Part shown: positions 1 through 64,000 of the stretch, piece by piece
How the letters are laid out: each line of letters starts with the position of its first letter
How positions within the stretch are numbered: the stretch's first letter is position 1
DNA from: Actinomadura sp. KC345
GTDB lineage: Bacteria; Actinomycetota; Actinomycetes; Streptosporangiales; Streptosporangiaceae
Assembly: GCF_004348515.1 (NCBI RefSeq)
Contig: NZ_SMKH01000003.1
Coordinates: 1 to 64,000, forward strand
Length of the DNA stretch: 64,000 nucleotides
Direction: 5' to 3'
Made by a program: the position numbers and the translations under genes
The notes under the pieces: generated by a model
Seen by the model: only the letters and a program-made list of their open reading frames with translations
What the model was told of the DNA's origin: nothing
Databases searched by the model: none

Positions 1-6
1 CCCCAC

Positions 7-35
7 GACCCCGCCTCGTCCTTCGAGGCGGGGTC
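7..35. terminator. GC-rich hairpin terminating the gene left of the window
   Basis: A perfect 12-bp inverted repeat (arms 7-18 and 24-35) surrounds a 5-nt loop. There is no T-run after it, as is common in high-GC actinobacteria. It probably ends a transcription unit whose gene is off the left edge and insulates the promoter that starts at 72. Confidence 0.7.
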
Positions 36-71
36 GGGCGCGTTCCCGGCCCTGACTTCTGCCCCGCACCC

Positions 72-100
72 TTGACAGATCGTTTGAGCCCGAACATTCT
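72..100 (+). promoter_or_regulatory. Sigma70-type promoter of the amidohydrolase pair
   Basis: A consensus -35 TTGACA (72-77) is followed by an exact 17-bp spacer and a weak -10 CATTCT (95-100), about 50 bp before the first amidohydrolase start. Bases 71-101 recur without mismatch at 8607-8637 in front of the LLM/puuC operon. A near-palindromic site fills the spacer, so a bound protein would block RNA polymerase. Confidence 0.7.
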
Positions 101-121
101 AAATGCCGTTTGGGCCCGAAC
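82..121. promoter_or_regulatory. Two 14-bp operator-like sites upstream of the amidohydrolase operon
   Basis: GTTTGAGCCCGAAC (82-95) lies between -35 and -10, and GTTTGGGCCCGAAC (108-121) lies 26 bp downstream. Both are near-perfect inverted repeats of the form GTTTGGGC/CCCAAAC. Related sites are found at 8548-8561, 8618-8631, 12537-12550 and 12591-12604, always in promoter regions of this catabolic block. Location within and just after the promoter suggests repression. The cognate regulator is not encoded nearby. Confidence 0.7.
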
Positions 122-150
122 TTCTTGCCGGAAGCCGGAGAGGAGCCGTC

Positions 151-2025
151 ATGGAGCACAGCCCGCTGAGCCGCCGAGGACTGCTACGGGGAGGGGCCGG
201 CCTGGCCGCCGGAGCCGCAGCCCAGCCCCTGATCCCCGGGAACGCCCTGGCTCAGGACGCGAAACCGCCGTCGCGGGACGCCGACCTGGTGCTGCACAAC
301 GGCCAGGTGCTGCTGATGGACCGGGGGTTCCGCATCGTCTCCGCGCTGGCGATCGAGGCGGGCCGGGTCGTCCACGCCGGCCCCGACCCCTCGGTGCGCC
401 GCCTCATCGGCCGCCGGACCCGGGTCGTCAACCTGCGCGGGCGCACGGTCCTGCCCGGTATCAACGACTCCCACCTGCACGGCCTGCGGACGGGACTCGC
501 GCTGCCGCCGTACACCGTCGACGTCGGCGAGCCCGCCGTCCGCTCCATCGCCGACGCCGTGGCCGCGGTGGGCGAGGCCGTGCGGCAGGCGGATCCGGGG
601 ACGTGGATCCGCGGCAAGGGATGGAACGAGAACGCCTTCGCCGAGGGACGCCCGCCCACCCGCCAGGACCTCGACCCGGTGTCCCCCGGCCACCCGGTCG
701 TGCTGCTCGACTGGTCGAACCACGTGCTGTGGGTGAACGGCAAGGCCCTCGAACTGGCGGGCATCACCCGCGACACGCCCGACCCCAGCGGCGGGGTCAT
801 CGTGCGGGACGCCTCGGGCGAGCCGACCGGCCTCCTCCGCGAGACCGCGATGGACCTGGTGAACAGGCACGTCCCGCCCTACACCGAAGAGGAGCAGGCC
901 GACGCGATCGACAACGCCGTCGCCCTGCTGCTGAGCCACGGCATCACGAGCTTCACCGAGCCGGGCATCGGCGCCGCGGCCCAGCGGGTCTACGCGGACA
1001 AGGCCCGCCGCGGCGCGCTCGGCGCCCGGGTCACGGCCCTGCTCAGCAGGCCCGACGACACCTACCCGACCTCCGCGGACCACGTGCGCGAGATCCTCGG
1101 CGGCCACCGTCCCCCGGCGGACGTCGATCCGCGGTGGTTCAGCGTCACCGGCGTGAAGCTCCGGGCCGACGGAGTGCCCATCGCCGGCCGCACGGCCTGG
1201 ATGCGCGAGCCCTACACCGGCGGCGGCCGGGGAAGCCTCGTCACCGACGGCGAGACCGACCAGGACAAGGTCGCCGAGCTCACCGCCATGATCGGCCTGG
1301 TTCATCAGGCCCGGATGCAGGTCGGGACGCATGCCACGGGCGACGCCGCCATCGACGCGGTCGCGGCCGCGTACGCGCGGGCTCTGCGGCGGTCGCGATC
1401 CCACCCGCGGCACTACGTCATCCATGGCGACTTCGCCTGGCCGGAGACGCTGCGCATCCTGGCGAGGAACCGCTGCGGGGTGAGCTTCAACCCGAGCATC
1501 AAGCACCTGATCGCCGACTCCCAGCCGGACATCGTCGGCGCGAGGCGGGCGGCCTACCAGACGCCCTACCGGTCGGCCCTGCGCGCGGGCGCCGTGGTGA
1601 CGAGCGCGTCCGACGCGCCGAACGTCGCACCGGACTGGCGGCAAGGGCTGGAGACCATGCTCCTGCGCGAGGGCGGCTCGGGTGAGGTCTCCGGCCCGGA
1701 TCAGATCATCGGTGTGCGGGAGGCGCTGCACACCTACACCACGGCCGGAGCGTGGCAGGACCGCGCCGACCGCTGGAAGGGCGCGCTGACCCGCGGCATG
1801 GCCGCCGACCTCTGCGTCCTGGACGGGACCCTGTTCGACTCCCGCGGCCGGCTGACCCACGACGCGCACGGCATCACGGACGTCCCCGTCGCGCTCACCG
1901 TGGTCGACGGCGAGATCGCCTACGACGCCGCGGACGCGTCCCACCGCTCTGCCGCCGCCCGGGCCCGGAGCGTCAGCTGGGCTCGCCGCCCCGACCCCCG
2001 CCAGATGTGTGCCCACTGCTCTTGA
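151..2025 (+). CDS. Exported metal-dependent amidohydrolase (YtcJ-type), copy 1
   Basis: The protein is 624 aa and starts at the ATG at 151, preceded by GGAGAGGAG; an in-frame ATG at 103 overlaps the operator region and is rejected. The N-terminus [15 protein letters not shown] is a TAT leader (twin Arg near residue 8). The PF07969-type fold shows the first metal motif GINDSHLHG (HLH near 108-110), then [10 protein letters not shown], the His motif [15 protein letters not shown] and the late Asp motif TSASDAPN. The family hydrolyses C-N bonds of amides or N-formyl compounds; the substrate here is unknown. It is followed 13 bp later by a close paralogue. Export suggests it attacks the substrate outside the membrane before uptake, perhaps by the APC permease of the same putative regulon. 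Confidence 0.85.
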
Positions 2026-2038
2026 GAGGGAGCCCGTG

Positions 2039-3898
2039 ATGGGAAACAGAGTCGACCGACGTAGGTTCCTCCAGGGGTCGGCCGCCGCGGCGGCCGGTGC
2101 CGCGATCGCCGGAACCCTGCCCGCACAGTCCGCCCTGGCCGACCCCGGCGGGCGGGGGCGGGGACGAGGCCCCGCCGACCTGGTCATCCGCAACGGCAGG
2201 GTCCTTCTCCTGGACAGGCATTTCCGCACCGCCGAGGCGATCGCGATCCGCGACGGCGTCGTGGTCGGCGTCGGACGCGACAAGGAGATGCGCCGGTTCA
2301 CGGGCCGGCGCACGCAGACGCTCGACGCGGGCGGCGGCACCGTCCTGCCCGGCATCAACGACTCGCATCTGCACCTCGGCGGATTCGGGCTCGACTACCC
2401 GCCGTTCACCATCGACGTCGACACGGCCACGATCGAGGAACTCGTCGACGCCGTGCGCACCGCGGCGGCGGACACGGCGCCTGGCGCCTGGATCCGCGGG
2501 CAGGGCTGGAACGACAACCGGCTGCCCCGTCCGCCGCGCAGGACCGATCTCGACTCCGTCTCCGGCGACCACCCGGTGGTCCTCAGGGACTTCTCCGCCC
2601 ACGCGGTCGCGGTCAACTCGGTCGTGCTGCGGATGGCCGGGATCACCCGCGACACCCAGCCGCCGACCGGCGGGGTGATCGAGAAGGACTCCGACGGCGA
2701 GCCCACGGGCGTCCTGCGCGAGACGGCGCGGGACCTCATCGGCCCGCACGTCCCGCCGTTCACCGACGAGGAGGTCTCGAACGCCCTCGACCGGGCGATC
2801 GACCTCCTGCACAGCCTGGGCATCACGAGCGTCACCGATCCGGGGATCGGCCTCGACCGGCTCGCCCTGTACGAGCGGAAGGCGCGCTCGGGGGCCCTCG
2901 GCCTGCGGGTCAACGCGCTGCTGTCCGCGGGGACGACGCTGGACGAGCTGCGGAGCATGCTCGACGCCTACGAGCCGCCGCGCGGCGTGGACCCCCGGAT
3001 CCTGCGCGTCGCGGGCGTCAAGATCTTCGGTGACGGCGTCCCGACCGCGGCGCAGACCGCGTGGCTGCACGAGCCCTACCTCGACGGCACCAACGGCCGT
3101 CTCATGATGGAGGGGGACACGGCGGAGGAGCAGGTCGCGAACCTGCACGAGCTGATCCGGACCGCGCATGACGCCGGGCTCCAGATCGGGACGCACGCGA
3201 CCGGGGACGCCACCATCGACGCGGTGGTCGCCGGCTACCTCGCGGCGATGCGGCGCAACCGGCGCCGCCGCGATCTGCGGCACTACGTCATCCACGGCGA
3301 CCTGACGCCGCGCGAGACGCTGCGGACGATGGCGCGCAACGACATCGGCGTCAACATGAACGCGACGATCAAGTACCTGCTGGGCCGGACGCTCGACCCG
3401 GTCCTCGGCCCCGAGCGCACGGACTACCAGTGGCCGTACCGCAGCGCGCTCGACCTTGGCGTGCGGGTGAGCAGCGCCTCGGACGCGTCGGTGACGTTCC
3501 CGAGCTGGCTCCAGGGCGTGCAGTCGGCCGTCCTGCGCGAGGGCAGGTTCGGCGGCGTGGCGGGCGAGGCGGAGCGCATCACGCTGAAGGAGGCGCTCGT
3601 GACCTACACCCGGGCGCCCGCCTGGCAGGACCACGCCGAGCGCTGGAAGGGCACGCTGGAGCCCGGGAACGCGGTCGACGTGTGCGTCGTCGACGCCGAC
3701 CTCCTGGGCGCCGATCCGCACGACCTGGTCGACCTGCCGATCGCCGCGACCGTCCAGGGCGGCCGGGTGGTGTACGACGGCGAGGCCGACGCCCGGACGA
3801 AGAGGATCGTGAACGCCGGCATGTCCGCCCGGAAGCAGGCCCACGGCGCCGCCTGCCTCCAGGCGGGAAGGTGCTGCTGCCGGCTCGCCGAGGTCTGA
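2039..3898 (+). CDS. Exported metal-dependent amidohydrolase (YtcJ-type), copy 2
   Basis: This 619-aa paralogue of the preceding gene is in the same operon (13-bp gap, ribosome site GAGAGGGAG). The ATG at 2039 is chosen because DRRRFLQGSAAAAAG then forms a TAT leader ending near ALA-DP. The same landmarks occur in order: [55 protein letters not shown] and SSASDASV. Compared with copy 1 the stretch after the last Asp differs (SDASVTF versus SDAPNVA), which could alter specificity. Tandem retention suggests two related substrates or a heteromeric enzyme. The C-terminal Cys-rich tail (AACLQAGRCCC) is unusual for an exported enzyme and absent from copy 1. Confidence 0.85.
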   Translation: MGNRVDRRRFLQGSAAAAAGAAIAGTLPAQSALADPGGRGRGRGPADLVIRNGRVLLLDRHFRTAEAIAIRDGVVVGVGRDKEMRRFTGRRTQTLDAGGGTVLPGINDSHLHLGGFGLDYPPFTIDVDTATIEELVDAVRTAAADTAPGAWIRGQGWNDNRLPRPPRRTDLDSVSGDHPVVLRDFSAHAVAVNSVVLRMAGITRDTQPPTGGVIEKDSDGEPTGVLRETARDLIGPHVPPFTDEEVSNALDRAIDLLHSLGITSVTDPGIGLDRLALYERKARSGALGLRVNALLSAGTTLDELRSMLDAYEPPRGVDPRILRVAGVKIFGDGVPTAAQTAWLHEPYLDGTNGRLMMEGDTAEEQVANLHELIRTAHDAGLQIGTHATGDATIDAVVAGYLAAMRRNRRRRDLRHYVIHGDLTPRETLRTMARNDIGVNMNATIKYLLGRTLDPVLGPERTDYQWPYRSALDLGVRVSSASDASVTFPSWLQGVQSAVLREGRFGGVAGEAERITLKEALVTYTRAPAWQDHAERWKGTLEPGNAVDVCVVDADLLGADPHDLVDLPIAATVQGGRVVYDGEADARTKRIVNAGMSARKQAHGAACLQAGRCCCRLAEV

Positions 3899-3928
3899 GT
3901 TCCCGACGATCTGAGTTCACAATGCGAC

Positions 3929-3962
3929 GCGCCCCCGATGCCCGAGACGGCATCGGGGGCGC
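3929..3962. terminator. Bidirectional terminator between convergent operons
   Basis: A perfect 14-bp stem (3929-3942 with 3949-3962) and a 6-nt loop lie in the 74-bp gap between the convergent amidohydrolase and ferredoxin-reductase genes. It can serve both strands. Confidence 0.8.
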
Positions 3963-3972
3963 GCTCGCTCTG

Positions 3973-5136
3973 TCAGGACGCGGCGACCTGGACGTCGTCC
4001 AGCAGCAGCTTCCGGTAGTGGGCCTGGCGGCGGGTGCAGCCGAGCATCACCACGCCGACGAGCCCGCCGTCGCGGTGGTATCCGACGACGGCCTCACGGT
4101 TGAGGTCGCCTTCCAGGATGCGGATGTCGCTTTCGCCGAGGGCCGGTGCGCCGAACGACTGCAGCCGCATGTCGTACTGGTCGCTCCAGAACGAGGGGAG
4201 CGGCCTGAACTGCCCCTCCTCCTCGCCGAGCAGCGTGCGCGCCGCGCGCTTGGCGGTGTCGGTCGGGATGCTCCAGTGCTCCACCCGGCGGGCGACGTCG
4301 TCGTACCGGGGGTTGGGGAATCGGGCGACATCGCCGACGGCCACCACGTCGGGACGCCCCTCGACCCGGAGCGCGCCGTCGCAGAGCACGCCGTCCGACA
4401 GGTCGAGGCCATTGCCCTTCAGCCATTCCACGCACGGGACCGACCCGACCGCCTCGACGACGACCTCGGCGCGCACCTCCGACCCGTCCGACAGTTCCAA
4501 CCCCGACTCGGTGAACCGCGCGACCGTGCGGCCGAGCAGGAACCGCACTCCCCGCTCCCGATGGCGGCGGCGAAGCTCGGCGCCGAGCTCGGGGCCGAGC
4601 GGGCGGAGCATCGGCTCGCTCTCCGGGGCGACCACGGTGACGTCCGCGCCGAGCGTGCGGGCGGTCGCGGCGACCTCGCAGCCGATGAAGCCCGCCCCGA
4701 CCACGGCCGCCCGCGTCCCCGGGCGCAGGCGTTCGCGCAGCGCGGCGGCGTCGTCCAGGGTCCGCACGACGTGCCGCGACGGCCCCGGCCCCGGGGCGTC
4801 CAGCCTCCGTGGCCGCAGCCCGGTGGCGATCACCAGGCCGTCGTAGGACACCTCCGTCCCGTCGGCCAGGCGCACGGCGCGCGCCGTGAGGTCGGCCCCG
4901 GTGACGGCCGTTCCGAGCCGCCAGTCGACGTCGGCGGTGCTCGCCCGCATCCGGAAGGCCACCCGGTCGAAGGCGACCTCCCCGGCCAGGACCTCCTTGG
5001 ACAGGGGCGGCCGGTTGTAAGGGCGGTGGGGCTCGTCGCCGATCACCACGAGTTCGCCGGTGTGACCGGCGGCGCGCAGCTGCTCGGCGGCACGCAGCCC
5101 GCCGAGGGACGCCCCCACCACCACGATCCTTCGCAC
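3973..5136 (-). CDS. FAD/NAD(P)H-dependent ferredoxin reductase
   Basis: The protein is 387 aa with a GTG start 3 bp after the ferredoxin stop. It has an N-terminal FAD-binding motif VVVGASLGGLRAAEQL, the RPYNRPPLSKEVL signature of oxygenase-coupled reductases, an ATG-like motif LVIATGLRPR, a second Rossmann motif VVGAGFIGCEVAAT for NAD(P)H, and the FAD-contact motif VVAVGDVARF. Family members pass electrons from NAD(P)H to a small ferredoxin serving a cytochrome P450 or Rieske oxygenase. It is the last gene of the meta-cleavage operon, next to its ferredoxin. No P450 or oxygenase component is visible in the locus, so the terminal acceptor must be encoded elsewhere. Confidence 0.9.
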   Translation of the reverse strand: MRRIVVVGASLGGLRAAEQLRAAGHTGELVVIGDEPHRPYNRPPLSKEVLAGEVAFDRVAFRMRASTADVDWRLGTAVTGADLTARAVRLADGTEVSYDGLVIATGLRPRRLDAPGPGPSRHVVRTLDDAAALRERLRPGTRAAVVGAGFIGCEVAATARTLGADVTVVAPESEPMLRPLGPELGAELRRRHRERGVRFLLGRTVARFTESGLELSDGSEVRAEVVVEAVGSVPCVEWLKGNGLDLSDGVLCDGALRVEGRPDVVAVGDVARFPNPRYDDVARRVEHWSIPTDTAKRAARTLLGEEEGQFRPLPSFWSDQYDMRLQSFGAPALGESDIRILEGDLNREAVVGYHRDGGLVGVVMLGCTRRQAHYRKLLLDDVQVAAS

Positions 5137-5139
5137 CGT

Positions 5140-5328
5140 TCAGTCCTCGATCGTGATGGCCTGGAGCGGGCAGACGTCGGCCGCCTCCTCCACGTCGTCG
5201 CGCAGGGCGTCGCCGGGCTCGCTCTCGTACTCCAGTTTCCCCGTGTCGTCGAGGCGGAAGACCTCGGGCGCGGAGAACACGCACTGCCCGTGGTCCTGGC
5301 ACTTGTCCATGTCGACGATGACCTTCAT
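5140..5328 (-). CDS. Small [3Fe-4S]/[4Fe-4S]-type ferredoxin
   Basis: The protein is 62 aa. The start at 5328 (MKVIVDMDKC) is chosen over an in-frame ATG 15 codons upstream because a strong GAGGAGG lies 8 bp before it. Ligand motifs are CQDHGQC and a distal DVCP, which gives three cysteines with His-Gly at the usual second-cysteine position. This is the pattern of P450-associated actinobacterial ferredoxins carrying a 3Fe-4S or His-influenced cluster. It sits between the hydrolase-fold gene and the ferredoxin reductase with gaps of 3-4 bp, so the two proteins are probably made together as an electron-transfer pair for a hydroxylase acting on the aromatic substrate of this operon. Confidence 0.9.
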   Translation of the reverse strand: MKVIVDMDKCQDHGQCVFSAPEVFRLDDTGKLEYESEPGDALRDDVEEAADVCPLQAITIED

Positions 5329-5332
5329 GGCA

Positions 5333-6190
5333 CTACCTCCTCGGGGCGCGGACGCCTCGGAACTCCCAGTCACCGCCGAACGCGGTGGACACGACCTCTT
5401 CGGATGCGGTGGGCTGCGCGCCGACGTCGTCCCTGACGGGGACGGGGCCCGCGACGATGTGGTTGCGCAGCCGTCCGAGGCCCTCGGCCTCCACCTCGAC
5501 CACGTCCCCCGGCCGCACGGGACGCGAGTTGGCGGGCGTGCCCGACAGCAGCACGTCCCCGGGGTGCAGGGTGATGGTGCGGGCGATGTCGGCGACGAGG
5601 TAGTGCATGTCCCACTGCATCTCGTCGGTGCCGCCGTCCTGGACCAGCTCGCCGTTGACGTAGGTCCGCAGGTACTTGCCGCGGAAGTCCCAGCCGGTGA
5701 CCAGGCCGGGGCCGAGCGGGCAGAGCGTGTCGGAGCCCTTGACCCGCAGCATCGAGCCGGCGTCGGTGTCGCGGAAGTCGTGCAGGCCGTAGTCGTTGGC
5801 GACGGTGTAGCCGGCGATGTGCGCGCCCGCGTCCGCGGGCGCGATGTTGCGGCACGTCCGGCCGATGACGATCGCGATCTCGCCCTCGTAGTTGAGGTAC
5901 TCGCACCGTTCCGGGCGGACGACCGCGCCGCCGTGGGCGTTCAGCGCCGAGACCGGCTTGTGGAAGTAGGTCGGCGCGGGCGGCAGCGTCGCCTGGAACT
6001 CCTCCACGCGGCTGCGGTGGTTGAGGTGCACCGCGACGACCTTGGTCGGCCGGCACGGCGGCAGATGGAGGGCGTCCTCGGCGCGCACCCGGCGGCCGTC
6101 CGCACTGACCAGGTCGTCGCCCTCGCGGACGACCTGGACGTCCGCGCCGTCCAGCAGGATCCGGCGGTACTCGGTCGGCTGCCCGGTCAT
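5333..6190 (-). CDS. Fumarylacetoacetase-fold enzyme (HpaG/HpaH-type, meta-cleavage lower pathway)
   Basis: The protein is 285 aa, with start 6190 overlapping the dioxygenase stop by ATGA. A short N-terminal segment (residues 1-60) precedes the FAH catalytic fold: KVVAVHLNHRSR, then the metal-binding YEGEIAIVIG with its E-x-E pattern, the GYTVANDYGLHDFR motif, KGSDTLCPLGP, and GDVLLSGTPANS near the C-terminus. In homoprotocatechuate degradation FAH-fold enzymes act as decarboxylase/isomerase (HpaG) or hydratase (HpaH) on the ring-cleaved acid. The operon context supports one of those roles but does not separate them. Fumarylpyruvate or acylpyruvate hydrolase is the alternative. Confidence 0.82.
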   Translation of the reverse strand: MTGQPTEYRRILLDGADVQVVREGDDLVSADGRRVRAEDALHLPPCRPTKVVAVHLNHRSRVEEFQATLPPAPTYFHKPVSALNAHGGAVVRPERCEYLNYEGEIAIVIGRTCRNIAPADAGAHIAGYTVANDYGLHDFRDTDAGSMLRVKGSDTLCPLGPGLVTGWDFRGKYLRTYVNGELVQDGGTDEMQWDMHYLVADIARTITLHPGDVLLSGTPANSRPVRPGDVVEVEAEGLGRLRNHIVAGPVPVRDDVGAQPTASEEVVSTAFGGDWEFRGVRAPRR

Positions 6191-7095
6191 GAGGCGGTCC
6201 ATCCGTTCTCGGGCCGGTCGAACCAGATGTGCACCTGGCCGGTACCGACGGAGTTCTCGTACTCGCTGTACAGGCGGCCCGGCGCGGTGCACGCCCGCCC
6301 GCCGAGCGCACCGATCATCATCAGGTAGTGGCCGAACCGGGACTCCGGCTTGAAGCGCAGGAACTCCGGCATCGTGTCGAGGACGCGGGCGTGGTCGCCG
6401 CGCGTCAGCCACTCGATCCGCTCCTCGTCGGCGGCGCGGGCCTCGGGGGTGAAGATGTGCGACGGATCGGCCCCCTCGTGGTCCCGGATCTGCCGCAGCG
6501 GCCAGAACGTGTGCGACAGCGCGCCGGAGGCGATGAGCAGGACCCGCCGGTCGGTGGCCTCGACCGCGTCGCGCAGCGCCCGGCCGAGCCGCAGGAAGTC
6601 CTCGGTGTCGGCGGTCTGGCACACCCCGATCGACATCCACCGCTTGCCCGGCTCCTCCAGGTACGGGTTGTCGCGCACGCCCAGGTACGTCCACAGGTTG
6701 ACGGTGGCGTAGTAGATCGGCAGGTACGGGTCGTCGATCGGGGTGATCCAGGTACCGTGCCTGTCGGCGTAGCGCGCGACGGCCCTGGCCAGCTCGGGGT
6801 CCCCGGGGAAGTCGTAGGGCATGCGGCACATGCCGCGCGGCAGCTCCTCGGAGGTGAACAGCCCGGCCCGCCGGTCGTGGGCCGTGGTCACGAACTCGAC
6901 CGTGGTGGCCCAGTGGGAGTCGAGGACGACGACGGTGTCGTAGTCGTCCGCCCGGTCGAACACGTCGGACCGCAGCCGCCGCAGGCCGTCGACCAGGGTG
7001 AAGTCCTCGCCGCCGTTCAGCTCGCGGCGGGTGGCCTCGGGCAGCACGATCGTGGGGACGTGGGCCAGCAGGCCCGCGCCGGCTATTTCGCCCAT
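6187..7095 (-). CDS. hpaD: Class III (LigB-type) extradiol dioxygenase, 3,4-dihydroxyphenylacetate 2,3-dioxygenase-like
   Basis: The protein is 302 aa; the start at 7095 overlaps the 3' end of the upstream dehydrogenase gene by 13 bp, suggesting translational coupling. It belongs to the LigB/DODA superfamily: an N-terminal AHVPTIV metal His region, VVLDSHWATT with the second conserved His, GMCRMPYDFPGDPEL, DDPYLPIYYATVNLW, IASGALSHTFWP, and a C-terminal YLMMIGALGGR. The resemblance I recall to actinobacterial homoprotocatechuate 2,3-dioxygenases is strong throughout. It would cleave a catechol ring next to the hydroxyls to give a semialdehyde, the substrate of the dehydrogenase encoded just upstream. 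The exact catechol (homoprotocatechuate, protocatechuate or related) is inferred. Confidence 0.82.
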   Translation of the reverse strand: MGEIAGAGLLAHVPTIVLPEATRRELNGGEDFTLVDGLRRLRSDVFDRADDYDTVVVLDSHWATTVEFVTTAHDRRAGLFTSEELPRGMCRMPYDFPGDPELARAVARYADRHGTWITPIDDPYLPIYYATVNLWTYLGVRDNPYLEEPGKRWMSIGVCQTADTEDFLRLGRALRDAVEATDRRVLLIASGALSHTFWPLRQIRDHEGADPSHIFTPEARAADEERIEWLTRGDHARVLDTMPEFLRFKPESRFGHYLMMIGALGGRACTAPGRLYSEYENSVGTGQVHIWFDRPENGWTAS

Positions 7096-8531
7096 GGGGC
7101 CATCACCGTGTTCTTCAGGTCGCAGTAGAAGTCGAAGCTCCAATCGCCGCCCTCGCGCCCGACGCCGGAGTCGCGTGAGCCGCCGAAGGGGGCCCGCAGG
7201 TCGCGGACGAAGAAGCAGTTGACCCACACCGTCCCGGCGACCAGGCGCCCGGAGACGCGCGCCGCGCGCTCGGGATCGCCGGTGGCGACGGTGGCGGCGA
7301 GTCCGAACCGGGTGCCGTTGGCCATCGCGACGGCCTGCTCCTCGGTCTCGAACGTCTGGAGGGTCAGCACGGGCCCGAAGACCTCCTCGGTGAGGATCTC
7401 GCTGCCCTCGGGGGCATCGGTGAACAGCGTGGGCCGGTAGTAGAGGCCGCCGAGGCCCGTGTTGGGGCCGCCGCCGGTCAGTGCCCGCGCACCGTCCTCG
7501 ACCGCGCGCCGTACGAATCCGTCCACGCGGTCGAAGTGGCGGCGGTGGATCTGCGGGCCGATGTCGGTGCCCTCCTCGCGGGGGTCGCCCTGGACGAGCC
7601 GCCCCGCCCGGTCGAGGAGGCGCTCGGTGAACTCGTCGGCGACGGACGCGTCCACCAGCAGCCGCGTCGCGGCCAGGCAGACCTGCCCGGCGTTGTCGTA
7701 CTGCTCCACGGCGAGGTCGGCCGCGAGGTCCAGGTCCGCGTCGGCGAACACCAGCAGCGGGGACTTGCCCCCGAGTTCCAGCGACAGCGGGGTGAGGTTG
7801 GGCGCCGCCGCCGCGGAGATGCTCCGCGCGGTGGCCACCGACCCGGTGAAGCTGATCCTGCGCACCTCGGGGTGCGCGACGAGGGCCGCGCCCGCTTCGC
7901 CGCCGAACCCCTGGACGACGTTCAGCACGCCGTCGGGCAGACCGGCCTGCGCGGCGATGTCGGCGAGCAGGGACGCGGTGAGCGGGGACCACTCGGCCGG
8001 CTTGAGCACGACGGTGTTCCCGGCGGCCAGCGCCGGGGCGACCTTCCAGGTGGCCAGCATGAGCGGCGCGTTCCACGGGGTGATCAGCGCGCAGACCCCC
8101 GCCGGATCCCAGCTCACATGGTTGCCGTGGCCCCGGGTCTCGAAGTCGTCGTGGCCGAGCCGCAGCAGCCGGTCGGCGAAGAACCGGAAGTTGTGCGCCA
8201 CGCGCGGCATCACACCGCGCCGGTGGGAGCGGATGAGCGCCCCGTTGTCGGCCGTCTCGACCTGGGCGAGTTCCTCGACGCGCTTGTCGACGCCGTCGGC
8301 GATGGCGTGCAGGATCCGCGCCCTCTCGTCCCGGCTCGTGCGGGCCCAGCCCGGGAAGGCCCGTGCGGCGGCGGTCACGGCGGCGCCCGCCTCGGCGGTG
8401 CCGCCCCGCGCGACCTCGGCGAGCGGCTGCTCGTCGATGGGGGAGACATCGGTGAACGCGGCGGCCGAGCCGACCCGTTCACCGCCGATCCAGTGGCCGG
8501 TGTCGACGGTGACGCCCGCGACCTCTGCCAT
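7083..8531 (-). CDS. hpaE: Aldehyde dehydrogenase, 5-carboxymethyl-2-hydroxymuconate semialdehyde dehydrogenase-like
   Basis: The protein is 482 aa. The ATG at 8531 follows GGAGGT; a longer reading would run through the operator and is rejected. It has the ALDH superfamily motifs ITPWNAPLM, KPAEWSPLTA, the NAD-binding FTGSVATARS, the general base in SLELGGKSPL, and the nucleophile in NAGQVCLAATR. The C-terminal NCFFVRDLRAPFGG is typical of hydroxymuconic-semialdehyde dehydrogenases. It is the first gene of the operon whose second gene is the extradiol dioxygenase, so it probably oxidises the ring-cleavage semialdehyde. Transcription starts in the region shared with the divergent LLM/puuC operon, which carries two operator-like sites. 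Confidence 0.87.
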   Translation of the reverse strand: MAEVAGVTVDTGHWIGGERVGSAAAFTDVSPIDEQPLAEVARGGTAEAGAAVTAAARAFPGWARTSRDERARILHAIADGVDKRVEELAQVETADNGALIRSHRRGVMPRVAHNFRFFADRLLRLGHDDFETRGHGNHVSWDPAGVCALITPWNAPLMLATWKVAPALAAGNTVVLKPAEWSPLTASLLADIAAQAGLPDGVLNVVQGFGGEAGAALVAHPEVRRISFTGSVATARSISAAAAPNLTPLSLELGGKSPLLVFADADLDLAADLAVEQYDNAGQVCLAATRLLVDASVADEFTERLLDRAGRLVQGDPREEGTDIGPQIHRRHFDRVDGFVRRAVEDGARALTGGGPNTGLGGLYYRPTLFTDAPEGSEILTEEVFGPVLTLQTFETEEQAVAMANGTRFGLAATVATGDPERAARVSGRLVAGTVWVNCFFVRDLRAPFGGSRDSGVGREGGDWSFDFYCDLKNTVMAPWAK

Positions 8532-8547
8532 GCGGCACCTCCAGTTC

Positions 8548-8637
8548 GTTTGGTCCCAAATAAAATAGGTCGACCGGGCTCCCGCGGTCAACTTCACAGG
8601 CCCCGCCTTGACAGATCGTTTGAGCCCGAACATTCTA
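8548..8637. promoter_or_regulatory. Divergent promoter region with two operator-like sites
   Basis: Plus-strand promoter TTGACA (8608-8613)/CATTCT (8631-8636) is an exact 31-bp copy (8607-8637) of the promoter at 71-101 and contains GTTTGAGCCCGAAC at 8618-8631. For the minus-strand hpaE operon a TTGACC (8586-8591, read in reverse) and TATTTT (8562-8567) lie 18 bp apart, and GTTTGGTCCCAAAT (8548-8561) lies immediately downstream of that -10. Each divergent promoter therefore has its own site. Confidence 0.68.
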
Positions 8638-8675
8638 GGTCACCGGAAGACCGGCGCCTGGGGAGGGGACGGGGA

Positions 8676-9608
8676 GTGCAGCCTCCGCGCTTCGTGCTCG
8701 TACTGAGCGAGAACTGGACGATGACCGCCGGACGGGACCTGCCCGCCCTGGTCCGCTGGGCACGGGAGGCCGAGGACGCCGGCTTCGACGCCGTCATGGT
8801 CAGCGAGCACATCGTCCTCGGCCCGGACGCCGGCGCCGGCGGCATCATGGGAAACCCGCGGGAGTACGCGCTCCCGGGCAACCAGGACCCCCGCACACCC
8901 TGGCCGTCCTCGCTGGTGCTCCTCTCGGCGATCGCCTCGGTGACCTCCCGGCTGCGGCTCGCGGCGGCGGCGGTGCTCGCCCCGCTCCGCCACCCCCTCG
9001 CGCTCGCCCGCGACCTCGGGACGCTCGACCTGGTCTCCGAAGGACGCCTGGTGGTGCAGCCCACCGTGAGCTGGAGCCGCGACGAGTACGCCGCCCTGGG
9101 CGTCCCGTTCGACAAGCGGGGCGCGCTTCTGGACGAGCAACTGGAGATCTGGAGCCGGCTCTGGCAGGGGTCCCCGGTCTCCTACCGGGGGCGCCACTAC
9201 GCCTTCGAGGACGTGTACTTCGAGCCGCGCGCCCACCGGCCCGACGGCCCCCGCATGTGGTTCGGGGGGCAGCGGCTGCACGACCGGCTCCTCGACCGCC
9301 TGGTGCGGTACGGGCACGGCTTCCACCCGCTCGGCAGGCCGTCCCCCGAGGAGCTCGCGCGCCTGCGGACGGCCATGGCCGGCGCGGGACGCGACGCGGC
9401 CGCCCTGGAGATGATCGGCGGGACCCGCCCCGCCTTCCCGGACGACCGCTCCTGCGCTCCGCTCGCGCCCGCGCTGGAGAGCGTCCCGGAACAGCTCGCC
9501 CAGGGATTCACCACCTTCTGCATCAAGCCCTCGCAGTTCATCGACGACCCGGACGGCGTCGGCCCCTTCTGCCGCGAGGTCGTCAGGCGCGCAGGCGCCC
9601 TGCTCTGA
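8676..9608 (+). CDS. LLM-class flavin-dependent oxidoreductase (luciferase-like)
   Basis: The protein is 310 aa. The GTG start at 8676 lies just after GGGAGGGGACGGGGA; no ATG fits as well. The luciferase-like TIM barrel begins RFVLVLSENW, then AEDAGFDAVMVSEHIV, RLRLAAAAVLAPLRHPLALA, the conserved DLVSEGRLVVQPTVSWSR and MWFGGQ. The family uses FMNH2 or F420 for oxygenation or reduction; the sequence does not show which. It is first in a three-gene operon with PuuC- and PuuD-like enzymes, 11 bp before puuC. Its role may be oxidative attack on the amine-bearing or aromatic intermediate, but this is inference. Confidence 0.8.
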   Translation: MQPPRFVLVLSENWTMTAGRDLPALVRWAREAEDAGFDAVMVSEHIVLGPDAGAGGIMGNPREYALPGNQDPRTPWPSSLVLLSAIASVTSRLRLAAAAVLAPLRHPLALARDLGTLDLVSEGRLVVQPTVSWSRDEYAALGVPFDKRGALLDEQLEIWSRLWQGSPVSYRGRHYAFEDVYFEPRAHRPDGPRMWFGGQRLHDRLLDRLVRYGHGFHPLGRPSPEELARLRTAMAGAGRDAAALEMIGGTRPAFPDDRSCAPLAPALESVPEQLAQGFTTFCIKPSQFIDDPDGVGPFCREVVRRAGALL

Positions 9609-9619
9609 ACGGAGAGCCC

Positions 9620-11110
9620 ATGACCGACGTCCCGTACGAGGAGTGGCGCCGGCGGGCCGCCCGGCTCAGCCCGCACACCGGCCACCACATCGGCGGCGCG
9701 TTCGTGCCGAGCCGCGACGGCGCCACGTTCCCGGCCGTCTCGCCGCGGGACGGCCGCACGGTCGCCGACGTGGCCGCCGCCGGGGCCGCGGACGTCGACC
9801 GCGCGGTGGCCGCGGCGCGGCGCGCCTTCGACGAGGGGCCCTGGCCCCGGCTCGCGCCCGCCGACCGCAAGGCCGCCCTCCTGCGGTTGGCCGGCCTCGT
9901 CGAGCGCGACCGGGAGACGCTGGCGCTGCTGGTCTCCCTGGAGATGGGCAAACCGGTCGCCGAGGCGGACGGCATCGAACTGCGCGCCCTCATCGGCTGC
10001 CTGCGCTGGTACGCCGAGGCCGCGGACAAGCTCATCGACGAGTCGCCCCGCACCGATGCCGCGTCCCTGGCCCTGGTCACCCGCGAGCCGGTGGGCGTGG
10101 TCGGCGCCGTCGTCCCGTGGAACTTCCCGCTCACCATGGCCGCCTGGAAGGTCGCGCCCGCGCTCGCGGCGGGCTGCACGGTGGTGCTCAAACCCGCGGA
10201 GGAGTCACCGCTCTCGGCCCTGCACCTGGCCGCGCTGGCCGCCGAGGCGGGGCTGCCGGACGGGGCGTTCAACGTCGTCAACGGGCACGGCGAGACCGCC
10301 GGGCGGGCACTGGGCGAGCATCCCGGCGTCGACGTCGTCGCCTTCACCGGCTCCACCGAGGTCGGCCGCCACTTCCTGCGGTACGCGGCCGGCTCCAACC
10401 TCAAGCGGGTGTGGCTGGAGCTCGGCGGCAAGTCGCCCAACATCATCCTGCCGGACGCCCCCGACCTGGACGCCGCCGCCGACACCGCCGCCTGGGGGAT
10501 CTTCTTCAACGCCGGGGAGATGTGCACCGCCCCGTCCCGCCTGCTCGTCCACCGCTCCGTGGCCGGACGGGTCCTCGACCGGATCGTCGACCGCGCGCGA
10601 ACGCTGGCGATCGGGGATCCGCTCGACCCCGCCACCGAGATGGGGCCCCTGGTCTCGGCCCGCCAGCGCGACCGCGTCCTGTCGTACCTGGAGGCCGGCG
10701 AGGCCGAAGGGGCCCGGCTGCGCGCGGGCGGCCCCCCGCCCGGCGGGGACGTCGGGTACTACGTCCGCCCGACGGTCTTCGACCAGGTGAAGCCCGGGAT
10801 GCGGATCGCGCGGGAGGAGATCTTCGGCCCGGTGCTCGCCGTCCTGGAGTTCGACGGCGTCGACGAGGCCGTGCGGCTGGCCAACGACACCGACTACGGC
10901 CTGGCCGCCGCGCTCTGGACGTCGGACCTGTCGACCGCGCACCGAGTCTCCCGCGCGCTGCGGGCCGGCACCGTCTGGGTCAACTGCTACGAGGAGGGCG
11001 ACATGAGCGTCCCGTTCGGCGGCGTCAAGCGGTCCGGCAACGGCCGCGACAAGTCCCTGCACGCCCTCGACAAGTACCTCGACCTCAAGACCACCTGGAT
11101 CGCGCTGTGA
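9620..11110 (+). CDS. puuC: Aldehyde dehydrogenase, PuuC-like (gamma-glutamyl-aminoaldehyde dehydrogenase type)
   Basis: The protein is 496 aa with ATG at 9620. The N-terminus contains HHIGGAFVPSRDG. Catalytic motifs are VVPWNFPLTMAAWK, FTGSTEVGRHFL, the base in WLELGGKSPN and the nucleophilic Cys in NAGEMCTAPSR. The C-terminal run EGDMSVPFGG and SGNGRDKSLHALDK is the hallmark I know from PuuC of the gamma-glutamylputrescine pathway. The next gene, overlapping by GTGA, is a PuuD-like hydrolase, strengthening the assignment to a gamma-glutamylated amino-aldehyde. No glutamate-amine ligase (PuuA) is in the window, so the substrate amine is open. Confidence 0.83.
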   Translation: MTDVPYEEWRRRAARLSPHTGHHIGGAFVPSRDGATFPAVSPRDGRTVADVAAAGAADVDRAVAAARRAFDEGPWPRLAPADRKAALLRLAGLVERDRETLALLVSLEMGKPVAEADGIELRALIGCLRWYAEAADKLIDESPRTDAASLALVTREPVGVVGAVVPWNFPLTMAAWKVAPALAAGCTVVLKPAEESPLSALHLAALAAEAGLPDGAFNVVNGHGETAGRALGEHPGVDVVAFTGSTEVGRHFLRYAAGSNLKRVWLELGGKSPNIILPDAPDLDAAADTAAWGIFFNAGEMCTAPSRLLVHRSVAGRVLDRIVDRARTLAIGDPLDPATEMGPLVSARQRDRVLSYLEAGEAEGARLRAGGPPPGGDVGYYVRPTVFDQVKPGMRIAREEIFGPVLAVLEFDGVDEAVRLANDTDYGLAAALWTSDLSTAHRVSRALRAGTVWVNCYEEGDMSVPFGGVKRSGNGRDKSLHALDKYLDLKTTWIAL

Positions 11111-11832
11111 GCGTCCGTCCGCTGATCGCCGTCCCCGCCCGGTTCTCGGCGGGCGCCTCCGCGCTGCGCCACGCGGCGGAGGTCGCCGCCCGCGCGCTGG
11201 TCGAGGCCGTCTGGCGGGGCGGCGGAGAGCCGTTCGTCATGCATCCGGCCGACCCGGACCACGTCGCCGGACGCCTGGCCCGCTGCGCCGGCGTCCTGCT
11301 GCCGGGCGGCGGCGACCTGCACCCGCGCCACTACGGCGCGTCCGACGAGCACGAGGCCCTGTACGACGTGGACGAGGAGCAGGACGCCTTCGACCTCGCC
11401 GTCGCCCGGCACGCGCTCGCCGCCGGGCTGCCGACGCTGGCGATCTGCCGGGGCCTCCAGGTCGTCAACGTGGTGACGGGCGGGACACTGCGCCAGCACA
11501 TGGAGCCCGACCACCGGCACCTCGTGCACCGGGTCGCCGTCGAGGACGGCTCGCTGCTGCACGAGACGATCGGAGACCGGGCCCCGACCGTCTCCTGCTA
11601 CCACCACCAGGGCATGGAGACGCCCGGCGCCGGGCTCGCCGTCACCGCGCGGGCGGCCGACGGCATGATCGAGGCGATGGAACTCCCCGGCGCGGCGGGA
11701 TGGTTCCTCGGCGTCCAATGGCATCCGGAGGACACGGCGGCCCGCGACCCGGCCCAGCAGGCCCTCTTCACCGCACTCGTGCGGGCGTCCCGCGGCGCGG
11801 AGGCCCGCTCACTTGAGACGGGCGTGGCGTAG
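11107..11832 (+). CDS. puuD: Peptidase C26-type gamma-glutamyl hydrolase, PuuD-like
   Basis: The protein is 241 aa with a GTG start overlapping the puuC stop (GTGA). The class-I glutamine-amidotransferase fold has the oxyanion segment LLPGGGDLHPRHYG, a nucleophile elbow AICRGLQVVN (Cys) and the His-Glu pair in GVQWHPED. CYHHQGM near residue 160 is typical of PuuD. In putrescine catabolism PuuD removes the gamma-glutamyl group from gamma-glutamyl-GABA after PuuC has acted, which fits this gene order. The 3' end overlaps by 24 bp the end of the convergent amidotransferase gene. Confidence 0.84.
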   Translation: MSVRPLIAVPARFSAGASALRHAAEVAARALVEAVWRGGGEPFVMHPADPDHVAGRLARCAGVLLPGGGDLHPRHYGASDEHEALYDVDEEQDAFDLAVARHALAAGLPTLAICRGLQVVNVVTGGTLRQHMEPDHRHLVHRVAVEDGSLLHETIGDRAPTVSCYHHQGMETPGAGLAVTARAADGMIEAMELPGAAGWFLGVQWHPEDTAARDPAQQALFTALVRASRGAEARSLETGVA

Positions 11833-12510
11833 GAAGGCGTCCACGAAGCGGTGGGCGCGGCGCTCGGCGACGGGAGCCAGCGCCCGGGTCTGGTCGAGCA
11901 CCGCTCCGGGGTCCAGGCCAAGCCCCCGCATGTCCTTCTCCCCGCCGATCGCGAGCCACGACTCCAGCTCGCGCACGGTGAGCTCGGGATGGAACTGGAC
12001 GCCGAGGCTCCGCCCGATTCGGAACGCCTGCGGCGACACCCCGTTGCGGGCGATCTCGACGCCGCCCGGCGGCATGATCCAGCGGTCGTAGTGGTACTGG
12101 AACCACGGCCCGGGACCGACGAGCGAGGGCTCCTCCGTCTCGACCTCGCCCCACCCGATCTCGGGACGCGGCGCGCGTTCCACCCCGCCGCCGAGCGCCG
12201 TCGCCAGTGCCTGGCCGCCGAAGCAGATCCCGAGGACGGGCACGCCGGCGCCGTGCACCTCGCGCAGCATCGCCAGCTCGCCGGCGATCCAGCTCCCGAT
12301 CGCCGGCTCGTCCACGGACCACGGCGCGCCCATCGCCACGACGAGGTCCCACTCCTCCGGCTCGGGGAAGGCGATCTCCACGCCGGGATCCAGGTGCCGC
12401 TCAGGCGGCACGACGACCAGTTCCTCGACCTCGAACCCGCGCTGGACGAGACGGTCCCCGACCGGCCCGATCGGGGAGAAGGCGTCGTGCTCGATCACCA
12501 GCGCCCGCAT
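11809..12510 (-). CDS. Type 1 glutamine-amidotransferase-like protein
   Basis: The protein is 233 aa with the ATG at 12510, 10 bp after GGAGGA. It shows the class-I GATase triad: VLGICFGGQALA (Cys), LGVQFHPELTV (His-Glu), plus the oxyanion loop VVAMGAPWSVDE. It resembles the stand-alone GMP-synthase-like amidotransferases often found beside amine and amino-acid catabolic genes. It lacks a synthetase domain, so it may hydrolyse a gamma-glutamyl conjugate instead of donating ammonia. It is transcribed divergently from the APC permease across a region with two operator-like sites and converges on the PuuD-like gene. Two different C26-like hydrolases in one locus is notable. Confidence 0.8.
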   Translation of the reverse strand: MRALVIEHDAFSPIGPVGDRLVQRGFEVEELVVVPPERHLDPGVEIAFPEPEEWDLVVAMGAPWSVDEPAIGSWIAGELAMLREVHGAGVPVLGICFGGQALATALGGGVERAPRPEIGWGEVETEEPSLVGPGPWFQYHYDRWIMPPGGVEIARNGVSPQAFRIGRSLGVQFHPELTVRELESWLAIGGEKDMRGLGLDPGAVLDQTRALAPVAERRAHRFVDAFLRHARLK

Positions 12511-12536
12511 GCGGTCCTCCGTCCGTCCTCGAATCC

Positions 12537-12607
12537 ATTTGCCCCCAAACAATATCCGACCGCAGGCGGACGGAGGTGTTTCCAAAAGTCGTTTGGCCCC
12601 GTATGAT
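12537..12607. promoter_or_regulatory. Divergent promoter region with operator-like sites for the amidotransferase and permease genes
   Basis: ATTTGCCCCCAAAC (12537-12550) lies nearest the minus-strand amidotransferase gene. GTTTGGCCCCGTAT (12591-12604) runs into a good -10 TATGAT (12602-12607) for the permease, with a partial -35 TTTCCA at 12579-12584 (17-bp spacing). Both match the locus consensus GTTTGGGCCCAAAC, the second mainly in its left half. Confidence 0.6.
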
Positions 12608-12656
12608 CCCGTCACGCATACACCGCGCGCGGCCGATCGAAAGGACAGTGAGGGGT

Positions 12657-14198
12657 ATGACCGAGCAAAGCGGAACGGGTCTGCGGGACGCCGACCCGAT
12701 CGACGGAGGCGGGAGCCGCCTCGCGAGGAACAAGCTCGGGATCGCGGGCATCGTGTTCTTCGTCGTCGCCGCGGCCGCGCCCCTGGTCGGCATGACCGGG
12801 GCCGTCCCCATCGCCATCGTCCTCGGCAACGGCGCGGGCGTGCCCGGCGCCTACCTCGCCGTGGGCCTCATCCTGCTCGTCTTCAGCGTCGGGTACTCCG
12901 CGATGAGCCACCAGGTGACCAACACCGGGGCGTTCTTCGCGTATGTCGGGCGGGGGCTCGGCGTCGTCCCCGGCGTGGCGTCCGCCTTCGTCTCCCTGCT
13001 CGCCTACCTGACGATCCAGCTCGCGGTCTTCGGGTTCTTCGGAGCCGTCATGGCCGGCCACATGGACGCCGAACTGGGCATCGGCCTGGCGTGGTGGGTA
13101 TGGGCGCTGATCGCCTGGGCCCTGGTCCTGGGGCTGTCCGCGCTCAGCGTGGACATCGGGGCCAAGGTGCTCGGCCTGCTCATGCTCCTCGAAGTGCTGT
13201 CGCTCGCGGTCGTGGCCGTGGCCGTCCTGCTCCACGGCGGCGGACCGGACGGCATGTCGCTCGGCTCCTCCTTCTCCCCCGGCAGCGTCTTCGAGGGCGG
13301 CTTCGCCGGCTCGGCGGGCATCGCGCTCACGTTCGCCTTCGCCTCCTACATCGGCTTCGAGGCGACCGCCATCTACGGCGAGGAGACCAGGAACCCCAAG
13401 CGCAGCGTCCCCATCGCGACCTACATCGCCGTCTCCCTGATCGCGGTGCTGTTCGCGTTCACCTCGTGGGCGGTGGTCAGCGGCCTCGGCAGCGCGACGG
13501 TCCGCGACCGCGTCGCCGAGGCCTCGGCCGTGGACGGGACCCCGCTGGCCGACCCCGCGGCGGTCATCTTCGGCGTCGCCACCGAGTACGTCGGCGGCTG
13601 GATGGCGACGGTGATGAGCTGGCTCGTCCTGTCCAGCCTCTTCGCGGGACTGCTCGCCTTCCAGAACAGCGCCGCCCGCTACTTCTTCTCGATGGCCCGC
13701 GCCGGCGTGCTGCCCGCCGTCCTCGGCCGGGTCAACGGGCGCGGCGCGCCGGTGTACGGCACCGCCGCCGTCGCGGCGACGTCGCTGGTCGTCATCCTGC
13801 TGTTCCGGATCACCGACCGCGACCCGGTCCTGCACATGTTCTCCTGGTTCAGCGCCCTGGCGGTGCTGGCGATCGTGCTGGTGGAGGTCCTCGTGTCCAT
13901 CGCCGTGATCGCCTACTTCCGCCGGCGGCCCGGCGAAGGCCGCGTGTGGAACACCCTGGTCGCGCCCGTCGTGGCCATCGTCGGCCTCCTGCTCGGGATG
14001 TACCTGCTCGTGTCCCGCTTCGGCCTCCTGGCCGGGACCGCGGCCGAGGGCGTCGACCCCGCGACCCGGTCGTGGGGCCTGTCGGCGCTCGGCTGGTTCC
14101 TGGTGGCGCTGCCGTTCATCGTCCTGGCCGCGGGGACGGCGGTCGGGGCACTGCGCCGCAAGCGCAACCCCGAGGCCATAGCCGACCTCGTGACCTGA
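12657..14198 (+). CDS. APC-superfamily amino acid/amine permease
   Basis: The protein is 513 aa with ATG at 12657 after AGGACAGTGAGGGG. After a short hydrophilic N-terminus it has the APC entry sequence GIAGIVFFVVAAAAPLVGM, about twelve hydrophobic segments, the conserved SYIGFEATAIYGEETRNPKR after the sixth helix, and a short basic C-terminus. Transporters of this type import amino acids or primary amines by proton symport. The operator-like site on its promoter places it in the same putative regulon as the PuuC/PuuD-like genes and the HpaDE operon, so it is the likely uptake system for their amine substrate or a breakdown product of it. Confidence 0.86.
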   Translation: MTEQSGTGLRDADPIDGGGSRLARNKLGIAGIVFFVVAAAAPLVGMTGAVPIAIVLGNGAGVPGAYLAVGLILLVFSVGYSAMSHQVTNTGAFFAYVGRGLGVVPGVASAFVSLLAYLTIQLAVFGFFGAVMAGHMDAELGIGLAWWVWALIAWALVLGLSALSVDIGAKVLGLLMLLEVLSLAVVAVAVLLHGGGPDGMSLGSSFSPGSVFEGGFAGSAGIALTFAFASYIGFEATAIYGEETRNPKRSVPIATYIAVSLIAVLFAFTSWAVVSGLGSATVRDRVAEASAVDGTPLADPAAVIFGVATEYVGGWMATVMSWLVLSSLFAGLLAFQNSAARYFFSMARAGVLPAVLGRVNGRGAPVYGTAAVAATSLVVILLFRITDRDPVLHMFSWFSALAVLAIVLVEVLVSIAVIAYFRRRPGEGRVWNTLVAPVVAIVGLLLGMYLLVSRFGLLAGTAAEGVDPATRSWGLSALGWFLVALPFIVLAAGTAVGALRRKRNPEAIADLVT

Positions 14199-14230
14199 CC
14201 CCCACGCCGGGTGGGTGTCATTGTGAGTGC

Positions 14231-15349
14231 ATGCGGATATTGGTCGTGGGTGCGGGAATCATCGGCACTGCGCTGGCGGACCGGCTCACCCGTCCCGGTT
14301 CGCAGGACGAGGTCACGGTCGTCGAGGAGCAAGGGCCCGGTGCCGGAACCTCCGGCACCAGCTACGCCTGGTTCAACGCCAACGACCCCGCCGACCCGGC
14401 CTATCACCGGCTGCGGACGGCGGCGATGTCCACCTGGAGGGAGGTGGCCGCCGAGTTCGGCGACCCGTCCTGGTACCGGCCGTCAGGCAACACGACATGG
14501 GCGGACACCGACGAGGACCAGGCCCGCCTGGCGGGCCGGGTCGCCCGCCTCACCGACCTCGGCTACGCCGCCGAACTGATCGGCACCGGCCGGTTGCACG
14601 AACTGGAACCGCACGTCCGTCCCCCGCAGGGCGCCCTCGTCGCGCACTATCCCGACGAGGGCTACGTGCATGGAGGCCCCGCGGCACGGGCCCTCGCCCG
14701 GCGCGCCCGTGAATCGGGCGCCGACATCGTCACCGGCCACCGCGCGGTCCGCCTCACCACCCGGGGCGACCGCGTGACCGGCGTGCGACTGGACGACGGC
14801 CGGAACCTGGACGCCGACCTCACGATCTGCGCGGCCGGCCGGCACAGCCCCGCGCTCCTCGCCACCACCGGCGTCACCCTCCCGCTGATCGACCCGTCCG
14901 CCCTCGGCTCGGCCGCCCCCTGCCTCGTCGCCACCACCACCGCGGCACCGGGCGTCCTCAGGGGCCTCGTCCACGCCCCCGGCCTCTCCGCTCGCCCGGC
15001 GGAGGACGAGGGTCTCGTCCTGGAGGCCGCAGACCTGGACGCCGGCGTGGACGAGCACCCCTCCTCCACACTGATGCGCGCGGTCGGCACCGAACTCCTC
15101 GCCCGCGCACGAGCGCTCATCCCGGGCCTGACGGCGGACGTCGCCGAAGTCCGGCGGTGCGTCCGCCCGCTCCCCACCGACGGCTACCCCTTGATCGGCT
15201 ACCAGCGCCCCGGCCTGTACACCGTCGTCACCCACAGCGGCATCACCCTGGCCCCCCACCTGGCGGCCCTGATCACCCAAGAGATCCACGGAACCCCATC
15301 ACCACCCCTCGCCCACTACCACCCGAACCGCAGAGCACCGCGGCCGTGA
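14231..15349 (+). CDS. FAD-dependent oxidoreductase of the DAO (glycine/D-amino acid oxidase) family
   Basis: The protein is 372 aa. An ATG at 14231 puts the dinucleotide-binding motif RILVVGAGIIGTALADRL at residue 2, as usual. Later landmarks are GTSGTSYAWFNAND, a substrate-domain segment GYVHGGPAARAL, and the C-terminal FAD contact PTDGYPLIGY with THSGITLAPHLAALI. The family oxidises C-N bonds of secondary or primary amines and amino acids, releasing imine and hydrogen peroxide or passing electrons on. It lies 32 bp after the permease stop and may be co-transcribed, so it could start oxidation of an imported amine. Direct substrate evidence is absent. Confidence 0.78.
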   Translation: MRILVVGAGIIGTALADRLTRPGSQDEVTVVEEQGPGAGTSGTSYAWFNANDPADPAYHRLRTAAMSTWREVAAEFGDPSWYRPSGNTTWADTDEDQARLAGRVARLTDLGYAAELIGTGRLHELEPHVRPPQGALVAHYPDEGYVHGGPAARALARRARESGADIVTGHRAVRLTTRGDRVTGVRLDDGRNLDADLTICAAGRHSPALLATTGVTLPLIDPSALGSAAPCLVATTTAAPGVLRGLVHAPGLSARPAEDEGLVLEAADLDAGVDEHPSSTLMRAVGTELLARARALIPGLTADVAEVRRCVRPLPTDGYPLIGYQRPGLYTVVTHSGITLAPHLAALITQEIHGTPSPPLAHYHPNRRAPRP

Positions 15350-15427
15350 CGCGGCACCCGCGGCCGGTCGGCGGCACCGAGCCGAGAATTCGGTGGACGA
15401 CGAAACGGCCGTCGGTAAGGTCGCCCC

Positions 15428-16258
15428 ATGATGATCTTTGGCCCGGCCGTCGACGTTCGTCCCCTCTTCCCACGTGAACGGCGGGCCATGCTCGACCTGC
15501 TCGGTTCCCTGAGCCCCGCCGACTGGTCCACGCCGACGGTGTGCCCCGGCTGGGACGTGCATGACGTCGTCGGTCATGTGCTCAACGACTACATGCGGCG
15601 CCTGTCGGGCAGCCGCGACGGGTTCGGCGGTGCGATCTTCGCCGACGATGAGACGCTCCCCGCCTATCTGGCGCGCACCAACGAGGAGTTCGTCCGGGCG
15701 TCCCGGCAGCTCAGCCCGCAACTGATGATCGAACTGCTGGACCACCTGGGAGCACGGCTCGACGCCGTATGGGCGGCCCGCGACCTCCAGGCCGCCGCGG
15801 ACCTCAACGTCTCCTGGGCCGCCGCCGACATCGACAGCCCCGCCTGGCTGGACATCGGCCGCGATTACACCGAGTTCTGGGTGCATCAGCAGCAGGTGCG
15901 CGACGCCGTTTCCGCTCCGGGCGCCACCGAACCCGACCTCATGGCTCCGGTGCTGGACATCTTCGCACGCGGCCTGCCGCACGCCCTGCGGATGCACGAC
16001 CGTCCCGAAGGCAGCACGGCTCACCTGGAAGTATCCGGCCCGGCGGGCGGACGATGGGGAACGATCCGGCAAGACCAAAGGTGGCGGATGGCCCCACCCC
16101 AAGGGGAGCCGACCGCCCACGTCTCGATGGACCAGGACACCTTCTGGCGGCTGGCGACGAGGGGCATCACCGTGGAACAGGCTCGCCAGCGCTCGACGAC
16201 GAGCGGCGACACCGACCTCACCGCGGCCATCACCGCCCTCCTGGCGGTCGTCGCCTAG
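15428..16258 (+). CDS. Maleylpyruvate isomerase-family mycothiol-dependent (DinB-like) protein
   Basis: The protein is 276 aa. The N-terminal four-helix segment contains CPGWDVHDVVGHVLNDYM, with the conserved His pattern of mycothiol-dependent metalloenzymes; a later metal His lies in WVHQQQVRDA. A C-terminal beta-rich domain (about 190-276) ends in SGDTDLTAAITALLAVV, typical of the actinobacterial TIGR03083-type architecture. Two adjacent in-frame ATGs exist; the first is given. Members isomerise ring-cleavage products or conjugate mycothiol, so it may belong to the aromatic pathway to its left, but no operator-like site was found at its own promoter. Confidence 0.72.
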   Translation: MMIFGPAVDVRPLFPRERRAMLDLLGSLSPADWSTPTVCPGWDVHDVVGHVLNDYMRRLSGSRDGFGGAIFADDETLPAYLARTNEEFVRASRQLSPQLMIELLDHLGARLDAVWAARDLQAAADLNVSWAAADIDSPAWLDIGRDYTEFWVHQQQVRDAVSAPGATEPDLMAPVLDIFARGLPHALRMHDRPEGSTAHLEVSGPAGGRWGTIRQDQRWRMAPPQGEPTAHVSMDQDTFWRLATRGITVEQARQRSTTSGDTDLTAAITALLAVVA

Positions 16259-16302
16259 GCGTGGTGTCCAGGGGTGTACAACGGCACCTCGTGAGAACTG
16301 CC

Positions 16303-16333
16303 CAGGTGGACCGGCCTACGATCGGTCCACCTG
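16303..16333. promoter_or_regulatory. Perfect 11-bp inverted repeat, terminator or TetR operator
   Basis: CAGGTGGACCG (16303-16313) and its exact complement (16323-16333) flank a 9-bp centre. It lies 45 bp after the mycothiol-family gene and upstream of a degraded TetR gene. It could terminate the former or be the former operator of the latter; no T-run follows. Confidence 0.5.
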
Positions 16334-16436
16334 AGCAGTAAGTGTTCTCCCCCAAGCGGGTGACCGTCGGGCCGGCGCGTCGGAACCGGGACGTGGCCGA
16401 CCGCATGGCGGGCTCTGCCCTCATGAAGTCCGGACG

Positions 16437-16548
16437 TCACGCGACCTCGGGCATCAGGCGCCGCAGTTCGGGAGGGAGTTCCGGCAGCCGATCTCCGGCC
16501 ACCCGGGCGGCGATGTCCTCCAAGGCGGTCGGTTCGTCGTCGGCCCGG
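16437..16548 (-). pseudogene. C-terminal fragment of an unidentified gene
   Basis: On the minus strand a frame ending at the TGA at 16437-16439 reads as ordinary protein: ADDEPTALEDIAARVAGDRL then PELPPELRRLMPEVA. It has no start and is cut off near 16548, where plus-strand TetR-like sequence begins. I do not recognise the family. The abrupt change marks a recombination junction. Confidence 0.4.
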
Positions 16549-16994
16549 CGCGCCGGGGGCGGCACCGGCACGGTCAGCCGCCACTTACCGACCAAGGAGG
16601 CGCTCTACGACGCGATGATCCTGCACCGCGTCGAGGAGCTGGTCGGCCGGGCGCGGTCACTGGCCGCCGCCGCGATCCCGGCGACGCGTTCTTCGCCTAC
16701 ATCGCGCACATGGTGCAGGAGGGCGCGCTGGACCACGGATTGGCCGAGGCCCTGGCCGGCGGCGGCTACGACGTCGCGGCCTCCGCCGAGCGCACCGGGC
16801 ACGACGTCATGGGAGCACTGCGCGAGCTGCTCACCGCCGCCCAACGGGCGGGCGCGGTCCGCGACGATACCGAGGTCGCCGACGTGAAGGCCCTCATCGC
16901 GGGGTGCCTGGCCCGCGAGCGCGGAACCACCGACGCGGTCGTGCGCCGCCGGATGATCGAGGTCGTGTGCGAAGGACTACGCACCCGCTCCTGA
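16545..16994 (+). pseudogene. Truncated, frameshifted TetR-family regulator
   Basis: The HTH recognition part is clear (RRAGGGTGTVSRHLPTKEAL), but the preceding helices of a normal TetR N-terminus are missing because the upstream DNA belongs to a different gene fragment. The ligand domain continues in another frame (MVQEGALDHGLAEALAG through CEGLRTRS, stop 16994), so a frameshift lies near 16675-16700. There is no plausible start codon. The gene is dead; the perfect inverted repeat at 16303-16333 may be its old operator. Confidence 0.72.
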
Positions 16995-17077
16995 CACACG
17001 CCGACCACCCGGCCGGACCGGACGACGCACAGCTCGCACCTTCTGCACAAATGGTCCTGCACGTTCACCGGCGAATA

Positions 17078-17181
17078 GTGATGACGAACGACCAAGGCCC
17101 CGCGGAAATGCTCCGAACAGGACCTTGACTCGGGGTGTCTCGGCTGAGGAGATTTGAACCCCTGACCCCCACGATGCGAAC
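17078..17181. repeat. Degenerate att/tRNA-derived copy 1
   Basis: Bases 17151-17181 match 56871-56901 with one mismatch; both derive from the T-arm to anticodon region of a minus-strand tRNA-Ala(CGC)-like gene. The upstream 70 bp also resembles the right att region: a single GATGACG repeat, a degenerate AAGG...CCTT hairpin, and GGGGTGTCTCGG versus GGGGTTTCTCGG. The T-stem is broken here by an A for G change. It is best read as the scar of an earlier integration. The stretch 17182-17322 holds no gene; it contains a palindrome TGCTGTACAGCA at 17280-17291. Confidence 0.62.
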
Positions 17182-17322
17182 TACCTGCCCGACCGAGGTG
17201 ACTTCCTCGCCTCGCTGGTCGCGGGTGTGGTGACGAGTGATCAGATGCGCCCGTGTGCGGGTGCGTTGCTGTACTTCTCTGCTGTACAGCAGCACCGCCG
17301 AATGTTCAGGTACGGGACGCCT

Positions 17323-17782
17323 TTAAGCGTCCTCGTCACCGTTCAACGCTCGCATGAACCAGTCGAGAGAACCAGTCCTCTGCGCCTCCTCGGCGAGAAG
17401 CTTCGCGGACGCGGTCTGAAGCTGAGCGAGCGAGTTGTCTATCCACGGCTGGGTGTTCTGGTTGCCGTGCTCGCGATACTCGACGGCCTGAATGAGGCAC
17501 TCAAGCTTGTCCGCGTCGCGGGCGCACATCGCCTCGGCACTGACCTTGCCTTCGTACTCCGCGACGACCCCCGTGATCATCGAGGTAACCGCCTCCGGCA
17601 GGCCGCGCGTCTGGCGCTCGGTGACCCGCTCGTTGGGCGCCTTCTTGATGTACGGCTTGGCCACGTAAGGGATGTCGGTGAGGCGCGTCTCCTGGCTGTC
17701 GTGGAAGAGGCTGACGCTTGTAGCGCTTGAGAAGCCCGATCTCGTACAGGAAACCCGCCAACCGCTCCGTCTCGTTCGCCAT
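17323..17782 (-). pseudogene. HD-domain phosphohydrolase gene with internal deletion
   Basis: The N-terminus MANETERLAGFLYEIGLL (ATG at 17782, ribosome site GAGAGGG) is that of HDDC2/YfbR-like HD hydrolases. Directly after KRYKR the sequence jumps, in a different frame, to SLFHDSQETRLTDIPYV and runs normally to the stop at 17323 (DADKLECLIQAVEY). About 40 residues that normally lie between, including the first metal-binding His of the family, are missing. The deletion plus frameshift inactivates the gene. It followed the XRE-type relic by about 12 bp, a pairing I recall as common in actinobacteria. Confidence 0.75.
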
Positions 17783-17794
17783 GCTCACCCTCTC

Positions 17795-18569
17795 TCAACG
17801 GCCGTCCGCCATACGTAAACCGTAGAACCTCTTCCAACTCCCGTCGCGACTGGACGGAGATCGCGGCTCCGTCCAGGACCCGGGCCGCCCGGTCCTGCAA
17901 CTGACCGAGCATGCCGGGCTCGTCATGGACGATCGCGGGCCGGTGTCGCAGTAGCGCCCAGACCGTATGAGCGACGACATCGATGTAGACGTTCGTCGGC
18001 TCCAGCTTGCCCACCAGATGAGCCAGCAGCTTCGTGCCTCTCCATGACCGAGTTGGCAACTCCACCATGAACGTGTCGGCCGTCTGCGGCTCGGTGATCT
18101 TGCCGAGCCAGTACGCCCAGTAGTTGAGATTGGCGGTCTCGCGCCTGTCGGTCTTCATCGCCCGGCCGATGAACGCTTGAAGCGCCTCGGGGTCTCCCTT
18201 GCGAGCAAGTGAGTGCGCTCCGGAACGCACAACCACCCATGACGGCGACCAGTCGGCGGAACGCTGAGACCTACGTTCCTCCTCGTGCTGCATGCCCGCC
18301 AGCCATTCCGCCGTCTCCACGGAATCATCAAAGCTCGCGACGTAATGCGCCTGCCGACGAAGCAGCATTCCGTCAACGCTGCCGACATCTGCCCTCTCGG
18401 CGGCGCTCTTAAGGTGCTCGAAGAAGTGAGTCCTTTCATCTACCGCCAAGCGCGGCCCACTCGAAACCGGGCCACGACGGGACGATTTACGCGGCACATC
18501 GGCCAAGAAGGACGGCCGCTGGCCCGACACCGCCCACGAGGTCATGTCGGTGAACGGTCGGGTGATCAC
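17795..18569 (-). pseudogene. Truncated XRE-type regulator (C-terminal repeat domain only)
   Basis: The readable protein holds the C-terminal helical part seen in actinobacterial XRE regulators: RRETANLNYWAYWLGKI, TKLLAHLVGKLEPTNVY and VVAHTVWALLRHRPAI. The N-terminal HTH is absent; upstream sequence stops looking coding near 18490 and the att repeat follows at 18613. A one-base frameshift near 17840 appears to separate the body from the natural tail FYGLRMADGR and its stop at 17795-17797. Loss of the 5' end fits insertion of the island beside it. Confidence 0.6.
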
Positions 18570-18612
18570 CCACGTGGAGAGCGGATGCTCGTCCGGCGAA
18601 ACTTTGGCCGGT

Positions 18613-18637
18613 CCCTGACCCCCTCGATGCGAACGAG
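18613..18637. repeat. Left att core of the catabolic island (25-bp repeat)
   Basis: These 25 bp, beginning CCCTGACCCCC and ending GCGAACGAG, are identical to 56880-56904, 38.27 kb away. The right copy is part of a tRNA 3' half, whereas this one lacks the T-arm, so only the anticodon-arm/variable-loop part is shared. It lies 160 bp upstream of the integrase gene. I interpret the pair as attL and attR, though the missing T-arm leaves the integration history uncertain. Confidence 0.62.
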
Positions 18638-18753
18638 ATCAATCAAACAAAACGCGATCTTCAGTTCAACAACTTCAGGGTAAATTCCCTGGTGAGAGGC
18701 GACATCCATGCCGCCTCGTGTCATCAAGTATCAAGATCGACAACACCGTCCTT

Positions 18754-18778
18754 GATGACAGCCCGATGACAAACGATC
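18754..18778. promoter_or_regulatory. Integrase arm-type repeats, left side
   Basis: GATGACA occurs at 18754 and 18765 (11-bp period) followed by AACGATC. The same arrangement (GATGACA at 56781 and 56792, then AACGATC) lies just inside the right att copy. Helically phased direct repeats near each end are what tyrosine-integrase arm sites look like. They also overlap the region upstream of int, so binding may autoregulate it. Confidence 0.5.
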
Positions 18779-18796
18779 ACCACCCTGGAGTGCGCC

Positions 18797-20152
18797 ATGG
18801 GATTCGCCCGGCTTCGCAAGAGCAAGGACGGCCGAGAGCGGTACACCGCTCTCTACCGCGACCAGCGCGGCCGTGTTCGCTCCGCCGGAACCTACTCGAC
18901 CGAGCTGCAGGCCGACAAAGCGTGGCAAAAAGCTGAGGCCAAGCTGGCGTTAGACCGGCTTCCCGATGCAGGGAAGGGCCGCCAGCGGTTTCGCCGCTAC
19001 GTGGAGGACGTCTGGTTCCCCAACCACGTCATCGAACTCCGCACCAGGGAGAACTACGACTACGAGATCAACCGACACATCATGCCCTGGTTCGCCGACA
19101 TGCGCATGATCGACGTCATGCCCATTGACGTCCGCGAATGGGTTACACATCTGCAGAAGGAAGGCGTCAACCCACCGACGATCCGCTACTGCATGACCGT
19201 GCTCAGCGCCATCTTCACCACAGCCCTGAACGACTTGGTCATCGTCCTTCACCCCTGCAAAGGCGTGAAGACTCCCCCAGTTCCGAAAAAGAAGCGCACC
19301 ATCATCACACCCGAGCAGTTCGACGCGCTCTATGAGGCCCTCACGGACGCACGGATGCAGCTTCTGACCGAACTGAAAATCGAGACAGGCCTGCGCTGGG
19401 GTGAAGTCACCGAACTGCGGGGCAAAGACATCGACCACGCCACGCGCGTGCTTACCGTGAGTCGCGTCGTCATCGAACTGAGCCCGAAGCATCACCCTGA
19501 AGGCGGTCGCTTCTTGGTGAAGGACTACCCCAAGGACCGGGAGCACCGAACCGTCCGGATCAGCGCCCAACTCGCAAGAAGGCTCGGTGCCTACATCCAG
19601 ACGGAACAACTCGCCGATGACGCCTTGCTTTTCTTCCTCCGGCAGGAAGAGCTCCCCCGCCCCCACCGCCTACGAGTCCTCTGCGACCCGCAGACCCTGG
19701 GATACATCGAACCCGACCGCCGCTACCGCCACGGCACCCTGAGCGGCTATTCCGCAGGCAAATGCCGCTGCCAGCACTGCAAGGACGCCTACGCCGACTA
19801 CCGCGCCCGCCGCAGAGAAGCCGGCAAGGACTCCCCCAGGCGCCGCCGCGTGGTCAACACAGACGGCCACATCCCACGCAGTTGGTTCCGGGACCACATC
19901 TGGAAGCCCGCCACCATGACCGCGGAACTCCGCGTCCACGTCCGCCCCCACGACCTGCGCCACGCCCACGCCTCCTGGCTCCTGGCTGGCGGCGCGGACC
20001 TCCAGGTCGTCAAAGAACGCCTAGGCCACGCCAGCATCACCACAACCGAGAAGTACCTCCACACGCTCCCCGACGAGGACGACACCGCCCTGGACGCCTT
20101 CGCCAAAATCCGCAATCGCTCAAAGCCAGCCTCGACAATCCGCGCCGTCTAA
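18797..20152 (+). CDS. int: Tyrosine recombinase/integrase
   Basis: The protein is 451 aa. The N-terminal arm-binding segment ([20 protein letters not shown]) and a core-binding SAM-like domain (about 65-160) precede the catalytic domain. Catalytic residues visible are Arg200 in [12 protein letters not shown], His385 and Arg388 in [11 protein letters not shown], His411 in LGHAS and nucleophile Tyr420 in TTTEKYLHT. An insertion at about 296-360 carries [12 protein letters not shown] (Cys323, 325, 328), a zinc-finger-like motif inside the catalytic domain. Local GC is lower than in the flanks. It lies beside the left att copy and phased repeats, so it probably mobilised the 18.6-56.9 kb island. 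Confidence 0.9.
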
Positions 20153-20260
20153 CTTCCAGACGATCACGGCTGAGAACCTCCCAGGGACCAACCTGGGGGG
20201 CACTCTCCCCACGCGGCCCACCCAGGTCTCTTCGAAAGGTCGGCCCACACAGTTCGGGCA

Positions 20261-21025
20261 TTAGATCACCAAGCCGCCGTCGACCGGCAGTACCTGGCCG
20301 GTGACGAACGATGCGGCGTCGGAGGCGAGGAACACGAATGCCCCCGCGACCTCTTCGGGCTCGGGCCACCGGCCCAGCGGGATTCGGGCGAGCATGTTGG
20401 CGGCGAACTTCTCGTTGGTCCGGATGGTCTCGGTCATCGGTGTCGCGGCCAGCGGTGCCAGCGCGTTGACGGTGATCTTCTTCCTGGCCAGTTCGCGGGC
20501 CAGCGACTTTGTGAGTCCGACGATGCCGGCCTTGGCCGCGGAGTAGTTGACTTGGCCGAGCGTGCCGGTGAGCCCGGCCGACGACGTCACGTTGACGATC
20601 CGCCCGGTGCCGTCGGTCGGCAGGTACGGCAGCGCGGCCTGGGAGCAGCGGAAGGCACCCATGAGGTGGACGTCGAGGAGCCGGTGCGCGGACTCCTCGG
20701 TGGTGTCGGCGAACATCGCCGGGGCGGTCACGCCCGCGTTGTTCACCAGCACGTGCAGCGTCCCGCCGGTCAGAGCCGCCGCACGCGCGGCGGCCGCGTC
20801 GGCCGCGGTCCGATCCTGTACGTCCAGCGCGGTGCTGTCGGCACGGCCGCCGGAAGCCGAGATCCGCTGGGCGACGGTGGCGGCCGCGTCCGCGTCGACG
20901 TCGGTCACAAGAACCGCCGCCCCGGCACCGGCAAAGGCCTGCGCGACAGCCGAGCCGATACCGCCTGCGGCCCCGGTGACCAGTGCGGAGCGTCCGGTGA
21001 GGTCGAACAGCCGGTTCGTGTCCAT
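20261..21025 (-). CDS. SDR-family NAD(P)-dependent oxidoreductase
   Basis: The protein is 254 aa; ATG at 21025 follows AAGGAG, preferred to an in-frame ATG 45 bp upstream. It is a classical short-chain dehydrogenase: cofactor motif TGAAGGIGSAVA, LVNNAGV, catalytic Ser in VNVTSSAGL, and YSAAKAG (Tyr and Lys). The C-terminus SDAASFVTGQVLPVDGG is typical of FabG-like enzymes. The likely job is oxidation of a hydroxyacyl or alcohol intermediate in the cluster's pathway. It is downstream of an acyl-CoA dehydrogenase relic and the monooxygenase, all minus strand. The 108-bp gap to the convergent integrase holds no gene. Confidence 0.86.
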   Translation of the reverse strand: MDTNRLFDLTGRSALVTGAAGGIGSAVAQAFAGAGAAVLVTDVDADAAATVAQRISASGGRADSTALDVQDRTAADAAAARAAALTGGTLHVLVNNAGVTAPAMFADTTEESAHRLLDVHLMGAFRCSQAALPYLPTDGTGRIVNVTSSAGLTGTLGQVNYSAAKAGIVGLTKSLARELARKKITVNALAPLAATPMTETIRTNEKFAANMLARIPLGRWPEPEEVAGAFVFLASDAASFVTGQVLPVDGGLVI

Positions 21026-21084
21026 CGATAGCTCCTTGGCATTCCCAGCATGTCGATCACTTGAGGCCATCTCCTGACTGAGAC

Positions 21085-21200
21085 GTCGATCTTCCGGGCC
21101 TCACGGCAGCGCCCGCGGCGTCGCACTCCTCGAGATAACCCATGCCGCCGTGCGTCTGCAGCGCACGACCGGCCGAGGTGAATACGGCATCCGCGCGGAA
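21085..21200 (-). pseudogene. Acyl-CoA dehydrogenase C-terminal relic
   Basis: The minus strand reads FTSAGRALQTHGGMGYLEE, the conserved C-terminal segment of acyl-CoA dehydrogenases, followed by a short divergent tail (VREARKID). Nothing of the other 300 or so residues survives: upstream is the monooxygenase stop at 21205. It shows that at least one further acyl-CoA dehydrogenase was lost from this end of the cluster. Confidence 0.65.
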
Positions 21201-21204
21201 CCCA

Positions 21205-23163
21205 TCAGCCCTGGCGGCTCCGTGGAGACTTTTCCTCTCCCGCGGGTTCGGTTTCGAAATCGGCGAGATCCGGCGATCTCGTCATCTGCCAGTAGTCGAT
21301 GAACCGCCACGGCGAGTTGGTGACGACCCGTCCCTTTTCGTTCCGGTAGTAGTTGCTTACTCCCGGGTGAGTCCACACCATCTTGGCGTGCGCCGCGTCA
21401 AGCTTGGTCTTGTACGCGTCCGAGATCTCGCGCCGTACCTCGGCAACGGCCAGCCCGCGGGAACGCATCGTGTCCAAGAGTGATACGACGTAGTTCACCT
21501 GACATTCGGCGAGGAAAATGTAGCTCCCACCGGCGCCTGCGCTGGTGCCCGGACCATAGAGGAAGAAGAGGTTCGGGAAGTCTGGGGTTGTCACCCCGAG
21601 GTAGGCCCAACCGTCGTCGTCACCCCACAGCTCGCGCAGGGTCTGCCCGGACCGACCGCGGATCTCGACCGTCTGAACCAGCTTCAGTGACTCGAAGCCG
21701 GTCGCCAGTACCACCACGTCCGCCGGGTGCTCAGTGCCCGAGGCAGCCCGGACTCCGGACGAGGTCAGCGCCACCGCACGGGATGTCTCCAGTGAGACAT
21801 CGTCCCGGCGTATCGCCGTGTACCAACCGTTATCCAGCAACATCCGCTTGCCGAACGGCGGATAGTTCGGCAGTGCCTTCGCCTGCAGGTCGGGCCGACC
21901 TGCCAACTGCTGGTGCAGGTAGTTCGTGAAGTGCGCGCGGTGGCGGTCGTTGACCGCGTTCAGAGCCCGCTCCGGATGTGGCCACTCGGGGTCTATCTGC
22001 AGCGACGCGTGCGTCTTGTCGTTGAAGATCCACCCGAGCCGCCACCGGTACCAGGCCCTGTAGTACGGCACGTGCGCCATAAGGAAATGGACCGTAGGTC
22101 GCACCTCCCCGAAGTAGTCGGCGCTCGGCGCTATCCAGTGCGGCGACCGCTGGAACACCGTCAGGTGGCTCGTGCGCGAAGCGATCGCCGGCACGATTTG
22201 CATCGCGCTCGCCCCGGTGCCGATCACCGCCACGCGCTTGCCGGTCACGTCGAGATCCGCGGGCCACTGCGACGAGTGGAACACCGGGCCGCGGAAATCC
22301 GCGAGCCCCGGCAGATCAGGAATCGACGGCACGTTCAATTGGCCGACCGCACTGATGACGGCGTCGAACCGCCGGGTGCGCGAGACGTCGTCGCGGACAG
22401 TCGTCACAGACCACCCCTGTGCCGCGGCATCGTAGACCGCCGACGACACGGTCGTCCGCAGCTCGATGCACGGCGACAGCCCACAGTCGTCGGCCATGGC
22501 GCGCAGGTACTCGAGTACATCGTCGCGTCGGCCGAAGTGGGTTTTCCAGTCCCATGGGAAAAACGAGTACGAGTAGATGTAGCTGGGCGTGTCGACGCCG
22601 GCACCGGGATATCCGTTGTAGTACCAAGTGCCGCCGATATCGTCATCACGCTCGAACACCGTGCAGGAGATCCCCACCTCCCGCAGACGCACTGCGGCCA
22701 GCAGCCCTGACACACCAGCACCGATCACGGCGACCGAGAACCCGGGTGCTTCAGGCGCCGGTTCGACGCCCGGCGGGGAAAGTTCGTCGACAAGCAGCAG
22801 CCCATATTCCGGAGGAACCGGCTCACTCACGCTGACCTGCATCATGCGCGACATCAACTCGCGGTCGGGCATCGGCAACGCCGGTGGCGCACCGTCATGC
22901 CAGCGTAGGATCGCTCGCACCGCGGCCTCCCGCACGGCGGTCTGGTCGCGCTCGGAGAGGCCGCCGGTCGAGTTGTCGTCCAACCCTCGGGGCCGGGTCG
23001 GCTGGTAAGGCGGTTCCAGCCATTGCAGGTCCCCGGTGAGCTGCACCAGGACCATGAGCAGGGTCGGCACGTTGGCGTCTGCGATCGCCGCGCGCAGCCG
23101 GGTCTCATCAGGCAGGATCATCGGATCGGACATTCGCAGCACCACAGCATTCCTTGAGGTCAT
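21205..23163 (-). CDS. Baeyer-Villiger-type flavin monooxygenase
   Basis: The protein is 652 aa. An N-terminal extension (about 1-140) of unknown role precedes the FAD site VAVIGAGVSGLLAAVRL, the GGTWYYNGYPGAGVDTPS block, the Baeyer-Villiger fingerprint FRGPVFHSSQWP, a second Rossmann motif VAVIGTGASAMQIVPAI for NADPH, and VVLATGFES. The family inserts oxygen next to a ketone to form an ester or lactone, or hydroxylates. In this cluster it could open or functionalise a cyclic ketone after SDR oxidation. It lies 15 bp after the LLM gene, in the operon that begins at 24997. A start 30 bp further in (MSDPMILPD) is possible. Confidence 0.87.
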   Translation of the reverse strand: MTSRNAVVLRMSDPMILPDETRLRAAIADANVPTLLMVLVQLTGDLQWLEPPYQPTRPRGLDDNSTGGLSERDQTAVREAAVRAILRWHDGAPPALPMPDRELMSRMMQVSVSEPVPPEYGLLLVDELSPPGVEPAPEAPGFSVAVIGAGVSGLLAAVRLREVGISCTVFERDDDIGGTWYYNGYPGAGVDTPSYIYSYSFFPWDWKTHFGRRDDVLEYLRAMADDCGLSPCIELRTTVSSAVYDAAAQGWSVTTVRDDVSRTRRFDAVISAVGQLNVPSIPDLPGLADFRGPVFHSSQWPADLDVTGKRVAVIGTGASAMQIVPAIASRTSHLTVFQRSPHWIAPSADYFGEVRPTVHFLMAHVPYYRAWYRWRLGWIFNDKTHASLQIDPEWPHPERALNAVNDRHRAHFTNYLHQQLAGRPDLQAKALPNYPPFGKRMLLDNGWYTAIRRDDVSLETSRAVALTSSGVRAASGTEHPADVVVLATGFESLKLVQTVEIRGRSGQTLRELWGDDDGWAYLGVTTPDFPNLFFLYGPGTSAGAGGSYIFLAECQVNYVVSLLDTMRSRGLAVAEVRREISDAYKTKLDAAHAKMVWTHPGVSNYYRNEKGRVVTNSPWRFIDYWQMTRSPDLADFETEPAGEEKSPRSRQG

Positions 23164-23178
23164 GCACGGTCGGATCGG

Positions 23179-24237
23179 TCATCGTGTGGAACTTGTGGGG
23201 CGCACTGTCCTGCCGCCGGCCGAAATCACGCTTCGGCCGTAGAGCCGGATCGCTTGCTCCAGCGAGGCGCCCCAGGGGCCGCTCGCGCCCTGCAGCTTGA
23301 CCACGAGCCGGTCGGCGCCGAGCCGCTCGGCGAAGTCCCGCGCGGTGCGGGCGACCTCGCCGGGGGTGCCGACGAGGAGCCGGTCGGGTGCGACCGAGGC
23401 GAGGTCGAGGTCGTCAGCCGACGTTGCGGCCTCCGGCGCCGCCATCCGGGGAATTTCCACGAGATACGCCCAGAGCGCAAGCCGCACGTGCGGCCACCAT
23501 TTGTCCACCCGGCCGTCCTCGTCGACCCAACCCCACCGGCTCAACACGATCCGACCGGCATGCCCGTGCCGTGCACACTCCGCGCGGTATTCGGCGGCGA
23601 GCGGCTCCAGCTCGGTGACTGTGGTGAGCGGGTCGAGATACAGCGGCAGGCCGAACCGCGCAGCCCGCCGCGCTCCGGCACGGGACATCGCGCCCACCCA
23701 GACGTCGGGCCGCGGTCGTTGTACGGGCACCGGCCGGATCGCTGCGTCACGGAACCGGTAATAACGCCCCTCGAACGAGAACCGTTCGCCGGTCAGGCCG
23801 CGCAGCAGCACGGTCAGACACTCATCGAAACGTCTCGCCTGGGTGGCGATGTCGAGTCCGAACAGCTCGTACTCCGGCCGATGGTCGCCTATCCCGAGGG
23901 CGAGCACCAGCCGGCCGTTGGAGAGGACATCGACGACCGCCGCCTCCTCGGCCAGGTGAATCGGATGCCGCAGCGGCGCCACGGAGATGCCGGTCCCGAT
24001 CAGGATTCGGGAGGTGCGCGCGGCGAGGGCCGCGCAGGCCACGAGCGGTTGCGGGAGGAATCCGTCGTCGCGGCCGTGGTGCTCGGGCAGATGTACGGAC
24101 TCGAATCCCGCCTCTTCGGCTACGCCGGCGAGTACGAGCAGTTCCTGCCACCGTTGTGGGATCGCGGCGCCGGCCGGCGGGTCCTGAGTGTTCAGCAGCA
24201 GCCCGTGCCGAAGGTCAACTGCGGTCGACACCGACAA
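23179..24237 (-). CDS. LLM-class flavin-dependent oxidoreductase
   Basis: The protein is 352 aa. Landmarks of the luciferase-like barrel are EEAGFESVHLPEHHG, RILIGTGISVAPLRHPIHLAE, VDVLSNGRLVLALGIG and VWVGAMS. Its start overlaps the EthD-like gene end by 23 bp, indicating coupling. It may use reduced FMN or F420 for an oxygenation or desaturation step; no dedicated flavin reductase was found beside it. It is one of three LLM proteins in the island, none close enough to the others to be simple duplicates. Confidence 0.8.
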   Translation of the reverse strand: MSVSTAVDLRHGLLLNTQDPPAGAAIPQRWQELLVLAGVAEEAGFESVHLPEHHGRDDGFLPQPLVACAALAARTSRILIGTGISVAPLRHPIHLAEEAAVVDVLSNGRLVLALGIGDHRPEYELFGLDIATQARRFDECLTVLLRGLTGERFSFEGRYYRFRDAAIRPVPVQRPRPDVWVGAMSRAGARRAARFGLPLYLDPLTTVTELEPLAAEYRAECARHGHAGRIVLSRWGWVDEDGRVDKWWPHVRLALWAYLVEIPRMAAPEAATSADDLDLASVAPDRLLVGTPGEVARTARDFAERLGADRLVVKLQGASGPWGASLEQAIRLYGRSVISAGGRTVRPTSSTR

Positions 24238-24997
24238 GCTCCGTTACGGCATAGACGGCGACCCGGACGCCGGTCCGCGGCGCGAGCGCCGGCCGCATCG
24301 CCAGCGATGCGAAGAACTCTTCGGCCCATACCGCGTGGTCGAAGTACATCTCGTCGATCGCGTACATGCCGGTCCGTTCGCGGTAGCGGCCGGTGTACGC
24401 CTGCCCGGGTTCACTGACGGCGGCCATCTCGGCCTCCCGGACCACGTCGTTGGCGATGTGCAGTCGGAGCCCGAACGCGTCCGGGGCGGCTTCCGCCAAA
24501 GCGCTGCGCACCGACTCGAAGACACCGGCGTCGGAACCGGCGCCGGTGTCCTCAATCTCGATGAGGTACTTCACCAGGCTGGTCTGCCCGCTGCGCCGGT
24601 CGACGGCGACCGAGGGGGTGACCTCGAACGGCCGCACCTCGCGCAGGAAGTTGGTGTGGTCACTGACGATGGCGTGTTCCGCCCAGGTAGGAAGCCACTC
24701 CTTCCCACCGCGGCCGACGCTCGGGCCGCCAGCGTCTCCGTCGTGGCCCGCGCCCGCGGCCACCGCGGGATCACCGAACTCCAGCATGATGAAACGCCAG
24801 GCGTCGGCAGGCCGTCGGCGGAAGGTGGACGCGAGATCGTACTGCGCAGTGGCGTGGTTGGTCGCATAACGCGTCACCGTTGGTGCATGTTCGCGGAACA
24901 TTCGCATCGCGAACCTGTGATGGACCATCACGTAGTGCTCGTCGGCCTCGTCGCGTGGCCGCAGCGCGGTGGGCAGGAACCGGGATATCCGCTTCAT
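24215..24997 (-). CDS. EthD-like (dimeric alpha-beta barrel) protein
   Basis: The protein is 260 aa with ATG at 24997 after AAGGAG. The first half resembles EthD-type ferredoxin-like folds (DEADEHYVMVHHRFAMRMF; YDLASTFRRRPADAWRF), and a repeat-like second half contains SLVKYLIEIEDTGAGSD and YAIDEMYFDHAVWAEEF. The sequence may be two fused barrel units. EthD proteins commonly accompany oxidative degradation clusters, with poorly defined roles. It is the first gene of the minus operon to the SDR, divergent from a CoA ligase across an operator-like palindrome. I am sure of the gene, less so of the family. Confidence 0.6.
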   Translation of the reverse strand: MKRISRFLPTALRPRDEADEHYVMVHHRFAMRMFREHAPTVTRYATNHATAQYDLASTFRRRPADAWRFIMLEFGDPAVAAGAGHDGDAGGPSVGRGGKEWLPTWAEHAIVSDHTNFLREVRPFEVTPSVAVDRRSGQTSLVKYLIEIEDTGAGSDAGVFESVRSALAEAAPDAFGLRLHIANDVVREAEMAAVSEPGQAYTGRYRERTGMYAIDEMYFDHAVWAEEFFASLAMRPALAPRTGVRVAVYAVTELVGVDRS

Positions 24998-25040
24998 TTC
25001 GCTCCTTTTTCCGACGCTCATTTAGGAGGGTAGCAGCTGG

Positions 25041-25058
25041 ATGGAGCGCTCGCTACAG
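25041..25058. promoter_or_regulatory. TetR-type operator, divergent promoter of EthD-like and CoA-ligase genes
   Basis: ATGGAGCG-CT-CGCTACAG matches the palindrome ATGGAGCG-NN-CGCTCCAT with two changes in the right half. It lies 7 bp before the ligase start and 44 bp from the EthD-like start, so it can control both directions. Confidence 0.6.
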
Positions 25059-25065
25059 TAGAGGT

Positions 25066-26592
25066 ATGACGGAACCTGTGGAGTCGCCCTATCGATTGAT
25101 CACCGACCCCCTGCGGGAGCGCGCGGCCTCGACACCGGACCTCGTCTTCTGCCGTTCGGGCGCGGAAAGTCTCACCTACGGGCAGCTTTGGTCGGAGGTG
25201 CGCCGGGTCGCCGGTGGCCTGCAAACCCTCGGTGTGGGACGTGGCACGCGTGTGGCACTGGTCATGGACAACGGGCCGCGCTTCCTCATCACCTGGTTCG
25301 CCTTGGCGCTCATCGGCGCCGTCGAGGTGCCGGTCAACACCGCCTTCCACGGCGCGTCGCTGCGCTACGTGTTGGAACAGTCCGGGTGCGCGGCGATCGT
25401 CCTCGACGACCGGTACGCCGACCGCGTCTCCGCTCTCGGCCCGCTGGACAGGCTGCTGATCTGTGACGCCGCCGAAGGAGCCGTCGCCACCTGGACGGAA
25501 CTCGCCGGCGATCCAGACGAATCGTTCGACGGCACGACCGAACCGGCCGCCATCATGTACACGTCCGGCACGACCGGCCGTTCCAAGGGCGTAGTGCTCA
25601 GCCACCGCTACTTCTTGCTGATGGCTGCGGCCAATATCCGCAACATGCGCCTGCGCGAGGACGACGTCTACTACACGTGCCTGCCGCTCTTCCACGGCAT
25701 GGCGCAACTTTCCGGCACGATGGCCCCGCTCATCGCCGGCGCAGAACTGGTCGTCGTGCCGAAGTTCAGCGCATCGCGTTTCTGGGACGACTGCCGCCGG
25801 TACGGCGTGACCGGGTTCGGCTCGATCGCCGCGATGACCTCGATGCTCCACAACCGTCCGGCCGATCCCGGCGACCGCGACCACCGGGTGCGGTTCGCGT
25901 TCGCAGTCGCCGTGCCCGCGACCGTCGAACGGCGCTTCGAGGAGCGGTTCGGGGTGCGGCTCATCAACGGCTACGGCATCACCGAGGCGGGTCAGGTGAC
26001 CTATCAACCGTACGACGCGCCGAAACCCGGCTCCGCCGGTACGCCCGTCGGCCTCTACGAGCTGGAGATCCACGATCCGCACGACCGGCCGCTCGGTCCC
26101 GGAGAGAAGGGGGAGATCGTTGTCCGGCCGCGGCAGTACGGCGCGATGATGGCCGGCTACCACGGCATGCCCGAGGCGACCGTGGAGGCGTTTCGCAACC
26201 TCTGGCTCCACACCGGCGATCTCGGTTACCGGGATGCTGACGGCTACCTGTACTTCGTGGACCGAGGCAAGGACGCGATCCGCCGGCGGGGCGAGAACAT
26301 CAGTTCGCTCGAGGTCGAAGCGGCGGTTCTCCGGCACCCAGGCGTGGCCGAGGTCGCCGCTTATCCGGTGCCGTCCCGCCTGGGTGAGGACGAGGTGATG
26401 ATCGCGGTGATGCGCGCCGACGAGACGTTGACCGTGGCGGAGATCGCCCGGCACTGCGCGGCCGAACTGCCGCGGTTCGCCGTGCCCGCGTACATCCGGT
26501 TCGTCACGGCCCTGCCGCGCACCCCGACCGCGAAGGTGGAGAAGTACCGCCTCCGGGCCGAGGGTGTCACGGCCGATACTCACCAGGTTTGA
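25066..26592 (+). CDS. Adenylate-forming acyl-CoA ligase (CaiC/FadD-like)
   Basis: The protein is 508 aa; ATG at 25066 follows AGAGGT. Core motifs are the P-loop MYTSGTTGRSKGVVLSH, the adenine-binding GYGITEAG, LHTGDLGYRDADGY and the hinge/catalytic region DRGKDAIRRRGENISS, with the C-terminal catalytic Lys in PTAKVEKYRL. It activates a carboxylic acid with ATP and loads it on CoA. It is one of four ligases in the island sharing RRRGENIS and similar lengths, so duplication and specialisation for successive acids is likely. It is the only catabolic gene of the island on the plus strand, apart from the integrase direction. Confidence 0.87.
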   Translation: MTEPVESPYRLITDPLRERAASTPDLVFCRSGAESLTYGQLWSEVRRVAGGLQTLGVGRGTRVALVMDNGPRFLITWFALALIGAVEVPVNTAFHGASLRYVLEQSGCAAIVLDDRYADRVSALGPLDRLLICDAAEGAVATWTELAGDPDESFDGTTEPAAIMYTSGTTGRSKGVVLSHRYFLLMAAANIRNMRLREDDVYYTCLPLFHGMAQLSGTMAPLIAGAELVVVPKFSASRFWDDCRRYGVTGFGSIAAMTSMLHNRPADPGDRDHRVRFAFAVAVPATVERRFEERFGVRLINGYGITEAGQVTYQPYDAPKPGSAGTPVGLYELEIHDPHDRPLGPGEKGEIVVRPRQYGAMMAGYHGMPEATVEAFRNLWLHTGDLGYRDADGYLYFVDRGKDAIRRRGENISSLEVEAAVLRHPGVAEVAAYPVPSRLGEDEVMIAVMRADETLTVAEIARHCAAELPRFAVPAYIRFVTALPRTPTAKVEKYRLRAEGVTADTHQV

Positions 26593-26595
26593 CCT

Positions 26596-27762
26596 TCAGT
26601 CGAACGCCAGCGCACCGTCGCGGATCGACCTGCCGACGATCAGCCGCTGGATCTGCGAGGTGCCTTCGACGATCTGGAGTTGCTTCGCGTCGCGGTAGTA
26701 GCGCTCCATCGGGTGGTCCATCATGTACCCGGCGCCGCCGAGCACTTGAAGGCAGTCCGACGACGCCTTCACCGCGAGGTCGGCGGCCGCGGCCTTGGCC
26801 ATCGCGATGTAGGGCGCGGCCTCCTTGCCGTGGGAGCCGCGGTCGACGAGTGCGGCCGAGTTGTAGACCATCGACCGCGCTCCCTCAAGCCCGATCGCGA
26901 TGTCGGCGAGGAGGAACTGCACGGCCTGCAAGTCCAGCAGTGTCCCGCCGAACGCCTGCCGCTCCCTGGCGTAGTCGGCCGCGTAGCGCAGTGCGCCGCC
27001 CGCTAGGCCCAAGCCGCGAGCCGCCACCCCGGGCCGGGCCGAGTTGAGCTGCGCCATGAGATGGGCGAATCCCTTGCCGGGCGGGGTGAGCCGGGCATCG
27101 GCCCGTACGGCGGCCGACTCGAAGACCACTTCGGCCGTGGGTACGCCGCGCACGCCCATCTTCTCGTCGACGTGCCCGATGGACACGCCGTCGCGGTCTC
27201 GGTCGACCACGAACGCGGCAAGGTTGCGCGGGCCCTCCTCGTCGGGAACCCGGGCCCACACGACATAGAAGTCGGCGACGGTGGCCCCTGAGATGTAGGC
27301 CTTGCGTCCATCGAGAACGTAGTCGCCGCCGACGCGCCGGGCGCTGGTGGCGATCGCCGAGGTGTCCGACCCGGTCTGCGGCTCGGTGAGGCAGAAGGAT
27401 CCCCGCCGCCGGCCGGCAGCCACGTCGGGCACGTACCGCCGCTGCTGCTCAGGGGAACCGGAGATCAGCAACGGCCCGGCGGCGAGCCGGCTCAGCAGCA
27501 GCATCAGGCCCGCGCTCTGGCAGTACCGGGTGACCTCCTCGATCGCCACGCAAAGCCCCACCATGCCGGCCCCGGAGCCGCCCAGGTCCTCCGGGATCGG
27601 CAGCGCCGTCAGGCCGGCGTCGACCATGGCCCGGAAGAGCGGCCCCGGGTATTGCATGGTCTGGTCCGCTTCGGCCGCCCGCGGTTCCACCTCCTTCCGC
27701 GCGAAATCCCGGGCCACCGCCCGCAGTTCCTCGTAGGAAGGGTCCAGCTTCACCAGCGTCAT
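26596..27762 (-). CDS. Acyl-CoA dehydrogenase
   Basis: The protein is 388 aa with ATG at 27762. It has the three-domain ACAD fold: CLTEPQTGSDTSAI (flavin/substrate signature 1), VLDGRKAYISGA, RQAFGGTLLDLQAVQFLLAD and QVLGGAGYMMDHPMERYYRD. The canonical catalytic Glu is present in IVEGTSQIQR, unlike in the other three acyl-CoA dehydrogenases here. It introduces an alpha-beta double bond in an acyl-CoA. It ends 3 bp from the convergent ligase and is the last gene of the ABC-transporter/thiolase operon. Confidence 0.9.
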   Translation of the reverse strand: MTLVKLDPSYEELRAVARDFARKEVEPRAAEADQTMQYPGPLFRAMVDAGLTALPIPEDLGGSGAGMVGLCVAIEEVTRYCQSAGLMLLLSRLAAGPLLISGSPEQQRRYVPDVAAGRRRGSFCLTEPQTGSDTSAIATSARRVGGDYVLDGRKAYISGATVADFYVVWARVPDEEGPRNLAAFVVDRDRDGVSIGHVDEKMGVRGVPTAEVVFESAAVRADARLTPPGKGFAHLMAQLNSARPGVAARGLGLAGGALRYAADYARERQAFGGTLLDLQAVQFLLADIAIGLEGARSMVYNSAALVDRGSHGKEAAPYIAMAKAAAADLAVKASSDCLQVLGGAGYMMDHPMERYYRDAKQLQIVEGTSQIQRLIVGRSIRDGALAFD

Positions 27763-27782
27763 GGCTCTTCAACCGTCCTCAG

Positions 27783-28913
27783 TTAGTCGATCATGGAGAG
27801 AAGCGTCGCCGTGCCGAGCCCGCCGCCGCAGCACATGGTCACCAAGGCCCGGTCGGTTCCGGACCGCTCCAGTTCATGAAGCGCGGTCGTCACCAGCCGT
27901 GCCCCGGTCGCGCCGACCGGGTGGCCGAGCGCGATGGCACCACCGTTGACGTTGACCCGGTCGGGATCGGCGCCCAACTCCGCCTGCCAGGCCAGCACGA
28001 CGCTCGCGAACGCCTCGTTCACCTCGAACCGGTCGATGTCGGCGAGGCTCAGGCCGGTGCGGGCGAGGATCGCGCGGGTGGCTGGGATCGGCCCGGTCAG
28101 CTTCAGCACGGGGTCGACGCCGACAGTCGCTTGCGCCAGGATCCGGGCGCGCGGGCGCAGCCCGACCGCAGCCGCATGCGCCGCGGAGGTCAGCACCACG
28201 GCGGCGGCGCCGTCCGAGAGCTGCGACGAGCTGCCCGCGGTCAGCCGCCCTTCCGACCGGAACGCCGGTTTGAGCCCGCCCAGCCCGTCAAGGGAGCTGG
28301 CCCGGAGGCCCTCATCACGGGTCACCCCGGCCAGTGGCAGCACCTCGCGGTCGAACCGGCCGGTGGCCCATGCCTCAGCCGCCCGGTCCTGCGAGGCGAG
28401 CGCGAACTCGTCGCACGCCCGCCTGTCGAGGTTCCAGCGGTCGGCGATGCGCTCGGCCGACTCCCCCTGGTGGACGACCTCGTACCGGGCCCGGTAGGCG
28501 TCATTGAGCGGCTCTCCCGGGCCGGCCTCGACCGCGGTGCCGAGCGGTAGCCGCGACATCGACTCGACCCCGGCGGCGACCACGACCTCCGCCGCCCCGC
28601 TCGCGACGAGCGCGGCACCGAGGTTGACCGCCTGCTGGGACGAGCCGCACTGCGCGTCGATCGTCGAACCCGGCACTTCGGCCGGGAAGCCGGCGGCCAG
28701 CGCCGCGTTGCGGGCGATGTTGTAGCCCTGTGCACCGGCCTGGGTGACGCATCCGGCCAGTACCTGCGTGACGTCGGCCGGGGTCAGCCCGGCACGGTCG
28801 ACGGCCGCGGTCAGCACATGTCCGAGCAGGTCCACCGGGTGCGCCCCGGAGAGCCCGCCCTTCCGCCGCCCGATCGGGCTCCGCACGGCGGAGAGCAAGA
28901 CCACGTCGTTCAT
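27783..28913 (-). CDS. Acetyl-CoA acyltransferase (thiolase)
   Basis: The protein is 376 aa with ATG at 28913 overlapping the LLM stop (ATGA). All catalytic features of a true thiolase are present: nucleophile Cys in TIDAQCGSSQQA, VNEAFASVVLAW, the His motif NGGAIALGHPVGATG and the second Cys in TMCCGGGLGTA. It cleaves beta-ketoacyl-CoA to release acetyl-CoA (or propionyl-CoA), completing a beta-oxidation round with the acyl-CoA dehydrogenase encoded 20 bp downstream. It contrasts with the Cys-less thiolase-fold gene at 48274. Confidence 0.92.
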   Translation of the reverse strand: MNDVVLLSAVRSPIGRRKGGLSGAHPVDLLGHVLTAAVDRAGLTPADVTQVLAGCVTQAGAQGYNIARNAALAAGFPAEVPGSTIDAQCGSSQQAVNLGAALVASGAAEVVVAAGVESMSRLPLGTAVEAGPGEPLNDAYRARYEVVHQGESAERIADRWNLDRRACDEFALASQDRAAEAWATGRFDREVLPLAGVTRDEGLRASSLDGLGGLKPAFRSEGRLTAGSSSQLSDGAAAVVLTSAAHAAAVGLRPRARILAQATVGVDPVLKLTGPIPATRAILARTGLSLADIDRFEVNEAFASVVLAWQAELGADPDRVNVNGGAIALGHPVGATGARLVTTALHELERSGTDRALVTMCCGGGLGTATLLSMID

Positions 28914-29878
28914 ACCCGGGCCCCCTTCCAGGCGTGACCGAGCGCGGTGATGTGCTCCAGGGTCTCCACGTGCCCCGGTCCCGCAGGATGCCGGACGGTC
29001 AGCAGCACGATGTCGGCGCCGGTCCGGTCGACGACGTCCTGCGCCTGCGCGACGCAGTCGTCGGCGCTGCCCAGCACGAAGCGGTCCGCCGCCAGGTCGT
29101 CGAACGAGCCCGTATAGGCACCGCTCTTGCGGTAGTAGCCGAAGACGGGCGCGATCGCCGGCTCGAAGGCCCCGCGAGCGGTGGCGACGTCGGTATCGAC
29201 CCAGGCCTCGCGCATGACGATGACCGGGCCGATGCCGCCGGCCGCCCGGTAGGCCGCCGCCATCTCCGCGATCTCGGTGATGGTGCGGATCGGGTCGGCG
29301 ATCCAGCCGTCTGCCAGCTCGGCCGCCCGCCGCACTCCGGTGCGCGACCAGCTGCCGAGCCAGATCGGCGGCCGGGGCACCGACAGCGGCCGGGGCCGCA
29401 GCCGGAAGGACGGGAACGCGACGTGGGCACCGTCGAAGGCGGCGTCCTCGCTGGAGAGCAGAGCGCCGAGGCCGGTCAGGGTCTCGGTCAGCACGGCTCC
29501 CCGATCGGCGAGGCCGACGCCGAACGGGGCAAGGTCCGACTCCTGGTAGCCGGCGCCGACACCGAGCGCGAACCGGCCGCCGGAGAGATTGTCGAGCATC
29601 GTCACCTGCTCTGCGAGGTGCACGGGGTGGTGCCCGGGCAGCACCAGCACTCCGGTCGCGACCGTGATCCGAGACGTGCGCGCGAGCAGGTGCGCGGCGA
29701 GCGTGAGAGGGGCGGCATAGCCGACCGGGAGGCCCTGGTGATGCTCGGGCAGCATCACCACGTCGAGGCCGGCGGCGTCGGCGGCCTCGGCCTCCGCTGT
29801 CAGCTGCGCGAGGTAGTCGCCAACGGTCGGAGCCGTCGAGGTCAGCGGCATGCAGATCCCCAGGCGGGGCGCGCTCAT
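28910..29878 (-). CDS. LLM-class flavin-dependent oxidoreductase
   Basis: The protein is 322 aa. The start at 29878 overlaps the livF-like stop by ATGA and the end overlaps the thiolase start by ATGA, so it is tightly coupled. Barrel motifs: RLGICMPLTS, AAGLDVVMLPEHHQG, RITVATGVLVLPGHHPVHLAE, LDNLSGGRFALGVGAGY and IWLGSWSRTG. It is probably an FMNH2- or F420-dependent monooxygenase or reductase for a CoA-linked or free intermediate. Placement between transporter ATPase and thiolase genes suggests an early oxidative step, but no substrate can be read from the sequence. Confidence 0.82.
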   Translation of the reverse strand: MSAPRLGICMPLTSTAPTVGDYLAQLTAEAEAADAAGLDVVMLPEHHQGLPVGYAAPLTLAAHLLARTSRITVATGVLVLPGHHPVHLAEQVTMLDNLSGGRFALGVGAGYQESDLAPFGVGLADRGAVLTETLTGLGALLSSEDAAFDGAHVAFPSFRLRPRPLSVPRPPIWLGSWSRTGVRRAAELADGWIADPIRTITEIAEMAAAYRAAGGIGPVIVMREAWVDTDVATARGAFEPAIAPVFGYYRKSGAYTGSFDDLAADRFVLGSADDCVAQAQDVVDRTGADIVLLTVRHPAGPGHVETLEHITALGHAWKGARV

Positions 29879-30600
29879 GAGGCCTCCGGCAGTTCGATGG
29901 CGAGCAGGCGGGCGTATTCGGCCTGGACGTGCGCGCGCTCGGCCTCGGTGCGGCTCGGCGCCGACAGCGCGATCCCGCCGTCGGCGAGTACGAGGCAGCG
30001 GTCGGCGACCCGGATCGCCTCACCGACGTTCTGCTCCGCGACCATGACCGCGCGGCCCTGGGCCGCGAGCGAACCGAAGACGTCGAAGACGGCCGCGACG
30101 AGCTTGGGCGCGAGCCCGAGCGAGGGTTCGTCGATGAGCAGCACTCCGGGGCCACCGATCAGCGCCCGGCCGACCGTCAGCATCTGCTGCTCGCCGCCGC
30201 TCAGCGAGCCGGCCTTGAAGTCGATGCGCTCGCGCAATCGGGGAAAGAGTTCCAGCACCTCCTCGATGCCCGGTGCCTCGCGGCCGGTGAGGGCACCGAT
30301 CCGGAGGTTCTCGCGCACGGTCAGCCCAGTGAAGAGACGGCGGCCCTCCGGGGCGAGGATCACGCCGGCCCGGGCGAGCTTCTCGGTGCGCAGGTTGGTC
30401 ACGTCACGGCCGCCGACCGTCACCGTGCCCGAACGGGCCTGGACGAGGCCGCTGAGCGTCTTGAGCAGGGTGGTCTTGCCGGCACCGTTGGGACCGAGCA
30501 GGGCGACCACTTCGCCCGGGGCCGCGGAGAAGCTGACGCCGCGCAGGACCGGCGTCGCCAGGTATCCGCAGACCAGGTCCTGTACCTCGAGCGCGCTCAC
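29875..30600 (-). CDS. livF: Branched-chain-type ABC transporter ATPase, LivF-like
   Basis: The protein is 241 aa. Walker A GPNGAGKTTL (about 36-45), Q-loop region, signature LSGGEQQMLTVGRAL, Walker B LLIDEPSLGLAP and a VAEQNVGEAI switch His/Gln region are all intact. It energises the importer together with the LivG-like ATPase encoded just upstream (overlap ATGA-type at 30597-30600). LivF-class importers take up branched-chain amino acids, amides, or hydrophobic carboxylates; in catabolic islands they usually import the growth substrate. Confidence 0.9.
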   Translation of the reverse strand: MSALEVQDLVCGYLATPVLRGVSFSAAPGEVVALLGPNGAGKTTLLKTLSGLVQARSGTVTVGGRDVTNLRTEKLARAGVILAPEGRRLFTGLTVRENLRIGALTGREAPGIEEVLELFPRLRERIDFKAGSLSGGEQQMLTVGRALIGGPGVLLIDEPSLGLAPKLVAAVFDVFGSLAAQGRAVMVAEQNVGEAIRVADRCLVLADGGIALSAPSRTEAERAHVQAEYARLLAIELPEAS

Positions 30601-31346
30601 TGGTGCACCCCCAAATAGGCTTCGATGACCTCGGGATGGCGCCTGACATCGGCCGCCGTGCCATCGGCGATCAGCCGACCCGAGTCGAGCACGCTGATCC
30701 GCTCGCAGAGGCCGAAGACGAGCGGCACGTCGTGCTCGATGACGACGATCGTGGTGCCGAGCCGCTCGCGGGCGGTGGTCAGCAGGCCGACGAGCCTTTC
30801 CCGCTCGTCGCGGTTGAGCCCGGCCGCTGGCTCGTCGACGAGCAGAACCTGCGGCGCGCTGAGCAGCGCACGTAGTGTGTCGGCGAGCTTGAGCACCGGG
30901 TAGGGCGCGTTCTTGGCGAGCACCGGCAGCCAGGACTCCAGCCCCAGCTCGCCGATCAACTCGTCGACCCAGCCGAGGGTGCCGCGCCGCTCGCGGGGCG
31001 CGCGGCGCCGGGCGATGTCGAGGTTCTCCCCCACGGAGAGCCGGCCGGCGATCTCGGGGTGCTGGAAGGTGCGGGCGAGACCGGCGGCCGCCCGGTCGCG
31101 CGGCGGACGGCCGGTGAAGGTCCGACCGCCGAGCCGCACCTCGCCGGCGTGGGCGCGCTGCTCGCCGGCGATGACGTTGACGAGCGTGGACTTGCCTGCG
31201 CCGTTGGGCCCGATCAGCCCGCGGATCTCGCCGGGCGCGATGGTGAGGCTGACGTCGTCGACGGCGCGCAGGTTCCCGAACGTAACGGATACCGCGGCGA
31301 CCTCGACGGCGGGGGACGCCGAATCTCGCTCGGATGCCGGAGCCAC
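30597..31346 (-). CDS. livG: Branched-chain-type ABC transporter ATPase, LivG-like, atypical signature
   Basis: The protein is 249 aa with a GTG start after AAGGAG. Walker A GPNGAGKSTLVNVIAG, Q-loop ARTFQHPEI, Walker B VLLVDEPAAGLN and switch His VVIEHDVPLVFGL are normal. The ABC signature, usually YGQQRRLEIARAL in this family, reads APYPVLKLADTLRALLS, so the conserved Gly-Gln is missing. In a LivF/LivG pair one composite ATP site would then be degenerate. The reading frame is intact and overlaps livF, so this is not simple decay. Confidence 0.85.
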   Translation of the reverse strand: MAPASERDSASPAVEVAAVSVTFGNLRAVDDVSLTIAPGEIRGLIGPNGAGKSTLVNVIAGEQRAHAGEVRLGGRTFTGRPPRDRAAAGLARTFQHPEIAGRLSVGENLDIARRRAPRERRGTLGWVDELIGELGLESWLPVLAKNAPYPVLKLADTLRALLSAPQVLLVDEPAAGLNRDERERLVGLLTTARERLGTTIVVIEHDVPLVFGLCERISVLDSGRLIADGTAADVRRHPEVIEAYLGVHQ

Positions 31347-31385
31347 CGCAGTCTCCTTTCCTGGGGTTTGCCGATGGCGGGGTGT

Positions 31386-31420
31386 CCGGCGGACCGGCCG
31401 GGGGTGGGCCGGTCCGCCGG
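31386..31420 (-). terminator. Hairpin between binding-protein and ATPase genes
   Basis: A perfect 14-bp stem (31386-31399 with 31407-31420) and 7-nt loop follow the binding-protein stop, 40 bp before the LivG-like start. In ABC operons such hairpins allow partial termination or protect the upstream message, giving excess binding protein over ATPases. Confidence 0.6.
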
Positions 31421-31455
31421 TTACGAGCCGATGGCCCGAGGGGGCCGGCGGCAGG

Positions 31456-32679
31456 TCACTGCCCTGTGGGCATCTCGGTCGCGTCGGCCACCTGCACCCA
31501 CTCGCCCTTCTTGAACTGGATCAGGTAGGACTTGTTGGGCCCGGTGTGCTTGTCCGCGCTGTAGGTGACGCTCGGCACCACCCCGATCTGGCGGGTCTGG
31601 AAACTGTTGAGCGCCTTGAAAAGACCGTCCCAGGTGGGCTGGGCACCGTCCTTCGTCATCTCCTTGAACGCCTCCAGGAAGACCTGGCAGGACGCGTACC
31701 CGTTGAGCGGCAGGCCGCTAGGCGGCACGTCCGGGTAGTACTTCTTCATCGCGTTCTTGAACGCCTCCACCGCCGGGGTGTCGGTGAAGAACGGGGTCAG
31801 GTAGTAGTTGAAGTAGGTGCCCTCGACGGTCTCGGGGTCGAGCTTGACGACGTCCTCGTTGGCGTTGTAGTACGCCGCGAGCCACGGCACATCGACCCCG
31901 GCGCCCATCACGCCCGCCTTGCCCTTGACCAGCGCGTTCGGGTAGCCCCAGGCGATGACCGCGTCGGGCTTGGCCTTCGCGATCTTCTGCGACATCGACG
32001 TGTAGTCGGTGTCGGTGGCGGTGTGCGGAACGTCGGCCACCAGTTCGGCGCCCTTGCTCTTCACGAAGTCGGCCATCACCGTGTGCACGCTCTGCCCGAC
32101 GTCGTCGTTCTGGTAGAGGAGTGCGATCTTCTTCGCGTCCATCTCCTGGATCGCGTGCTGCGCCATGTACATGGCCTGGTAGCTGTAGGGCGGAATGGTC
32201 GGGAAGACGTTCTCGACGACCTTGCCGACGAACGGGTCGCCGGACATGCCCGGGAAGTAGGGAATGCCGGTCTGCTGGACGTACGGCAGCACCGCGTTGT
32301 TCGACGGGGTGCCCGGCCCCCATAGGAGCGCGAAGGCCTTCTTGGTGTCCACCAGGCTCTTCACCTCCTGAAGGGCCCGGGTGGGGTCGCCGCCGGTATC
32401 GTTGGCGGTGTACTGGAACTTCCAGCCGTTGACGCCGCCGGCATCGTTAGACGCTTTGAGGCAGGCCTCGACCGCCTGTGTGGTCTGGTTCTGCGAGGCG
32501 TAGGCGCCGGAGGCGAGCCGCCAGCCCCCGAGGGTCACAGTCTTGGTGGAGTCGTCCACCCCCGGTGCCGCGGCCCCGCCACCGGAATCGCCTCCGCCCG
32601 CCGCGCATCCCGTGAGGGCGAGGGCGACCGTGGTCACGGCCGCGAGGAAGCCCCAGCTTCTGGCGCGTTTTTCGGACAT
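31456..32679 (-). CDS. ABC transporter substrate-binding lipoprotein (LivK-like)
   Basis: The protein is 407 aa. The start at 32679 (MSEKRARSW) follows GAGAGGAC; a longer frame reaching 32730 would cover the operator. The signal peptide VTTVALALTGCAAGGG ends in a lipobox with Cys as the lipid anchor, followed by a Gly/Ser linker. The mature part is a type I periplasmic-binding fold (TKTVTLGGWRLASGAYA; DAGGVNGWKFQYTANDTGG; IALLYQNDDVGQSV). It captures the substrate outside the membrane for the LivHM/LivFG importer. Its own operator-bearing promoter separates it from the permease gene upstream. Confidence 0.9.
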   Translation of the reverse strand: MSEKRARSWGFLAAVTTVALALTGCAAGGGDSGGGAAAPGVDDSTKTVTLGGWRLASGAYASQNQTTQAVEACLKASNDAGGVNGWKFQYTANDTGGDPTRALQEVKSLVDTKKAFALLWGPGTPSNNAVLPYVQQTGIPYFPGMSGDPFVGKVVENVFPTIPPYSYQAMYMAQHAIQEMDAKKIALLYQNDDVGQSVHTVMADFVKSKGAELVADVPHTATDTDYTSMSQKIAKAKPDAVIAWGYPNALVKGKAGVMGAGVDVPWLAAYYNANEDVVKLDPETVEGTYFNYYLTPFFTDTPAVEAFKNAMKKYYPDVPPSGLPLNGYASCQVFLEAFKEMTKDGAQPTWDGLFKALNSFQTRQIGVVPSVTYSADKHTGPNKSYLIQFKKGEWVQVADATEMPTGQ

Positions 32680-32712
32680 GTCATGTCCTCTCTCAAGCGT
32701 CGAGCGACCTGT

Positions 32713-32730
32713 AGCGAACGATCGCTCCAA
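32713..32730. promoter_or_regulatory. TetR-type operator half-conserved site upstream of binding-protein gene
   Basis: AGCGAACG-AT-CGCTCCAA matches ATGGAGCG-NN-CGCTCCAT well in the right half (7/8) and weakly in the left (5/8). It lies 34-51 bp before the binding-protein start on the minus strand. Confidence 0.45.
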
Positions 32731-32781
32731 TTGATTTGGCGGACTTCACACCCCTCAGGTGACGCACTGCGATCGGTAGTT

Positions 32782-34728
32782 CTACGTAGCGATATGTGAC
32801 TGGACGGCGGCGGGAGGGGCATCGGGCGCCGTCGGCGCGACCGGCTCGCCGCGTGGCCTCCGGCGGCGGCTGAGCACGTCCGCTCCGGACATGTCGCGGG
32901 GCAGAATGAACAGCGCCAGGATCAGCGCGAGCCCGAAGAACATGATCGAGAACTCTTGGCTCTCCTTGAACGCCACCGGAACGAGCACGACGATCGCCGT
33001 GCCCCAGAACGCTCCGGTGACCGAGCCGCCGACGACGGCCGCCACGAACAGCAGCAGAGCGAGGTCGAGCGTGAACGAAGTGGGAGAGACGATCCCGGCA
33101 TGGACAGCGGAGAGCGAGCCCGCAACGCCCCCCAGGGTCCCGCCGATCGCCAGCACCGCGACCTGCCACCACTGGGGGGACAGGCCGATACTGCGGGCGG
33201 CCTTCGGCGCGTCGGAGGCGAGCACCATCCGCCGCCCCAGTGGCGAGTTGCGGAACGCGATCAGGGCGAAGAACACGATGATCGCGATAGTGGCGACCAT
33301 CAGGTAAAGCTGGTCGCCGGTGAGCGGCACGCCGCCGATCGCGGGCCGTTCCACGACCTTGCCGTTGCCGCCGCCGGTCAGTCCGATCCAGTTGTAGGCG
33401 GCCTCGGGCAGGGCGAGGGCGAGGGCGAGCGTCATCGCCGCGAAGTAGGCGCCTTTGAGCCGGGCCGAAGGGAGCGCGACCAGCACCGAGACGGCGGCGG
33501 CACCGAGCGTGGTCAGGATGATCGCGAGCAGCCAGCCGCCGCCCGCGTCTGTGATGAACCAGGCGGTCGCATACGCCCCGGCCCCCATGAACGCGTTCTG
33601 TGCCAGCGAGAACTGGTGGCCGTACGTCATGATCATCGCCAGTCCGGCCACCGCGATGAAGTAGATGAGCCAGGTGCCGAGGCTCATCTGCCACTCCACG
33701 CCGAGGATCGCGGGAGCGGTGATGACGATGACGACCATCAGGGCGTGCAGCAGCCACTGCGGCGCGTGCCCGAAGAGTGCCCGCTGCCGAACGGTTTCGC
33801 CGGCCTGCCCGGCCATCGCCAGGATCCGGTGCCAGCGACGCATGATCGACCCGGCGCGCTCGCCCTCGGCGGCGTGCGTCGCGTCCTCCTGCTCACCGAG
33901 CAGGCCCTGCGGCCGGAGCCAGAGGAACACCAGGATCACCGCGTAGAGGATCAGGTTGCGGAACTGGAGCGAGATGTAGGTGCCGCCGACGTTGAGCACG
34001 AGCGCCACCCCGGCGCCGCCGGCCACCGTGCCGTAGAACGAGGAGAACCCGCCGATTACCGCCGCGGCGAACGCCGTGATCAGGATGACGTTCATGGTGC
34101 CCGGGCTGAGGAACAGCAGGGGCGCCAGGAGCACGCCGGCCAGCCCGGCCATCGATCCGCCGACCACCCAGGACAGCGTCCGGACCCAGCTGACGTTGAT
34201 GCCCGCGAGGCGCGCCGCGACCGGGTCCTCGAACGTCGCACGCAGCCGGAGACCCACGTCCGTGCGAAGCAGCACCATCGTCAGCAGGCCGACGACCGCG
34301 AGGCTGATCGCGACGACGAGCACGTCGTACCCGGTGACGTTGGCGAAGATGGGCTTGTCGTTGAACGGCGCCGAGACGCCGCGTTCCTCGTGGCCCCAGA
34401 GGCGGATGATCAGGAACTGCAGGACGAGTGAGACGCCGAACGTCGCGATCACCAGTTCCAGCGGCGTGCGCTGGTAGAGCCGGCTCAGCAGGAGCCGCTC
34501 GACGAGGAACCCGAGCAGCGCGCCAATCGCGATGCCGCCCAGCACGCCGACGAAGAACGGAAGCTTCCAGACGGTCACGAGCTGGTACGAGACGTAGCCG
34601 CAGAACGCCGCCATCATCCCGTGCGCGAAGTTGAACACCCGTGTGGTCTTGTAGATGGCCACCAGGCCGAGCGCCATGATGGTGTAGAGCGACCCGGTGA
34701 TGATGGAGCTAGCGAGGACGGCGCTCAT
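32782..34728 (-). CDS. Fused LivH-LivM ABC permease
   Basis: The 648-aa protein contains both membrane subunits that are normally separate. Residues about 1-290 are LivH-like (ITGSLYTIMALGLVAIYKTT, YQRTPLELVIATFGVSL, ILYAVILVFLWLRPQGLLG) and about 330-610 are LivM-like (FIAVAGLAMIMTYGHQFSLA, FMGAGAYATAWF, LKGAYFAAMTLALALALPE). They are joined by a hydrophilic linker (EQEDATHAAEGERAGS). A proline/alanine-rich tail follows. It forms the membrane channel for the importer. Its start overlaps the acyl-CoA dehydrogenase end by 20 bp, linking transport to the upstream catabolic operon. Confidence 0.88.
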   Translation of the reverse strand: MSAVLASSIITGSLYTIMALGLVAIYKTTRVFNFAHGMMAAFCGYVSYQLVTVWKLPFFVGVLGGIAIGALLGFLVERLLLSRLYQRTPLELVIATFGVSLVLQFLIIRLWGHEERGVSAPFNDKPIFANVTGYDVLVVAISLAVVGLLTMVLLRTDVGLRLRATFEDPVAARLAGINVSWVRTLSWVVGGSMAGLAGVLLAPLLFLSPGTMNVILITAFAAAVIGGFSSFYGTVAGGAGVALVLNVGGTYISLQFRNLILYAVILVFLWLRPQGLLGEQEDATHAAEGERAGSIMRRWHRILAMAGQAGETVRQRALFGHAPQWLLHALMVVIVITAPAILGVEWQMSLGTWLIYFIAVAGLAMIMTYGHQFSLAQNAFMGAGAYATAWFITDAGGGWLLAIILTTLGAAAVSVLVALPSARLKGAYFAAMTLALALALPEAAYNWIGLTGGGNGKVVERPAIGGVPLTGDQLYLMVATIAIIVFFALIAFRNSPLGRRMVLASDAPKAARSIGLSPQWWQVAVLAIGGTLGGVAGSLSAVHAGIVSPTSFTLDLALLLFVAAVVGGSVTGAFWGTAIVVLVPVAFKESQEFSIMFFGLALILALFILPRDMSGADVLSRRRRPRGEPVAPTAPDAPPAAVQSHIAT

Positions 34729-35875
34729 GCTCGGCCTCCAGTTCTCTGCTGATGATCAGGCGCTGGATCTCGGACGTGCCGGTGCCGATGGTTTCGAGCT
34801 GCGCGTCGGCGACGTAGCGCCCGATCGGGAAATCAGCGGTGAGCCCGTAGCTGCCGTGTACCTGCATGGCCTCGGTGGCGACGGCGCGGGCGGTTTCGGT
34901 GGTGAACAGTTTCGCGACCGACGCGGCGCGATGGAACGGCAGGCCGGCATCGGCGAGCGCGGCCGCCCGGTAAACGAGCAAGGTGGCCGCGTCGATCCCG
35001 ACCACCATGTCGGCCAGCTTGAACGCGACCGCCTGGAAGGACCGGATCGGACTGCCGAACTGCTGACGCTGGGAGGCGTAGTCGTTCGCGGCGTCGAAGC
35101 AGGCCCGGGCTAGGCCGAGTGCGCGGGCCGCATGCACCACACGCTCACCATCGAAGGTGGACATCAGCTTGGCGAAGCCGTTCAGATCGCCGCCGAGCAG
35201 GTCCGATTCGTCCACTGCGCAGCCGTCGAAGGCCAGTATCGCCGTGTCCGAGGAGCGCACCGAGGTCTTGCGCATCTTCTCGACCGTGATGAGGCCCGGG
35301 GCATCCCGTCGCACGACGAAAAGCCCGATGCCCCGGTGGCCCGCGTCGGGATCGACGACGGCGGCGACGATGTAGAAGTCGGCCAGCGTGCCGTTGGTGA
35401 TGAAGACCTTGCTGCCGCTGATCCGGTAGCCATCGGGGGTGCGTTCCGCGCGTGCCTTGATCGCACGGACGTCAGAGCCCGTATCCGGCTCGGTCACCGC
35501 GAGCGAGCCGACCATCTCGGCCGAGCCGAGCCCGGGCAGCAGTGCGGCCTTCTGCACCTCAGTGCCGAAAGCGCGGATGATACCGGGGACGACCGTGAGC
35601 TGGACGATGAGCGAGGTCGCGAAGCCGGCGCAGACCTTGGCGGTCTCCTCCACGAGCATGACCTCCGCCTGCAGGCCCGCATCGGAACCTCCGTACTCCT
35701 CCGGTACCCGCAGTCCGAGCAACCCGGCCTTGGCCCAGCGGTCGAAGAGCTCGCGCGGGAATGCCTCGTCACGCTCTGCGGCGGCGACCAGTGGCGCCAC
35801 CTCCCTGGCCGTGAAGGCGGTGACGACCTCGCGCAGCTCCTCGACCTCTGCCGGCGGAGCGTAGGCGGCCGTCAT
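34709..35875 (-). CDS. Acyl-CoA dehydrogenase lacking the canonical catalytic Glu
   Basis: The protein is 388 aa; the start at 35875 overlaps the DUF35 gene stop (ATGA). ACAD motifs: SLAVTEPDTGSDVRAI, RISGSKVFITNG, RQQFGSPIRSFQAVAFKLAD, QVHGSYGLTADFPIGRYV. At the C-terminal position where most members have Glu-Gly-Thr it reads IGTGTSEIQR. Isovaleryl- and some long-chain or steroid acyl-CoA dehydrogenases place the base elsewhere, so the enzyme may still be active, perhaps on a branched or cyclic acyl-CoA or as a heteromer. It ends inside the permease start. Confidence 0.87.
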   Translation of the reverse strand: MTAAYAPPAEVEELREVVTAFTAREVAPLVAAAERDEAFPRELFDRWAKAGLLGLRVPEEYGGSDAGLQAEVMLVEETAKVCAGFATSLIVQLTVVPGIIRAFGTEVQKAALLPGLGSAEMVGSLAVTEPDTGSDVRAIKARAERTPDGYRISGSKVFITNGTLADFYIVAAVVDPDAGHRGIGLFVVRRDAPGLITVEKMRKTSVRSSDTAILAFDGCAVDESDLLGGDLNGFAKLMSTFDGERVVHAARALGLARACFDAANDYASQRQQFGSPIRSFQAVAFKLADMVVGIDAATLLVYRAAALADAGLPFHRAASVAKLFTTETARAVATEAMQVHGSYGLTADFPIGRYVADAQLETIGTGTSEIQRLIISRELEAEHERRPR

Positions 35876-36285
35876 GCCGGCTGGAACCGCAGCAGGGTCA
35901 CCTCGTCGGTGACGGCGTCGAAGACCGCGGTGACCGGCTGGTCGATGGCGAGCGCGTCCAGGTCGTCGGTCTCGATGGTGGCCACGACGCGCGGGCCCTC
36001 GTCGAGTTCGACCACGGCGTAGGCGTAGGGCACGTCGGCCTTGAACGCCTCGAAGGGCGCGCGGTGGATGACCGTGAAGGAGTAGATCTTCCCGGTGCCG
36101 ACCATCTCGTCCCAGCCGAGATCGGTTCCGCCGCAGTGCCGGCAGATCGAGCGAGGATAGAACTGGAGCCGCTCGCAGCTCGTACAGCGCTGCATGAGAA
36201 GCCGTCCGGCGCGCAGGCCGTCCCAGTACGGCGCCGCCTCCGGCGCCGGTGTGGGCAGCGGCTTGACATTCACGTCGATGGCCAC
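35872..36285 (-). CDS. DUF35 protein (zinc-ribbon plus OB fold)
   Basis: The protein is 137 aa with a GTG start after GAGGGGAG. The rubredoxin-like zinc ribbon has RCTSCERLQFYPR and SICRHCGG (CxxC...CxxC, residues about 34-52), followed by an OB-fold acyl-CoA-binding domain (GKIYSFTVIHR; YAYAVVELDEGPRVVATIE). DUF35 proteins partner thiolase-fold proteins; in steroid side-chain degradation a DUF35 domain activates the aldolase Ltp2. A candidate partner here is the Cys-less thiolase-like protein encoded at 48274. It overlaps neighbours on both sides. Confidence 0.85.
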   Translation of the reverse strand: MAIDVNVKPLPTPAPEAAPYWDGLRAGRLLMQRCTSCERLQFYPRSICRHCGGTDLGWDEMVGTGKIYSFTVIHRAPFEAFKADVPYAYAVVELDEGPRVVATIETDDLDALAIDQPVTAVFDAVTDEVTLLRFQPA

Positions 36286-37091
36286 GGGTTCTCCCCTCTA
36301 CGCAGCTCTCCGTGCCGGTCCACCCGGGTACGGAGCAGCTCCAGTTCTTCCTCGGCGGGTGCGGCCGTCTCGCCGACCGTCTCGGGGATCTCCAGTTCGA
36401 AACCGGTCGCCGCGACGATGTCACTCACCGTCACGCCCGGATGGGCTGTGCGCAGCCGCATCCGTCTCGTCGCCTCCGGAAAGTCGAACACCCCCAGCGG
36501 GCTGATGCACAGCTCAGGCCCGCCGCGGAGGCCCAGCCCCTCCCGTGCCCCGGTGGTGCCGTCAAGCCAGCCGGGACAGCTTATGTAGTCACATTTCGCA
36601 ACAAATGTCGATGGCGAGTGACGATTAAGTAGAATGTTGAACGATTCCGCCACCGCGGTGACGGACGGCGTCCCGACGCTGCCCGCGCCGCGCATCGCCG
36701 GTCTTCCGTCACGCGCCGTGACCCCGAGCAGGTTCGAGTTGCCGTAGGGATCGACCTGCAGCGCGCCCACGAAGAATCCGCGCCAGTGGGCGACCCGGCG
36801 CATCCCGCCGAAGATGTCCTCGACCACCCGGTAGTGCTCGGCCCAGCGCGCCCCCCGCCAGTCGGTGACGTAGGAGAACCGGTCGATCACGGGGTTGTGG
36901 TAGATGTTCGTGGTCGTCATGGAGATCAGCATTCGCATGCTGGGGCCGCGCATGAGGTGGCCGAGCACCGTGCCCGCCCGGATGGCGGGCAGGGCGGCGC
37001 CGACGAAGGCCGGCCGGTGGTCCTCGATCTGGCGCGAGATCAGGCAGGCCAGGAACTCCGGATAGGTGTAAGAGGTCGTCGACGTCGTCAC
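36270..37091 (-). CDS. CoA-transferase family I beta-type subunit (IpdB-like), pair 1
   Basis: The protein is 273 aa, start overlapping the alpha-type gene (37088-37091). Features: FLACLISRQIEDHRPAFVGA, AGTVLGHLMRGPSMRM, FFVGALQVDPYGNSNLLG, GAGSVGTPSVTA and PLGVFDFPEATRRMRLRTAHPG. The conserved tail GVTVSDIVAATGFELEIPE is typical of CoA-transferase beta subunits, while the catalytic SENG of true transferases is not evident. IpdAB in steroid catabolism is such a pair and hydrolytically opens a carbon ring. A ring-opening or CoA-transfer role is therefore inferred. Confidence 0.78.
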   Translation of the reverse strand: MTTSTTSYTYPEFLACLISRQIEDHRPAFVGAALPAIRAGTVLGHLMRGPSMRMLISMTTTNIYHNPVIDRFSYVTDWRGARWAEHYRVVEDIFGGMRRVAHWRGFFVGALQVDPYGNSNLLGVTARDGRPAMRGAGSVGTPSVTAVAESFNILLNRHSPSTFVAKCDYISCPGWLDGTTGAREGLGLRGGPELCISPLGVFDFPEATRRMRLRTAHPGVTVSDIVAATGFELEIPETVGETAAPAEEELELLRTRVDRHGELRRGENPWPST

Positions 37092-37975
37092 GGGTGCTCC
37101 CCCAGTCCGAACAGCCGCCGCAGGCCGATGAGGTCGAGGTAGTCATGGTGGTCGGCGCAGCCGTACACGTAGCGATCGAGCCACTCGGCCAGCGTGGCGC
37201 CACCGGACTTGGCCGCGGCCACGTAGTCGTGCAGGAAGTCCTCGTCCTCCACGAAGTAGCCGGGGCTCGCGTAGGGATGCGCGCCGCCGGGCGCGTGGAC
37301 CACCATGTCGGCGTCGGGGATGGTGGTGAGCCAGGGGGCGCGGCGGATGCCTTCGTTGCTCTCGATCCTTTCGACCTGCACAACCGTCAGGTCGGCCGCC
37401 TGGCTCTGCAGACGGTCGGCGAAGCCCGTGCCGATGGGCTGCACGTTGCCGTAGGCGTCGGCGGTCGCGGCGTGCAGGATGGCGACGTCCAGCGGCAGTG
37501 CCCGGACCGCGAGCAGTGCCGGGCCGCCGAACGGGTCCTCGATCGGGCGCAGGTCGGGGTTGCGGTCGGGCAGCGCGGTGCCGACGCCGCCGCGCCAGGC
37601 CTGGAACGGGACAAGCTGTGCCGCGGCCCGCAGGCCCTGGACCCAGATCCCCTCGTCGACCTCGCGAACCGCGACGTCACCGTGCTCCACCGCACGCCGG
37701 TAGGCCGGGCCGATGGAGGCGAGCCGCTCGGCGCCGACATAGGAGCAGACGACCTCCCGGACGCAGCCGGCGGCGATCAGCAGGTCCACGTCCAGGCCGG
37801 CCATCGGGCCCGCGACGACGGTCAGGTCCCGTGCGCCCTGCCGGATCACCTGGTGCAGCAGGGCCATCGGGTGGCTGGAAGTGCCCAGCCCACCCACACC
37901 GATGGTCATGCCGGATTCGACGCACCGGGCGGCCGTGGCCATGTCGGCGACGACGCGCTCCCTTGTGGCGGTCAT
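37088..37975 (-). CDS. CoA-transferase family I alpha-type subunit (IpdA-like), pair 1
   Basis: The protein is 295 aa. It begins with SGMTIGVGGLGTSSHPMAL (the GGxG segment of alpha subunits), then LTVVAGPMAGLDVDLLIAAG, VREVDEGIWVQGLRAAAQ, and HAATADAYGNVQPIG. The acidic VREVDEG segment corresponds to the region where, as I recall, IpdA has its key Glu. It pairs with the overlapping beta-type gene and has a second paralogue at 42591. Start at 37975 overlaps the acyl-CoA dehydrogenase stop (ATGA). Confidence 0.78.
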   Translation of the reverse strand: MTATRERVVADMATAARCVESGMTIGVGGLGTSSHPMALLHQVIRQGARDLTVVAGPMAGLDVDLLIAAGCVREVVCSYVGAERLASIGPAYRRAVEHGDVAVREVDEGIWVQGLRAAAQLVPFQAWRGGVGTALPDRNPDLRPIEDPFGGPALLAVRALPLDVAILHAATADAYGNVQPIGTGFADRLQSQAADLTVVQVERIESNEGIRRAPWLTTIPDADMVVHAPGGAHPYASPGYFVEDEDFLHDYVAAAKSGGATLAEWLDRYVYGCADHHDYLDLIGLRRLFGLGEHP

Positions 37976-39108
37976 AGACCGAGTCCTCTCGCGATGATGT
38001 CCCGCTGGACGTCCGAGGCTCCGCCGCCGATCTCGTACATCTTGGCGTCGCGGAAGTGCCGTTGGACGACCCTGTCCTTGGTGTAGCCGTGGCCGCCTTC
38101 GAACTGGACCGCCTGGTGGGCCGCCTCCATGTACGTCTCGGTGGCCGCCAGCTTGGCGACCGAGGCGTCGAGGTGCACCGGGGCGCCGGTGGCGAGCCCG
38201 TCCGCGACGGCCATCGTCGCCAGCTCGGCCGCGTCGATCCGCATCGCCAGGTCGGCGAGGCGGTGACGGACCGCTTGGAGGTCGGACAACGGTCGGCCGA
38301 ACTGCCGGCGCTCACGCAGGTAGCCGATCGCGTGTTCGAGCAGCAAACGGGACCCACCCGTCGCGATCGCCGCCGTGGCGAGCCGCTCCATGTCCAGGCC
38401 GCTGCGCAACAGCCGCCAGCCCTCACCGTCGCCGCCCACCCGCGCGCTCGCCGGGACGCGGGCGCCGGTAAGCGTGACCACCGCGGTCCCGGTCGCCCGG
38501 ACGCCGAGCGTGTCCAGCCGTTCGGCTCGCATGCCGGGATTGCCGGCCCACACGACCAGCGCGAGGATGCCGTCCCGGCCCGAGCTCCCCGGCTCCCGGG
38601 CGAGGACCAGCACCGCGTCGGCGACGTGCGCGCCGGTCGCGTACAGCTTCTCGCCGTCGATGACGTAGCCGTCGCCGTCGTGGCGCGCCGTGGTGGCGAG
38701 GGCCGTCACGTCGCTGCCGGCACCGCGCTCGGAGGCGCCGAACGCCATGTGGATGTCGCCGCGGGCGAACCGCGGTAGCAGCCCGGCGCGTTGCTCCGGC
38801 GAGCCGAACCGTTCCAGGACGGTCGCGCAGAGCTGCTGCCGGACGATCAGATTGGCGAAGTCGGGAAACGCCCGGCCTGCCTCGCTGAAAAGGATCGCAA
38901 GCGCGGTGGCGTCCTCGCCTCGGCCGCCGTATTCGGCGGGCAGGCAGGCGCCCAGGAGACCGGCCTCGCCGGCGGCCTTGAACAGCTCTTCCGGGAAGCG
39001 GCCCCGGGCGTCGCACTCGTCGGCGTACTCCGGGGTGCAGTGCTCGGCGAAGAAGGCCCGGAACTCTTCCCGCAGGACGCTCTCGCGCGTGTCTTCCGTG
39101 AGTCTCAT
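37972..39108 (-). CDS. Acyl-CoA dehydrogenase, atypical C-terminus
   Basis: The protein is 378 aa. ATG at 39108 gives a perfect ATGA overlap with the ligase stop; an ATG 7 codons upstream is less likely. Motifs: AFGASERGAGSDVTAL (signature 1 with an unusual FGASERG in place of TEP), VIDGEKLYATGAHVAD, RQFGRPLSDLQAVRHRLAD, EGGHGYTKDRVVQRHFRD. The C-terminal base position reads IGGGASDVQR, without Glu. Both departures suggest a specialised member, perhaps half of a heteromeric enzyme with the acyl-CoA dehydrogenase at 43499 or 34709. Confidence 0.85.
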   Translation of the reverse strand: MRLTEDTRESVLREEFRAFFAEHCTPEYADECDARGRFPEELFKAAGEAGLLGACLPAEYGGRGEDATALAILFSEAGRAFPDFANLIVRQQLCATVLERFGSPEQRAGLLPRFARGDIHMAFGASERGAGSDVTALATTARHDGDGYVIDGEKLYATGAHVADAVLVLAREPGSSGRDGILALVVWAGNPGMRAERLDTLGVRATGTAVVTLTGARVPASARVGGDGEGWRLLRSGLDMERLATAAIATGGSRLLLEHAIGYLRERRQFGRPLSDLQAVRHRLADLAMRIDAAELATMAVADGLATGAPVHLDASVAKLAATETYMEAAHQAVQFEGGHGYTKDRVVQRHFRDAKMYEIGGGASDVQRDIIARGLGL

Positions 39109-40673
39109 CCGATCCGCTCCCGGTCCCATGTCTTCGGCCCGACTCCCCGGTCGCGCAGCCGGAACTTCTCCACCTTGCCGGTCTGGGTGCGTGGCAGCCC
39201 GTCGGCGATCTCCCAGTACCGCGGCACCATGTAGCGCGGCATATGCTCAGCGCAGAAAGCGGTCAGCTCATCGAGGCGCGGCTCCTGGCCGCGCTTCGGC
39301 ACGATCACCACCATGACGTCCTCTTCGGAGAGCGCGGACGGCACGCCGAACGCGGCGCAGTCCTCCACCTGGGGCCAGCGCGCCACGACCGACTCGACCT
39401 CCCAGGACGAGATGTTCTCGCCGCGCCGGCGGATCGCGTCCTTCGCACGGTCGACGAACGTGTAGTAGCCGTCGGCGTCGCGCCTGGCGAGGTCGCCGGT
39501 GTGGAACCAGAGGTTGCGGAACGCCGCCGCCGTCGCCGCGGGCATGTTGTAGTAGCCGGACATCATCGAGTGGGGCCGGTGCGGGCGGGTGACGATCTCG
39601 CCGACCTCCCCGTCGGGGACCTCTTCGTCGTCCGCGTCGACCAGGCGCACGTCGAACGCGCCGATCGGCTTGCCGCATGTGCCGCCCCGGACGTCGTCGA
39701 GCGAATTCCACAGCACGACGTTGGCCTCGCTGGAACCGTAGATCTCCACGAACCGGAGGCCGAAGCGTTCCTGGAACGCCGGCAGTATCGCCGGGGGTGC
39801 GGGCGCGCCGAACGCGATCCGCAGCGGATTGTCCCGGTCATCGTCCCCGGCCGGCACGGCGTGCAGCAGGGACACCGTCGAGCCCATCATGTTGGCCGAG
39901 GCGGCACCGAAGCGCCGGACGTCGTCCCAGAACCGGGTGACACTGAAGCGTTCAGCGAGCGCGAGGACACCGTCGTTCGCGAGCGCCGGCATCGTCGCGA
40001 AGTACTGCGCCAGCGTGTGGAAGAGCGGGTAGGAGCAGTAGTGCGTCTCTCCGGGACGCAGCCCGAGCATCTTCACCGTCTCCTCGGCCCAGGAGATCGC
40101 GCAGCCGTGCGGGAGGACGACGCCTTTCGGCGGGCCAGTGGTGCCGGAGGTGTACATCACCGCGGCGTGGTCGCCCGGCCCGACCACCGGAAGCGTGCGG
40201 GCGGCCACCGGCAATGACCGGAGTGGACGGACAGCGAGCCCGCGAGGATCGTCGGGAAGCTCGCCCCGCGCAAGGACGACGCGCAGATCGGTCAGGTCTT
40301 CGCGGATCTCCAGGACCCGGGCCAGCAGGTCACTGTCAGCGATCAGCACCCGGGCCTCGCAGTTGTTGAGCACATAGGCGAGACCGTCGCGGCGGTACTC
40401 GGTGTTGACCGGCACCTCCACGGCGCCGGCGAGGTTGACGGCGAACCAGCACCGGTGGAAGTCGAGCGAGTTGTGCAGGGCTATCGCGACCGTGTCCCCC
40501 GGCCGGACGCCGATCTCCACAAGTCCCGATGCCAGGCGCAGCGCGTCGGCGTAGAGCTCCCCGTAGCTGATCGTCTCGTCCTGGAAACGCAGCGCGGGCA
40601 GGGAGCCGTTGCGCTCCGCCTTGGTCCGCAGGAACGTTGGAATCGTGCGGTCACGGCCGCTGAGGACCTGCAT
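39105..40673 (-). CDS. Adenylate-forming acyl-CoA ligase (CaiC-like)
   Basis: The protein is 522 aa with ATG at 40673, overlapping the CaiB-like stop by one base. Motifs: VMYTSGTTGPPKGVVLPHG, EIYGSSEANVVLW, WFHTGDLARRDADGYY, RAKDAIRRRGENISSWEVES and the C-terminal Lys in TQTGKVEKFRL. It follows a CaiB-type CoA-transferase gene, the pairing seen in carnitine-type metabolism where ligase and transferase share acyl-CoA intermediates. It activates an acid of unknown structure. Confidence 0.87.
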   Translation of the reverse strand: MQVLSGRDRTIPTFLRTKAERNGSLPALRFQDETISYGELYADALRLASGLVEIGVRPGDTVAIALHNSLDFHRCWFAVNLAGAVEVPVNTEYRRDGLAYVLNNCEARVLIADSDLLARVLEIREDLTDLRVVLARGELPDDPRGLAVRPLRSLPVAARTLPVVGPGDHAAVMYTSGTTGPPKGVVLPHGCAISWAEETVKMLGLRPGETHYCSYPLFHTLAQYFATMPALANDGVLALAERFSVTRFWDDVRRFGAASANMMGSTVSLLHAVPAGDDDRDNPLRIAFGAPAPPAILPAFQERFGLRFVEIYGSSEANVVLWNSLDDVRGGTCGKPIGAFDVRLVDADDEEVPDGEVGEIVTRPHRPHSMMSGYYNMPAATAAAFRNLWFHTGDLARRDADGYYTFVDRAKDAIRRRGENISSWEVESVVARWPQVEDCAAFGVPSALSEEDVMVVIVPKRGQEPRLDELTAFCAEHMPRYMVPRYWEIADGLPRTQTGKVEKFRLRDRGVGPKTWDRERIG

Positions 40674-41809
40674 CACACGGCTCCTTCCGCGCGTAGCACG
40701 GCCGGGTCGAGGCCGAGCCCGGTCAGCACTTCGTCGGTGTGCGCGCCGAGCGCCGGCGCGGGCGTGTGAGCACCGTCGCCGAAGCGCGTCACGGGCGTCG
40801 CCAGCTGGCGCCCGGCACCGACCTGGATGGTCAGGCCGCGGGCCGCGAAGTGGTCCGAGTCGGCCGCCTCCTCGGGCGTCAGCACCGGCATGAAGCACGA
40901 GTCCTCGGCGCCCAGCAGCTCCTCCCACTCGGCGCGGGTCTTCGTCGCGAACACCTCGCGCAGCGTTTCCTCGGCCTCCCTCGTCTGGTGTGAATCGACG
41001 AGACCGGGCCGACCGATCACCGCGCACGTGCGGCGCCAGAACTTCTCCTCGTAGTCGGCGATCGTCACGTAGCCGTCCTTGGCCCGGTAGATGCCGTAGT
41101 TCGCGTGGCCGCCGTTAAGCGGCAGTCCGCCGGGCTCGTACGCGACGCCGGCGCCGAGCCAAGCCGACAGGTGGTTGACGAGCCCGAGCGTCGAGCCGTC
41201 CAGCATGGACACGTCGAGGAAGCGGCCGCGGCCGGTGCTCCCGCGTTCGAGCAGGCCGACGAGCACCGCGACGGCCGCCGTGATGCCTCCGCCCCACACG
41301 TCGGCGATCTGCGGGCCGACGAGCGCCGGCGCCTCGCCGGCCGCACCTGTCAGCGCGGTGATTCCGGCCGCCGCGAGGTAGTTGAGGTCATGACCGGGCC
41401 GCCTTGCATACGGGCCGGTCTGGCCGTACCCGGACAGCGAGCAGTAGACAAGGCGCGGGTTGAGCGCGGACAGCTCATTGAAGCCGGCGCCCAGCCGGTC
41501 CGCCACTCCCGGTCGAAAACCCTCGATGAGCACGTCCGCGTCGGCGGCCAGGCGGCGCAGCACGTCCTGACCTGCCGGTGTCTTGAGGTCGAGCGTCATC
41601 GAGCGCTTGTTGCGGTTGGCCGCCGCGAACATCGCGCCCATCTCGCCGGCCACCGGCGGCACCCAGCGCATGTAGTCGCCCTCGCCCGGTCGCTCGACCT
41701 TGAGCACGTCGGCGCCGAGATCGGCGAGGATGAGCGTGGTGACGGCACCTGGGAGCAGCTGGGTGAGGTCGAGCACCCGGAGGCCGGCACATGCACCCGT
41801 GCGGGTCAT
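40673..41809 (-). CDS. CaiB/BaiF-type (family III) CoA-transferase
   Basis: The protein is 378 aa with ATG at 41809 (ATGA overlap with the beta-type gene). Features: GLRVLDLTQLLPGAVTTLIL, ADLGADVLKVERPGEGDYMR, NRNKRSMTLDLKTPAGQD, CSLSGYGQTGPYARRPGHD and the region with the catalytic Asp, PQIADVWGGGITAAVAVL. The family transfers CoA between acids without ATP, often from a pathway end product to the incoming substrate. Here it could recycle CoA from a ring-opened diacid. Confidence 0.9.
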   Translation of the reverse strand: MTRTGACAGLRVLDLTQLLPGAVTTLILADLGADVLKVERPGEGDYMRWVPPVAGEMGAMFAAANRNKRSMTLDLKTPAGQDVLRRLAADADVLIEGFRPGVADRLGAGFNELSALNPRLVYCSLSGYGQTGPYARRPGHDLNYLAAAGITALTGAAGEAPALVGPQIADVWGGGITAAVAVLVGLLERGSTGRGRFLDVSMLDGSTLGLVNHLSAWLGAGVAYEPGGLPLNGGHANYGIYRAKDGYVTIADYEEKFWRRTCAVIGRPGLVDSHQTREAEETLREVFATKTRAEWEELLGAEDSCFMPVLTPEEAADSDHFAARGLTIQVGAGRQLATPVTRFGDGAHTPAPALGAHTDEVLTGLGLDPAVLRAEGAV

Positions 41810-42591
41810 GATCGCAGCATCCCGGTGGGGTCGACCCGCGTCCGCAGGATCTCCAGCTCTTCGTCGGTCGGCTCGGGGGTGAACGGCACGTCGTCGGGGA
41901 TGACCAGCTCGAATCCGGTCGCCTTCACGACGTCGTCGAGGGTCACGCCGGGGTGGATGGACTTGACGCGCATCCGCTTGGTCTCCGGCTCGAAGTCGAA
42001 GACGCCGAGCGGGGTGTAGCAGTAGCGCGGGCCGCCGCCCGGAATATGCCACTTCTCCCGGGTGCCCGGTCCATCGCCCCAGCCGAGCGCGGAGACGAAG
42101 TCCACCTTCGGCACGAAGATGCGCGGGTTGTGCGTCTGGCTGTAGAGGTAGTAGCGGTTGGTGAACGCGGCCATGTTGCCGGTGCCGACCCCACCGGGGC
42201 CGCGGAACTTCAGCCTCGAATGGTCGTCGCCGACGCCGAACAGGTTGGAGTTGCCGAACCGGTCGATCTGGATCCCGCCGACGTAGAAGATCCAGTTGGC
42301 TCGCTGCTTCATGTTGAGAAAGCCTTCATCGTGCGCCCAGTACGACTCGCCCCACTGCGCGGCCCGCCAGTCGGTGATGAACTCGAACGGCCGCAACTCC
42401 GGCACGTCCACGAGGTTGGCCCGGGTCCAGGAGAGCAGCACCAGCATGTTCGGGCCGTGCATCAGGTGAGCGAGCAGCACGGCCGCCCGCGGCACCGGCA
42501 GGTTGGCGCCGACCGGGACGCCGAGGCCGTCCTCCAGGTCCCGCGCCATCACGCAGGCCATGAGCTCCTTGGTCGTGACTTCGGTACGCAT
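41806..42591 (-). CDS. CoA-transferase family I beta-type subunit (IpdB-like), pair 2
   Basis: The protein is 261 aa; ATG at 42591 overlaps the alpha-type stop by one base. Features parallel pair 1: ELMACVMARDLEDGLGVPVG, AAVLLAHLMHGPNMLVL, YVGGIQIDRFGNSNLFG, PGGVGTGNMAAFTN, PLGVFDFEPETKRMRVKSIHP and GVTLDDVVKATGFELVIPDD. The shared layout shows duplication of the whole alpha/beta unit with considerable divergence. A second hydrolytic C-C cleavage or CoA-transfer step is inferred. Confidence 0.78.
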   Translation of the reverse strand: MRTEVTTKELMACVMARDLEDGLGVPVGANLPVPRAAVLLAHLMHGPNMLVLLSWTRANLVDVPELRPFEFITDWRAAQWGESYWAHDEGFLNMKQRANWIFYVGGIQIDRFGNSNLFGVGDDHSRLKFRGPGGVGTGNMAAFTNRYYLYSQTHNPRIFVPKVDFVSALGWGDGPGTREKWHIPGGGPRYCYTPLGVFDFEPETKRMRVKSIHPGVTLDDVVKATGFELVIPDDVPFTPEPTDEELEILRTRVDPTGMLRS

Positions 42592-43502
42592 CAGAACTCG
42601 TTCAATCCGAAGAGCCGGCGGCTGCCGAGCCGATCGAGGTAGGCCATGTGATCCTCCGGTCCGTACACATAGGTGTCGAAGAACTCGTCGAGCAGGTCGC
42701 GGTCGTCCTTCGCTCGCCATCGTTCGGCGGCGGCGACGTAGTCCTTGAGGAACGGGATGTCCTCTAGGTAGTGGCCGAGGCTGGAGAACGGGTGCGCGCC
42801 GAACGGAGCCCGGACGACGTTCCGCACCAGCGATATCGAGGTGCGTTCGGGGGCTCGGCGGATCTCCTCGTTGGAGACGATCCGCTCGACCGAGACGATG
42901 ACCTTGTCGGACGCCCGGGCGATGGCCCGGTCACCGAAGCCGCTGCCGACGTGCTGAATGTTGCCGTACGGGTCCGAGACGCTCGCGTGCAGCAGGGCGA
43001 AGTCCGGCGCGACCGCGGGCACGGCGATCAGCGGCTCGCCGCGGATCGGGTCATCGAAGACCTTGAGGTCGGGGTTGACCTCGGGGAACGAAGTCCCGAC
43101 CAGGGCGCGCCAGGGCAGGAAGGGCAGGTTCTGCGCGGCCGCGTTGAGCGCGCAGTAGTACATCGCCTCGTCGATCTCCCAGATCTTCACATCGCCGGAC
43201 TCGGCCGCCCGGCGGAAGGCGGGCCCGATGCCGACGATCGTCTCGCCGCCCACGTACGGACTGATCACCTTGGTGACGCAGCCGGCCGCGATCAGCATGT
43301 CGACCTCGAGACCCGAGGTCGCCGCACCCATCACGGTGAGCCCCTTCGGGCGGCGGCGGATCACCTCGCGGACGAGGCTCATCGGGTGGCCGGAGTTGGC
43401 GAACCCGCCGATGGCCACGGTCATGCCGTCGCGCAACCCGTCGAGGGCGGTCACCTCGTCCGTGACGACGACGCGGCGGTCGGTGGAGTTGACGCCTTTC
43501 AC
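42591..43502 (-). CDS. CoA-transferase family I alpha-type subunit (IpdA-like), pair 2
   Basis: The protein is 303 aa with a GTG start overlapping the acyl-CoA dehydrogenase stop (GTGA). Features: RDGMTVAIGGFANSGHPMSL, LTVMGAATSGLEVDMLIAAG, DVKIWEIDEAMYYCALNAA, HASVSDPYGNIQHVGSGF and the tail YVYGPEDHMAYLDRLGSRRL. IWEIDEA aligns with VREVDEG of pair 1. The C-terminal extension of about 60 residues, present in both pair-1 and pair-2 alpha proteins, is longer than I would expect of a simple CoA-transferase alpha subunit. Confidence 0.78.
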   Translation of the reverse strand: MKGVNSTDRRVVVTDEVTALDGLRDGMTVAIGGFANSGHPMSLVREVIRRRPKGLTVMGAATSGLEVDMLIAAGCVTKVISPYVGGETIVGIGPAFRRAAESGDVKIWEIDEAMYYCALNAAAQNLPFLPWRALVGTSFPEVNPDLKVFDDPIRGEPLIAVPAVAPDFALLHASVSDPYGNIQHVGSGFGDRAIARASDKVIVSVERIVSNEEIRRAPERTSISLVRNVVRAPFGAHPFSSLGHYLEDIPFLKDYVAAAERWRAKDDRDLLDEFFDTYVYGPEDHMAYLDRLGSRRLFGLNEF

Positions 43503-44635
43503 CCGAGCAGCTCCTTTGCGATGATGTTGCGCTGGATCTCGTTGGTCCCGGCCCCGATCGGATGGATCAACGCATCGCGCAGGTAACGCTGCATCGGATG
43601 CTCCATCGTGTACGAGTAGCCGCCCAGCACCCGCATCCCGTCTCCGGCGACGTCGACGCAGGTCTCGGTGGCCCACACCTTCGCCATCGACGCGGCGCGG
43701 GTGGAGGACAGGCCGTTCGCCTCCAACCACGCCGCCCGGTGTGTCAGCAGGCGGGCCTGCCGCAGCCGCACGTGCGCGTTCGCGAGCCGGTGCCGGATCG
43801 CCTGGAAGGACCCGATCGGCACGCCGAACTGCTCGCGCTCCTTGGCGTAGGCGACCGCGTAGTCGAGCGCCGCCTGGCCGGTTCCCAGAGTCATGGCGGC
43901 GCAGGCGATGCGCTCGCGGTTGAGGCTCGCGACGGTGTAGCGCCAGGCCTCGTTCTCCGTGCCGAGCAGGGCGTCCGCGGGCAGGTCCACGTCGTCGAAG
44001 AAGACCACGCAGGTGTGGTACGGCCTGAGGCCGAGCTTGGGCATCCGCTGGATGGTGATGCCGGGTGTCTCCGGGTCGACGAGGAATATCGAGAGCCCGT
44101 CCCTGCCCGGCCCTCCGGTGCGGGCGATCAGCAGGATGACCGATGCCATGTCCGCGCCGGTGCAGAACATCTTCTGCCCGTTGATCCGCCAGCCGTCGCC
44201 GGTCTTGCGTGCGGTCGTGCGGACGCTCGCGGCGTCGGAGCCCGCCGACGGCTCGGTCAGGGCGTAGCTGACGTAGGCCGTGCCTGCGGAGATCGCCGGC
44301 AGCCAGGCCTGCTTCTGCGCCTCCGTGCCGACGTCGCGGATCGTCTTGCCACAGGTCAGCACCGTCACGAGGAAACACGCGGCGAGCGGCGTCATCGCGT
44401 AGCCCAGCTGCTCCACGACCAGAGCCTCGTCGAACGCATCCCCGCCGGAGCCGCCGTACTCTTCGGTGAACGGCAGTCCCTGCCAGCCGAGGTCGCCGAG
44501 TCCACGGTAGATCTCGTTCGGGAAGGTCTCGGTCTCGTCGGCCTCGCGGGCGAGGCTCAGCGGCACCTTCTTCGCGAGGTAGTCGCGGGCGGAGTCGCGC
44601 AGCGCGGCCTGTTCGGGCGAGAGGGTGAAGTCCAT
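43499..44635 (-). CDS. Acyl-CoA dehydrogenase, atypical C-terminus
   Basis: The protein is 378 aa; ATG at 44635 shares its first base with the upstream ligase stop. Motifs: YALTEPSAGSDAASV, RINGQKMFCTGADMAS, REQFGVPIGSFQAIRHRLAN, RVLGGYSYTMEHPMQRYLRD. The usual Glu near the C-terminus is replaced: HPIGAGTNEIQRNII. It resembles caproyl/crotonobetainyl-type acyl-CoA dehydrogenases overall. It lies between the PaaK-like ligase and IpdA-like gene, so it probably dehydrogenates the CoA ester made by that ligase. Confidence 0.87.
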   Translation of the reverse strand: MDFTLSPEQAALRDSARDYLAKKVPLSLAREADETETFPNEIYRGLGDLGWQGLPFTEEYGGSGGDAFDEALVVEQLGYAMTPLAACFLVTVLTCGKTIRDVGTEAQKQAWLPAISAGTAYVSYALTEPSAGSDAASVRTTARKTGDGWRINGQKMFCTGADMASVILLIARTGGPGRDGLSIFLVDPETPGITIQRMPKLGLRPYHTCVVFFDDVDLPADALLGTENEAWRYTVASLNRERIACAAMTLGTGQAALDYAVAYAKEREQFGVPIGSFQAIRHRLANAHVRLRQARLLTHRAAWLEANGLSSTRAASMAKVWATETCVDVAGDGMRVLGGYSYTMEHPMQRYLRDALIHPIGAGTNEIQRNIIAKELLG

Positions 44636-45978
44636 CAGATGCTCCGTTCCACGAGCCGGACCTTCGCGGCGCCCGGGGGTTCCAGCTCACCGGCCGGCAC
44701 GATGCGCACGTCGGCCCGGAACGAGAGCCGGCTGCGGATCGCGGAGGAGATGTCGCGAGCGAGTTCGTCGTGTGCGTCGGCGGGCGTGTCGGGCGCGTGC
44801 TCGACCTTGAGCATGAGGTTCTCGTTGGTGACGTGGCCGGCGAAGTCGAGCACGATCCGCATGGCGCCGGTGGTGCGCGGGGCGAAGTCGGCGACGACTC
44901 CCTGCACGGCGGTGGGCCAGACGTTGATGCCCCGCACCAGCAGCATGTCGTCAGTACGGCCCTCGCAGCGCAGCTTGTAGCTGGTGCGGCCGCAGGCACA
45001 GTCGGTGTCGATGATCTGGACCATGTCGCCGCTCCGGAAACGGATCAGTGCCGACGCCTCGCGTTGCAGCGCGGTGTAGAGCAGTTCGCCGGTGGCGCCC
45101 GCGACGGGCTCGACGTGACGACCCGTGACCGGATCGACGATCTCCGGGAGCACGAGGCCCTGCCCGATGAAGTGCATGCCGTCGCGTTCGGGGCACTCCG
45201 CCCAGACGATCGTCGCGATGTCGGAGTTGCCCAGCACCTCGCAGCAGGTGGCTCCCCAGCCGTCCTGGATCCGCGCGCGGATCGCCGGGAGACCACCGCC
45301 GGGCTCGCCGCCCACCACCAGCTTCGCGATCGCGAGGTCGTTCGCCGACACCCCGATCGTCTCCATGCATTTGTCGGCGAGGTAGAGCGCGAAGTTCGGC
45401 GCGGTGCACATCGCGACCGCCTCCTGCTCCTTCGCAACGGTCAGGATCTTGTGCAGACCGGCTTCCGCGCCGACCGGGATGACCGTCGCGCCGAGGTGCG
45501 CGAGCATCCGGACCACCGGCACCCCGCCGGTGAATCCTTTGCTCAGCGACCAGGCGTGCAGCACCACGTCGCCCTTGCGGAAGCCGGCCGCGTAGAAGGC
45601 GCGCGCACCGAGTTCGTTCCAGGTCGCAATGTCGGCCTCGGTGACGCCGAGGTAGGACGGCGACCCCGTGGTGCCGGAGGTCGCCTGGATCTGCACCAGC
45701 CGCGCGCGGTCGACGCCGAGGTGGCGCCCCAGCGGGGGCGCAGCGGCGAGCGAGGCGCGGATTTCCCGCTTGTCTGTCGTCGGGATCCTCGTCAGGTCGT
45801 CCCAGTCACGAATCTGGTATTCCGGGCCGATCCCAGCGGCGTCGAACAGGTCCGCGTAGAACGGCGAGCGGGATCGCACGTCGGCGATCTGGCGGGTCAC
45901 GCGCGTGAAGGCGTCGGCCACGACCTCGTCCCACGGCGCGCTCTCGGCGGCGGCGTAGACGTCAACATTCTGTCCCAC
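44635..45978 (-). CDS. Phenylacetate-CoA ligase-like adenylate-forming enzyme
   Basis: The protein is 447 aa with a GTG start at 45978 after AGGTAGGTG; an in-frame-looking ATG 10 bp inside is in another frame. It has PaaK-family motifs: SPFYADLFDAAGI, QATSGTTGSPSYLGVT, a metal or structural cluster DTDCACGRTSYKLRCEGRTD, VRGINVWPTAVQGVV and the C-terminal VRLVERS. The family activates aromatic or cyclic carboxylic acids. It is the first gene after a perfect operator palindrome (45996-46013) and probably heads the ACAD/IpdAB/CaiB operon. Confidence 0.87.
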   Translation of the reverse strand: MGQNVDVYAAAESAPWDEVVADAFTRVTRQIADVRSRSPFYADLFDAAGIGPEYQIRDWDDLTRIPTTDKREIRASLAAAPPLGRHLGVDRARLVQIQATSGTTGSPSYLGVTEADIATWNELGARAFYAAGFRKGDVVLHAWSLSKGFTGGVPVVRMLAHLGATVIPVGAEAGLHKILTVAKEQEAVAMCTAPNFALYLADKCMETIGVSANDLAIAKLVVGGEPGGGLPAIRARIQDGWGATCCEVLGNSDIATIVWAECPERDGMHFIGQGLVLPEIVDPVTGRHVEPVAGATGELLYTALQREASALIRFRSGDMVQIIDTDCACGRTSYKLRCEGRTDDMLLVRGINVWPTAVQGVVADFAPRTTGAMRIVLDFAGHVTNENLMLKVEHAPDTPADAHDELARDISSAIRSRLSFRADVRIVPAGELEPPGAAKVRLVERSI

Positions 45979-45995
45979 GAGGCACCTACCTGGTT

Positions 45996-46013
45996 ATGGA
46001 GCGAGCGCTCCAT
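45996..46013. promoter_or_regulatory. TetR-type operator, best copy
   Basis: ATGGAGCG-AG-CGCTCCAT has perfectly complementary 8-bp half-sites around a 2-bp centre. It lies 18 bp upstream of the PaaK-like start, over the likely promoter, in the 84-bp gap after the CoA ligase stop at 46063. Confidence 0.8.
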
Positions 46014-46062
46014 CTATAAAGTCAGACAGTCTTCGGGATGTCAAGGGCCATCCGGGGCCTGA

Positions 46063-47646
46063 TCAGCTCAGATTGGGCCGACGCAACCGCAGGCCGGCGG
46101 CCTCGCAGTCCCAGCTGTCGGCGGTCACGCCGGCCTCGCGCAGCCGGTACTTCTGAACCCGCATGCTCGGCGTCTTCGGCAGTTCCGCGGCGAAGCGGAT
46201 GTAGCGCGGGACCATGTAGTAGGGCAATCGCTCCGCGCAGAAGTCGAACAGCTCGCGCGGCACCACCGGCGCGCTCGTCGTCGCCACGAGCATCACGTCA
46301 TGCTCTCCGAGCGGCGACGGCACGCCGATCGCGGCTGCCTCGACGACGCCCGGAAAGGTCGCCGCGATCGATTCGATCTCCCAGGCCGAGATGTTCTCCC
46401 CGCGTCGGCGGATCGAGTCGGTCTTGCGCTCGACGAACGCGAGGTATCCGTCCGCGCATCGCTGTACGAGATCGCCAGTGTGATACCAGAGGTCGCGCGT
46501 TACGGCCACGGTCTCCCGATCACGCCCGAGATAACCGGACATCATCGAGGCCGGTTCGCGCGGCCGCACCAGCAGCTCACCCTCGCCGGCCGGCGCGCCG
46601 TACTCGTCGACGACCGATATCTCGTAGTGTGGCGAGGGCAGCCCGACCGCGCTCGGCTCGACCGCGTCGTAGGGTTGGACGACGGTGAGACCCTGCTCTG
46701 TGGATCCGTAGCCACACAGGATGCGCACTCCGAACCGGTTCTCGAACTCCCGGCCGAAGCCGGCCGGCCACGGAATGCTCCACACCACCCGGACGCGGTG
46801 CGCGCGGTCGTGTGCGTCCGGCGGTTGCTGGTGCAGCAACGGCGTCATCGAGCCGAACGACCAGATGTGCGTGGCACCCAGCTCGGCCATCCGCTGCCAG
46901 AAGCCGCGGGGCGAGAAGCGGGTGTCCACGATCGCCTGTCCATGGTGGAGGAGGGCGAGCTGCACGTTCACCGCCTGCGCGGTGATGTGGTAGAGCGGCA
47001 ACGGGGTGTAGAGCACATCGCCGGGACCGAACCGCACCGCCCGTCCGGTGTCGTCGGCCCAGCACATGAAGTAGCCGTGTGGACAGACGACACCCTTGGC
47101 CGGCCCGGTCGTACCGGAGGTGTACATGATCGCGATCGGATCGGCCGGCGTGAGATTCGCCGGCGCGACCGGGTCGGCGTCGGCCACCTCGTCCCACGGG
47201 ACGTGACCGTGATCGGGGTCCGCCTGCCCGACCACCACGATGATCTTCAGCGGCAATGACGGCAACAGCGGCCGGACGACCGGCAGCAGGTCCGCCGCGA
47301 CGATGAGCACGGTCGCGCCGCAGTCGGCGAGCACGTGGTGCAGCAGCGGTCCGCTCAGGTTCGTGTTGACCGGGACCTCGACCGCGCCGATCACAGCCGT
47401 GCCGAACCAGGCCAGCACGGCCTCCTCCCGGTTGGGCAGCATGACCGCCACCGGGTCGCGGCGTCGGACGCCGAGCCGCGCGAGCCCGCCACCGACCCGC
47501 AGTGCGGCATCCGCGATCTCACCGACGGACCGCCGAGGCCCGGCGCCGACTGTGAGAAGCGGCGCGTCCGGAGCGGTCTCGGCACGGTGCAGCAGCAGGT
47601 GCGGAAGCACCCGCTCACGCAGCGGCACCGTGCGTCGCTCAGCCAT
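46063..47646 (-). CDS. Adenylate-forming acyl-CoA ligase (CaiC-like)
   Basis: The protein is 527 aa with ATG at 47646. Motifs: IMYTSGTTGPAKGVVCPHG, CGYGSTEQGLTVVQPY, WYHTGDLVQRCADGYL, RKTDSIRRRGENISAWEIES. At the C-terminus the usual catalytic Lys motif reads TPSMRVQKYRL, with Met-Arg before the position where the other island ligases have TGK or TAK; the Lys of VQKY is kept. It is 30 bp after the TetR gene. It probably charges one of the pathway acids. Confidence 0.85.
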   Translation of the reverse strand: MAERRTVPLRERVLPHLLLHRAETAPDAPLLTVGAGPRRSVGEIADAALRVGGGLARLGVRRRDPVAVMLPNREEAVLAWFGTAVIGAVEVPVNTNLSGPLLHHVLADCGATVLIVAADLLPVVRPLLPSLPLKIIVVVGQADPDHGHVPWDEVADADPVAPANLTPADPIAIMYTSGTTGPAKGVVCPHGYFMCWADDTGRAVRFGPGDVLYTPLPLYHITAQAVNVQLALLHHGQAIVDTRFSPRGFWQRMAELGATHIWSFGSMTPLLHQQPPDAHDRAHRVRVVWSIPWPAGFGREFENRFGVRILCGYGSTEQGLTVVQPYDAVEPSAVGLPSPHYEISVVDEYGAPAGEGELLVRPREPASMMSGYLGRDRETVAVTRDLWYHTGDLVQRCADGYLAFVERKTDSIRRRGENISAWEIESIAATFPGVVEAAAIGVPSPLGEHDVMLVATTSAPVVPRELFDFCAERLPYYMVPRYIRFAAELPKTPSMRVQKYRLREAGVTADSWDCEAAGLRLRRPNLS

Positions 47647-47676
47647 GCCAGCCCTCCATCGGACCGGCGGCGCGGG

Positions 47677-48258
47677 TCAGCGAGCCGCGACCCCGTTGAC
47701 CACCAGGTCGGCGAAATAGTCGGCGATCTCCGCACTCGTGCGCTCGCCGCCCGGCCGGAGCCACTGGTAGGACCAGTTGGTAAGGCCGAGGATGCCCAGC
47801 CGGGTCAGCCGGACGTCGAGGTCCTCGCGCAGTTCCCCGGCCTCGATCCCATCCGAGATGATCTTGTCGACCAGGGCATCGACCTGGTCGCGCTCCCGCT
47901 GAATGTCCTTCCGGGCATCTTCGGGTAGTGCGTGCCCCTCGCGCAGGAACACGGTGACCTCGGCCTGATGGGTCTCCACAACGCCGAGCACCACGTGGAT
48001 GAGTCCGCGCAACTGGTCGGTCGGCGAGGGCTTGGACTCGATTACCGCCGTCAGCCGGTCGATCAGGTCGAGGCTGAACGCGTGGTGCAACTCGTAGAGG
48101 AGCTGACCCTTGGATTGGACGTGGTGGTAGAGGGAACTCTGCCCGACCGACGCGTGCTCGCCGATCTCGCGTACGGATGTCGCGGCGTAGCCCTGTTCCA
48201 TGAACAGCTGAGCTGCAACCTCGAGGATCCGGGCCTTGACATCTCCACCCTTGGCCAT
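47677..48258 (-). CDS. TetR-family regulator, probable controller of the island
   Basis: The protein is 193 aa with ATG at 48258. The N-terminal HTH is intact: KARILEVAAQLFMEQGYAAT, VREIGEHASVGQSSLYHHVQ. The ligand domain includes VVLGVVETHQAEVTVFLREG and is of the type found in acyl-CoA-responsive repressors such as KstR2. It is the only intact TetR gene in the island and the natural candidate to bind the four ATGGAGCG-type palindromes; CoA-ester induction is inferred. No full palindrome lies directly upstream, only a half-like TTGCTCCA at 48261-48268. Confidence 0.87.
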   Translation of the reverse strand: MAKGGDVKARILEVAAQLFMEQGYAATSVREIGEHASVGQSSLYHHVQSKGQLLYELHHAFSLDLIDRLTAVIESKPSPTDQLRGLIHVVLGVVETHQAEVTVFLREGHALPEDARKDIQRERDQVDALVDKIISDGIEAGELREDLDVRLTRLGILGLTNWSYQWLRPGGERTSAEIADYFADLVVNGVAAR

Positions 48259-48273
48259 ATTTGCTCCAGTTCA

Positions 48274-49449
48274 TCACGGTTCGGCTCGTTCCAAAAGAAG
48301 GGTGCAGTGGACCGCGAGCATGCCGCCGATCCCGGTGACCAGGCCGCGACGGGCGTCGGCGACCTGGGCTGGCCCGGCGTCATGGCGCAGTTGTTTCACG
48401 GCTTCCGTGATGTGGAACGCACCGTTGCCGGAGTATGACAGTAGTCCGCCGTGCGTGTTGATCGGGATCGATCGAAATCCAGCACGCCGTTCGTCCGGGC
48501 CGGCGAGTGCCATGTGCCGACCGGCGACGTAGGGGCCGCCGCCGCCCTTCTCGACCAGCCCCAGGTCCTCGACCGCGGCCAGCACGATCACGCTGAACGC
48601 GTCGTAGATCTCGGCGAAGTCCAGATCGGCAGGGCCGAACCCGGCCGCCTCGTATGCCCGCTGGCTGGCCGGACCGAAGCCGAACCGGGTCAGGTCGCCA
48701 CTCTGGAACGGGTAGTAGTAATCACTGTGCTGTGACGAGCCGGCCACCACGGCCCGGCACTTCGCCGCGGCCTTGTCGTCGTCGGCGGGCCCGATGACGA
48801 CCGCGCCCGCGGAGTCGGAGACCAGAGCGCAGTCAGCGGCGACCAGTGGGGTCGCCACCGGGCGGGCACCAAGGATGTCGTCGACCGTGAGCGGGTCGGT
48901 GCGCTCGGCACCGGGGCGCAGCAGCGCGTGCTCACGCTGGATCACCGGGATCATCGCCAGCTGTTCGCGGGTGGTGCCGTATTCGTGCATGTGCCGGTGG
49001 GCGATCAGCGCGAGATTCGCCGGGATCAGCGGGCCGTACGGCAGTTCGTAATCCGGGTGGCCGACCTCGCCGATCATCGCGGCGATCGCGGCGTCCATCG
49101 TGTGCCAGCCGGTCTTCCGGTTATCGCCGAAGATCACCAGGATCCGCCGGGCCCGGCCGGTCTCGATCGCGCTGGCCGCGTTGGCCACTCCGACGAACGG
49201 GGCGGCGCCGCCGACATGTGCCGAGTCGATGTAGCCGACCGTCAGCCCCAGGTACTCGGCGACCGCGGCGGAAAGTACCATCTTGGGCTCGGTCAGCGAG
49301 TATCCAACGACGAGGCCGTCGATGTCGTCCTTCGTTAGCCCGGCGTCGTCGAGTGCCCGCTTCGCCGCGAGCGCGTGCAATTGCATAGAGCCTGTGCCTT
49401 TGGGCGGGTGGGTGACCTCGCCGATGCCAAGAACTGCGGCACGGGTCAT
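48274..49449 (-). CDS. Thiolase-fold protein without catalytic Cys (lipid-transfer/aldolase type)
   Basis: The protein is 391 aa; ATG at 49449 overlaps the ligase stop (ATGA). The fold is evident: AAVLGIGEVTH, YIDSAHVGGAAPFVGVANAA, FAEIYDAFSVIVLAAVEDLG, INTHGGLLSYSGNGAFHI. The nucleophile Cys of thiolases is absent (the segment reads DSAHVGGAA), and the GHP motif carrying a catalytic His is replaced by SYSGNGAFH. It is therefore not a normal thiolase. Related proteins (Ltp2) perform retro-aldol cleavage of beta-hydroxyacyl-CoA with a DUF35 partner, like the one encoded at 35872. Confidence 0.82.
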   Translation of the reverse strand: MTRAAVLGIGEVTHPPKGTGSMQLHALAAKRALDDAGLTKDDIDGLVVGYSLTEPKMVLSAAVAEYLGLTVGYIDSAHVGGAAPFVGVANAASAIETGRARRILVIFGDNRKTGWHTMDAAIAAMIGEVGHPDYELPYGPLIPANLALIAHRHMHEYGTTREQLAMIPVIQREHALLRPGAERTDPLTVDDILGARPVATPLVAADCALVSDSAGAVVIGPADDDKAAAKCRAVVAGSSQHSDYYYPFQSGDLTRFGFGPASQRAYEAAGFGPADLDFAEIYDAFSVIVLAAVEDLGLVEKGGGGPYVAGRHMALAGPDERRAGFRSIPINTHGGLLSYSGNGAFHITEAVKQLRHDAGPAQVADARRGLVTGIGGMLAVHCTLLLERAEP

Positions 49450-51035
49450 CGGGCAGCCTCCTTGTTCGAGGTGATGCGGTCCTGGACGCCGGAGTGCAGC
49501 CCCTCCTCACGAAGCACGAACTTCTGCACGCGTTCGGTGGGGGTCCTCGGCAGGGACGCGCGGATTTCCAGGTAGCGGGGGACCATGAACGCGGGCAGTT
49601 CGGCTTCGCAGTAGGCCCAGAGGTCGTCGGCATCGAGCGTCTCGCCGGGGAGCGCGACGACCGCGAGCTTGACCTCCTCCTCGCCGTGGGACGACGGGAT
49701 GCCGACCGCGGCCGACTCGAGTACCCGCGGGTGCACGTTGACCACCCGCTCGATCTCGAACGAGGAGATGTTCTCGCCGCGGCGGCGGATGGCGTCCTTA
49801 CGCCGGTCGACGAAGAAGAGGTAGCCGTCGGCGTCGAGGTACCCCATGTCGCCGGTGTGGTACCACAGGTCGCGCAGCACCTTGGCGGTCAGCTCGGGTT
49901 GCTTGTAGTAGCCGCGCATCATCGCGTCCGGATGCTTCGGGCGGGTCAGGATCTCGCCCTTGTCGCCCGGACCGACGAGCTTGCCCTCGTCGTCGGCGAT
50001 CGCCACTGCATACTCCGGGATGGGCCGACCGCTCGAACCGGGGCGCACCTCGCCCGGCGCGCTGTAGCACACGACACTGCTCTCGCTGGTGCCGAAGCAC
50101 GGCAGCAAGGTAAGTCCGAAGCGGGTCTCGAAGCCGGGATAGAGATCGTTGGGTATCGGTACGCCCAGCGCGCGAGTCACCGGGTTATCGCGGTCATCGG
50201 GGCGGGCCGGCTGCTTCCACAGGAACGAGAGCACGCCGCCGGTGAAGTTGAACAGCGTCACGCCGTACTCCCGGCATTCGTCCCAGAATCGGGAGGCGGA
50301 GAAGCCGGACGCGATGGCCACCGCGGAGCCGGTCAGCAGCGCCGGCATGACCCCAAGGAACTGCGACATCGCGTGGTAGAGCGGCGGGAAGAGCAGGTTG
50401 ACGTCGTCCCGGCCGACGTTCATGTAACGCCGGTAGTTCAGTCCCCAGTGGACGGCGCATCGGTGGCTTTTCATGACGCCCTTGGGATGGCCGGTGGTGC
50501 CGCTCGTGTAGAGGATCGCGAGGAGATCTTCGGGGGTCGGCTCAGCCTCCGGTGAGTCGCCGACGAGCACGTCGATGTCCACGATGGACACGCCGGGCAC
50601 AGCAACGTCGGTGGCGCCGACGACCACGAGGCGCTCGACCGCCCCGAGCCGCCCGCCGAGCGCCGCGAACCGGTCCAGATAACGGCTGTCGACGATCGCG
50701 ACCGTCGCGTCGCTGTGCACGACCGGGTATTCGAGACTGGCGCCGCGGAACGCCGGGTTCACCGGAACCTCCACAGCACCGAGGCGGGCCAGGGCGAACC
50801 AGGTGAGCAGGAACGGCAGGTCGTTCGGAAGCATCATCACCACGTGGTCGCCGCGGCGCACACCCATCGCGGCGAGGCCGCCGGCGATCCGCTCCGACTC
50901 GGCGTGCACTCGGCCGTACGACCAGCGCTCACCGCCCGGCGCGACCACGAACGGCCGGTCCGGGTCGGCCTCGGCCTGCATCCGGAGGAGGCCACTGACG
51001 GTGGTGGCCAGCGCGGTCTCTTCATCGACGATCAT
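49446..51035 (-). CDS. Adenylate-forming acyl-CoA ligase (CaiC-like)
   Basis: The protein is 529 aa. ATG at 51035 (MIVDEETAL) follows AGGAGGA and overlaps the MBL-fold stop by ATGA. Motifs: ILYTSGTTGHPKGVMKSHR, PCFGTSESSVVCYS, WYHTGDMGYLDADGYLF, RRKDAIRRRGENISSFEIE. The C-terminus TPTERVQKFVLREE resembles that of the ligase at 46063. As an early gene in the EthD-LLM-MaoC operon it may activate a product of the LLM oxygenase. Confidence 0.86.
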   Translation of the reverse strand: MIVDEETALATTVSGLLRMQAEADPDRPFVVAPGGERWSYGRVHAESERIAGGLAAMGVRRGDHVVMMLPNDLPFLLTWFALARLGAVEVPVNPAFRGASLEYPVVHSDATVAIVDSRYLDRFAALGGRLGAVERLVVVGATDVAVPGVSIVDIDVLVGDSPEAEPTPEDLLAILYTSGTTGHPKGVMKSHRCAVHWGLNYRRYMNVGRDDVNLLFPPLYHAMSQFLGVMPALLTGSAVAIASGFSASRFWDECREYGVTLFNFTGGVLSFLWKQPARPDDRDNPVTRALGVPIPNDLYPGFETRFGLTLLPCFGTSESSVVCYSAPGEVRPGSSGRPIPEYAVAIADDEGKLVGPGDKGEILTRPKHPDAMMRGYYKQPELTAKVLRDLWYHTGDMGYLDADGYLFFVDRRKDAIRRRGENISSFEIERVVNVHPRVLESAAVGIPSSHGEEEVKLAVVALPGETLDADDLWAYCEAELPAFMVPRYLEIRASLPRTPTERVQKFVLREEGLHSGVQDRITSNKEAAR

Positions 51036-52060
51036 GCGGGCTCCTCCTGGATCATGGACCACACCTCGGGCGGTCCCATGGACCTGGTCACCTCACCGGC
51101 GGACAGCAGCAACACGAGATGGGCCAGGACCTCACCGAGCGCGGCCCGCTTGAGATTCGGCGCCAGCGACGCCCACGGCCGGGACCAGGTCAGGCCCTGC
51201 ACGAGATCCCATGCTGTCTGCGGCCCGGCGACCAGTAGCCCCTTCACCTCGGCCAGCCGCTCATCGTGGTGCCGGATCAGCTCCATGGCCCGCGCGGCCG
51301 GTCCGGTGAACGCCCACTCGTGCGCCGGCAAAACCAGGTCGGTCGCCGCATCGAGCTGGGCTACCCGCTGGAGCGAAGCGAGGAAGTCACTGAGGGGGTT
51401 CGTGCCGGACATCGGATGCCAGCCCACATTCGGTGATATCCGGGGAAGCAGGTGGTCGCCGCCGAACAGCAGCCGCCGATCAGGGTCGTGCAGGCAGATG
51501 TGACCGGGTGTGTGTCCCGGCGTGTGGACGACGGTGAGCCGGCCGGTGCCGGGGAGGCGGTCGCCGTCGAGCGGGTGGATGTCGGGCCGGGCGAGCAGGA
51601 TCCGGCGCACCACCTCGTCTTCCGCGTCGGCGAGCTCGGGGTGGTCGTCGACACTGGCGCCGGCCGCCCGCATCCAGACCTCGTTGGTGCGCACCATCGC
51701 CTCGACCGCCGCCGCGTCCGAGCCGAAGAACCGCGCGTCGGCATCGTGCAGCGCGATCCAGGCACCGGATTCCGCCCGTACCCGGCCTGCCAGCCCATGG
51801 TGGTCGGGATGGAAGTGGGTGACGATGACACCGCGCACGTCGCCGACCGCGCCGCCGAGCGTCGCGAGCCCGGACACGAGCGCCTCATAAGTCGCGTCTG
51901 CGTCCCAGCCCGGGTCGAGGAGCACCAGCCCGCCGGCCGCCTCCAGCGCGTAGCAGACCGTATACCGCAGCGGGTTGTCGGGGATCGGCACGGGCACTGC
52001 CCAGACGTCCGGTGCGACCGGGCGGACCGCCATGCGCTCCGCGAGCGACGGCTCATTCAT
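51032..52060 (-). CDS. Metallo-beta-lactamase-fold hydrolase
   Basis: The protein is 342 aa; start 52060 overlaps the MaoC-fold stop by 8 bp. The metal site is complete: THFHPDHHGLAG (HxHxDH), VVHTPGHTPGHICLHD with a further His, LLFGGDHLLP (bridging Asp) and VLPAHEWAF (late His). Glyoxalase II-like members hydrolyse thioesters, esters or lactones. In this pathway a thioesterase or lactonase acting after the Baeyer-Villiger step is plausible. Confidence 0.87.
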   Translation of the reverse strand: MNEPSLAERMAVRPVAPDVWAVPVPIPDNPLRYTVCYALEAAGGLVLLDPGWDADATYEALVSGLATLGGAVGDVRGVIVTHFHPDHHGLAGRVRAESGAWIALHDADARFFGSDAAAVEAMVRTNEVWMRAAGASVDDHPELADAEDEVVRRILLARPDIHPLDGDRLPGTGRLTVVHTPGHTPGHICLHDPDRRLLFGGDHLLPRISPNVGWHPMSGTNPLSDFLASLQRVAQLDAATDLVLPAHEWAFTGPAARAMELIRHHDERLAEVKGLLVAGPQTAWDLVQGLTWSRPWASLAPNLKRAALGEVLAHLVLLLSAGEVTRSMGPPEVWSMIQEEPA

Positions 52061-52949
52061 GGCCGCACCAGACGGTCGCGATGGCGACAGGACCGCGCGC
52101 GGTGCGCACCTCGACCTCGACGGCGCCGTCCGTGGTCGTCCGTGCCCACGCTTCCAGCGTGTCGCCGACCGCCGATGGCGTGAGCATTCGCAGGTCGCGG
52201 CGCCGTACCGAGCGGACACCGAGGTGTCGGCAGGCCAACCGGTCGGCAAGCCCCTGGAAGAACATCGTGTTGAGGTACGCCCCGGCCGCCCCCTGCGACC
52301 GGGCGTAGGCGTCGTCGTAGTGCCCCGGGAAGAAATCGCCAGACGCGGCCACGTTGTGCACGCACAGCTCGCTGGTCACGGTAAGGGTGAAAACCGATTC
52401 GCCGTCCAAGGGCGGCGCGGGCGGCACCGGCACGGCCCCCCGCGGTGAGTCGCTGCCGTAGCGGAACATCACGTTGGTGTGGTCGGCGACCGGCTCCTCG
52501 TCGATCTGGAACCGGGTCCGGGTGGTCAGGAAGTGACCGGTGCCCAGGCGGGTCTTCTTCTCCGCCGAGACCGACACGACCTCCTCATCCAGGATGACCG
52601 TGTCGCCGGTGCCGATCTCGCGGTGGAAGACCGTGCTGGTGCCGACGTTGATCAGCGTGTCACCGGGCAACGGAATCCTGGCCCAGATCGGGGTGGTCTG
52701 CGCGTGCGGACTCCACGGCAGCGGCAACGTGTAGGTGAGCAGCAGGCCTGGCGGTACCGGCCTGCGCGGCGCCGGTGTCCAGTAGCGGGGGTCGTCGTCG
52801 CGGATCAAGGCGGCGAAAGACTCCACCTGGCCGACCCCGACCTGCCGGGCGCCCGGTCGGGGCTGCTCGCGGCGGCCGACCCAGGCCACTCCTTCCGCGA
52901 TCGGACCGCGTTTGAGGGCGAGCAGGTCCAGCAGCAGACTTTCGGTCAT
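52053..52949 (-). CDS. MaoC-fold (double hot-dog) acyl-CoA hydratase/dehydratase
   Basis: The protein is 298 aa. The N-terminal hot-dog half is degenerate (GVGQVESFAALIRDDDPRYW; PPGLLLTYTLPLPW), and the second half holds the hydratase-like segment AASGDFFPGHYDDAYARSQ followed by YLNTMFFQGLADRL. The usual hydratase motif (D-x4-H around PIH) is represented by DFFPGHYDD. It probably hydrates an enoyl-CoA, the step between the acyl-CoA dehydrogenases and the thiolase-fold aldolase. Start overlaps the LLM stop (ATGA). Confidence 0.75.
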   Translation of the reverse strand: MTESLLLDLLALKRGPIAEGVAWVGRREQPRPGARQVGVGQVESFAALIRDDDPRYWTPAPRRPVPPGLLLTYTLPLPWSPHAQTTPIWARIPLPGDTLINVGTSTVFHREIGTGDTVILDEEVVSVSAEKKTRLGTGHFLTTRTRFQIDEEPVADHTNVMFRYGSDSPRGAVPVPPAPPLDGESVFTLTVTSELCVHNVAASGDFFPGHYDDAYARSQGAAGAYLNTMFFQGLADRLACRHLGVRSVRRRDLRMLTPSAVGDTLEAWARTTTDGAVEVEVRTARGPVAIATVWCGHE

Positions 52950-53872
52950 GTAGCACCCGCCGTCAGGCTCTCCCGGACCGCCGCCGCGGTGCGTGACAGA
53001 GCGTCCAGCCGACGGCGGCCGGTGTCGAAGTCGCGCCAGGACAGGTCGACCGTGAACCGGGTGACGCCGTGCTCGGCATAGCCGAGAAGGAGGTCGCGCA
53101 GCGCGGGCGTGCCCAATGCATGCGACGGTGCGGCGATCCTCAGGCTCAAATCCAATGTGGAGGGGTTCCGGCCGACCTGGTCACATTCTTGGCGCAGCCG
53201 GGCCACCATGCCTCCCAGCTCGTCTGCCGACAGCCCGGCGAGCGGTACCGCACCCAGCCAGCCGTCGCCGAGCCGGGCTGCCCGGCGCAGCGCGGCCGGA
53301 CTGTTGCCACCGACAAGGATCGGCACACTGCCGTTCACCGGGGTGGGCCGACAATGCACGCCGCCGGGCACGCTCACGTCGCCATATCGTCCAGGCGCGG
53401 GCGTACCGGTCCAGCAGTCACGCAGCAGCGCTATGGCGGCGTCGGTCCGGGCGCCTCGGCCGTCGTACGGGACGCCGAGCGCGGTGAATTCCTCGGCCAG
53501 CCAGCCAGCTCCGGCGCCGAGCCTCACCCGGCCGTCGGCGAGCCGGTCGATCGTGGCGAGCTGCTTGGCCAAGAGCACCGGCTGCCGCTGCGGGAGCACG
53601 CAGACCGCCGTGCCCAGCTCCACCTCGTGGGTGCGCGCGGCCAGGTAGGCGAGCATCGCGACCGCTTCGTACCAGGGCGTGTCAGCGGGAAATCCGTAGT
53701 CGCCGTCGTCGGTGTAGGGGTAGGCCGAGGTCGTGCCGTCGATCAGCACCACGTGGTCGCTTACCCAGATGCCGTCGAAGCCCGCATCGATGATCGCGTC
53801 GACCAGGGCGTCCAAGCCCAATCCGAGCGGGCCCGCGCCATAGTGCGGAAGCTGGATGCCGAACCGGAGCAC
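52946..53872 (-). CDS. LLM-class flavin-dependent oxidoreductase
   Basis: The protein is 308 aa with a GTG start 2 bp after the EthD-gene stop. Motifs: RFGIQLPHYGAGPLG, DAGFDGIWVSDHVVL, VELGTAVCVLPQRQPVLLAK, IDRLADGRVRLGAGAGWLAEEF and ILVGGNSPAALRRAARLGDGW. This form (TIGR03619-like) is common in F420-using actinobacteria. It is the second gene of the operon begun by the EthD gene and may catalyse the first oxidation of the imported compound. Confidence 0.83.
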   Translation of the reverse strand: MLRFGIQLPHYGAGPLGLGLDALVDAIIDAGFDGIWVSDHVVLIDGTTSAYPYTDDGDYGFPADTPWYEAVAMLAYLAARTHEVELGTAVCVLPQRQPVLLAKQLATIDRLADGRVRLGAGAGWLAEEFTALGVPYDGRGARTDAAIALLRDCWTGTPAPGRYGDVSVPGGVHCRPTPVNGSVPILVGGNSPAALRRAARLGDGWLGAVPLAGLSADELGGMVARLRQECDQVGRNPSTLDLSLRIAAPSHALGTPALRDLLLGYAEHGVTRFTVDLSWRDFDTGRRRLDALSRTAAAVRESLTAGAT

Positions 53873-53874
53873 GG

Positions 53875-54192
53875 TCAGCCCATCACTGGGAACTCGGTGG
53901 CGAGGAGCCAGTCGATCGCCTTGGTGAAGTTCGGCTCGTCCTCCCGGACCCGGGCGGCCTCCTCGCTGTCGAACGCGACGCGGACCGCGTCAACGTCGTC
54001 GAACCACAACTCGGCGACACCGTCGTAAGGCCACTCCCGCCGCCCGCCCATGTCCAGTGCCGGGTTCTGCACGTACTTGCGTAGGCCGGGCAGCGCGGCG
54101 ACGACGTTCGCATGGTGGTCCTGCCAGTAAGCGCGGAAAGCGTCCTGTGTCAGATCGTCCTTCTTGCGGACGAACGCCACGATCTTCACCAT
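53875..54192 (-). CDS. EthD-domain protein
   Basis: The protein is 105 aa. ATG at 54192 gives a full EthD fold: VKIVAFVRKKDDLTQDAFRA, YWQDHHANVVAALPGLRKYV, ELWFDDVDAVRVAFDSEEAA and a typical C-terminal FVKAI-like NFTKAIDW. EthD proteins are small dimeric barrels associated with oxidative degradation, of uncertain role (chaperone or intermediate handling). It is the first gene of the right-hand operon, directly under the operator palindrome at 54210-54227. Confidence 0.88.
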   Translation of the reverse strand: MVKIVAFVRKKDDLTQDAFRAYWQDHHANVVAALPGLRKYVQNPALDMGGRREWPYDGVAELWFDDVDAVRVAFDSEEAARVREDEPNFTKAIDWLLATEFPVMG

Positions 54193-54209
54193 GGGGGTCT
54201 CCCGGACTC

Positions 54210-54227
54210 CTGGAGCGAGCGCTCCAA
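54210..54227. promoter_or_regulatory. TetR-type operator upstream of the EthD operon
   Basis: CTGGAGCG-AG-CGCTCCAA keeps seven complementary positions per half and the same AG centre as the site at 45996-46013. It lies 18 bp upstream of the EthD start, the same distance as the other site from its gene. Confidence 0.78.
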
Positions 54228-54869
54228 CCAATAGCCACCTTGCCGGACGGACGGCAGGTTCGTCAACAGGGTCACTTCGCCTAGGCGGAAGCCCGCCACG
54301 CTGGCCGTCGACCACGGAGATCCACCCCGCCCACCGAACAGACGGTGGATGATCAATGCGCTCGATCGATAGCAGTATGTATGGCAAACAATGCCACGCA
54401 GAGCGAATCCCGACGCCTGTGGGCCAGCACAGAAATCTGACCCAAAGCAGAGATTCGACCTATTAAATTGGTCGCATTGATCACAATAGTGCACCCTCTC
54501 GGCAATTCAAGGGAACCTACAGGTTGACCAACGCCAGCATTTGGCGCACGACCTATACCGCAACTATCCTGAGTTGGTTCATCGAGAAAATTGCTCTATT
54601 GCTCTATCGAGCACCTGAGCCGCCCAAGCGCCCGTCGCCAGCCGTTCCCGTTCCGCAGCCGCCACCAGCAAGGCGTGTCGTCCTCAGACAACGCGACGAA
54701 CGACGCACGACCGCGCCGTGGCGTACGGTGCGCCCTCCGGTTCCGGCGAGTCGCCTTCCGCAGCGACGGCTCGGTCCAGCCTTCCCCGGTCATCAACCCC
54801 CAAATCCGGATCGCGCTCGATCCGCCTCTCGACGTGGACCACGCCCGGTCCACACACCCACATCCTTAG
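54228..54869. other. Gene-free, AT-richer stretch at the edge of the cluster
   Basis: No convincing coding frame is present. Base composition falls clearly between about 54350 and 54600 (for example TATTAAATTGG near 54471), unlike the catabolic cluster. A tandem TTGCTCTA repeat lies near 54591-54607. It may hold the promoter of the EthD operon at its left end; otherwise it looks like junction DNA beside the IS relic. Confidence 0.5.
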
Positions 54870-55275
54870 GATTTCCATTTCTTGCCCGGCGCCAGCGGAG
54901 CTCCGGCGACGTGGGGTGAGCGTTCGCTCGCCCAGACCGAGCGTCAACTCGGCTTGGACGCGCGGCGCGCCGTAACTGAGCCGCGATTCGGTGTGGACGG
55001 TACGGATGAGCTTCAGCAACTCGGTGTTGCGTTGTTCCCGGATCGCGGCGGGCCAGCCGAGCCAGTCTTTGTAACCGGACCGGGAGACGCCCAGCACTCG
55101 GCAGGCCACCGCTACGGGAATGTCGTAATCGGCGAGTTCACGGACCAGCGAGTACCTTATTTTGGGAGCACGTTCTCACGGGCAAAGTACGCCGCCCGCT
55201 TGAGGATCTCGTTCTCCAGTTCGAGCTGCCTGGCCTTGCGTCGCAACTCGACCAGTTCCTTCTTCTCCGCGCCCT
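54870..55275 (-). mobile_element. IS3-family insertion sequence relic (orfA end plus orfB start)
   Basis: The minus strand encodes the OrfA C-terminus (KKELVELRRKARQLELEN, EILKRAAYFARENVLPK, about 55154-55275) and then the OrfB N-terminus (LADYDIPVAVACRVLGVSRS, RTVHTESRLSYGAPRVQAEL, about 54870-55150). The DDE catalytic core of OrfB, the rest of OrfA and terminal inverted repeats are absent, so the element is inactive. Confidence 0.78.
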
Positions 55276-55664
55276 CAAGTCCGTGAAAACCGGGGCAACA
55301 TCAACGTGACCGTGGAACGGGGGAAGCTCAGCGCTGAAGTGCAGCAGGTTCGGTGTGGGTCAGGTCTCGTCCGTCCTGGTCCACAGCATCTTCAGCGGAG
55401 GTTCAGACGCTTGGCGGTGACATCAGCGACAACGGCGTCCGACATGAGCCAGCGGCCTCGCTGAAGGCGTGCGATCGGCCGGTCAGCGAAGCGGGTGGAC
55501 CTCCTCCCACGCTTCCCGGTCGGCCAGGTCGGCGGTGTTGCGTGCCCGGTCGGGCAGAGCATCACGAGACTGGGCGGGTGCCCGCCGAATCCCGTCGGCA
55601 ACCTCGCCCTCGGTCAAGGCGCCGAGGAGTAGCAATGCCAAGATCGCAGGAGCGGCCGAGGCCC
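55276..55664. other. Gene-free debris between IS relic and deaminase relic
   Basis: Only short open frames without recognisable motifs occur here. The stretch lies between an IS3 relic and a fragment of a RidA-like gene and is probably degraded transposon or gene sequence. I could not identify a parent gene. Confidence 0.45.
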
Positions 55665-55841
55665 TCGTTGTAGCCGCCGAAGTCGTTCATGTTGACCAGG
55701 TAGGTGGTCACCTGCACCAGGTCCGCAAGGTCGGCACCGGTGGCTTGCAGGATGTCTCGGACGTTGCCGATCACGGCGTGGGTCTGCGCCCGGATGTCGA
55801 GCTTGGTCGTGCCCAATTCGTCGGCAACCGCGCCCTCGATG
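55665..55841 (-). pseudogene. RidA-like 2-aminomuconate deaminase fragment
   Basis: The minus strand reads EGAVADELGTTKLDIRAQ then THAVIGNVRDILQATGAD, LADLVQVTTYLVNMNDFGGY, a central piece of a RidA/YjgF-fold protein matching 2-aminomuconate deaminase-type sequences. Both ends are missing: the 5' end is fused near 55841 to an aldehyde dehydrogenase fragment and homology stops near 55665 (after GGYNE). Confidence 0.62.
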
Positions 55842-56420
55842 GGACGAACCAGGTGTTGGCCCAGACGAGCCCGACGTCGAGGCGCTCTCCGGCCCGGTGT
55901 GCGCGTTTGACATCCCGAGTCCACACCGTGGCGGCCAGGCCATAGTCGCTGTCGTTGGCGAGGGCGAATGCCTCGTCTTCGGTGTCGAACGGGGCGATGT
56001 GGCAGACCGGGCCGAAGATCTCCTCGCGGTTCGTGCGGGCGTCGGCCGGGAGGCCGGTCAGGACGGTGGGCCGCACGTAGGCGCCGGCGTCCCGCGCGTC
56101 CCCGAAGGACGGTACGTCGCCACCGGCTATGACGTCGGCGCCCTCGTCTCGGGCCAGCCGGTAGTGGCTCAGTACCTTCGCGCGATGGTCTGCGGAGATC
56201 ATCGGCATCATGGCCGTGTCGGGGTCGTCCGGCCAGCCGAACCGCAGCGCGCGAGCGCGCTCGGCGACCCTCTCCACGAACTCGTCGAAGACCGGGCGCT
56301 GCACGTAAAGTCGCTCGGTGCACAGGCAGACCTGCCCGCCATTGGTGAACGAGGACCGGGCCGTCCCGGCGACCGCGGCGTCCAGGTCGGCGTCGGCCCG
56401 ACGAGTTCGAACGAGACCGC
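55842..56420 (-). pseudogene. Aldehyde dehydrogenase fragment (aminomuconate-semialdehyde dehydrogenase type)
   Basis: The C-terminal half of an ALDH is readable: SSFTNGGQVCLCTERLYVQR with the nucleophile Cys, then VFDEFVERVAERARAL, TNREEIFGPVCHIAPFDTED and VGLVWANTWFV. A frameshift or small deletion near 56400 separates it from AVSFELVG, where the catalytic ELGG block should be, and nothing remains upstream. The ANTWFV ending is typical of hydroxy- or aminomuconic-semialdehyde dehydrogenases. At 55841 it runs directly into the deaminase fragment. Confidence 0.68.
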
Positions 56421-56779
56421 CTTCACCCCGTCAGACGGGTGCAGGACCTCAGCGCGGGCAGCGCCTCACTGGCATGGAGCAGTTGATCAGTTCGTCTGAT
56501 GCCGGGCTTGGCTGTCGGGCGTCCTGCGGTCGCAAAGCGGACGATCGCATGCTGTAGGACAGCCAGTTCGTGGGCGGCGGGCCAAGGCGCTGCGAGATCA
56601 GCGTGTCGCACGGGCAACCCGGCGAAGAGCTCAGAGCGGGTCTAGAAGCGACGTGGGCTCCGCTACGACTGTTAGCCCAACCCTCTGGCACGCGAGCCGT
56701 CGGCGGACGTGAGACGCGATGTGGTGGCGCGAGGGATAGGTCTTGGCTACCGGGCGTGTCATCTGGTGCCGGGGAATCC
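56421..56779. other. Gene-free debris inside the right island end
   Basis: No gene can be supported. Short minus-strand frames (for example AHELAVLQHAIVRFATAG) look like transposase or gene remnants but are too short to name. It separates the ALDH relic from the integrase arm-type repeats at 56780. Confidence 0.4.
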
Positions 56780-56841
56780 TGATGACAACTTGATGACAAA
56801 CGATCAAGGCCCTGATCGAAGTATGCTTCGATCAGGGCCTT
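56780..56841. promoter_or_regulatory. Right-end integrase arm repeats and hairpin
   Basis: TGATGACAA occurs at 56780-56788 and 56791-56799 (11-bp period), followed by ACGATC, mirroring 18754-18778. Immediately after is a perfect 16-bp stem (56806-56821 with 56826-56841) with loop TATG and a short T run, a strong terminator. The block precedes the tRNA-derived att sequence, as expected for the end of an integrated element. Confidence 0.6.
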
Positions 56842-56858
56842 TACCTGGGGTTTCTCGG

Positions 56859-56905
56859 TGGAGCTGAGGGGATTTGAACCCCTGACCCCCTCGATGCGAA
56901 CGAGG
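56859..56905 (-). repeat. tRNA-Ala(CGC)-like 3' half, right att site
   Basis: Read on the minus strand this is anticodon loop TTCGCAT (anticodon CGC) closed by CCTCG/CGAGG, a variable loop, a perfect T-arm AGGGG-TTCAAAT-CCCCT and acceptor strand CAGCTCC with discriminator A. The expected D-arm and 5' acceptor strand are absent from the sequence beyond 56905, so the tRNA is not complete. It is the half-tRNA copy expected at one end of an element integrated in a tRNA gene. Bases 56880-56904 equal 18613-18637. Confidence 0.72.
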
Positions 56906-57031
56906 TAAGACGCTCCGGCCTACCAGTGACGTTCCACGTTCACGCAGGTAGAGCCCTCATTCCGGCCCAGCCTCACGCAGTCTGACACAGCCTCGCGGCC
57001 TTGATCGTCCCACAGATCTCCCACAGAGGCG

Positions 57032-57289
57032 CTAGTCATGATCGCTGTCCTTCGGTGCCGGGCGACCTTTGCGCGCCGGCTCAATGCCGTTCTCGCGTGC
57101 GAGGTTGCGGACGTGCGCCGGCGAGAACGGCGACCGGTTGGTCACCTCGGTGGGTCTGGCTCCGGCGCGCAGTGCGGTGATGACGGCCTCGGTGGCGGCG
57201 TCGCGGGCGGCGTTGTGCGCCTTCTCGGTTCGCCGGAACTGGGTGGTGGTCTTGTCCAGGGCGGCGAGTGCCTTCTCTGCGTCGTCCAT
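57032..57289 (-). CDS. Small HTH-like protein of an integrative element
   Basis: The protein is 85 aa. The N-terminal half is a predicted helix (AEKALAALDKTTTQFRRTEK); the C-terminal half (GARPTEVTNRSPFSPAHVRN) looks like a helix-turn-helix with a basic end ARENGIEPARKGRPAPK. Similar small proteins are common near the start of actinomycete plasmids and integrative elements and may bind DNA. It is divergent from the zinc protein at 57381 across an array of TAGCGCTA-like sites, which it may recognise. Confidence 0.65.
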   Translation of the reverse strand: MDDAEKALAALDKTTTQFRRTEKAHNAARDAATEAVITALRAGARPTEVTNRSPFSPAHVRNLARENGIEPARKGRPAPKDSDHD

Positions 57290-57299
57290 GCATTCACCA

Positions 57300-57361
57300 T
57301 AGCGCTACCGCTTGCGCTATGCCTATCCTCTTCGCTACAGTTAGCGCAACGGCAAGCGCTA
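57300..57361. promoter_or_regulatory. Iterated TAGCGCTA-type operator in divergent promoter
   Basis: The 92-bp gap between divergent small genes holds TAGCGCTA (57300-57307, perfect palindrome), TTGCGCTA (57312-57319), TTCGCTA (57331-57337), TTAGCGCAA (57341-57349) and CAAGCGCTA (57353-57361). Such clustering of one short motif suggests cooperative binding of the element's own regulator. Confidence 0.65.
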
Positions 57362-57380
57362 CAGGAAGCGAGAATGGGAC

Positions 57381-57719
57381 ATGGCCAAGCAGCACACCAC
57401 CAAGACGGCGACCTGCCGCCGCTGCTACGCCACCCTCCGCTCCACCCAGTCCGTGACCCGCGGGATCGGCGCCCACTGCGAGCGCATGGAGCGCCGCGAG
57501 GCCGCGATCCGCGAGGCCGGATACAAGCCCCACCAGGTCGAGTCCGCCCGGGAGCTGATCGAGGACGGCGCGATCGTCCCCCTCCACGGCGACCTGTTCG
57601 TCGTCGTCAGCTCCGACGGCTCGGAGTTCTACGAGACCACCGCCCACACCTGCGGGTGTCCCGCCTTCGAGGCCGGGCGCCGCTGCTACCACCGCGCCGC
57701 CGTCCTGCTGGCCGCCTGA
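57381..57719 (+). CDS. Zinc-binding protein with SWIM-type C-terminus
   Basis: The protein is 112 aa with ATG at 57381. An N-terminal zinc-ribbon-like segment TCRRCYATLRSTQSV with a further Cys in GIGAHCERME resembles DUF6011. The C-terminus CGCPAFEAGRRCYHRAAVLL is a SWIM zinc finger (CxC...CxH), usually a DNA- or protein-binding module. Such genes are frequent in actinomycete mobile elements. It probably starts the operon of small plus-strand genes. Confidence 0.75.
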   Translation: MAKQHTTKTATCRRCYATLRSTQSVTRGIGAHCERMERREAAIREAGYKPHQVESARELIEDGAIVPLHGDLFVVVSSDGSEFYETTAHTCGCPAFEAGRRCYHRAAVLLAA

Positions 57720-57733
57720 GAGGACGCACCCCG

Positions 57734-58009
57734 ATGCACGCCACCGAGTCCCCCACCCTCGCCGACGCGCTGGAGGCCATGGCCCGCGCCGAGCTCGACG
57801 AGGACGCCACCGTCCCGCCCATCACGCGGGCCGTGGAGACCCTCACCCCGCACCTGAGCGCCGAGCGCCGGGACCTGTGGTGGTGGGAGCTGAAGCACTG
57901 CCTGACGCGCGCCGACGCCTCCGAGGGCGGCCCGGCGTGGGACGAGGCCGAGATCGACTGGCACGACCGGGCGAAGGAGGCGCTCGACGTCCTGACCGGC
58001 AACGACTGA
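57734..58009 (+). CDS. Hypothetical acidic protein
   Basis: The protein is 91 aa with ATG at 57734, 14 bp after the zinc protein. It is acidic, with Trp-rich SAERRDLWWWELKHCL in the middle and a C-terminal helix DWHDRAKEALDVLTG. I recognise no family. Codon use and position support a real gene of the integrative element. Confidence 0.6.
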   Translation: MHATESPTLADALEAMARAELDEDATVPPITRAVETLTPHLSAERRDLWWWELKHCLTRADASEGGPAWDEAEIDWHDRAKEALDVLTGND

Positions 58010-58086
58010 CCGCACCCCCGAGCGGGCCCGGACGCGGTGACTCAACCACCGGCCGGGCCCTGAACCCGACAGAGAGGTCGGATCTG

Positions 58087-58368
58087 ATGAGCCATCCTAC
58101 GGACGCCGAAGGGTCGCGGGAGGCGGCCGAGGCGAAGAACACCCCTGGCGACTCCGAGCGCATCGCGGCCCTTGAGGTCCGCATGGTCCAGCTGGGCGAA
58201 TCGCAGGTGCTGCTTTCCGATGAGATCCGCAAGACGCTCACCGCGCTACTCGACCAGTACGACCGGACGCCCGCGTCGCGACCGAAGCTGACGCTGATCG
58301 AGGACGGCAGCGAGATCGGCACCGTCGTGCCGGACTTCGAGCCCGCCGCCCTGCGCCTCGTCCAGTAG
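58087..58368 (+). CDS. Hypothetical protein with predicted coiled coil
   Basis: The protein is 93 aa with ATG at 58087. Residues about 25-60 (RIAALEVRMVQLGESQVLLS) form a heptad-like helix, followed by a proline linker and a short beta-like end PKLTLIEDGSEIGTVV. No family recognised. It is flanked on both sides by GGGCCCG-type hairpins. Confidence 0.55.
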   Translation: MSHPTDAEGSREAAEAKNTPGDSERIAALEVRMVQLGESQVLLSDEIRKTLTALLDQYDRTPASRPKLTLIEDGSEIGTVVPDFEPAALRLVQ

Positions 58369-58380
58369 CCACCCAAGAGC

Positions 58381-58417
58381 GGGGCCCGTCCGGCGACCCT
58401 ACCGCCGGGCGGGCCCC
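58381..58417 (+). terminator. Intercistronic GGGCCCG hairpin
   Basis: Arms 58381-58395 and 58403-58417 pair over 15 bp with one G-T pair; the loop is 7 nt. A similar but looser GGGCCCGG...CCGGGCCC repeat lies in 58013-58060, and another at 63894-63934. They may terminate partially or protect mRNA between the small genes. Confidence 0.55.
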
Positions 58418-58449
58418 TCAGACCGAACCTGACCAGGAGGTCCAGCCCT

Positions 58450-58710
58450 ATGGGCAACCTACCGACCGACGTCGGCCCCTACGAGACCGGCCGGCAGGCC
58501 GCCGACACGTGCAGCGGCGCCTACATCGCGGCGCGCACCGACCTTGGGACCCTCGCCCAGTTCAACCGCGACCGCCTAACCGGCGCGTGCGAGGCCGCCG
58601 GCGTCGAGCTGGGCGCCTACGACCGCCGCATCCTCGACTGGTTGTCCGGGTGGGAGCCCGAAGTGGTGGCGGTCGTCGTCGGCCTCATTGCGCGGGCGGG
58701 GGCACGATGA
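58450..58710 (+). CDS. Hypothetical protein of the integrative element
   Basis: The protein is 86 aa with ATG at 58450 after AGGAGGT. It reads as a soluble helical protein (TGRQAADTCSGAYIAARTDL; YDRRILDWLSGWEPEVVAVV). No domain recognised. It overlaps the DUF1707 gene by ATGA, so the two are translated together and may act in the same transfer function. Confidence 0.6.
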   Translation: MGNLPTDVGPYETGRQAADTCSGAYIAARTDLGTLAQFNRDRLTGACEAAGVELGAYDRRILDWLSGWEPEVVAVVVGLIARAGAR

Positions 58711-59174
58711 GCCGCCACGACAGGGACCCGCTGGAGACCGTGTTCGCCGTCATGACCTACATCGGTGTCGCGGTGATGCTCGGCGCCCTGTTCGTCGTCC
58801 TGGCCGACTATCCCGCCGTGGCGGCCGCGTGGGCGATGCTGTCCACCGCCGGGATGCTGTGGTTCGGCGCACTGTACGCCGCCCGCGTCAACGCCGACCA
58901 CCTCCGCGCCCTCGCCGACCGGGAGCGGCGCGCCGTCGAGGGGCCCGAGCGGCGGCGGACGGTGTCCGACGTCGTCCTCAAGCACCGCGTCGGGAAGCGG
59001 ATCGGGGACGCCGAACGCGACGTGTTCACCGACGCGCTGCACGCCCACTTCGCCGCCGGGCGCCTGGATCGCGCGGAGCTGGACGACCGGCTCGGCGCCG
59101 TCCTGTCCGGCAAGACCCTTGATGACCTGATCCTGGCCGTGCACGACCTGCCGAGTGAGAGGACGGGCCGATGA
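58707..59174 (+). CDS. Membrane protein with C-terminal DUF1707 domain
   Basis: The protein is 155 aa. Two membrane segments (TYIGVAVMLGALFVVL and AAWAMLSTAGMLWFGAL) lie in residues about 15-65, then a charged linker and a DUF1707-like domain GDAERDVFTDALHAHFAAGR, LDRAELDDRLGAVLSGKT. DUF1707 is a short helical module found in actinobacterial membrane proteins. It overlaps both neighbours by ATGA, placing it in the transfer operon. Confidence 0.75.
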   Translation: MSRHDRDPLETVFAVMTYIGVAVMLGALFVVLADYPAVAAAWAMLSTAGMLWFGALYAARVNADHLRALADRERRAVEGPERRRTVSDVVLKHRVGKRIGDAERDVFTDALHAHFAAGRLDRAELDDRLGAVLSGKTLDDLILAVHDLPSERTGR

Positions 59175-59854
59175 GCAGTGCCACCGACACCCCCGACCGG
59201 CTCGTCCGGTTCTCCACGGTCCTGGTGGTCGTCGCCGTCGCCGTCGGCGCCGCGATCGTGTCGTACCGGCACGCCTACGAACTGGTCCACACCCACGGCG
59301 AGGACGGCGTGACGGCGTTCATCGTCCCGGCGACGGTCGACGGCTTGATCTTCGCGGCGGGGATGGTGCTGCTGTCGGCCGCCCGGCGGCGGGTCCGTCC
59401 GCCCGCGCTCGCGTACGTGGGGCTGTCGCTGGGGATCGTGGCGACGCTTGGCGCGAACGTGGCGCACGGGTGGGACCACGGACCCATAGGTGCGCTGGTC
59501 AGCGCATGGCCCGCCGTGGCGCTGATCATCGCCTACGAGCTGCTGATGAAGCTCGTTCGGTCGGCAGGCTCCGGACCGGACGAACCCTCGACGGAACCGG
59601 CAGCCGCCACCGCCCCGCCATGCCCGCACGGGGTGGCGGACACGGTCGAGGACGCGGCGCTGAACGCGTTCGTCCATGCCCGTGACTGCGTCGGTGAGGC
59701 GATGTCGCAGCGCCAGGTCGCGGACCGGTTCGGCCTCGACCGCAAGCGGGTGGGCATCCTCGTCCGCGCGCACGACGAACCGGCGTCCGCCGACGAGCGC
59801 ACCGGCGCCAGCGGCACGGCCACGCAGGACGAGCCCGCCGAGGTGGCGCGGTGA
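59171..59854 (+). CDS. DUF2637 (Spd-type) membrane protein
   Basis: The protein is 227 aa. Four hydrophobic segments lie within residues about 15-125 (FSTVLVVVAVAVGAAIVSYR; AFIVPATVDGLIFAAGMVLL; LAYVGLSLGIVATLGANVA; SAWPAVALIIAYELLMKLV), the DUF2637 pattern seen in plasmid and integrative-element spread proteins. A soluble tail carries an HTH-like MSQRQVADRFGLDRKRVGIL. It overlaps the FtsK-like gene by GTGA, so it probably works with it during mycelial transfer. Confidence 0.82.
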   Translation: MSSATDTPDRLVRFSTVLVVVAVAVGAAIVSYRHAYELVHTHGEDGVTAFIVPATVDGLIFAAGMVLLSAARRRVRPPALAYVGLSLGIVATLGANVAHGWDHGPIGALVSAWPAVALIIAYELLMKLVRSAGSGPDEPSTEPAAATAPPCPHGVADTVEDAALNAFVHARDCVGEAMSQRQVADRFGLDRKRVGILVRAHDEPASADERTGASGTATQDEPAEVAR

Positions 59855-61947
59855 CCGAACCGTCCCGCCTGTTCGCCGCCTCCGACGACGCGGGTGTCTC
59901 CCTCGTCAAGGACGCCGGCGTCGTCGAGGTCGCCCACATCGAGGCCGTCCCCGTCGACCAGCCCGCCGACCCGGGGGCCGGGTGGATCGCCGACCGGCGG
60001 GCCCGCCTCGATGAGGCGCCACCGGTCCTGCCGGTGTGGCTGCGGCACCGGCGGGAGTTCACCGGCAGTGCCGGGTTCGTCGTCCGCTGGTACAGCCGCT
60101 TGTGGGCGCACCACGCCGTCCGGTCGCCGGTCTACCTGGGACGCCTGTGGGGAAACTCCCCACGCGGCGCCGTCCGGCTCGGCCGCTCCTGGCACCGGTG
60201 GGTGATCGACGCCGACGCCAAGCCGGTCGCGTCCAAGGCGGCGGCCGGGGACGTCGAGCAGTGGATGCGGTGGGCGTCGGTGCAAACGAACCGCACCACC
60301 GGCCGCCGGAAGCTGTCCCTGGCCGTCGGCGTCCCCGTGGCGCTCGCGCTGTACGTGGTGGCGTTCACGCTCCCGTCGTGGGTTCTGGCGGTCGCCGCCG
60401 CGGGGATCCTGACCGCGCTCGGCGCGGCCGGGCTCGACTCCGACCGGCCGATCGTCCACCGGTACGTCGCCGTCCAACTCCAGCGGCGCCTGGACTCCGG
60501 CGAGGTCGAGGAGGCGCTCGAAGCCATCGGCGTCAAGGGGAAGGTCGACTTCACCGCGCCGATCCAGGTCGACGGCCCCGGCTGGCGGGCCGAGCTGGAC
60601 CTTCCCCGCGGCGTGACCGTGGGGAAGGTGCTGGACAAGCGGGAGGATCTGGCCGCGGCAATGCGCCGCCCGATCTCCACCGTGTGGCCCGAGGGCGACC
60701 GGGCCGCGCACCCCGGCCGGCTCGTCCTGTGGGTCGCGCGGGAAGACCCGGCCAAGGCTCCCCGGAAGATCTGGCCGCTGATGAAGGAGGGGCAGGCCGA
60801 CGTGTTCGAGCCGCTGCCGTACGGGTTCGACCCGCGCGGCAACCTCGTCACGATCACGCTGATGTACTCGAACCTGCTGGTCGGAGGGATCCCCGGGTCG
60901 GGGAAGACGTCGTGCGCGCTCGCGATCGTCCTCGGCGTCGCGCTCGACCCGACCGCCCAGCTTCACGTCTTCGAGCTGAAGGGGTCGGGTGACCTGGACT
61001 CGGTTCGGCCGGTGTGCCACCGGTACGTCTCGGGCGATGAGGACGAGGACCTCCAGGCCGCGCTGGACGGACTGCGCGCCGGCATCGCCGAGCAGAAGCG
61101 GCGGGCGGAGTTCATCCGGGGCCTGCCCGCGGCCGAGACCGCCGAGGGCCGGCGCGTGACCCGGGCCCTCGCCGAGCGGTACCCCGAGCAGGACCTCGGC
61201 CCCCGCGTCATCGTCATCGACGAGGTACAAGAGCTGTTCACCCACGACGACTACAAGGACGAGGCCGCCGAGCTGTCGACGAGGCTGATCAAGAAAGGCC
61301 GCGCGTACGGGGTGATCCTGATCCTGCTGACACAGAACCCGGACGCTGCGTCGCTACCCACGTCGGTGTCCAGCAGCGTCGGGACCCGGCTGTGCCTCGC
61401 GGTCATGGACTGGCGTGCGAACAACAACGTCCTCGGCACCGGCGCGAACGAGCGCGGCCTGCGCGCCATGGACATCTCCGCCAGCGAGCAGGGCACCGGC
61501 ATCCTGGTCCGCGGCCGTGACGGCATCACCGTCCGCGCCGCGTTCATCAAGCAGGACGAGGCCGAGGAGATCGGCAAGCGGGCCCTCGCGCTGCGGATCG
61601 CGGCCGGGACGCTGACCGGGGAGGCCGCCGGCGAGGAGCTGGCCGAGGTCGACCGGACCGACCTGATCGACGACCTGCGCGCGGTGTGGCCCGCCACGGA
61701 GGACGCCGTGCACTCGGCGCGGCTCGTCGAGGCCCTGGCCGCCTACCGGCCGGACGTGTACGGGGAGTGGCTCCCCGCGAACCTGGGCGCCCTGGAGGAG
61801 GACGAGCAGCGGGAAGCGCGGTCGTCTGCGTCCACGATGCTCGCGAACGCGCTGAAGCCGTACGGGGTGCCGACCCGGCAGATCAACCGGCGCGGCGCCG
61901 GAGGGTCGGCGAAAGGTGTGCGGCTGGACGAGCTGCCGGAGCGGTGA
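59851..61947 (+). CDS. FtsK/SpoIIIE-type DNA translocase (conjugal transfer, Tra)
   Basis: The protein is 698 aa with a GTG start. A membrane region (two segments about 160-195) precedes the motor domain: Walker A GGIPGSGKTS (about 345-354), Walker B RVIVIDEVQ (about 452-460), sensor region ILILLTQNPDAASLPTS and SSVGTRLCLAVMDWRANN. A C-terminal winged-helix-like part (about 570-698) may recognise clt DNA. In actinomycete elements a single hexameric FtsK-like protein moves double-stranded DNA between cells, so this is the central transfer gene of the element starting at 56.9 kb. Confidence 0.88.
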   Translation: MTEPSRLFAASDDAGVSLVKDAGVVEVAHIEAVPVDQPADPGAGWIADRRARLDEAPPVLPVWLRHRREFTGSAGFVVRWYSRLWAHHAVRSPVYLGRLWGNSPRGAVRLGRSWHRWVIDADAKPVASKAAAGDVEQWMRWASVQTNRTTGRRKLSLAVGVPVALALYVVAFTLPSWVLAVAAAGILTALGAAGLDSDRPIVHRYVAVQLQRRLDSGEVEEALEAIGVKGKVDFTAPIQVDGPGWRAELDLPRGVTVGKVLDKREDLAAAMRRPISTVWPEGDRAAHPGRLVLWVAREDPAKAPRKIWPLMKEGQADVFEPLPYGFDPRGNLVTITLMYSNLLVGGIPGSGKTSCALAIVLGVALDPTAQLHVFELKGSGDLDSVRPVCHRYVSGDEDEDLQAALDGLRAGIAEQKRRAEFIRGLPAAETAEGRRVTRALAERYPEQDLGPRVIVIDEVQELFTHDDYKDEAAELSTRLIKKGRAYGVILILLTQNPDAASLPTSVSSSVGTRLCLAVMDWRANNNVLGTGANERGLRAMDISASEQGTGILVRGRDGITVRAAFIKQDEAEEIGKRALALRIAAGTLTGEAAGEELAEVDRTDLIDDLRAVWPATEDAVHSARLVEALAAYRPDVYGEWLPANLGALEEDEQREARSSASTMLANALKPYGVPTRQINRRGAGGSAKGVRLDELPER

Positions 61948-62013
61948 CGGTTCCGGGCCGGGGGGTTGTGCCCGCGGGCCGTCCCGGCCCGTTTCCGGGG
62001 TTGGCGGGCACCC

Positions 62014-62073
62014 CCCCGAAACCGTTAACCGCGCAGGTCATCCCCGATACCAGGGGCGAAACCGGTTTCGGGG
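62014..62073. terminator. Stem-loop between convergent tra and XRE genes
   Basis: CCCCGAAACCG (62014-62024) pairs perfectly with 62063-62073; the 38-nt interval is long. The right arm is itself part of a palindrome CGAAACCGGTTTCG (62057-62070). It lies in the 137-bp gap between convergent genes. It could alternatively be a protein-binding site such as a transfer origin element. Confidence 0.45.
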
Positions 62074-62084
62074 CGAGGTGCTCC

Positions 62085-63263
62085 CTACTCGTCGTCCGGC
62101 GCGCAGAGCTCGCGGTAGGCCTCGTTCAGTTCGACCGCCTCCGGGACGTGGTGGGCCTGGACCGCGGAGATGACCTCGGCAGCGCGCCAGTAGTTCGACG
62201 GCACCAGGCGGCCGCTCGTCACCGCCTCCAGGGCCGTGTGCGCCGCCTCGTCCGGCTGCTCTGCGGCCAGGAGTGCGAGCGCGAGGTCGAGCCGCGCCGA
62301 CGCCGCGCGCCGGGGCCGGGCCGGGCCGGTGGACGGGTGCTCCAGGCGGGCCAGTACGCCGCGCGCGTACGGCTCGGCCGCGGGGTCCCCTACCCATGCG
62401 AGCGTCGTGGCGGTGTAGGCGTCGCTCTTGGCCGGGTCGTACCGGAAGTGGTGCTCGGGACGGGTGGGCATCGGTAGAGGCTCCACGAGCCGCTCCACGC
62501 GCGCCAGGGCGTCGCGGGTCTGCGGTCCGTCGCCGAGCCGCGCCCAGGCCCGGCCCTCCTGCGCGGTCGCCTGGATGAACGCCGACCCGTCCCGGGGTGC
62601 GGCCTCCTGCGCGCCGCGGGCGAGCGTGACGGCCTGCCGGTGGTCGCCGTCGGTGAGGGCCTGCCACGCGCGGGTCTCCAGCGTCCACGCGAGGATTTCC
62701 CGATGGTCGGCGTGCTCGGCGAGCAGGGCGGCGGTGCGGAGTCGCGCGGCGGCGGCCGAGGTCTGGTCGAGGTCGATGTCGCATGTCGCGGCGAGCAGCG
62801 ACAGCCACGCCCCGGTGACGGTCAGGCGGCGGCGCTCGGCGAGCGTCATCCGGGCGTCCAGCAGCTTGCCGACGTACCCGAGGTGTCGTCGCACGCGCCC
62901 CAGCAGCTCGGCGGGTGGGGTGCGCGGGTACGCCGACGCCAGCTCGTCCACGGTCATCTCCAGCGCGACGAGGGTGTCGTCTCCGACGTCGCTGGCGGCG
63001 ACACGGCGCACCAGCTCCAGCGCCTCGATCTCGTCATCGAGCGCGGCGGGCGGGGCGGCCGCCCGGGGCAGCAGCGCGGCGAGGTCGCCGCCGGCGTCGA
63101 GGAGCTCGTCAAGGCGCTGCGCGGTCCGCGCGGACGGGACGCGTTCGCCAGTGGCGACGCGGGACAGGTAGCCGTCGTTGCATGGGACGAGCTTGGCGAG
63201 GCGGCGTTGGCTGATGCCGCGTTCGGCCATGAGGTCTCGCAGCTTCTCGCCGAAGGTCGCCAT
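62085..63263 (-). CDS. XRE-family regulator with TPR-like C-terminal domain
   Basis: The protein is 392 aa with ATG at 63263. Residues 1-60 are a Cro/CI HTH (GEKLRDLMAERGISQRRLAK; DGYLSRVATGERVPSART). The remainder is a helical repeat region (TWLSLLAATCD-like TVTGAWLSLLAATCDIDLDQ; TRAWQALTDGDHRQAVTLAR) typical of actinomycete regulators that sense small ligands or peptides. Orientation opposite to the transfer genes suggests it controls maintenance or transfer of the element. Confidence 0.83.
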   Translation of the reverse strand: MATFGEKLRDLMAERGISQRRLAKLVPCNDGYLSRVATGERVPSARTAQRLDELLDAGGDLAALLPRAAAPPAALDDEIEALELVRRVAASDVGDDTLVALEMTVDELASAYPRTPPAELLGRVRRHLGYVGKLLDARMTLAERRRLTVTGAWLSLLAATCDIDLDQTSAAAARLRTAALLAEHADHREILAWTLETRAWQALTDGDHRQAVTLARGAQEAAPRDGSAFIQATAQEGRAWARLGDGPQTRDALARVERLVEPLPMPTRPEHHFRYDPAKSDAYTATTLAWVGDPAAEPYARGVLARLEHPSTGPARPRRAASARLDLALALLAAEQPDEAAHTALEAVTSGRLVPSNYWRAAEVISAVQAHHVPEAVELNEAYRELCAPDDE

Positions 63264-63454
63264 TCGCTCCCCGTTTCGCCCCGGGTTGCCCGCTGCCTGC
63301 CGCTGCCTGGGCGCCGTTGGCAGCAGGCAGCACCTTCCACGCTAACGCCGGAACCGGTCAGGTGGGATGCGAAGGGTGTCATGAGACACAAAGACGGCCC
63401 CGGACGGTGGGCGAACACCGCTCCCCGGGGCCTGACCGGAAGCGAGATCCGGCT

Positions 63455-63676
63455 ATGAGAACGCTACCGAACCCGGACGAGACGGTGGTCGACATGCCGC
63501 CAATCAGCGACCCGCCCCCGCCGATCCCGGACGGCATCACGCACTGGCACGGCGAATCGACCGGGTCATGGTGGGCGATCCTCCCGGGGCGCGGCGAGTG
63601 GCGCCTGGTGGAGGCCGTCAGCCGCGACCACCTCGCCGTCACGGTCGACTGGCACCTGCGCAGGGCCGCATGGTGA
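63455..63676 (+). CDS. Small hypothetical protein
   Basis: The protein is 73 aa with ATG at 63455. It has a proline-rich N-terminus (DMPPISDPPPPIPDG) and a Trp-containing beta-like C-terminus (GSWWAILPGRGEWRLVEAVS). No family recognised. It overlaps the next small gene by 7 bp, which supports translation. Confidence 0.5.
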   Translation: MRTLPNPDETVVDMPPISDPPPPIPDGITHWHGESTGSWWAILPGRGEWRLVEAVSRDHLAVTVDWHLRRAAW

Positions 63677-63885
63677 CCGGCGAGATCGAGGTCCGCGGCG
63701 ACGCGCAGGTAATCCTCCTCGTCGACGCGGCCAGCGGGGACACCGTCGGGTCCGCGTACGCCCTCGACGACGAGCCCGGCTGGTGGCGCGGCATCGGCCC
63801 GAACGGGAAGCTCCGCCGCCTCTGGGTTGCGCCCGGCGTGGCCAAGCCCGGCCTCGACGTCGGGCGACGGCTGGTCGCCGGGTAG
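63670..63885 (+). CDS. Small hypothetical protein
   Basis: The protein is 71 aa; ATG at 63670 (or GTG at 63673) overlaps the previous stop. The sequence VRGDAQVILLVDAASGDTVG then YALDDEPGWWRGIGPNGKLR looks like a small beta-barrel domain. The WW-containing stretch recalls that in the preceding protein, so the two may be related. No function assigned. Confidence 0.5.
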   Translation: MVTGEIEVRGDAQVILLVDAASGDTVGSAYALDDEPGWWRGIGPNGKLRRLWVAPGVAKPGLDVGRRLVAG

Positions 63886-63893
63886 ATGAAGCT

Positions 63894-63934
63894 CCGCGGC
63901 CCGGGGTCTTTGGCGAGTGCCCCGGGGCCCGCGG
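63894..63934 (+). terminator. GC-rich hairpin after the small-gene pair
   Basis: CCGCGGCCCGGGG (63894-63906) can pair with CCCCGGGGCCCGCGG (63920-63934) with one or two bulges around a 13-nt loop. It follows the last visible gene and resembles the other GGGCCC hairpins of this element. The final 66 bases hold no gene. Confidence 0.5.
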
Positions 63935-64000
63935 CCGGGGAGGCGCCACGGGTTAAACCCCGAGGCCCGGACGGCGCCTCCCCGATCCACCCTCGAACTC

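Follow-up and report, generated by a model that had tools for sequence, protein, structure and literature searches.

A thiolase-fold protein without the nucleophilic cysteine and a DUF35 protein encoded 12 kb away in the same Actinomadura gene string: a candidate retro-aldolase pair

The window analysed here (64,000 nucleotides of Actinomadura sp. KC345, contig NZ_SMKH01000003.1, positions 1 to 64,000) encodes a thiolase-fold protein, P0001, in which a preliminary description had read the loss of both the thiolase Cys and the GHP motif, together with a DUF35 protein, P0002, in the same island. The locus raises two questions, namely which reaction P0001 could catalyze and whether P0002 could be its partner. 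On balance, we consider that P0001 probably serves as catalytic subunit in a thiolase-fold retro-aldolase that depends on a DUF35 protein, with P0002, encoded 12 kb away in the same string, as its zinc-ribbon/OB partner. Together they most probably cut C-C bonds in CoA-activated compounds, as in the enzymes of steroid and ibuprofen degradation.

P0001 comprises 391 aa and matches Pfam Thiolase_C_1 (1.8e-39). Its AlphaFold model (pLDDT 89.3, pTM 0.92) is predicted to have the thiolase fold, with Z up to 52.2 against known structures (MtAACT 52.2, Ltp2 52.2, CtSal 52.1, BbsB 48.8, PhlC 47.6). Because SCP2-type thiolases fit the model nearly as well (Z 44-48), which counts against the aldolase reading, the fold score cannot set the aldolase group apart and was dropped as proof of it. 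For the motifs, SCP2-type thiolases of the same genome (L118 and L119, with NNNCSTGS or QNACATGS, HDCF and KGHPLGAT) served as the reference. P0001 has Gly81 in the nucleophile column where both carry Cys, Tyr282-Asp283-Ala284-Phe285 (YDAF) where SCP2-type thiolases carry HDCF, and NTHGGLLSYSGN(gap)GAFH in the GHP place, a shortened loop with Gly341 in the column of the GHP His. Both motif losses were therefore read correctly. P0001 shares the fold of canonical SCP2-type thiolases and lacks their nucleophilic Cys, HDCF and GHP; with the DUF35-dependent aldolases it has in common the fold without nucleophilic Cys and the Tyr of YDxx.

The least probable reading is that P0001 retains another reaction of the fold, decarboxylation or thiolysis of 3-oxoacyl-CoA. 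The SCP2-type fit would agree with it, as would the NCBIfam name acetyl-CoA acetyltransferase on P0001 relatives (P0001 itself falls under every cut-off shown) and the malonyl-CoA decarboxylation at 0.005 per second given in the available account of TbSLP. However, P0001 has Gly81 in place of the Cys required for thiolysis, the same strand carries an ordinary thiolase gene (see below), and CtSal shows no malonyl-CoA decarboxylation in the accessible part of PMC12329534.

The nearest solved sequences to P0001 are 4u4e, CtSal-Shy(DUF35) and Ltp2-ChsH2(DUF35), and fold searches agree; the Ltp2-ChsH2 precedent, from which a retro-aldolase had been proposed, thus holds. The closest, 4u4e (2.3e-58), is a 'putative thiolase' of Sphaerobacter thermophilus that also lacks Cys at the nucleophile place but has YDSF and a His-Pro in the loop instead of YDAF and a shortened loop; we know of no published function for it. 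TcLtp2-ChsH2(DUF35), a C3 side-chain steroid aldolase (PDB 6ok1), and CtSal-CtShy(DUF35), a bile acid side-chain aldolase (PDB 9myr), are like P0001 in fold and have a DUF35 partner. P0001 is neither Ltp2 proper nor CtSal proper: TcLtp2 has YDHF and a second catalytic Tyr, Tyr344, whereas P0001 has YDAF and Gly341, and CtSal has YDCY with an essential Cys where P0001 has Ala284, so that both described catalytic acids are missing. A separate YDHF/EAYIHG gene (L123) with a DUF35 gene 1.6 kb away is present in the same genome. According to the accessible part of PMC12329534, CtSal has Gly for the nucleophile, the catalytic Tyr of YDxx and a DUF35 partner, and its C304A, C304S and C304H variants are dead, which, given the Ala of P0001, counts against the aldolase reading. 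So do Gly341, in the place of TcLtp2 Tyr344 and of the loop His of most relatives, and Leu146, at the presumed place of CtSal Tyr165, where the eight nearest relatives have Tyr, although this Tyr is not catalytic in CtSal. BbsAB and the archaeal acetoacetyl-CoA thiolase/DUF35/HMG-CoA synthase complex also combine a P0001-like fold with a DUF35 subunit in the accounts available, but are named thiolases, unlike P0001. Both keep the Cys.

The preliminary description had further argued that the additional loss of GHP could mean a new reaction or a scaffold role. This argument fails because Ltp2, CtSal and IpfD likewise lack GHP; the aligned loops read NTHGGQLGEAY-IHG in Ltp2 (NTHGG without GHP, as in P0001) and NTHGGQLSFGQSGTAGG in CtSal. 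IpfD of the IpfD-IpfE system (Rhizorhabdus wittichii pIBU218) resembles P0001 further in the absent Cys, in YDAF and in having a DUF35 gene, directly beside its own, unlike the separated genes here; it differs in overall sequence (32% identity) and in Tyr at the Ltp2 Tyr344 place, which is Gly in P0001. The available part of PMC9195938 genetically implicates IpfD in ibuprofen degradation, in a pathway whose proposed retro-aldolase step would give propionyl-CoA and 4-isobutylcatechol.

We then compared P0001 with 127 aligned relatives, kept by score over 190 and length over 300 residues, with weaker or shorter matches dropped; the scan of genome contigs gave at least 80 loci and is hence a sample. 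The nucleophile column holds Gly in 126 of the 127, as described for CtSal, with a Cys one column further on in 18, and the absence of the nucleophilic Cys is not peculiar to P0001. Nor is the absence of both described acids (Sal Cys and Ltp2 second Tyr), which is shared by 110/127 and was ruled out as a unique trait; nearly all of these keep the loop His, found in 114 of the 127, where P0001 has Gly341. P0001 alone among the 127 lacks all three, and a fusion protein of its own genome, L126 (YDGF, Arg in the loop-His column), lacks them as well. Judged from the alignment, and beyond what the preliminary description had seen, P0001 has none of the known or likely acid candidates of the group, and its short-loop relatives are archaeal.

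These losses, together with Ala for the YDxx Cys/His and Leu146 for a conserved Tyr, could mean that P0001 has no catalytic activity and serves as a scaffold or binds CoA, which we consider very unlikely. P0001 retains Tyr282, Asp283, Phe285, Asn331, Gly334 and Gly335, invariant in 56/56 rows, and IpfD acts in a pathway with the same YDAF. It departs from conserved columns at 13 positions, against 13 and 14 in the haloarchaeal Natrinema relatives (range 0 to 20 over the 56 rows), and shares Ala208, Ala214, Arg311 and Gly341 with one of them, L082; this pattern suggests a lineage under constraints of its own, and single-copy decay was ruled against. The two Natrinema plasmid proteins (L082 and L112; 44-45% identity) are the only others with the shortened loop (SYAGAGVFHI) among the matches listed. 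They have YDCF, and L082 is followed directly by a DUF35 gene and preceded by two MaoC genes. Searches for P0001 orthologues returned P0001 only, both among 298 family genomes at E<=1e-90 and, at 1e-75, among 345 genomes from the order and 396 from the phylum (overlapping sets), and no description of the short-loop lineage was found in the accessible text of the literature searched. It is possible, though doubtful, that P0001 belongs with the Natrinema proteins to a short-loop lineage (SYxGxGxFHI, GHP loop four residues shorter). Lacking the acid candidates of the group, including the YDCF Cys, P0001 would in that case cleave C-C bonds by a new catalytic arrangement, in which Tyr282 acts together with Tyr339 or His346 or the enolate is unassisted, or else would act on a CoA ester as another kind of lyase.

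As to the proposed partner, P0002 (137 aa) matches zf-ChsH2 (1.1e-14) and OB_ChsH2_C (1.1e-22), and its CxxC-x10-CxxC pattern predicts a four-Cys zinc ribbon, different from the Cys3His1 site of CtShy; it is encoded by a separate gene, whereas the DUF35 of the CtSal system is fused to a hydratase. About 12.0 kb separates the stop of one frame from the start of the other, as had been noted. Calling P0002 distant nevertheless misleads, because both genes belong to one string of 19 co-directional genes running from 53872 to 32782 (Table 1). Of its 18 junctions 15 overlap and the others have gaps of 15, 30 and 84 bases, several starts being our choice; the P0002 start overlaps the preceding gene by 16 bases and its stop the following gene by 4. 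Between 45500 and 54600 there were no promoter-like sites and two terminator-like sites, no more than in shuffles. Rfam at gathering thresholds gave nothing in 16000-58000, ARAGORN no tRNA in the window, and no ring dioxygenase was seen in the string. Farther down the same strand lies the ordinary thiolase gene (27783, Thiolase_N and Thiolase_C).

Table 1 Genes of the 19-gene string, in order of transcription (s, product read from sequence).
Gene	Coordinates	Strand	Product	Remarks
	52946..53872	-	Luciferase-like F420-type oxidoreductase (TIGR03619)	First gene of string
P0018	52053..52949	-	MaoC-type hydratase, weakly ChsH-like	SGDFFPGHYD in second half
	51032..52060	-	Metallo-beta-lactamase-fold hydrolase	
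P0006	49446..51035	-	Acyl-CoA synthetase (s)	Directly before P0001, 4-base overlap
P0001	48274..49449	-	Thiolase-fold protein	Gly81, YDAF, shortened loop NTHGGLLSYSGNGAFH (331-346)
	47677..48258	-	TetR-family regulator	Directly after P0001
P0005	46063..47646	-	Acyl-CoA synthetase (s)	
	44635..45978	-	PaaK-type CoA ligase	
P0015	43499..44635	-	Acyl-CoA dehydrogenase (s)	
	42591..43502	-	CoA-transferase-fold A subunit	Pair 2
P0013	41806..42591	-	CoA-transferase-fold B subunit	Pair 2; best PDB match GctB, IpdB second; Ser at GctB Glu place
	40673..41809	-	Family III (CaiB) CoA-transferase	
P0011	39105..40673	-	Acyl-CoA synthetase (s)	
P0003	37972..39129	-	Acyl-CoA dehydrogenase (s)	
P0010	37088..37975	-	IpdA-like subunit	Pair 1; best PDB match IpdA 6co6, 2.4e-33
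P0009	36270..37091	-	B subunit	Pair 1; directly before DUF35 gene; Ser at GctB Glu place
P0002	35872..36285	-	DUF35 protein, putative P0001 partner	Zinc ribbon and OB fold
P0007	34709..35875	-	Acyl-CoA dehydrogenase (s)	Directly after DUF35 gene
	32782..34728	-	Branched-chain-type ABC permease (LivHM-like) (s)	Last gene of string

The pairing was examined across the whole genome, where 14 matches to P0001 represent 13 genes. Nine of the 13 have a DUF35 gene within about 2 kb; the four others are P0001 and three genes that keep the Cys (C584 and C377 with HDCF and GHP, C568 with NEAF). A fusion of DUF35 and thiolase in a single open frame also occurs (C166). Conversely, 10 of the 11 DUF35 matches have a thiolase-fold gene nearby, and P0002 is the exception. 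It is unlikely that P0001 works without a DUF35, as TbSLP does in its available account, with P0002 left from a lost or replaced thiolase-fold neighbour and the shared string a coincidence. In the order, P0002 relatives adjoin a thiolase-fold gene at all 19 loci read (L089-L107; 26 places found) and P0002 does not, and the trees do not place P0002 with the DUF35s of P0001's relatives. Against this, all seven other Cys-less relatives in the genome have a DUF35 gene no more than about 2 kb off, and the two genes left unpaired in a genome of 8.27 Mb are separated by 12 kb, for which after-the-fact arithmetic gives a chance of about 0.3%. The same part of the family also contains split pairs: plasmids pP73A and pPABY4 each carry one P0001-like gene and one DUF35 gene, about 9.6 and 7.4 kb apart. 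Their DUF35s form a group with the L001/L083 DUF35s (97/97), and the branching order matches that of the thiolase-fold tree (100/100), from which these pairs are seen to co-evolve. At 26 Streptomyces-type loci the DUF35 gene is on the opposite strand, and no adjoining thiolase-fold gene was recognised. The shared string and the split-pair precedents weaken the objection that P0001 has no partner because none is adjacent.

The trees were less favorable to the pairing. They were built after near-identical rows were removed at a 75% cut (127 to 36), leaving out the second copy of L087 and, from the DUF35 split-pair tree, the long-branched L117 and L057. P0001 branches with the Natrinema proteins (99/98). 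Constraining P0002 with the Natrinema DUF35s cost 5.2 log units (p-AU 0.31), so that this placement is neither rejected nor demonstrated. In two free trees P0002 falls, at weak support values (81/84 and 68/83), among DUF35s that are paired with thiolase-fold proteins of another group, a group rejected for P0001 (p 3e-7); the third clade test took in L110, which nests in the named group. P0001 and P0002 do not co-branch in these trees, which counts against pairing but leaves P0002 a plausible partner.

The string, with CoA ligases, acyl-CoA dehydrogenases, a MaoC-type hydratase and two IpdAB-like pairs, suggests how the retro-aldolase would operate. An acid would be ligated to CoA and dehydrogenated, and P0018 may hydrate it to the beta-hydroxyacyl-CoA. 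ChsH2 and ChsH1 (about 5e-4) are the only PDB sequences that P0018 matches at E<=0.01, and its weak likeness to ChsH counts against the aldolase reading; MaoC-type genes were annotated near 6/6 of the closest P0001 relatives opened. P0001/P0002 would then cut the beta-hydroxyacyl-CoA to an aldehyde or ketone and a shorter acyl-CoA. Tyr282 would take the beta-hydroxyl proton, as CtSal Tyr302 and TcLtp2 Tyr294 do. The enolate would need a proton donor other than the described acids and the loop His; candidates are water and two residues of the shortened loop that the haloarchaeal relatives also have, Tyr339 and His346. Leftover rings or beta-keto units may be opened by the IpdAB-like pairs. A P0013 search (1e-70, 342 genomes) found only its own genome, at 2 places. 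Of three IpdAB-like clusters opened, those of Paracoccus and Variovorax hold a thiolase-fold/DUF35 pair and that of Rhodococcus opacus has none within 29 kb; this count is no rate, because the Paracoccus record was picked for appearing among the hits of P0002 as well as those of P0013.

P0001 would add a lineage to the young group of thiolase-fold C-C lyases, which are often annotated as 'acetyl-CoA acetyltransferase', and it raises the question of how an enolate is protonated without the Sal Cys, the Ltp2 second Tyr or the loop His of most relatives. A DUF35 partner may track its thiolase-fold mate even when kilobases separate the two genes; therefore, adjacency is unnecessary for proposing a pair.

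P0001 and its probable DUF35 partner P0002 are best read as a probable new form among the thiolase-fold aldolases that depend on a DUF35 subunit, a reading in which we place modest confidence, somewhat above even. The AlphaFold model of P0001 is a confident thiolase fold (pLDDT 89.3, pTM 0.92). VIA-align ranked MtAACT, Ltp2, CtSal and TbSLP at the top (Z 51-52), followed by BbsB and PhlC (47-49) and then SCP2-type thiolases (44-48); no other thiolase scored above 38. Foldseek gave its first places to 4u4e, CtSal and TbSLP. Based on these rankings, the predicted fold belongs to the SCP2/DUF35-linked side of the thiolase family; the fold score of this model does not tell aldolases from SCP2 thiolases.

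As yardsticks for the motifs, we used two SCP2-type thiolases of the same genome (L118 and L119), which carry NNNCSTGS or QNACATGS together with HDCF and KGHPLGAT. The preliminary description had P0001 lacking both the thiolase Cys and the GHP motif, and the alignment agreed: the Cys column is occupied by Gly81, HDCF is replaced by YDAF, and the loop NTHGGLLSYSGN-GAFH is four residues shorter than in the next relatives, with Gly341 at the His column. The weight put on the loss of GHP was overstated, since GHP is also missing from Ltp2 and CtSal in sequence alignments to P0001, and from IpfD. In the alignment with 127 relatives, Gly fills the nucleophile Cys column in 126, and in 18 of the 127 the next column holds a Cys. 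CtSal is likewise described with Gly at this place (PMC12329534), so the missing Cys is a group trait, not particular to P0001.

Both genes lie in a string of 19 co-directional genes running from 53872 to 32782, in which some start codons were assigned by us; 15 of the 18 junctions overlap and the rest are gaps of 15, 30 and 84 bases. P0001 is fifth in this order and P0002 seventeenth. No promoter-like sites were found in 45500-54600, and the two terminator-like sites there are not above shuffled sequence. The DUF35 gene noticed earlier about 12 kb from P0001 in the same island is real, as P0002 carries zf-ChsH2 and OB_ChsH2_C, the two halves of DUF35. Its distance had been overemphasized, since the two genes share one string and split pairs occur elsewhere.

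Features of the catabolic gene string and its surroundings
Feature	Position	Strand	Description
Copy of tRNA-3'-end-like site	17143-17181		95% over 39 bases to 56863-56901; outside the inner repeat
25-base repeat	18613-18637		identical to 56880-56904
Integrase-like gene	18797-20152	+	read from sequence; adjoins repeat 18613-18637
268-aa ORF	24215-25021	-	coding-like composition; no Pfam match at E<=0.001
P0002	35872-36285	-	137-aa DUF35 protein
Two pairs of CoA-transferase-fold proteins	36270-37975; 41806-43502		in 19-gene string
P0001	48274-49449	-	391-aa protein, Pfam Thiolase_C_1
Three acyl-CoA synthetases, three acyl-CoA dehydrogenases	in 19-gene string	-	read from sequence
PaaK-type ligase, family III CoA-transferase, MaoC-type P0018	in 19-gene string	-	library match
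tRNA-3'-end-like site	near 56863-56904	-	with CCA; our reading
25-base repeat	56880-56904		identical to 18613-18637
DUF2637 gene and FtsK/SpoIIIE-type ATPase gene	59171-61947	+	outside the 38-kb repeats

The 14 matches to P0001 in its own genome correspond to 13 genes. For nine of these, a DUF35 match lies no more than about 2 kb away, and in one case the two are fused (C166). The remaining four are P0001 and three genes with the Cys, C584 and C377 (HDCF and GHP) and C568 (NEAF, loop not aligned). Since two of the nine accompanied genes, L128 and one gene of L122, also keep the Cys, DUF35 genes are not limited to Cys-less mates in this genome. Ten of the 11 DUF35 matches adjoin a thiolase-fold gene, and the eleventh is P0002; the unpaired P0001 and P0002 are separated by 12 kb in a genome of 8.27 Mb, for which post hoc arithmetic gives about 0.3% by chance. 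The C166 gene (L126, 107-1828) is a natural fusion of the two partner types, with a DUF35 domain and a thiolase-fold domain that lacks the Cys (YDGF) in a single open frame. The L122 cluster (C100) contains at least two thiolase-fold genes, one with the Cys, and three DUF35 matches.

Among the matches listed, 90 of the 127 thiolase-fold ORFs read in loci have a same-strand DUF35 gene whose stop lies no more than 1.7 kb away. Another 26 of the other 37 sit in loci with an opposite-strand DUF35 beside which no thiolase-fold gene was recognised (25 named Streptomyces, one 'Actinobacteria bacterium'). The Roseobacteraceae plasmids pP73A and pPABY4 each encode a single P0001-like protein and a single DUF35 on opposite strands, about 9.6 kb and 7.4 kb apart, respectively, counts that cover the plasmids only. 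The DUF35 tree joins these two DUF35s to those encoded next to the thiolase-fold genes of L001 and L083 (97/97); the four corresponding thiolase-fold proteins show the same order in their own tree (100/100). Similarly, six Streptomyces-type DUF35s join that of a Mycobacterium locus (100/98), like their thiolase-fold mates. Mates encoded apart can thus remain mates. P0002, which is short and distant from all rows, was placed only loosely (81/84, 68/83) with DUF35s of a thiolase-fold group other than that of P0001, and the trees speak neither for nor against its pairing with P0001.

For the pathway, the MaoC-type hydratase P0018 matched only ChsH2 and ChsH1 among PDB sequences, weakly (E ~5e-4), and contains SGDFFPGHYD, which we take to be the hydratase-2 type Asp-His signature. 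Within the two CoA-transferase-fold pairs, the best match of P0010 was IpdA and that of P0013 was GctB, then IpdB; in both P0013 and P0009, a Ser aligns with the Glu of GctB, presumably Glu54. IpdAB is described as lacking the catalytic Glu54 of the CoA-transferase beta subunit and as hydrolysing a ring (PMC5380842). Because of this shared replacement, both pairs appear to be IpdAB-like, and their B subunits are about 45% identical. No relatives of P0013 at E<=1e-70 were found in the other 341 genomes searched, and IpdAB-like genes accompany a thiolase-fold/DUF35 pair in two of three clusters opened elsewhere, which were chosen, not sampled. The make-up of the 19-gene string is reminiscent of the degradation of sterol side chains and rings. 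Since a different gene of this genome (L123, YDHF/EAYIHG) also comes with a DUF35 of its own, the string likely serves another, perhaps alicyclic, compound.

About 38 kb lie between the identical 25-base repeats. Considering these repeats, the tRNA-3'-end-like site and the adjoining integrase-like gene, the catabolic genes probably sit on an integrative element; no tRNA was called by ARAGORN in the window or by Rfam in 16000-58000 at gathering thresholds. The further copy of the site is perhaps a relic of an older insertion, and the DUF2637 and FtsK/SpoIIIE-type genes resemble the transfer genes found on conjugative elements of actinomycetes.

The closest functional precedent sharing the YDAF of P0001 is IpfD, which we located on pIBU218 by its position, with dioxygenase genes on one side and the DUF35 and AMP-binding genes on the other. 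It is 32% identical to P0001 and likewise lacks GHP and has Gly in the Cys column, but it carries a Tyr at the place of Ltp2 Tyr344, which P0001 lacks. An ipfD insertion mutant is described as failing to grow on ibuprofen, for whose pathway a retro-aldolase step yielding propionyl-CoA and 4-isobutylcatechol is described (PMC9195938); insertions in the region can be polar. About 11 kb from ipfDE, pIBU218 carries a second, Ltp2-like thiolase-fold/DUF35 pair (L133, 5938-7502, minus strand; YDHF, GEAYIHG).

For CtSal, Tyr302 is described as the base and Cys304 as the acid, and Tyr294 and Tyr344 are named as the corresponding residues of TcLtp2 (PMC12329534). The base Tyr is present in P0001 as Tyr282 and in all 127 aligned relatives, and the two described acid places hold Ala284 and Gly341. 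Both acids are also absent in 110 of the 127 relatives, almost all of which combine YDAF or YDSF with the loop His (retained in 114 of 127); this His may be their acid. P0001 alone among the 127 rows lacks Cys, Tyr and His jointly; the L126 fusion protein, outside the 127, lacks all three as well. That P0001 is without the loop His kept by most relatives lacking the described acids favours the view of a dead scaffold, which we consider unlikely. Among the matches listed, the short loop is common only to P0001 and two Natrinema plasmid proteins (SYAGAGVFHI in these), which group with it in the tree (99/98) and keep YDCF. Four departures from conserved columns are common to P0001 and one of these proteins (L082), and this pattern speaks for a lineage rather than decay. 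Because of the missing loop His and a fold score blind to SCP2 thiolases, we slightly lowered our confidence in the aldolase reading and slightly raised that in a dead scaffold. The point that P0001 raises is its missing catalytic acid, for which Tyr339 and His346, present in P0001 and both Natrinema proteins, are candidate residues.
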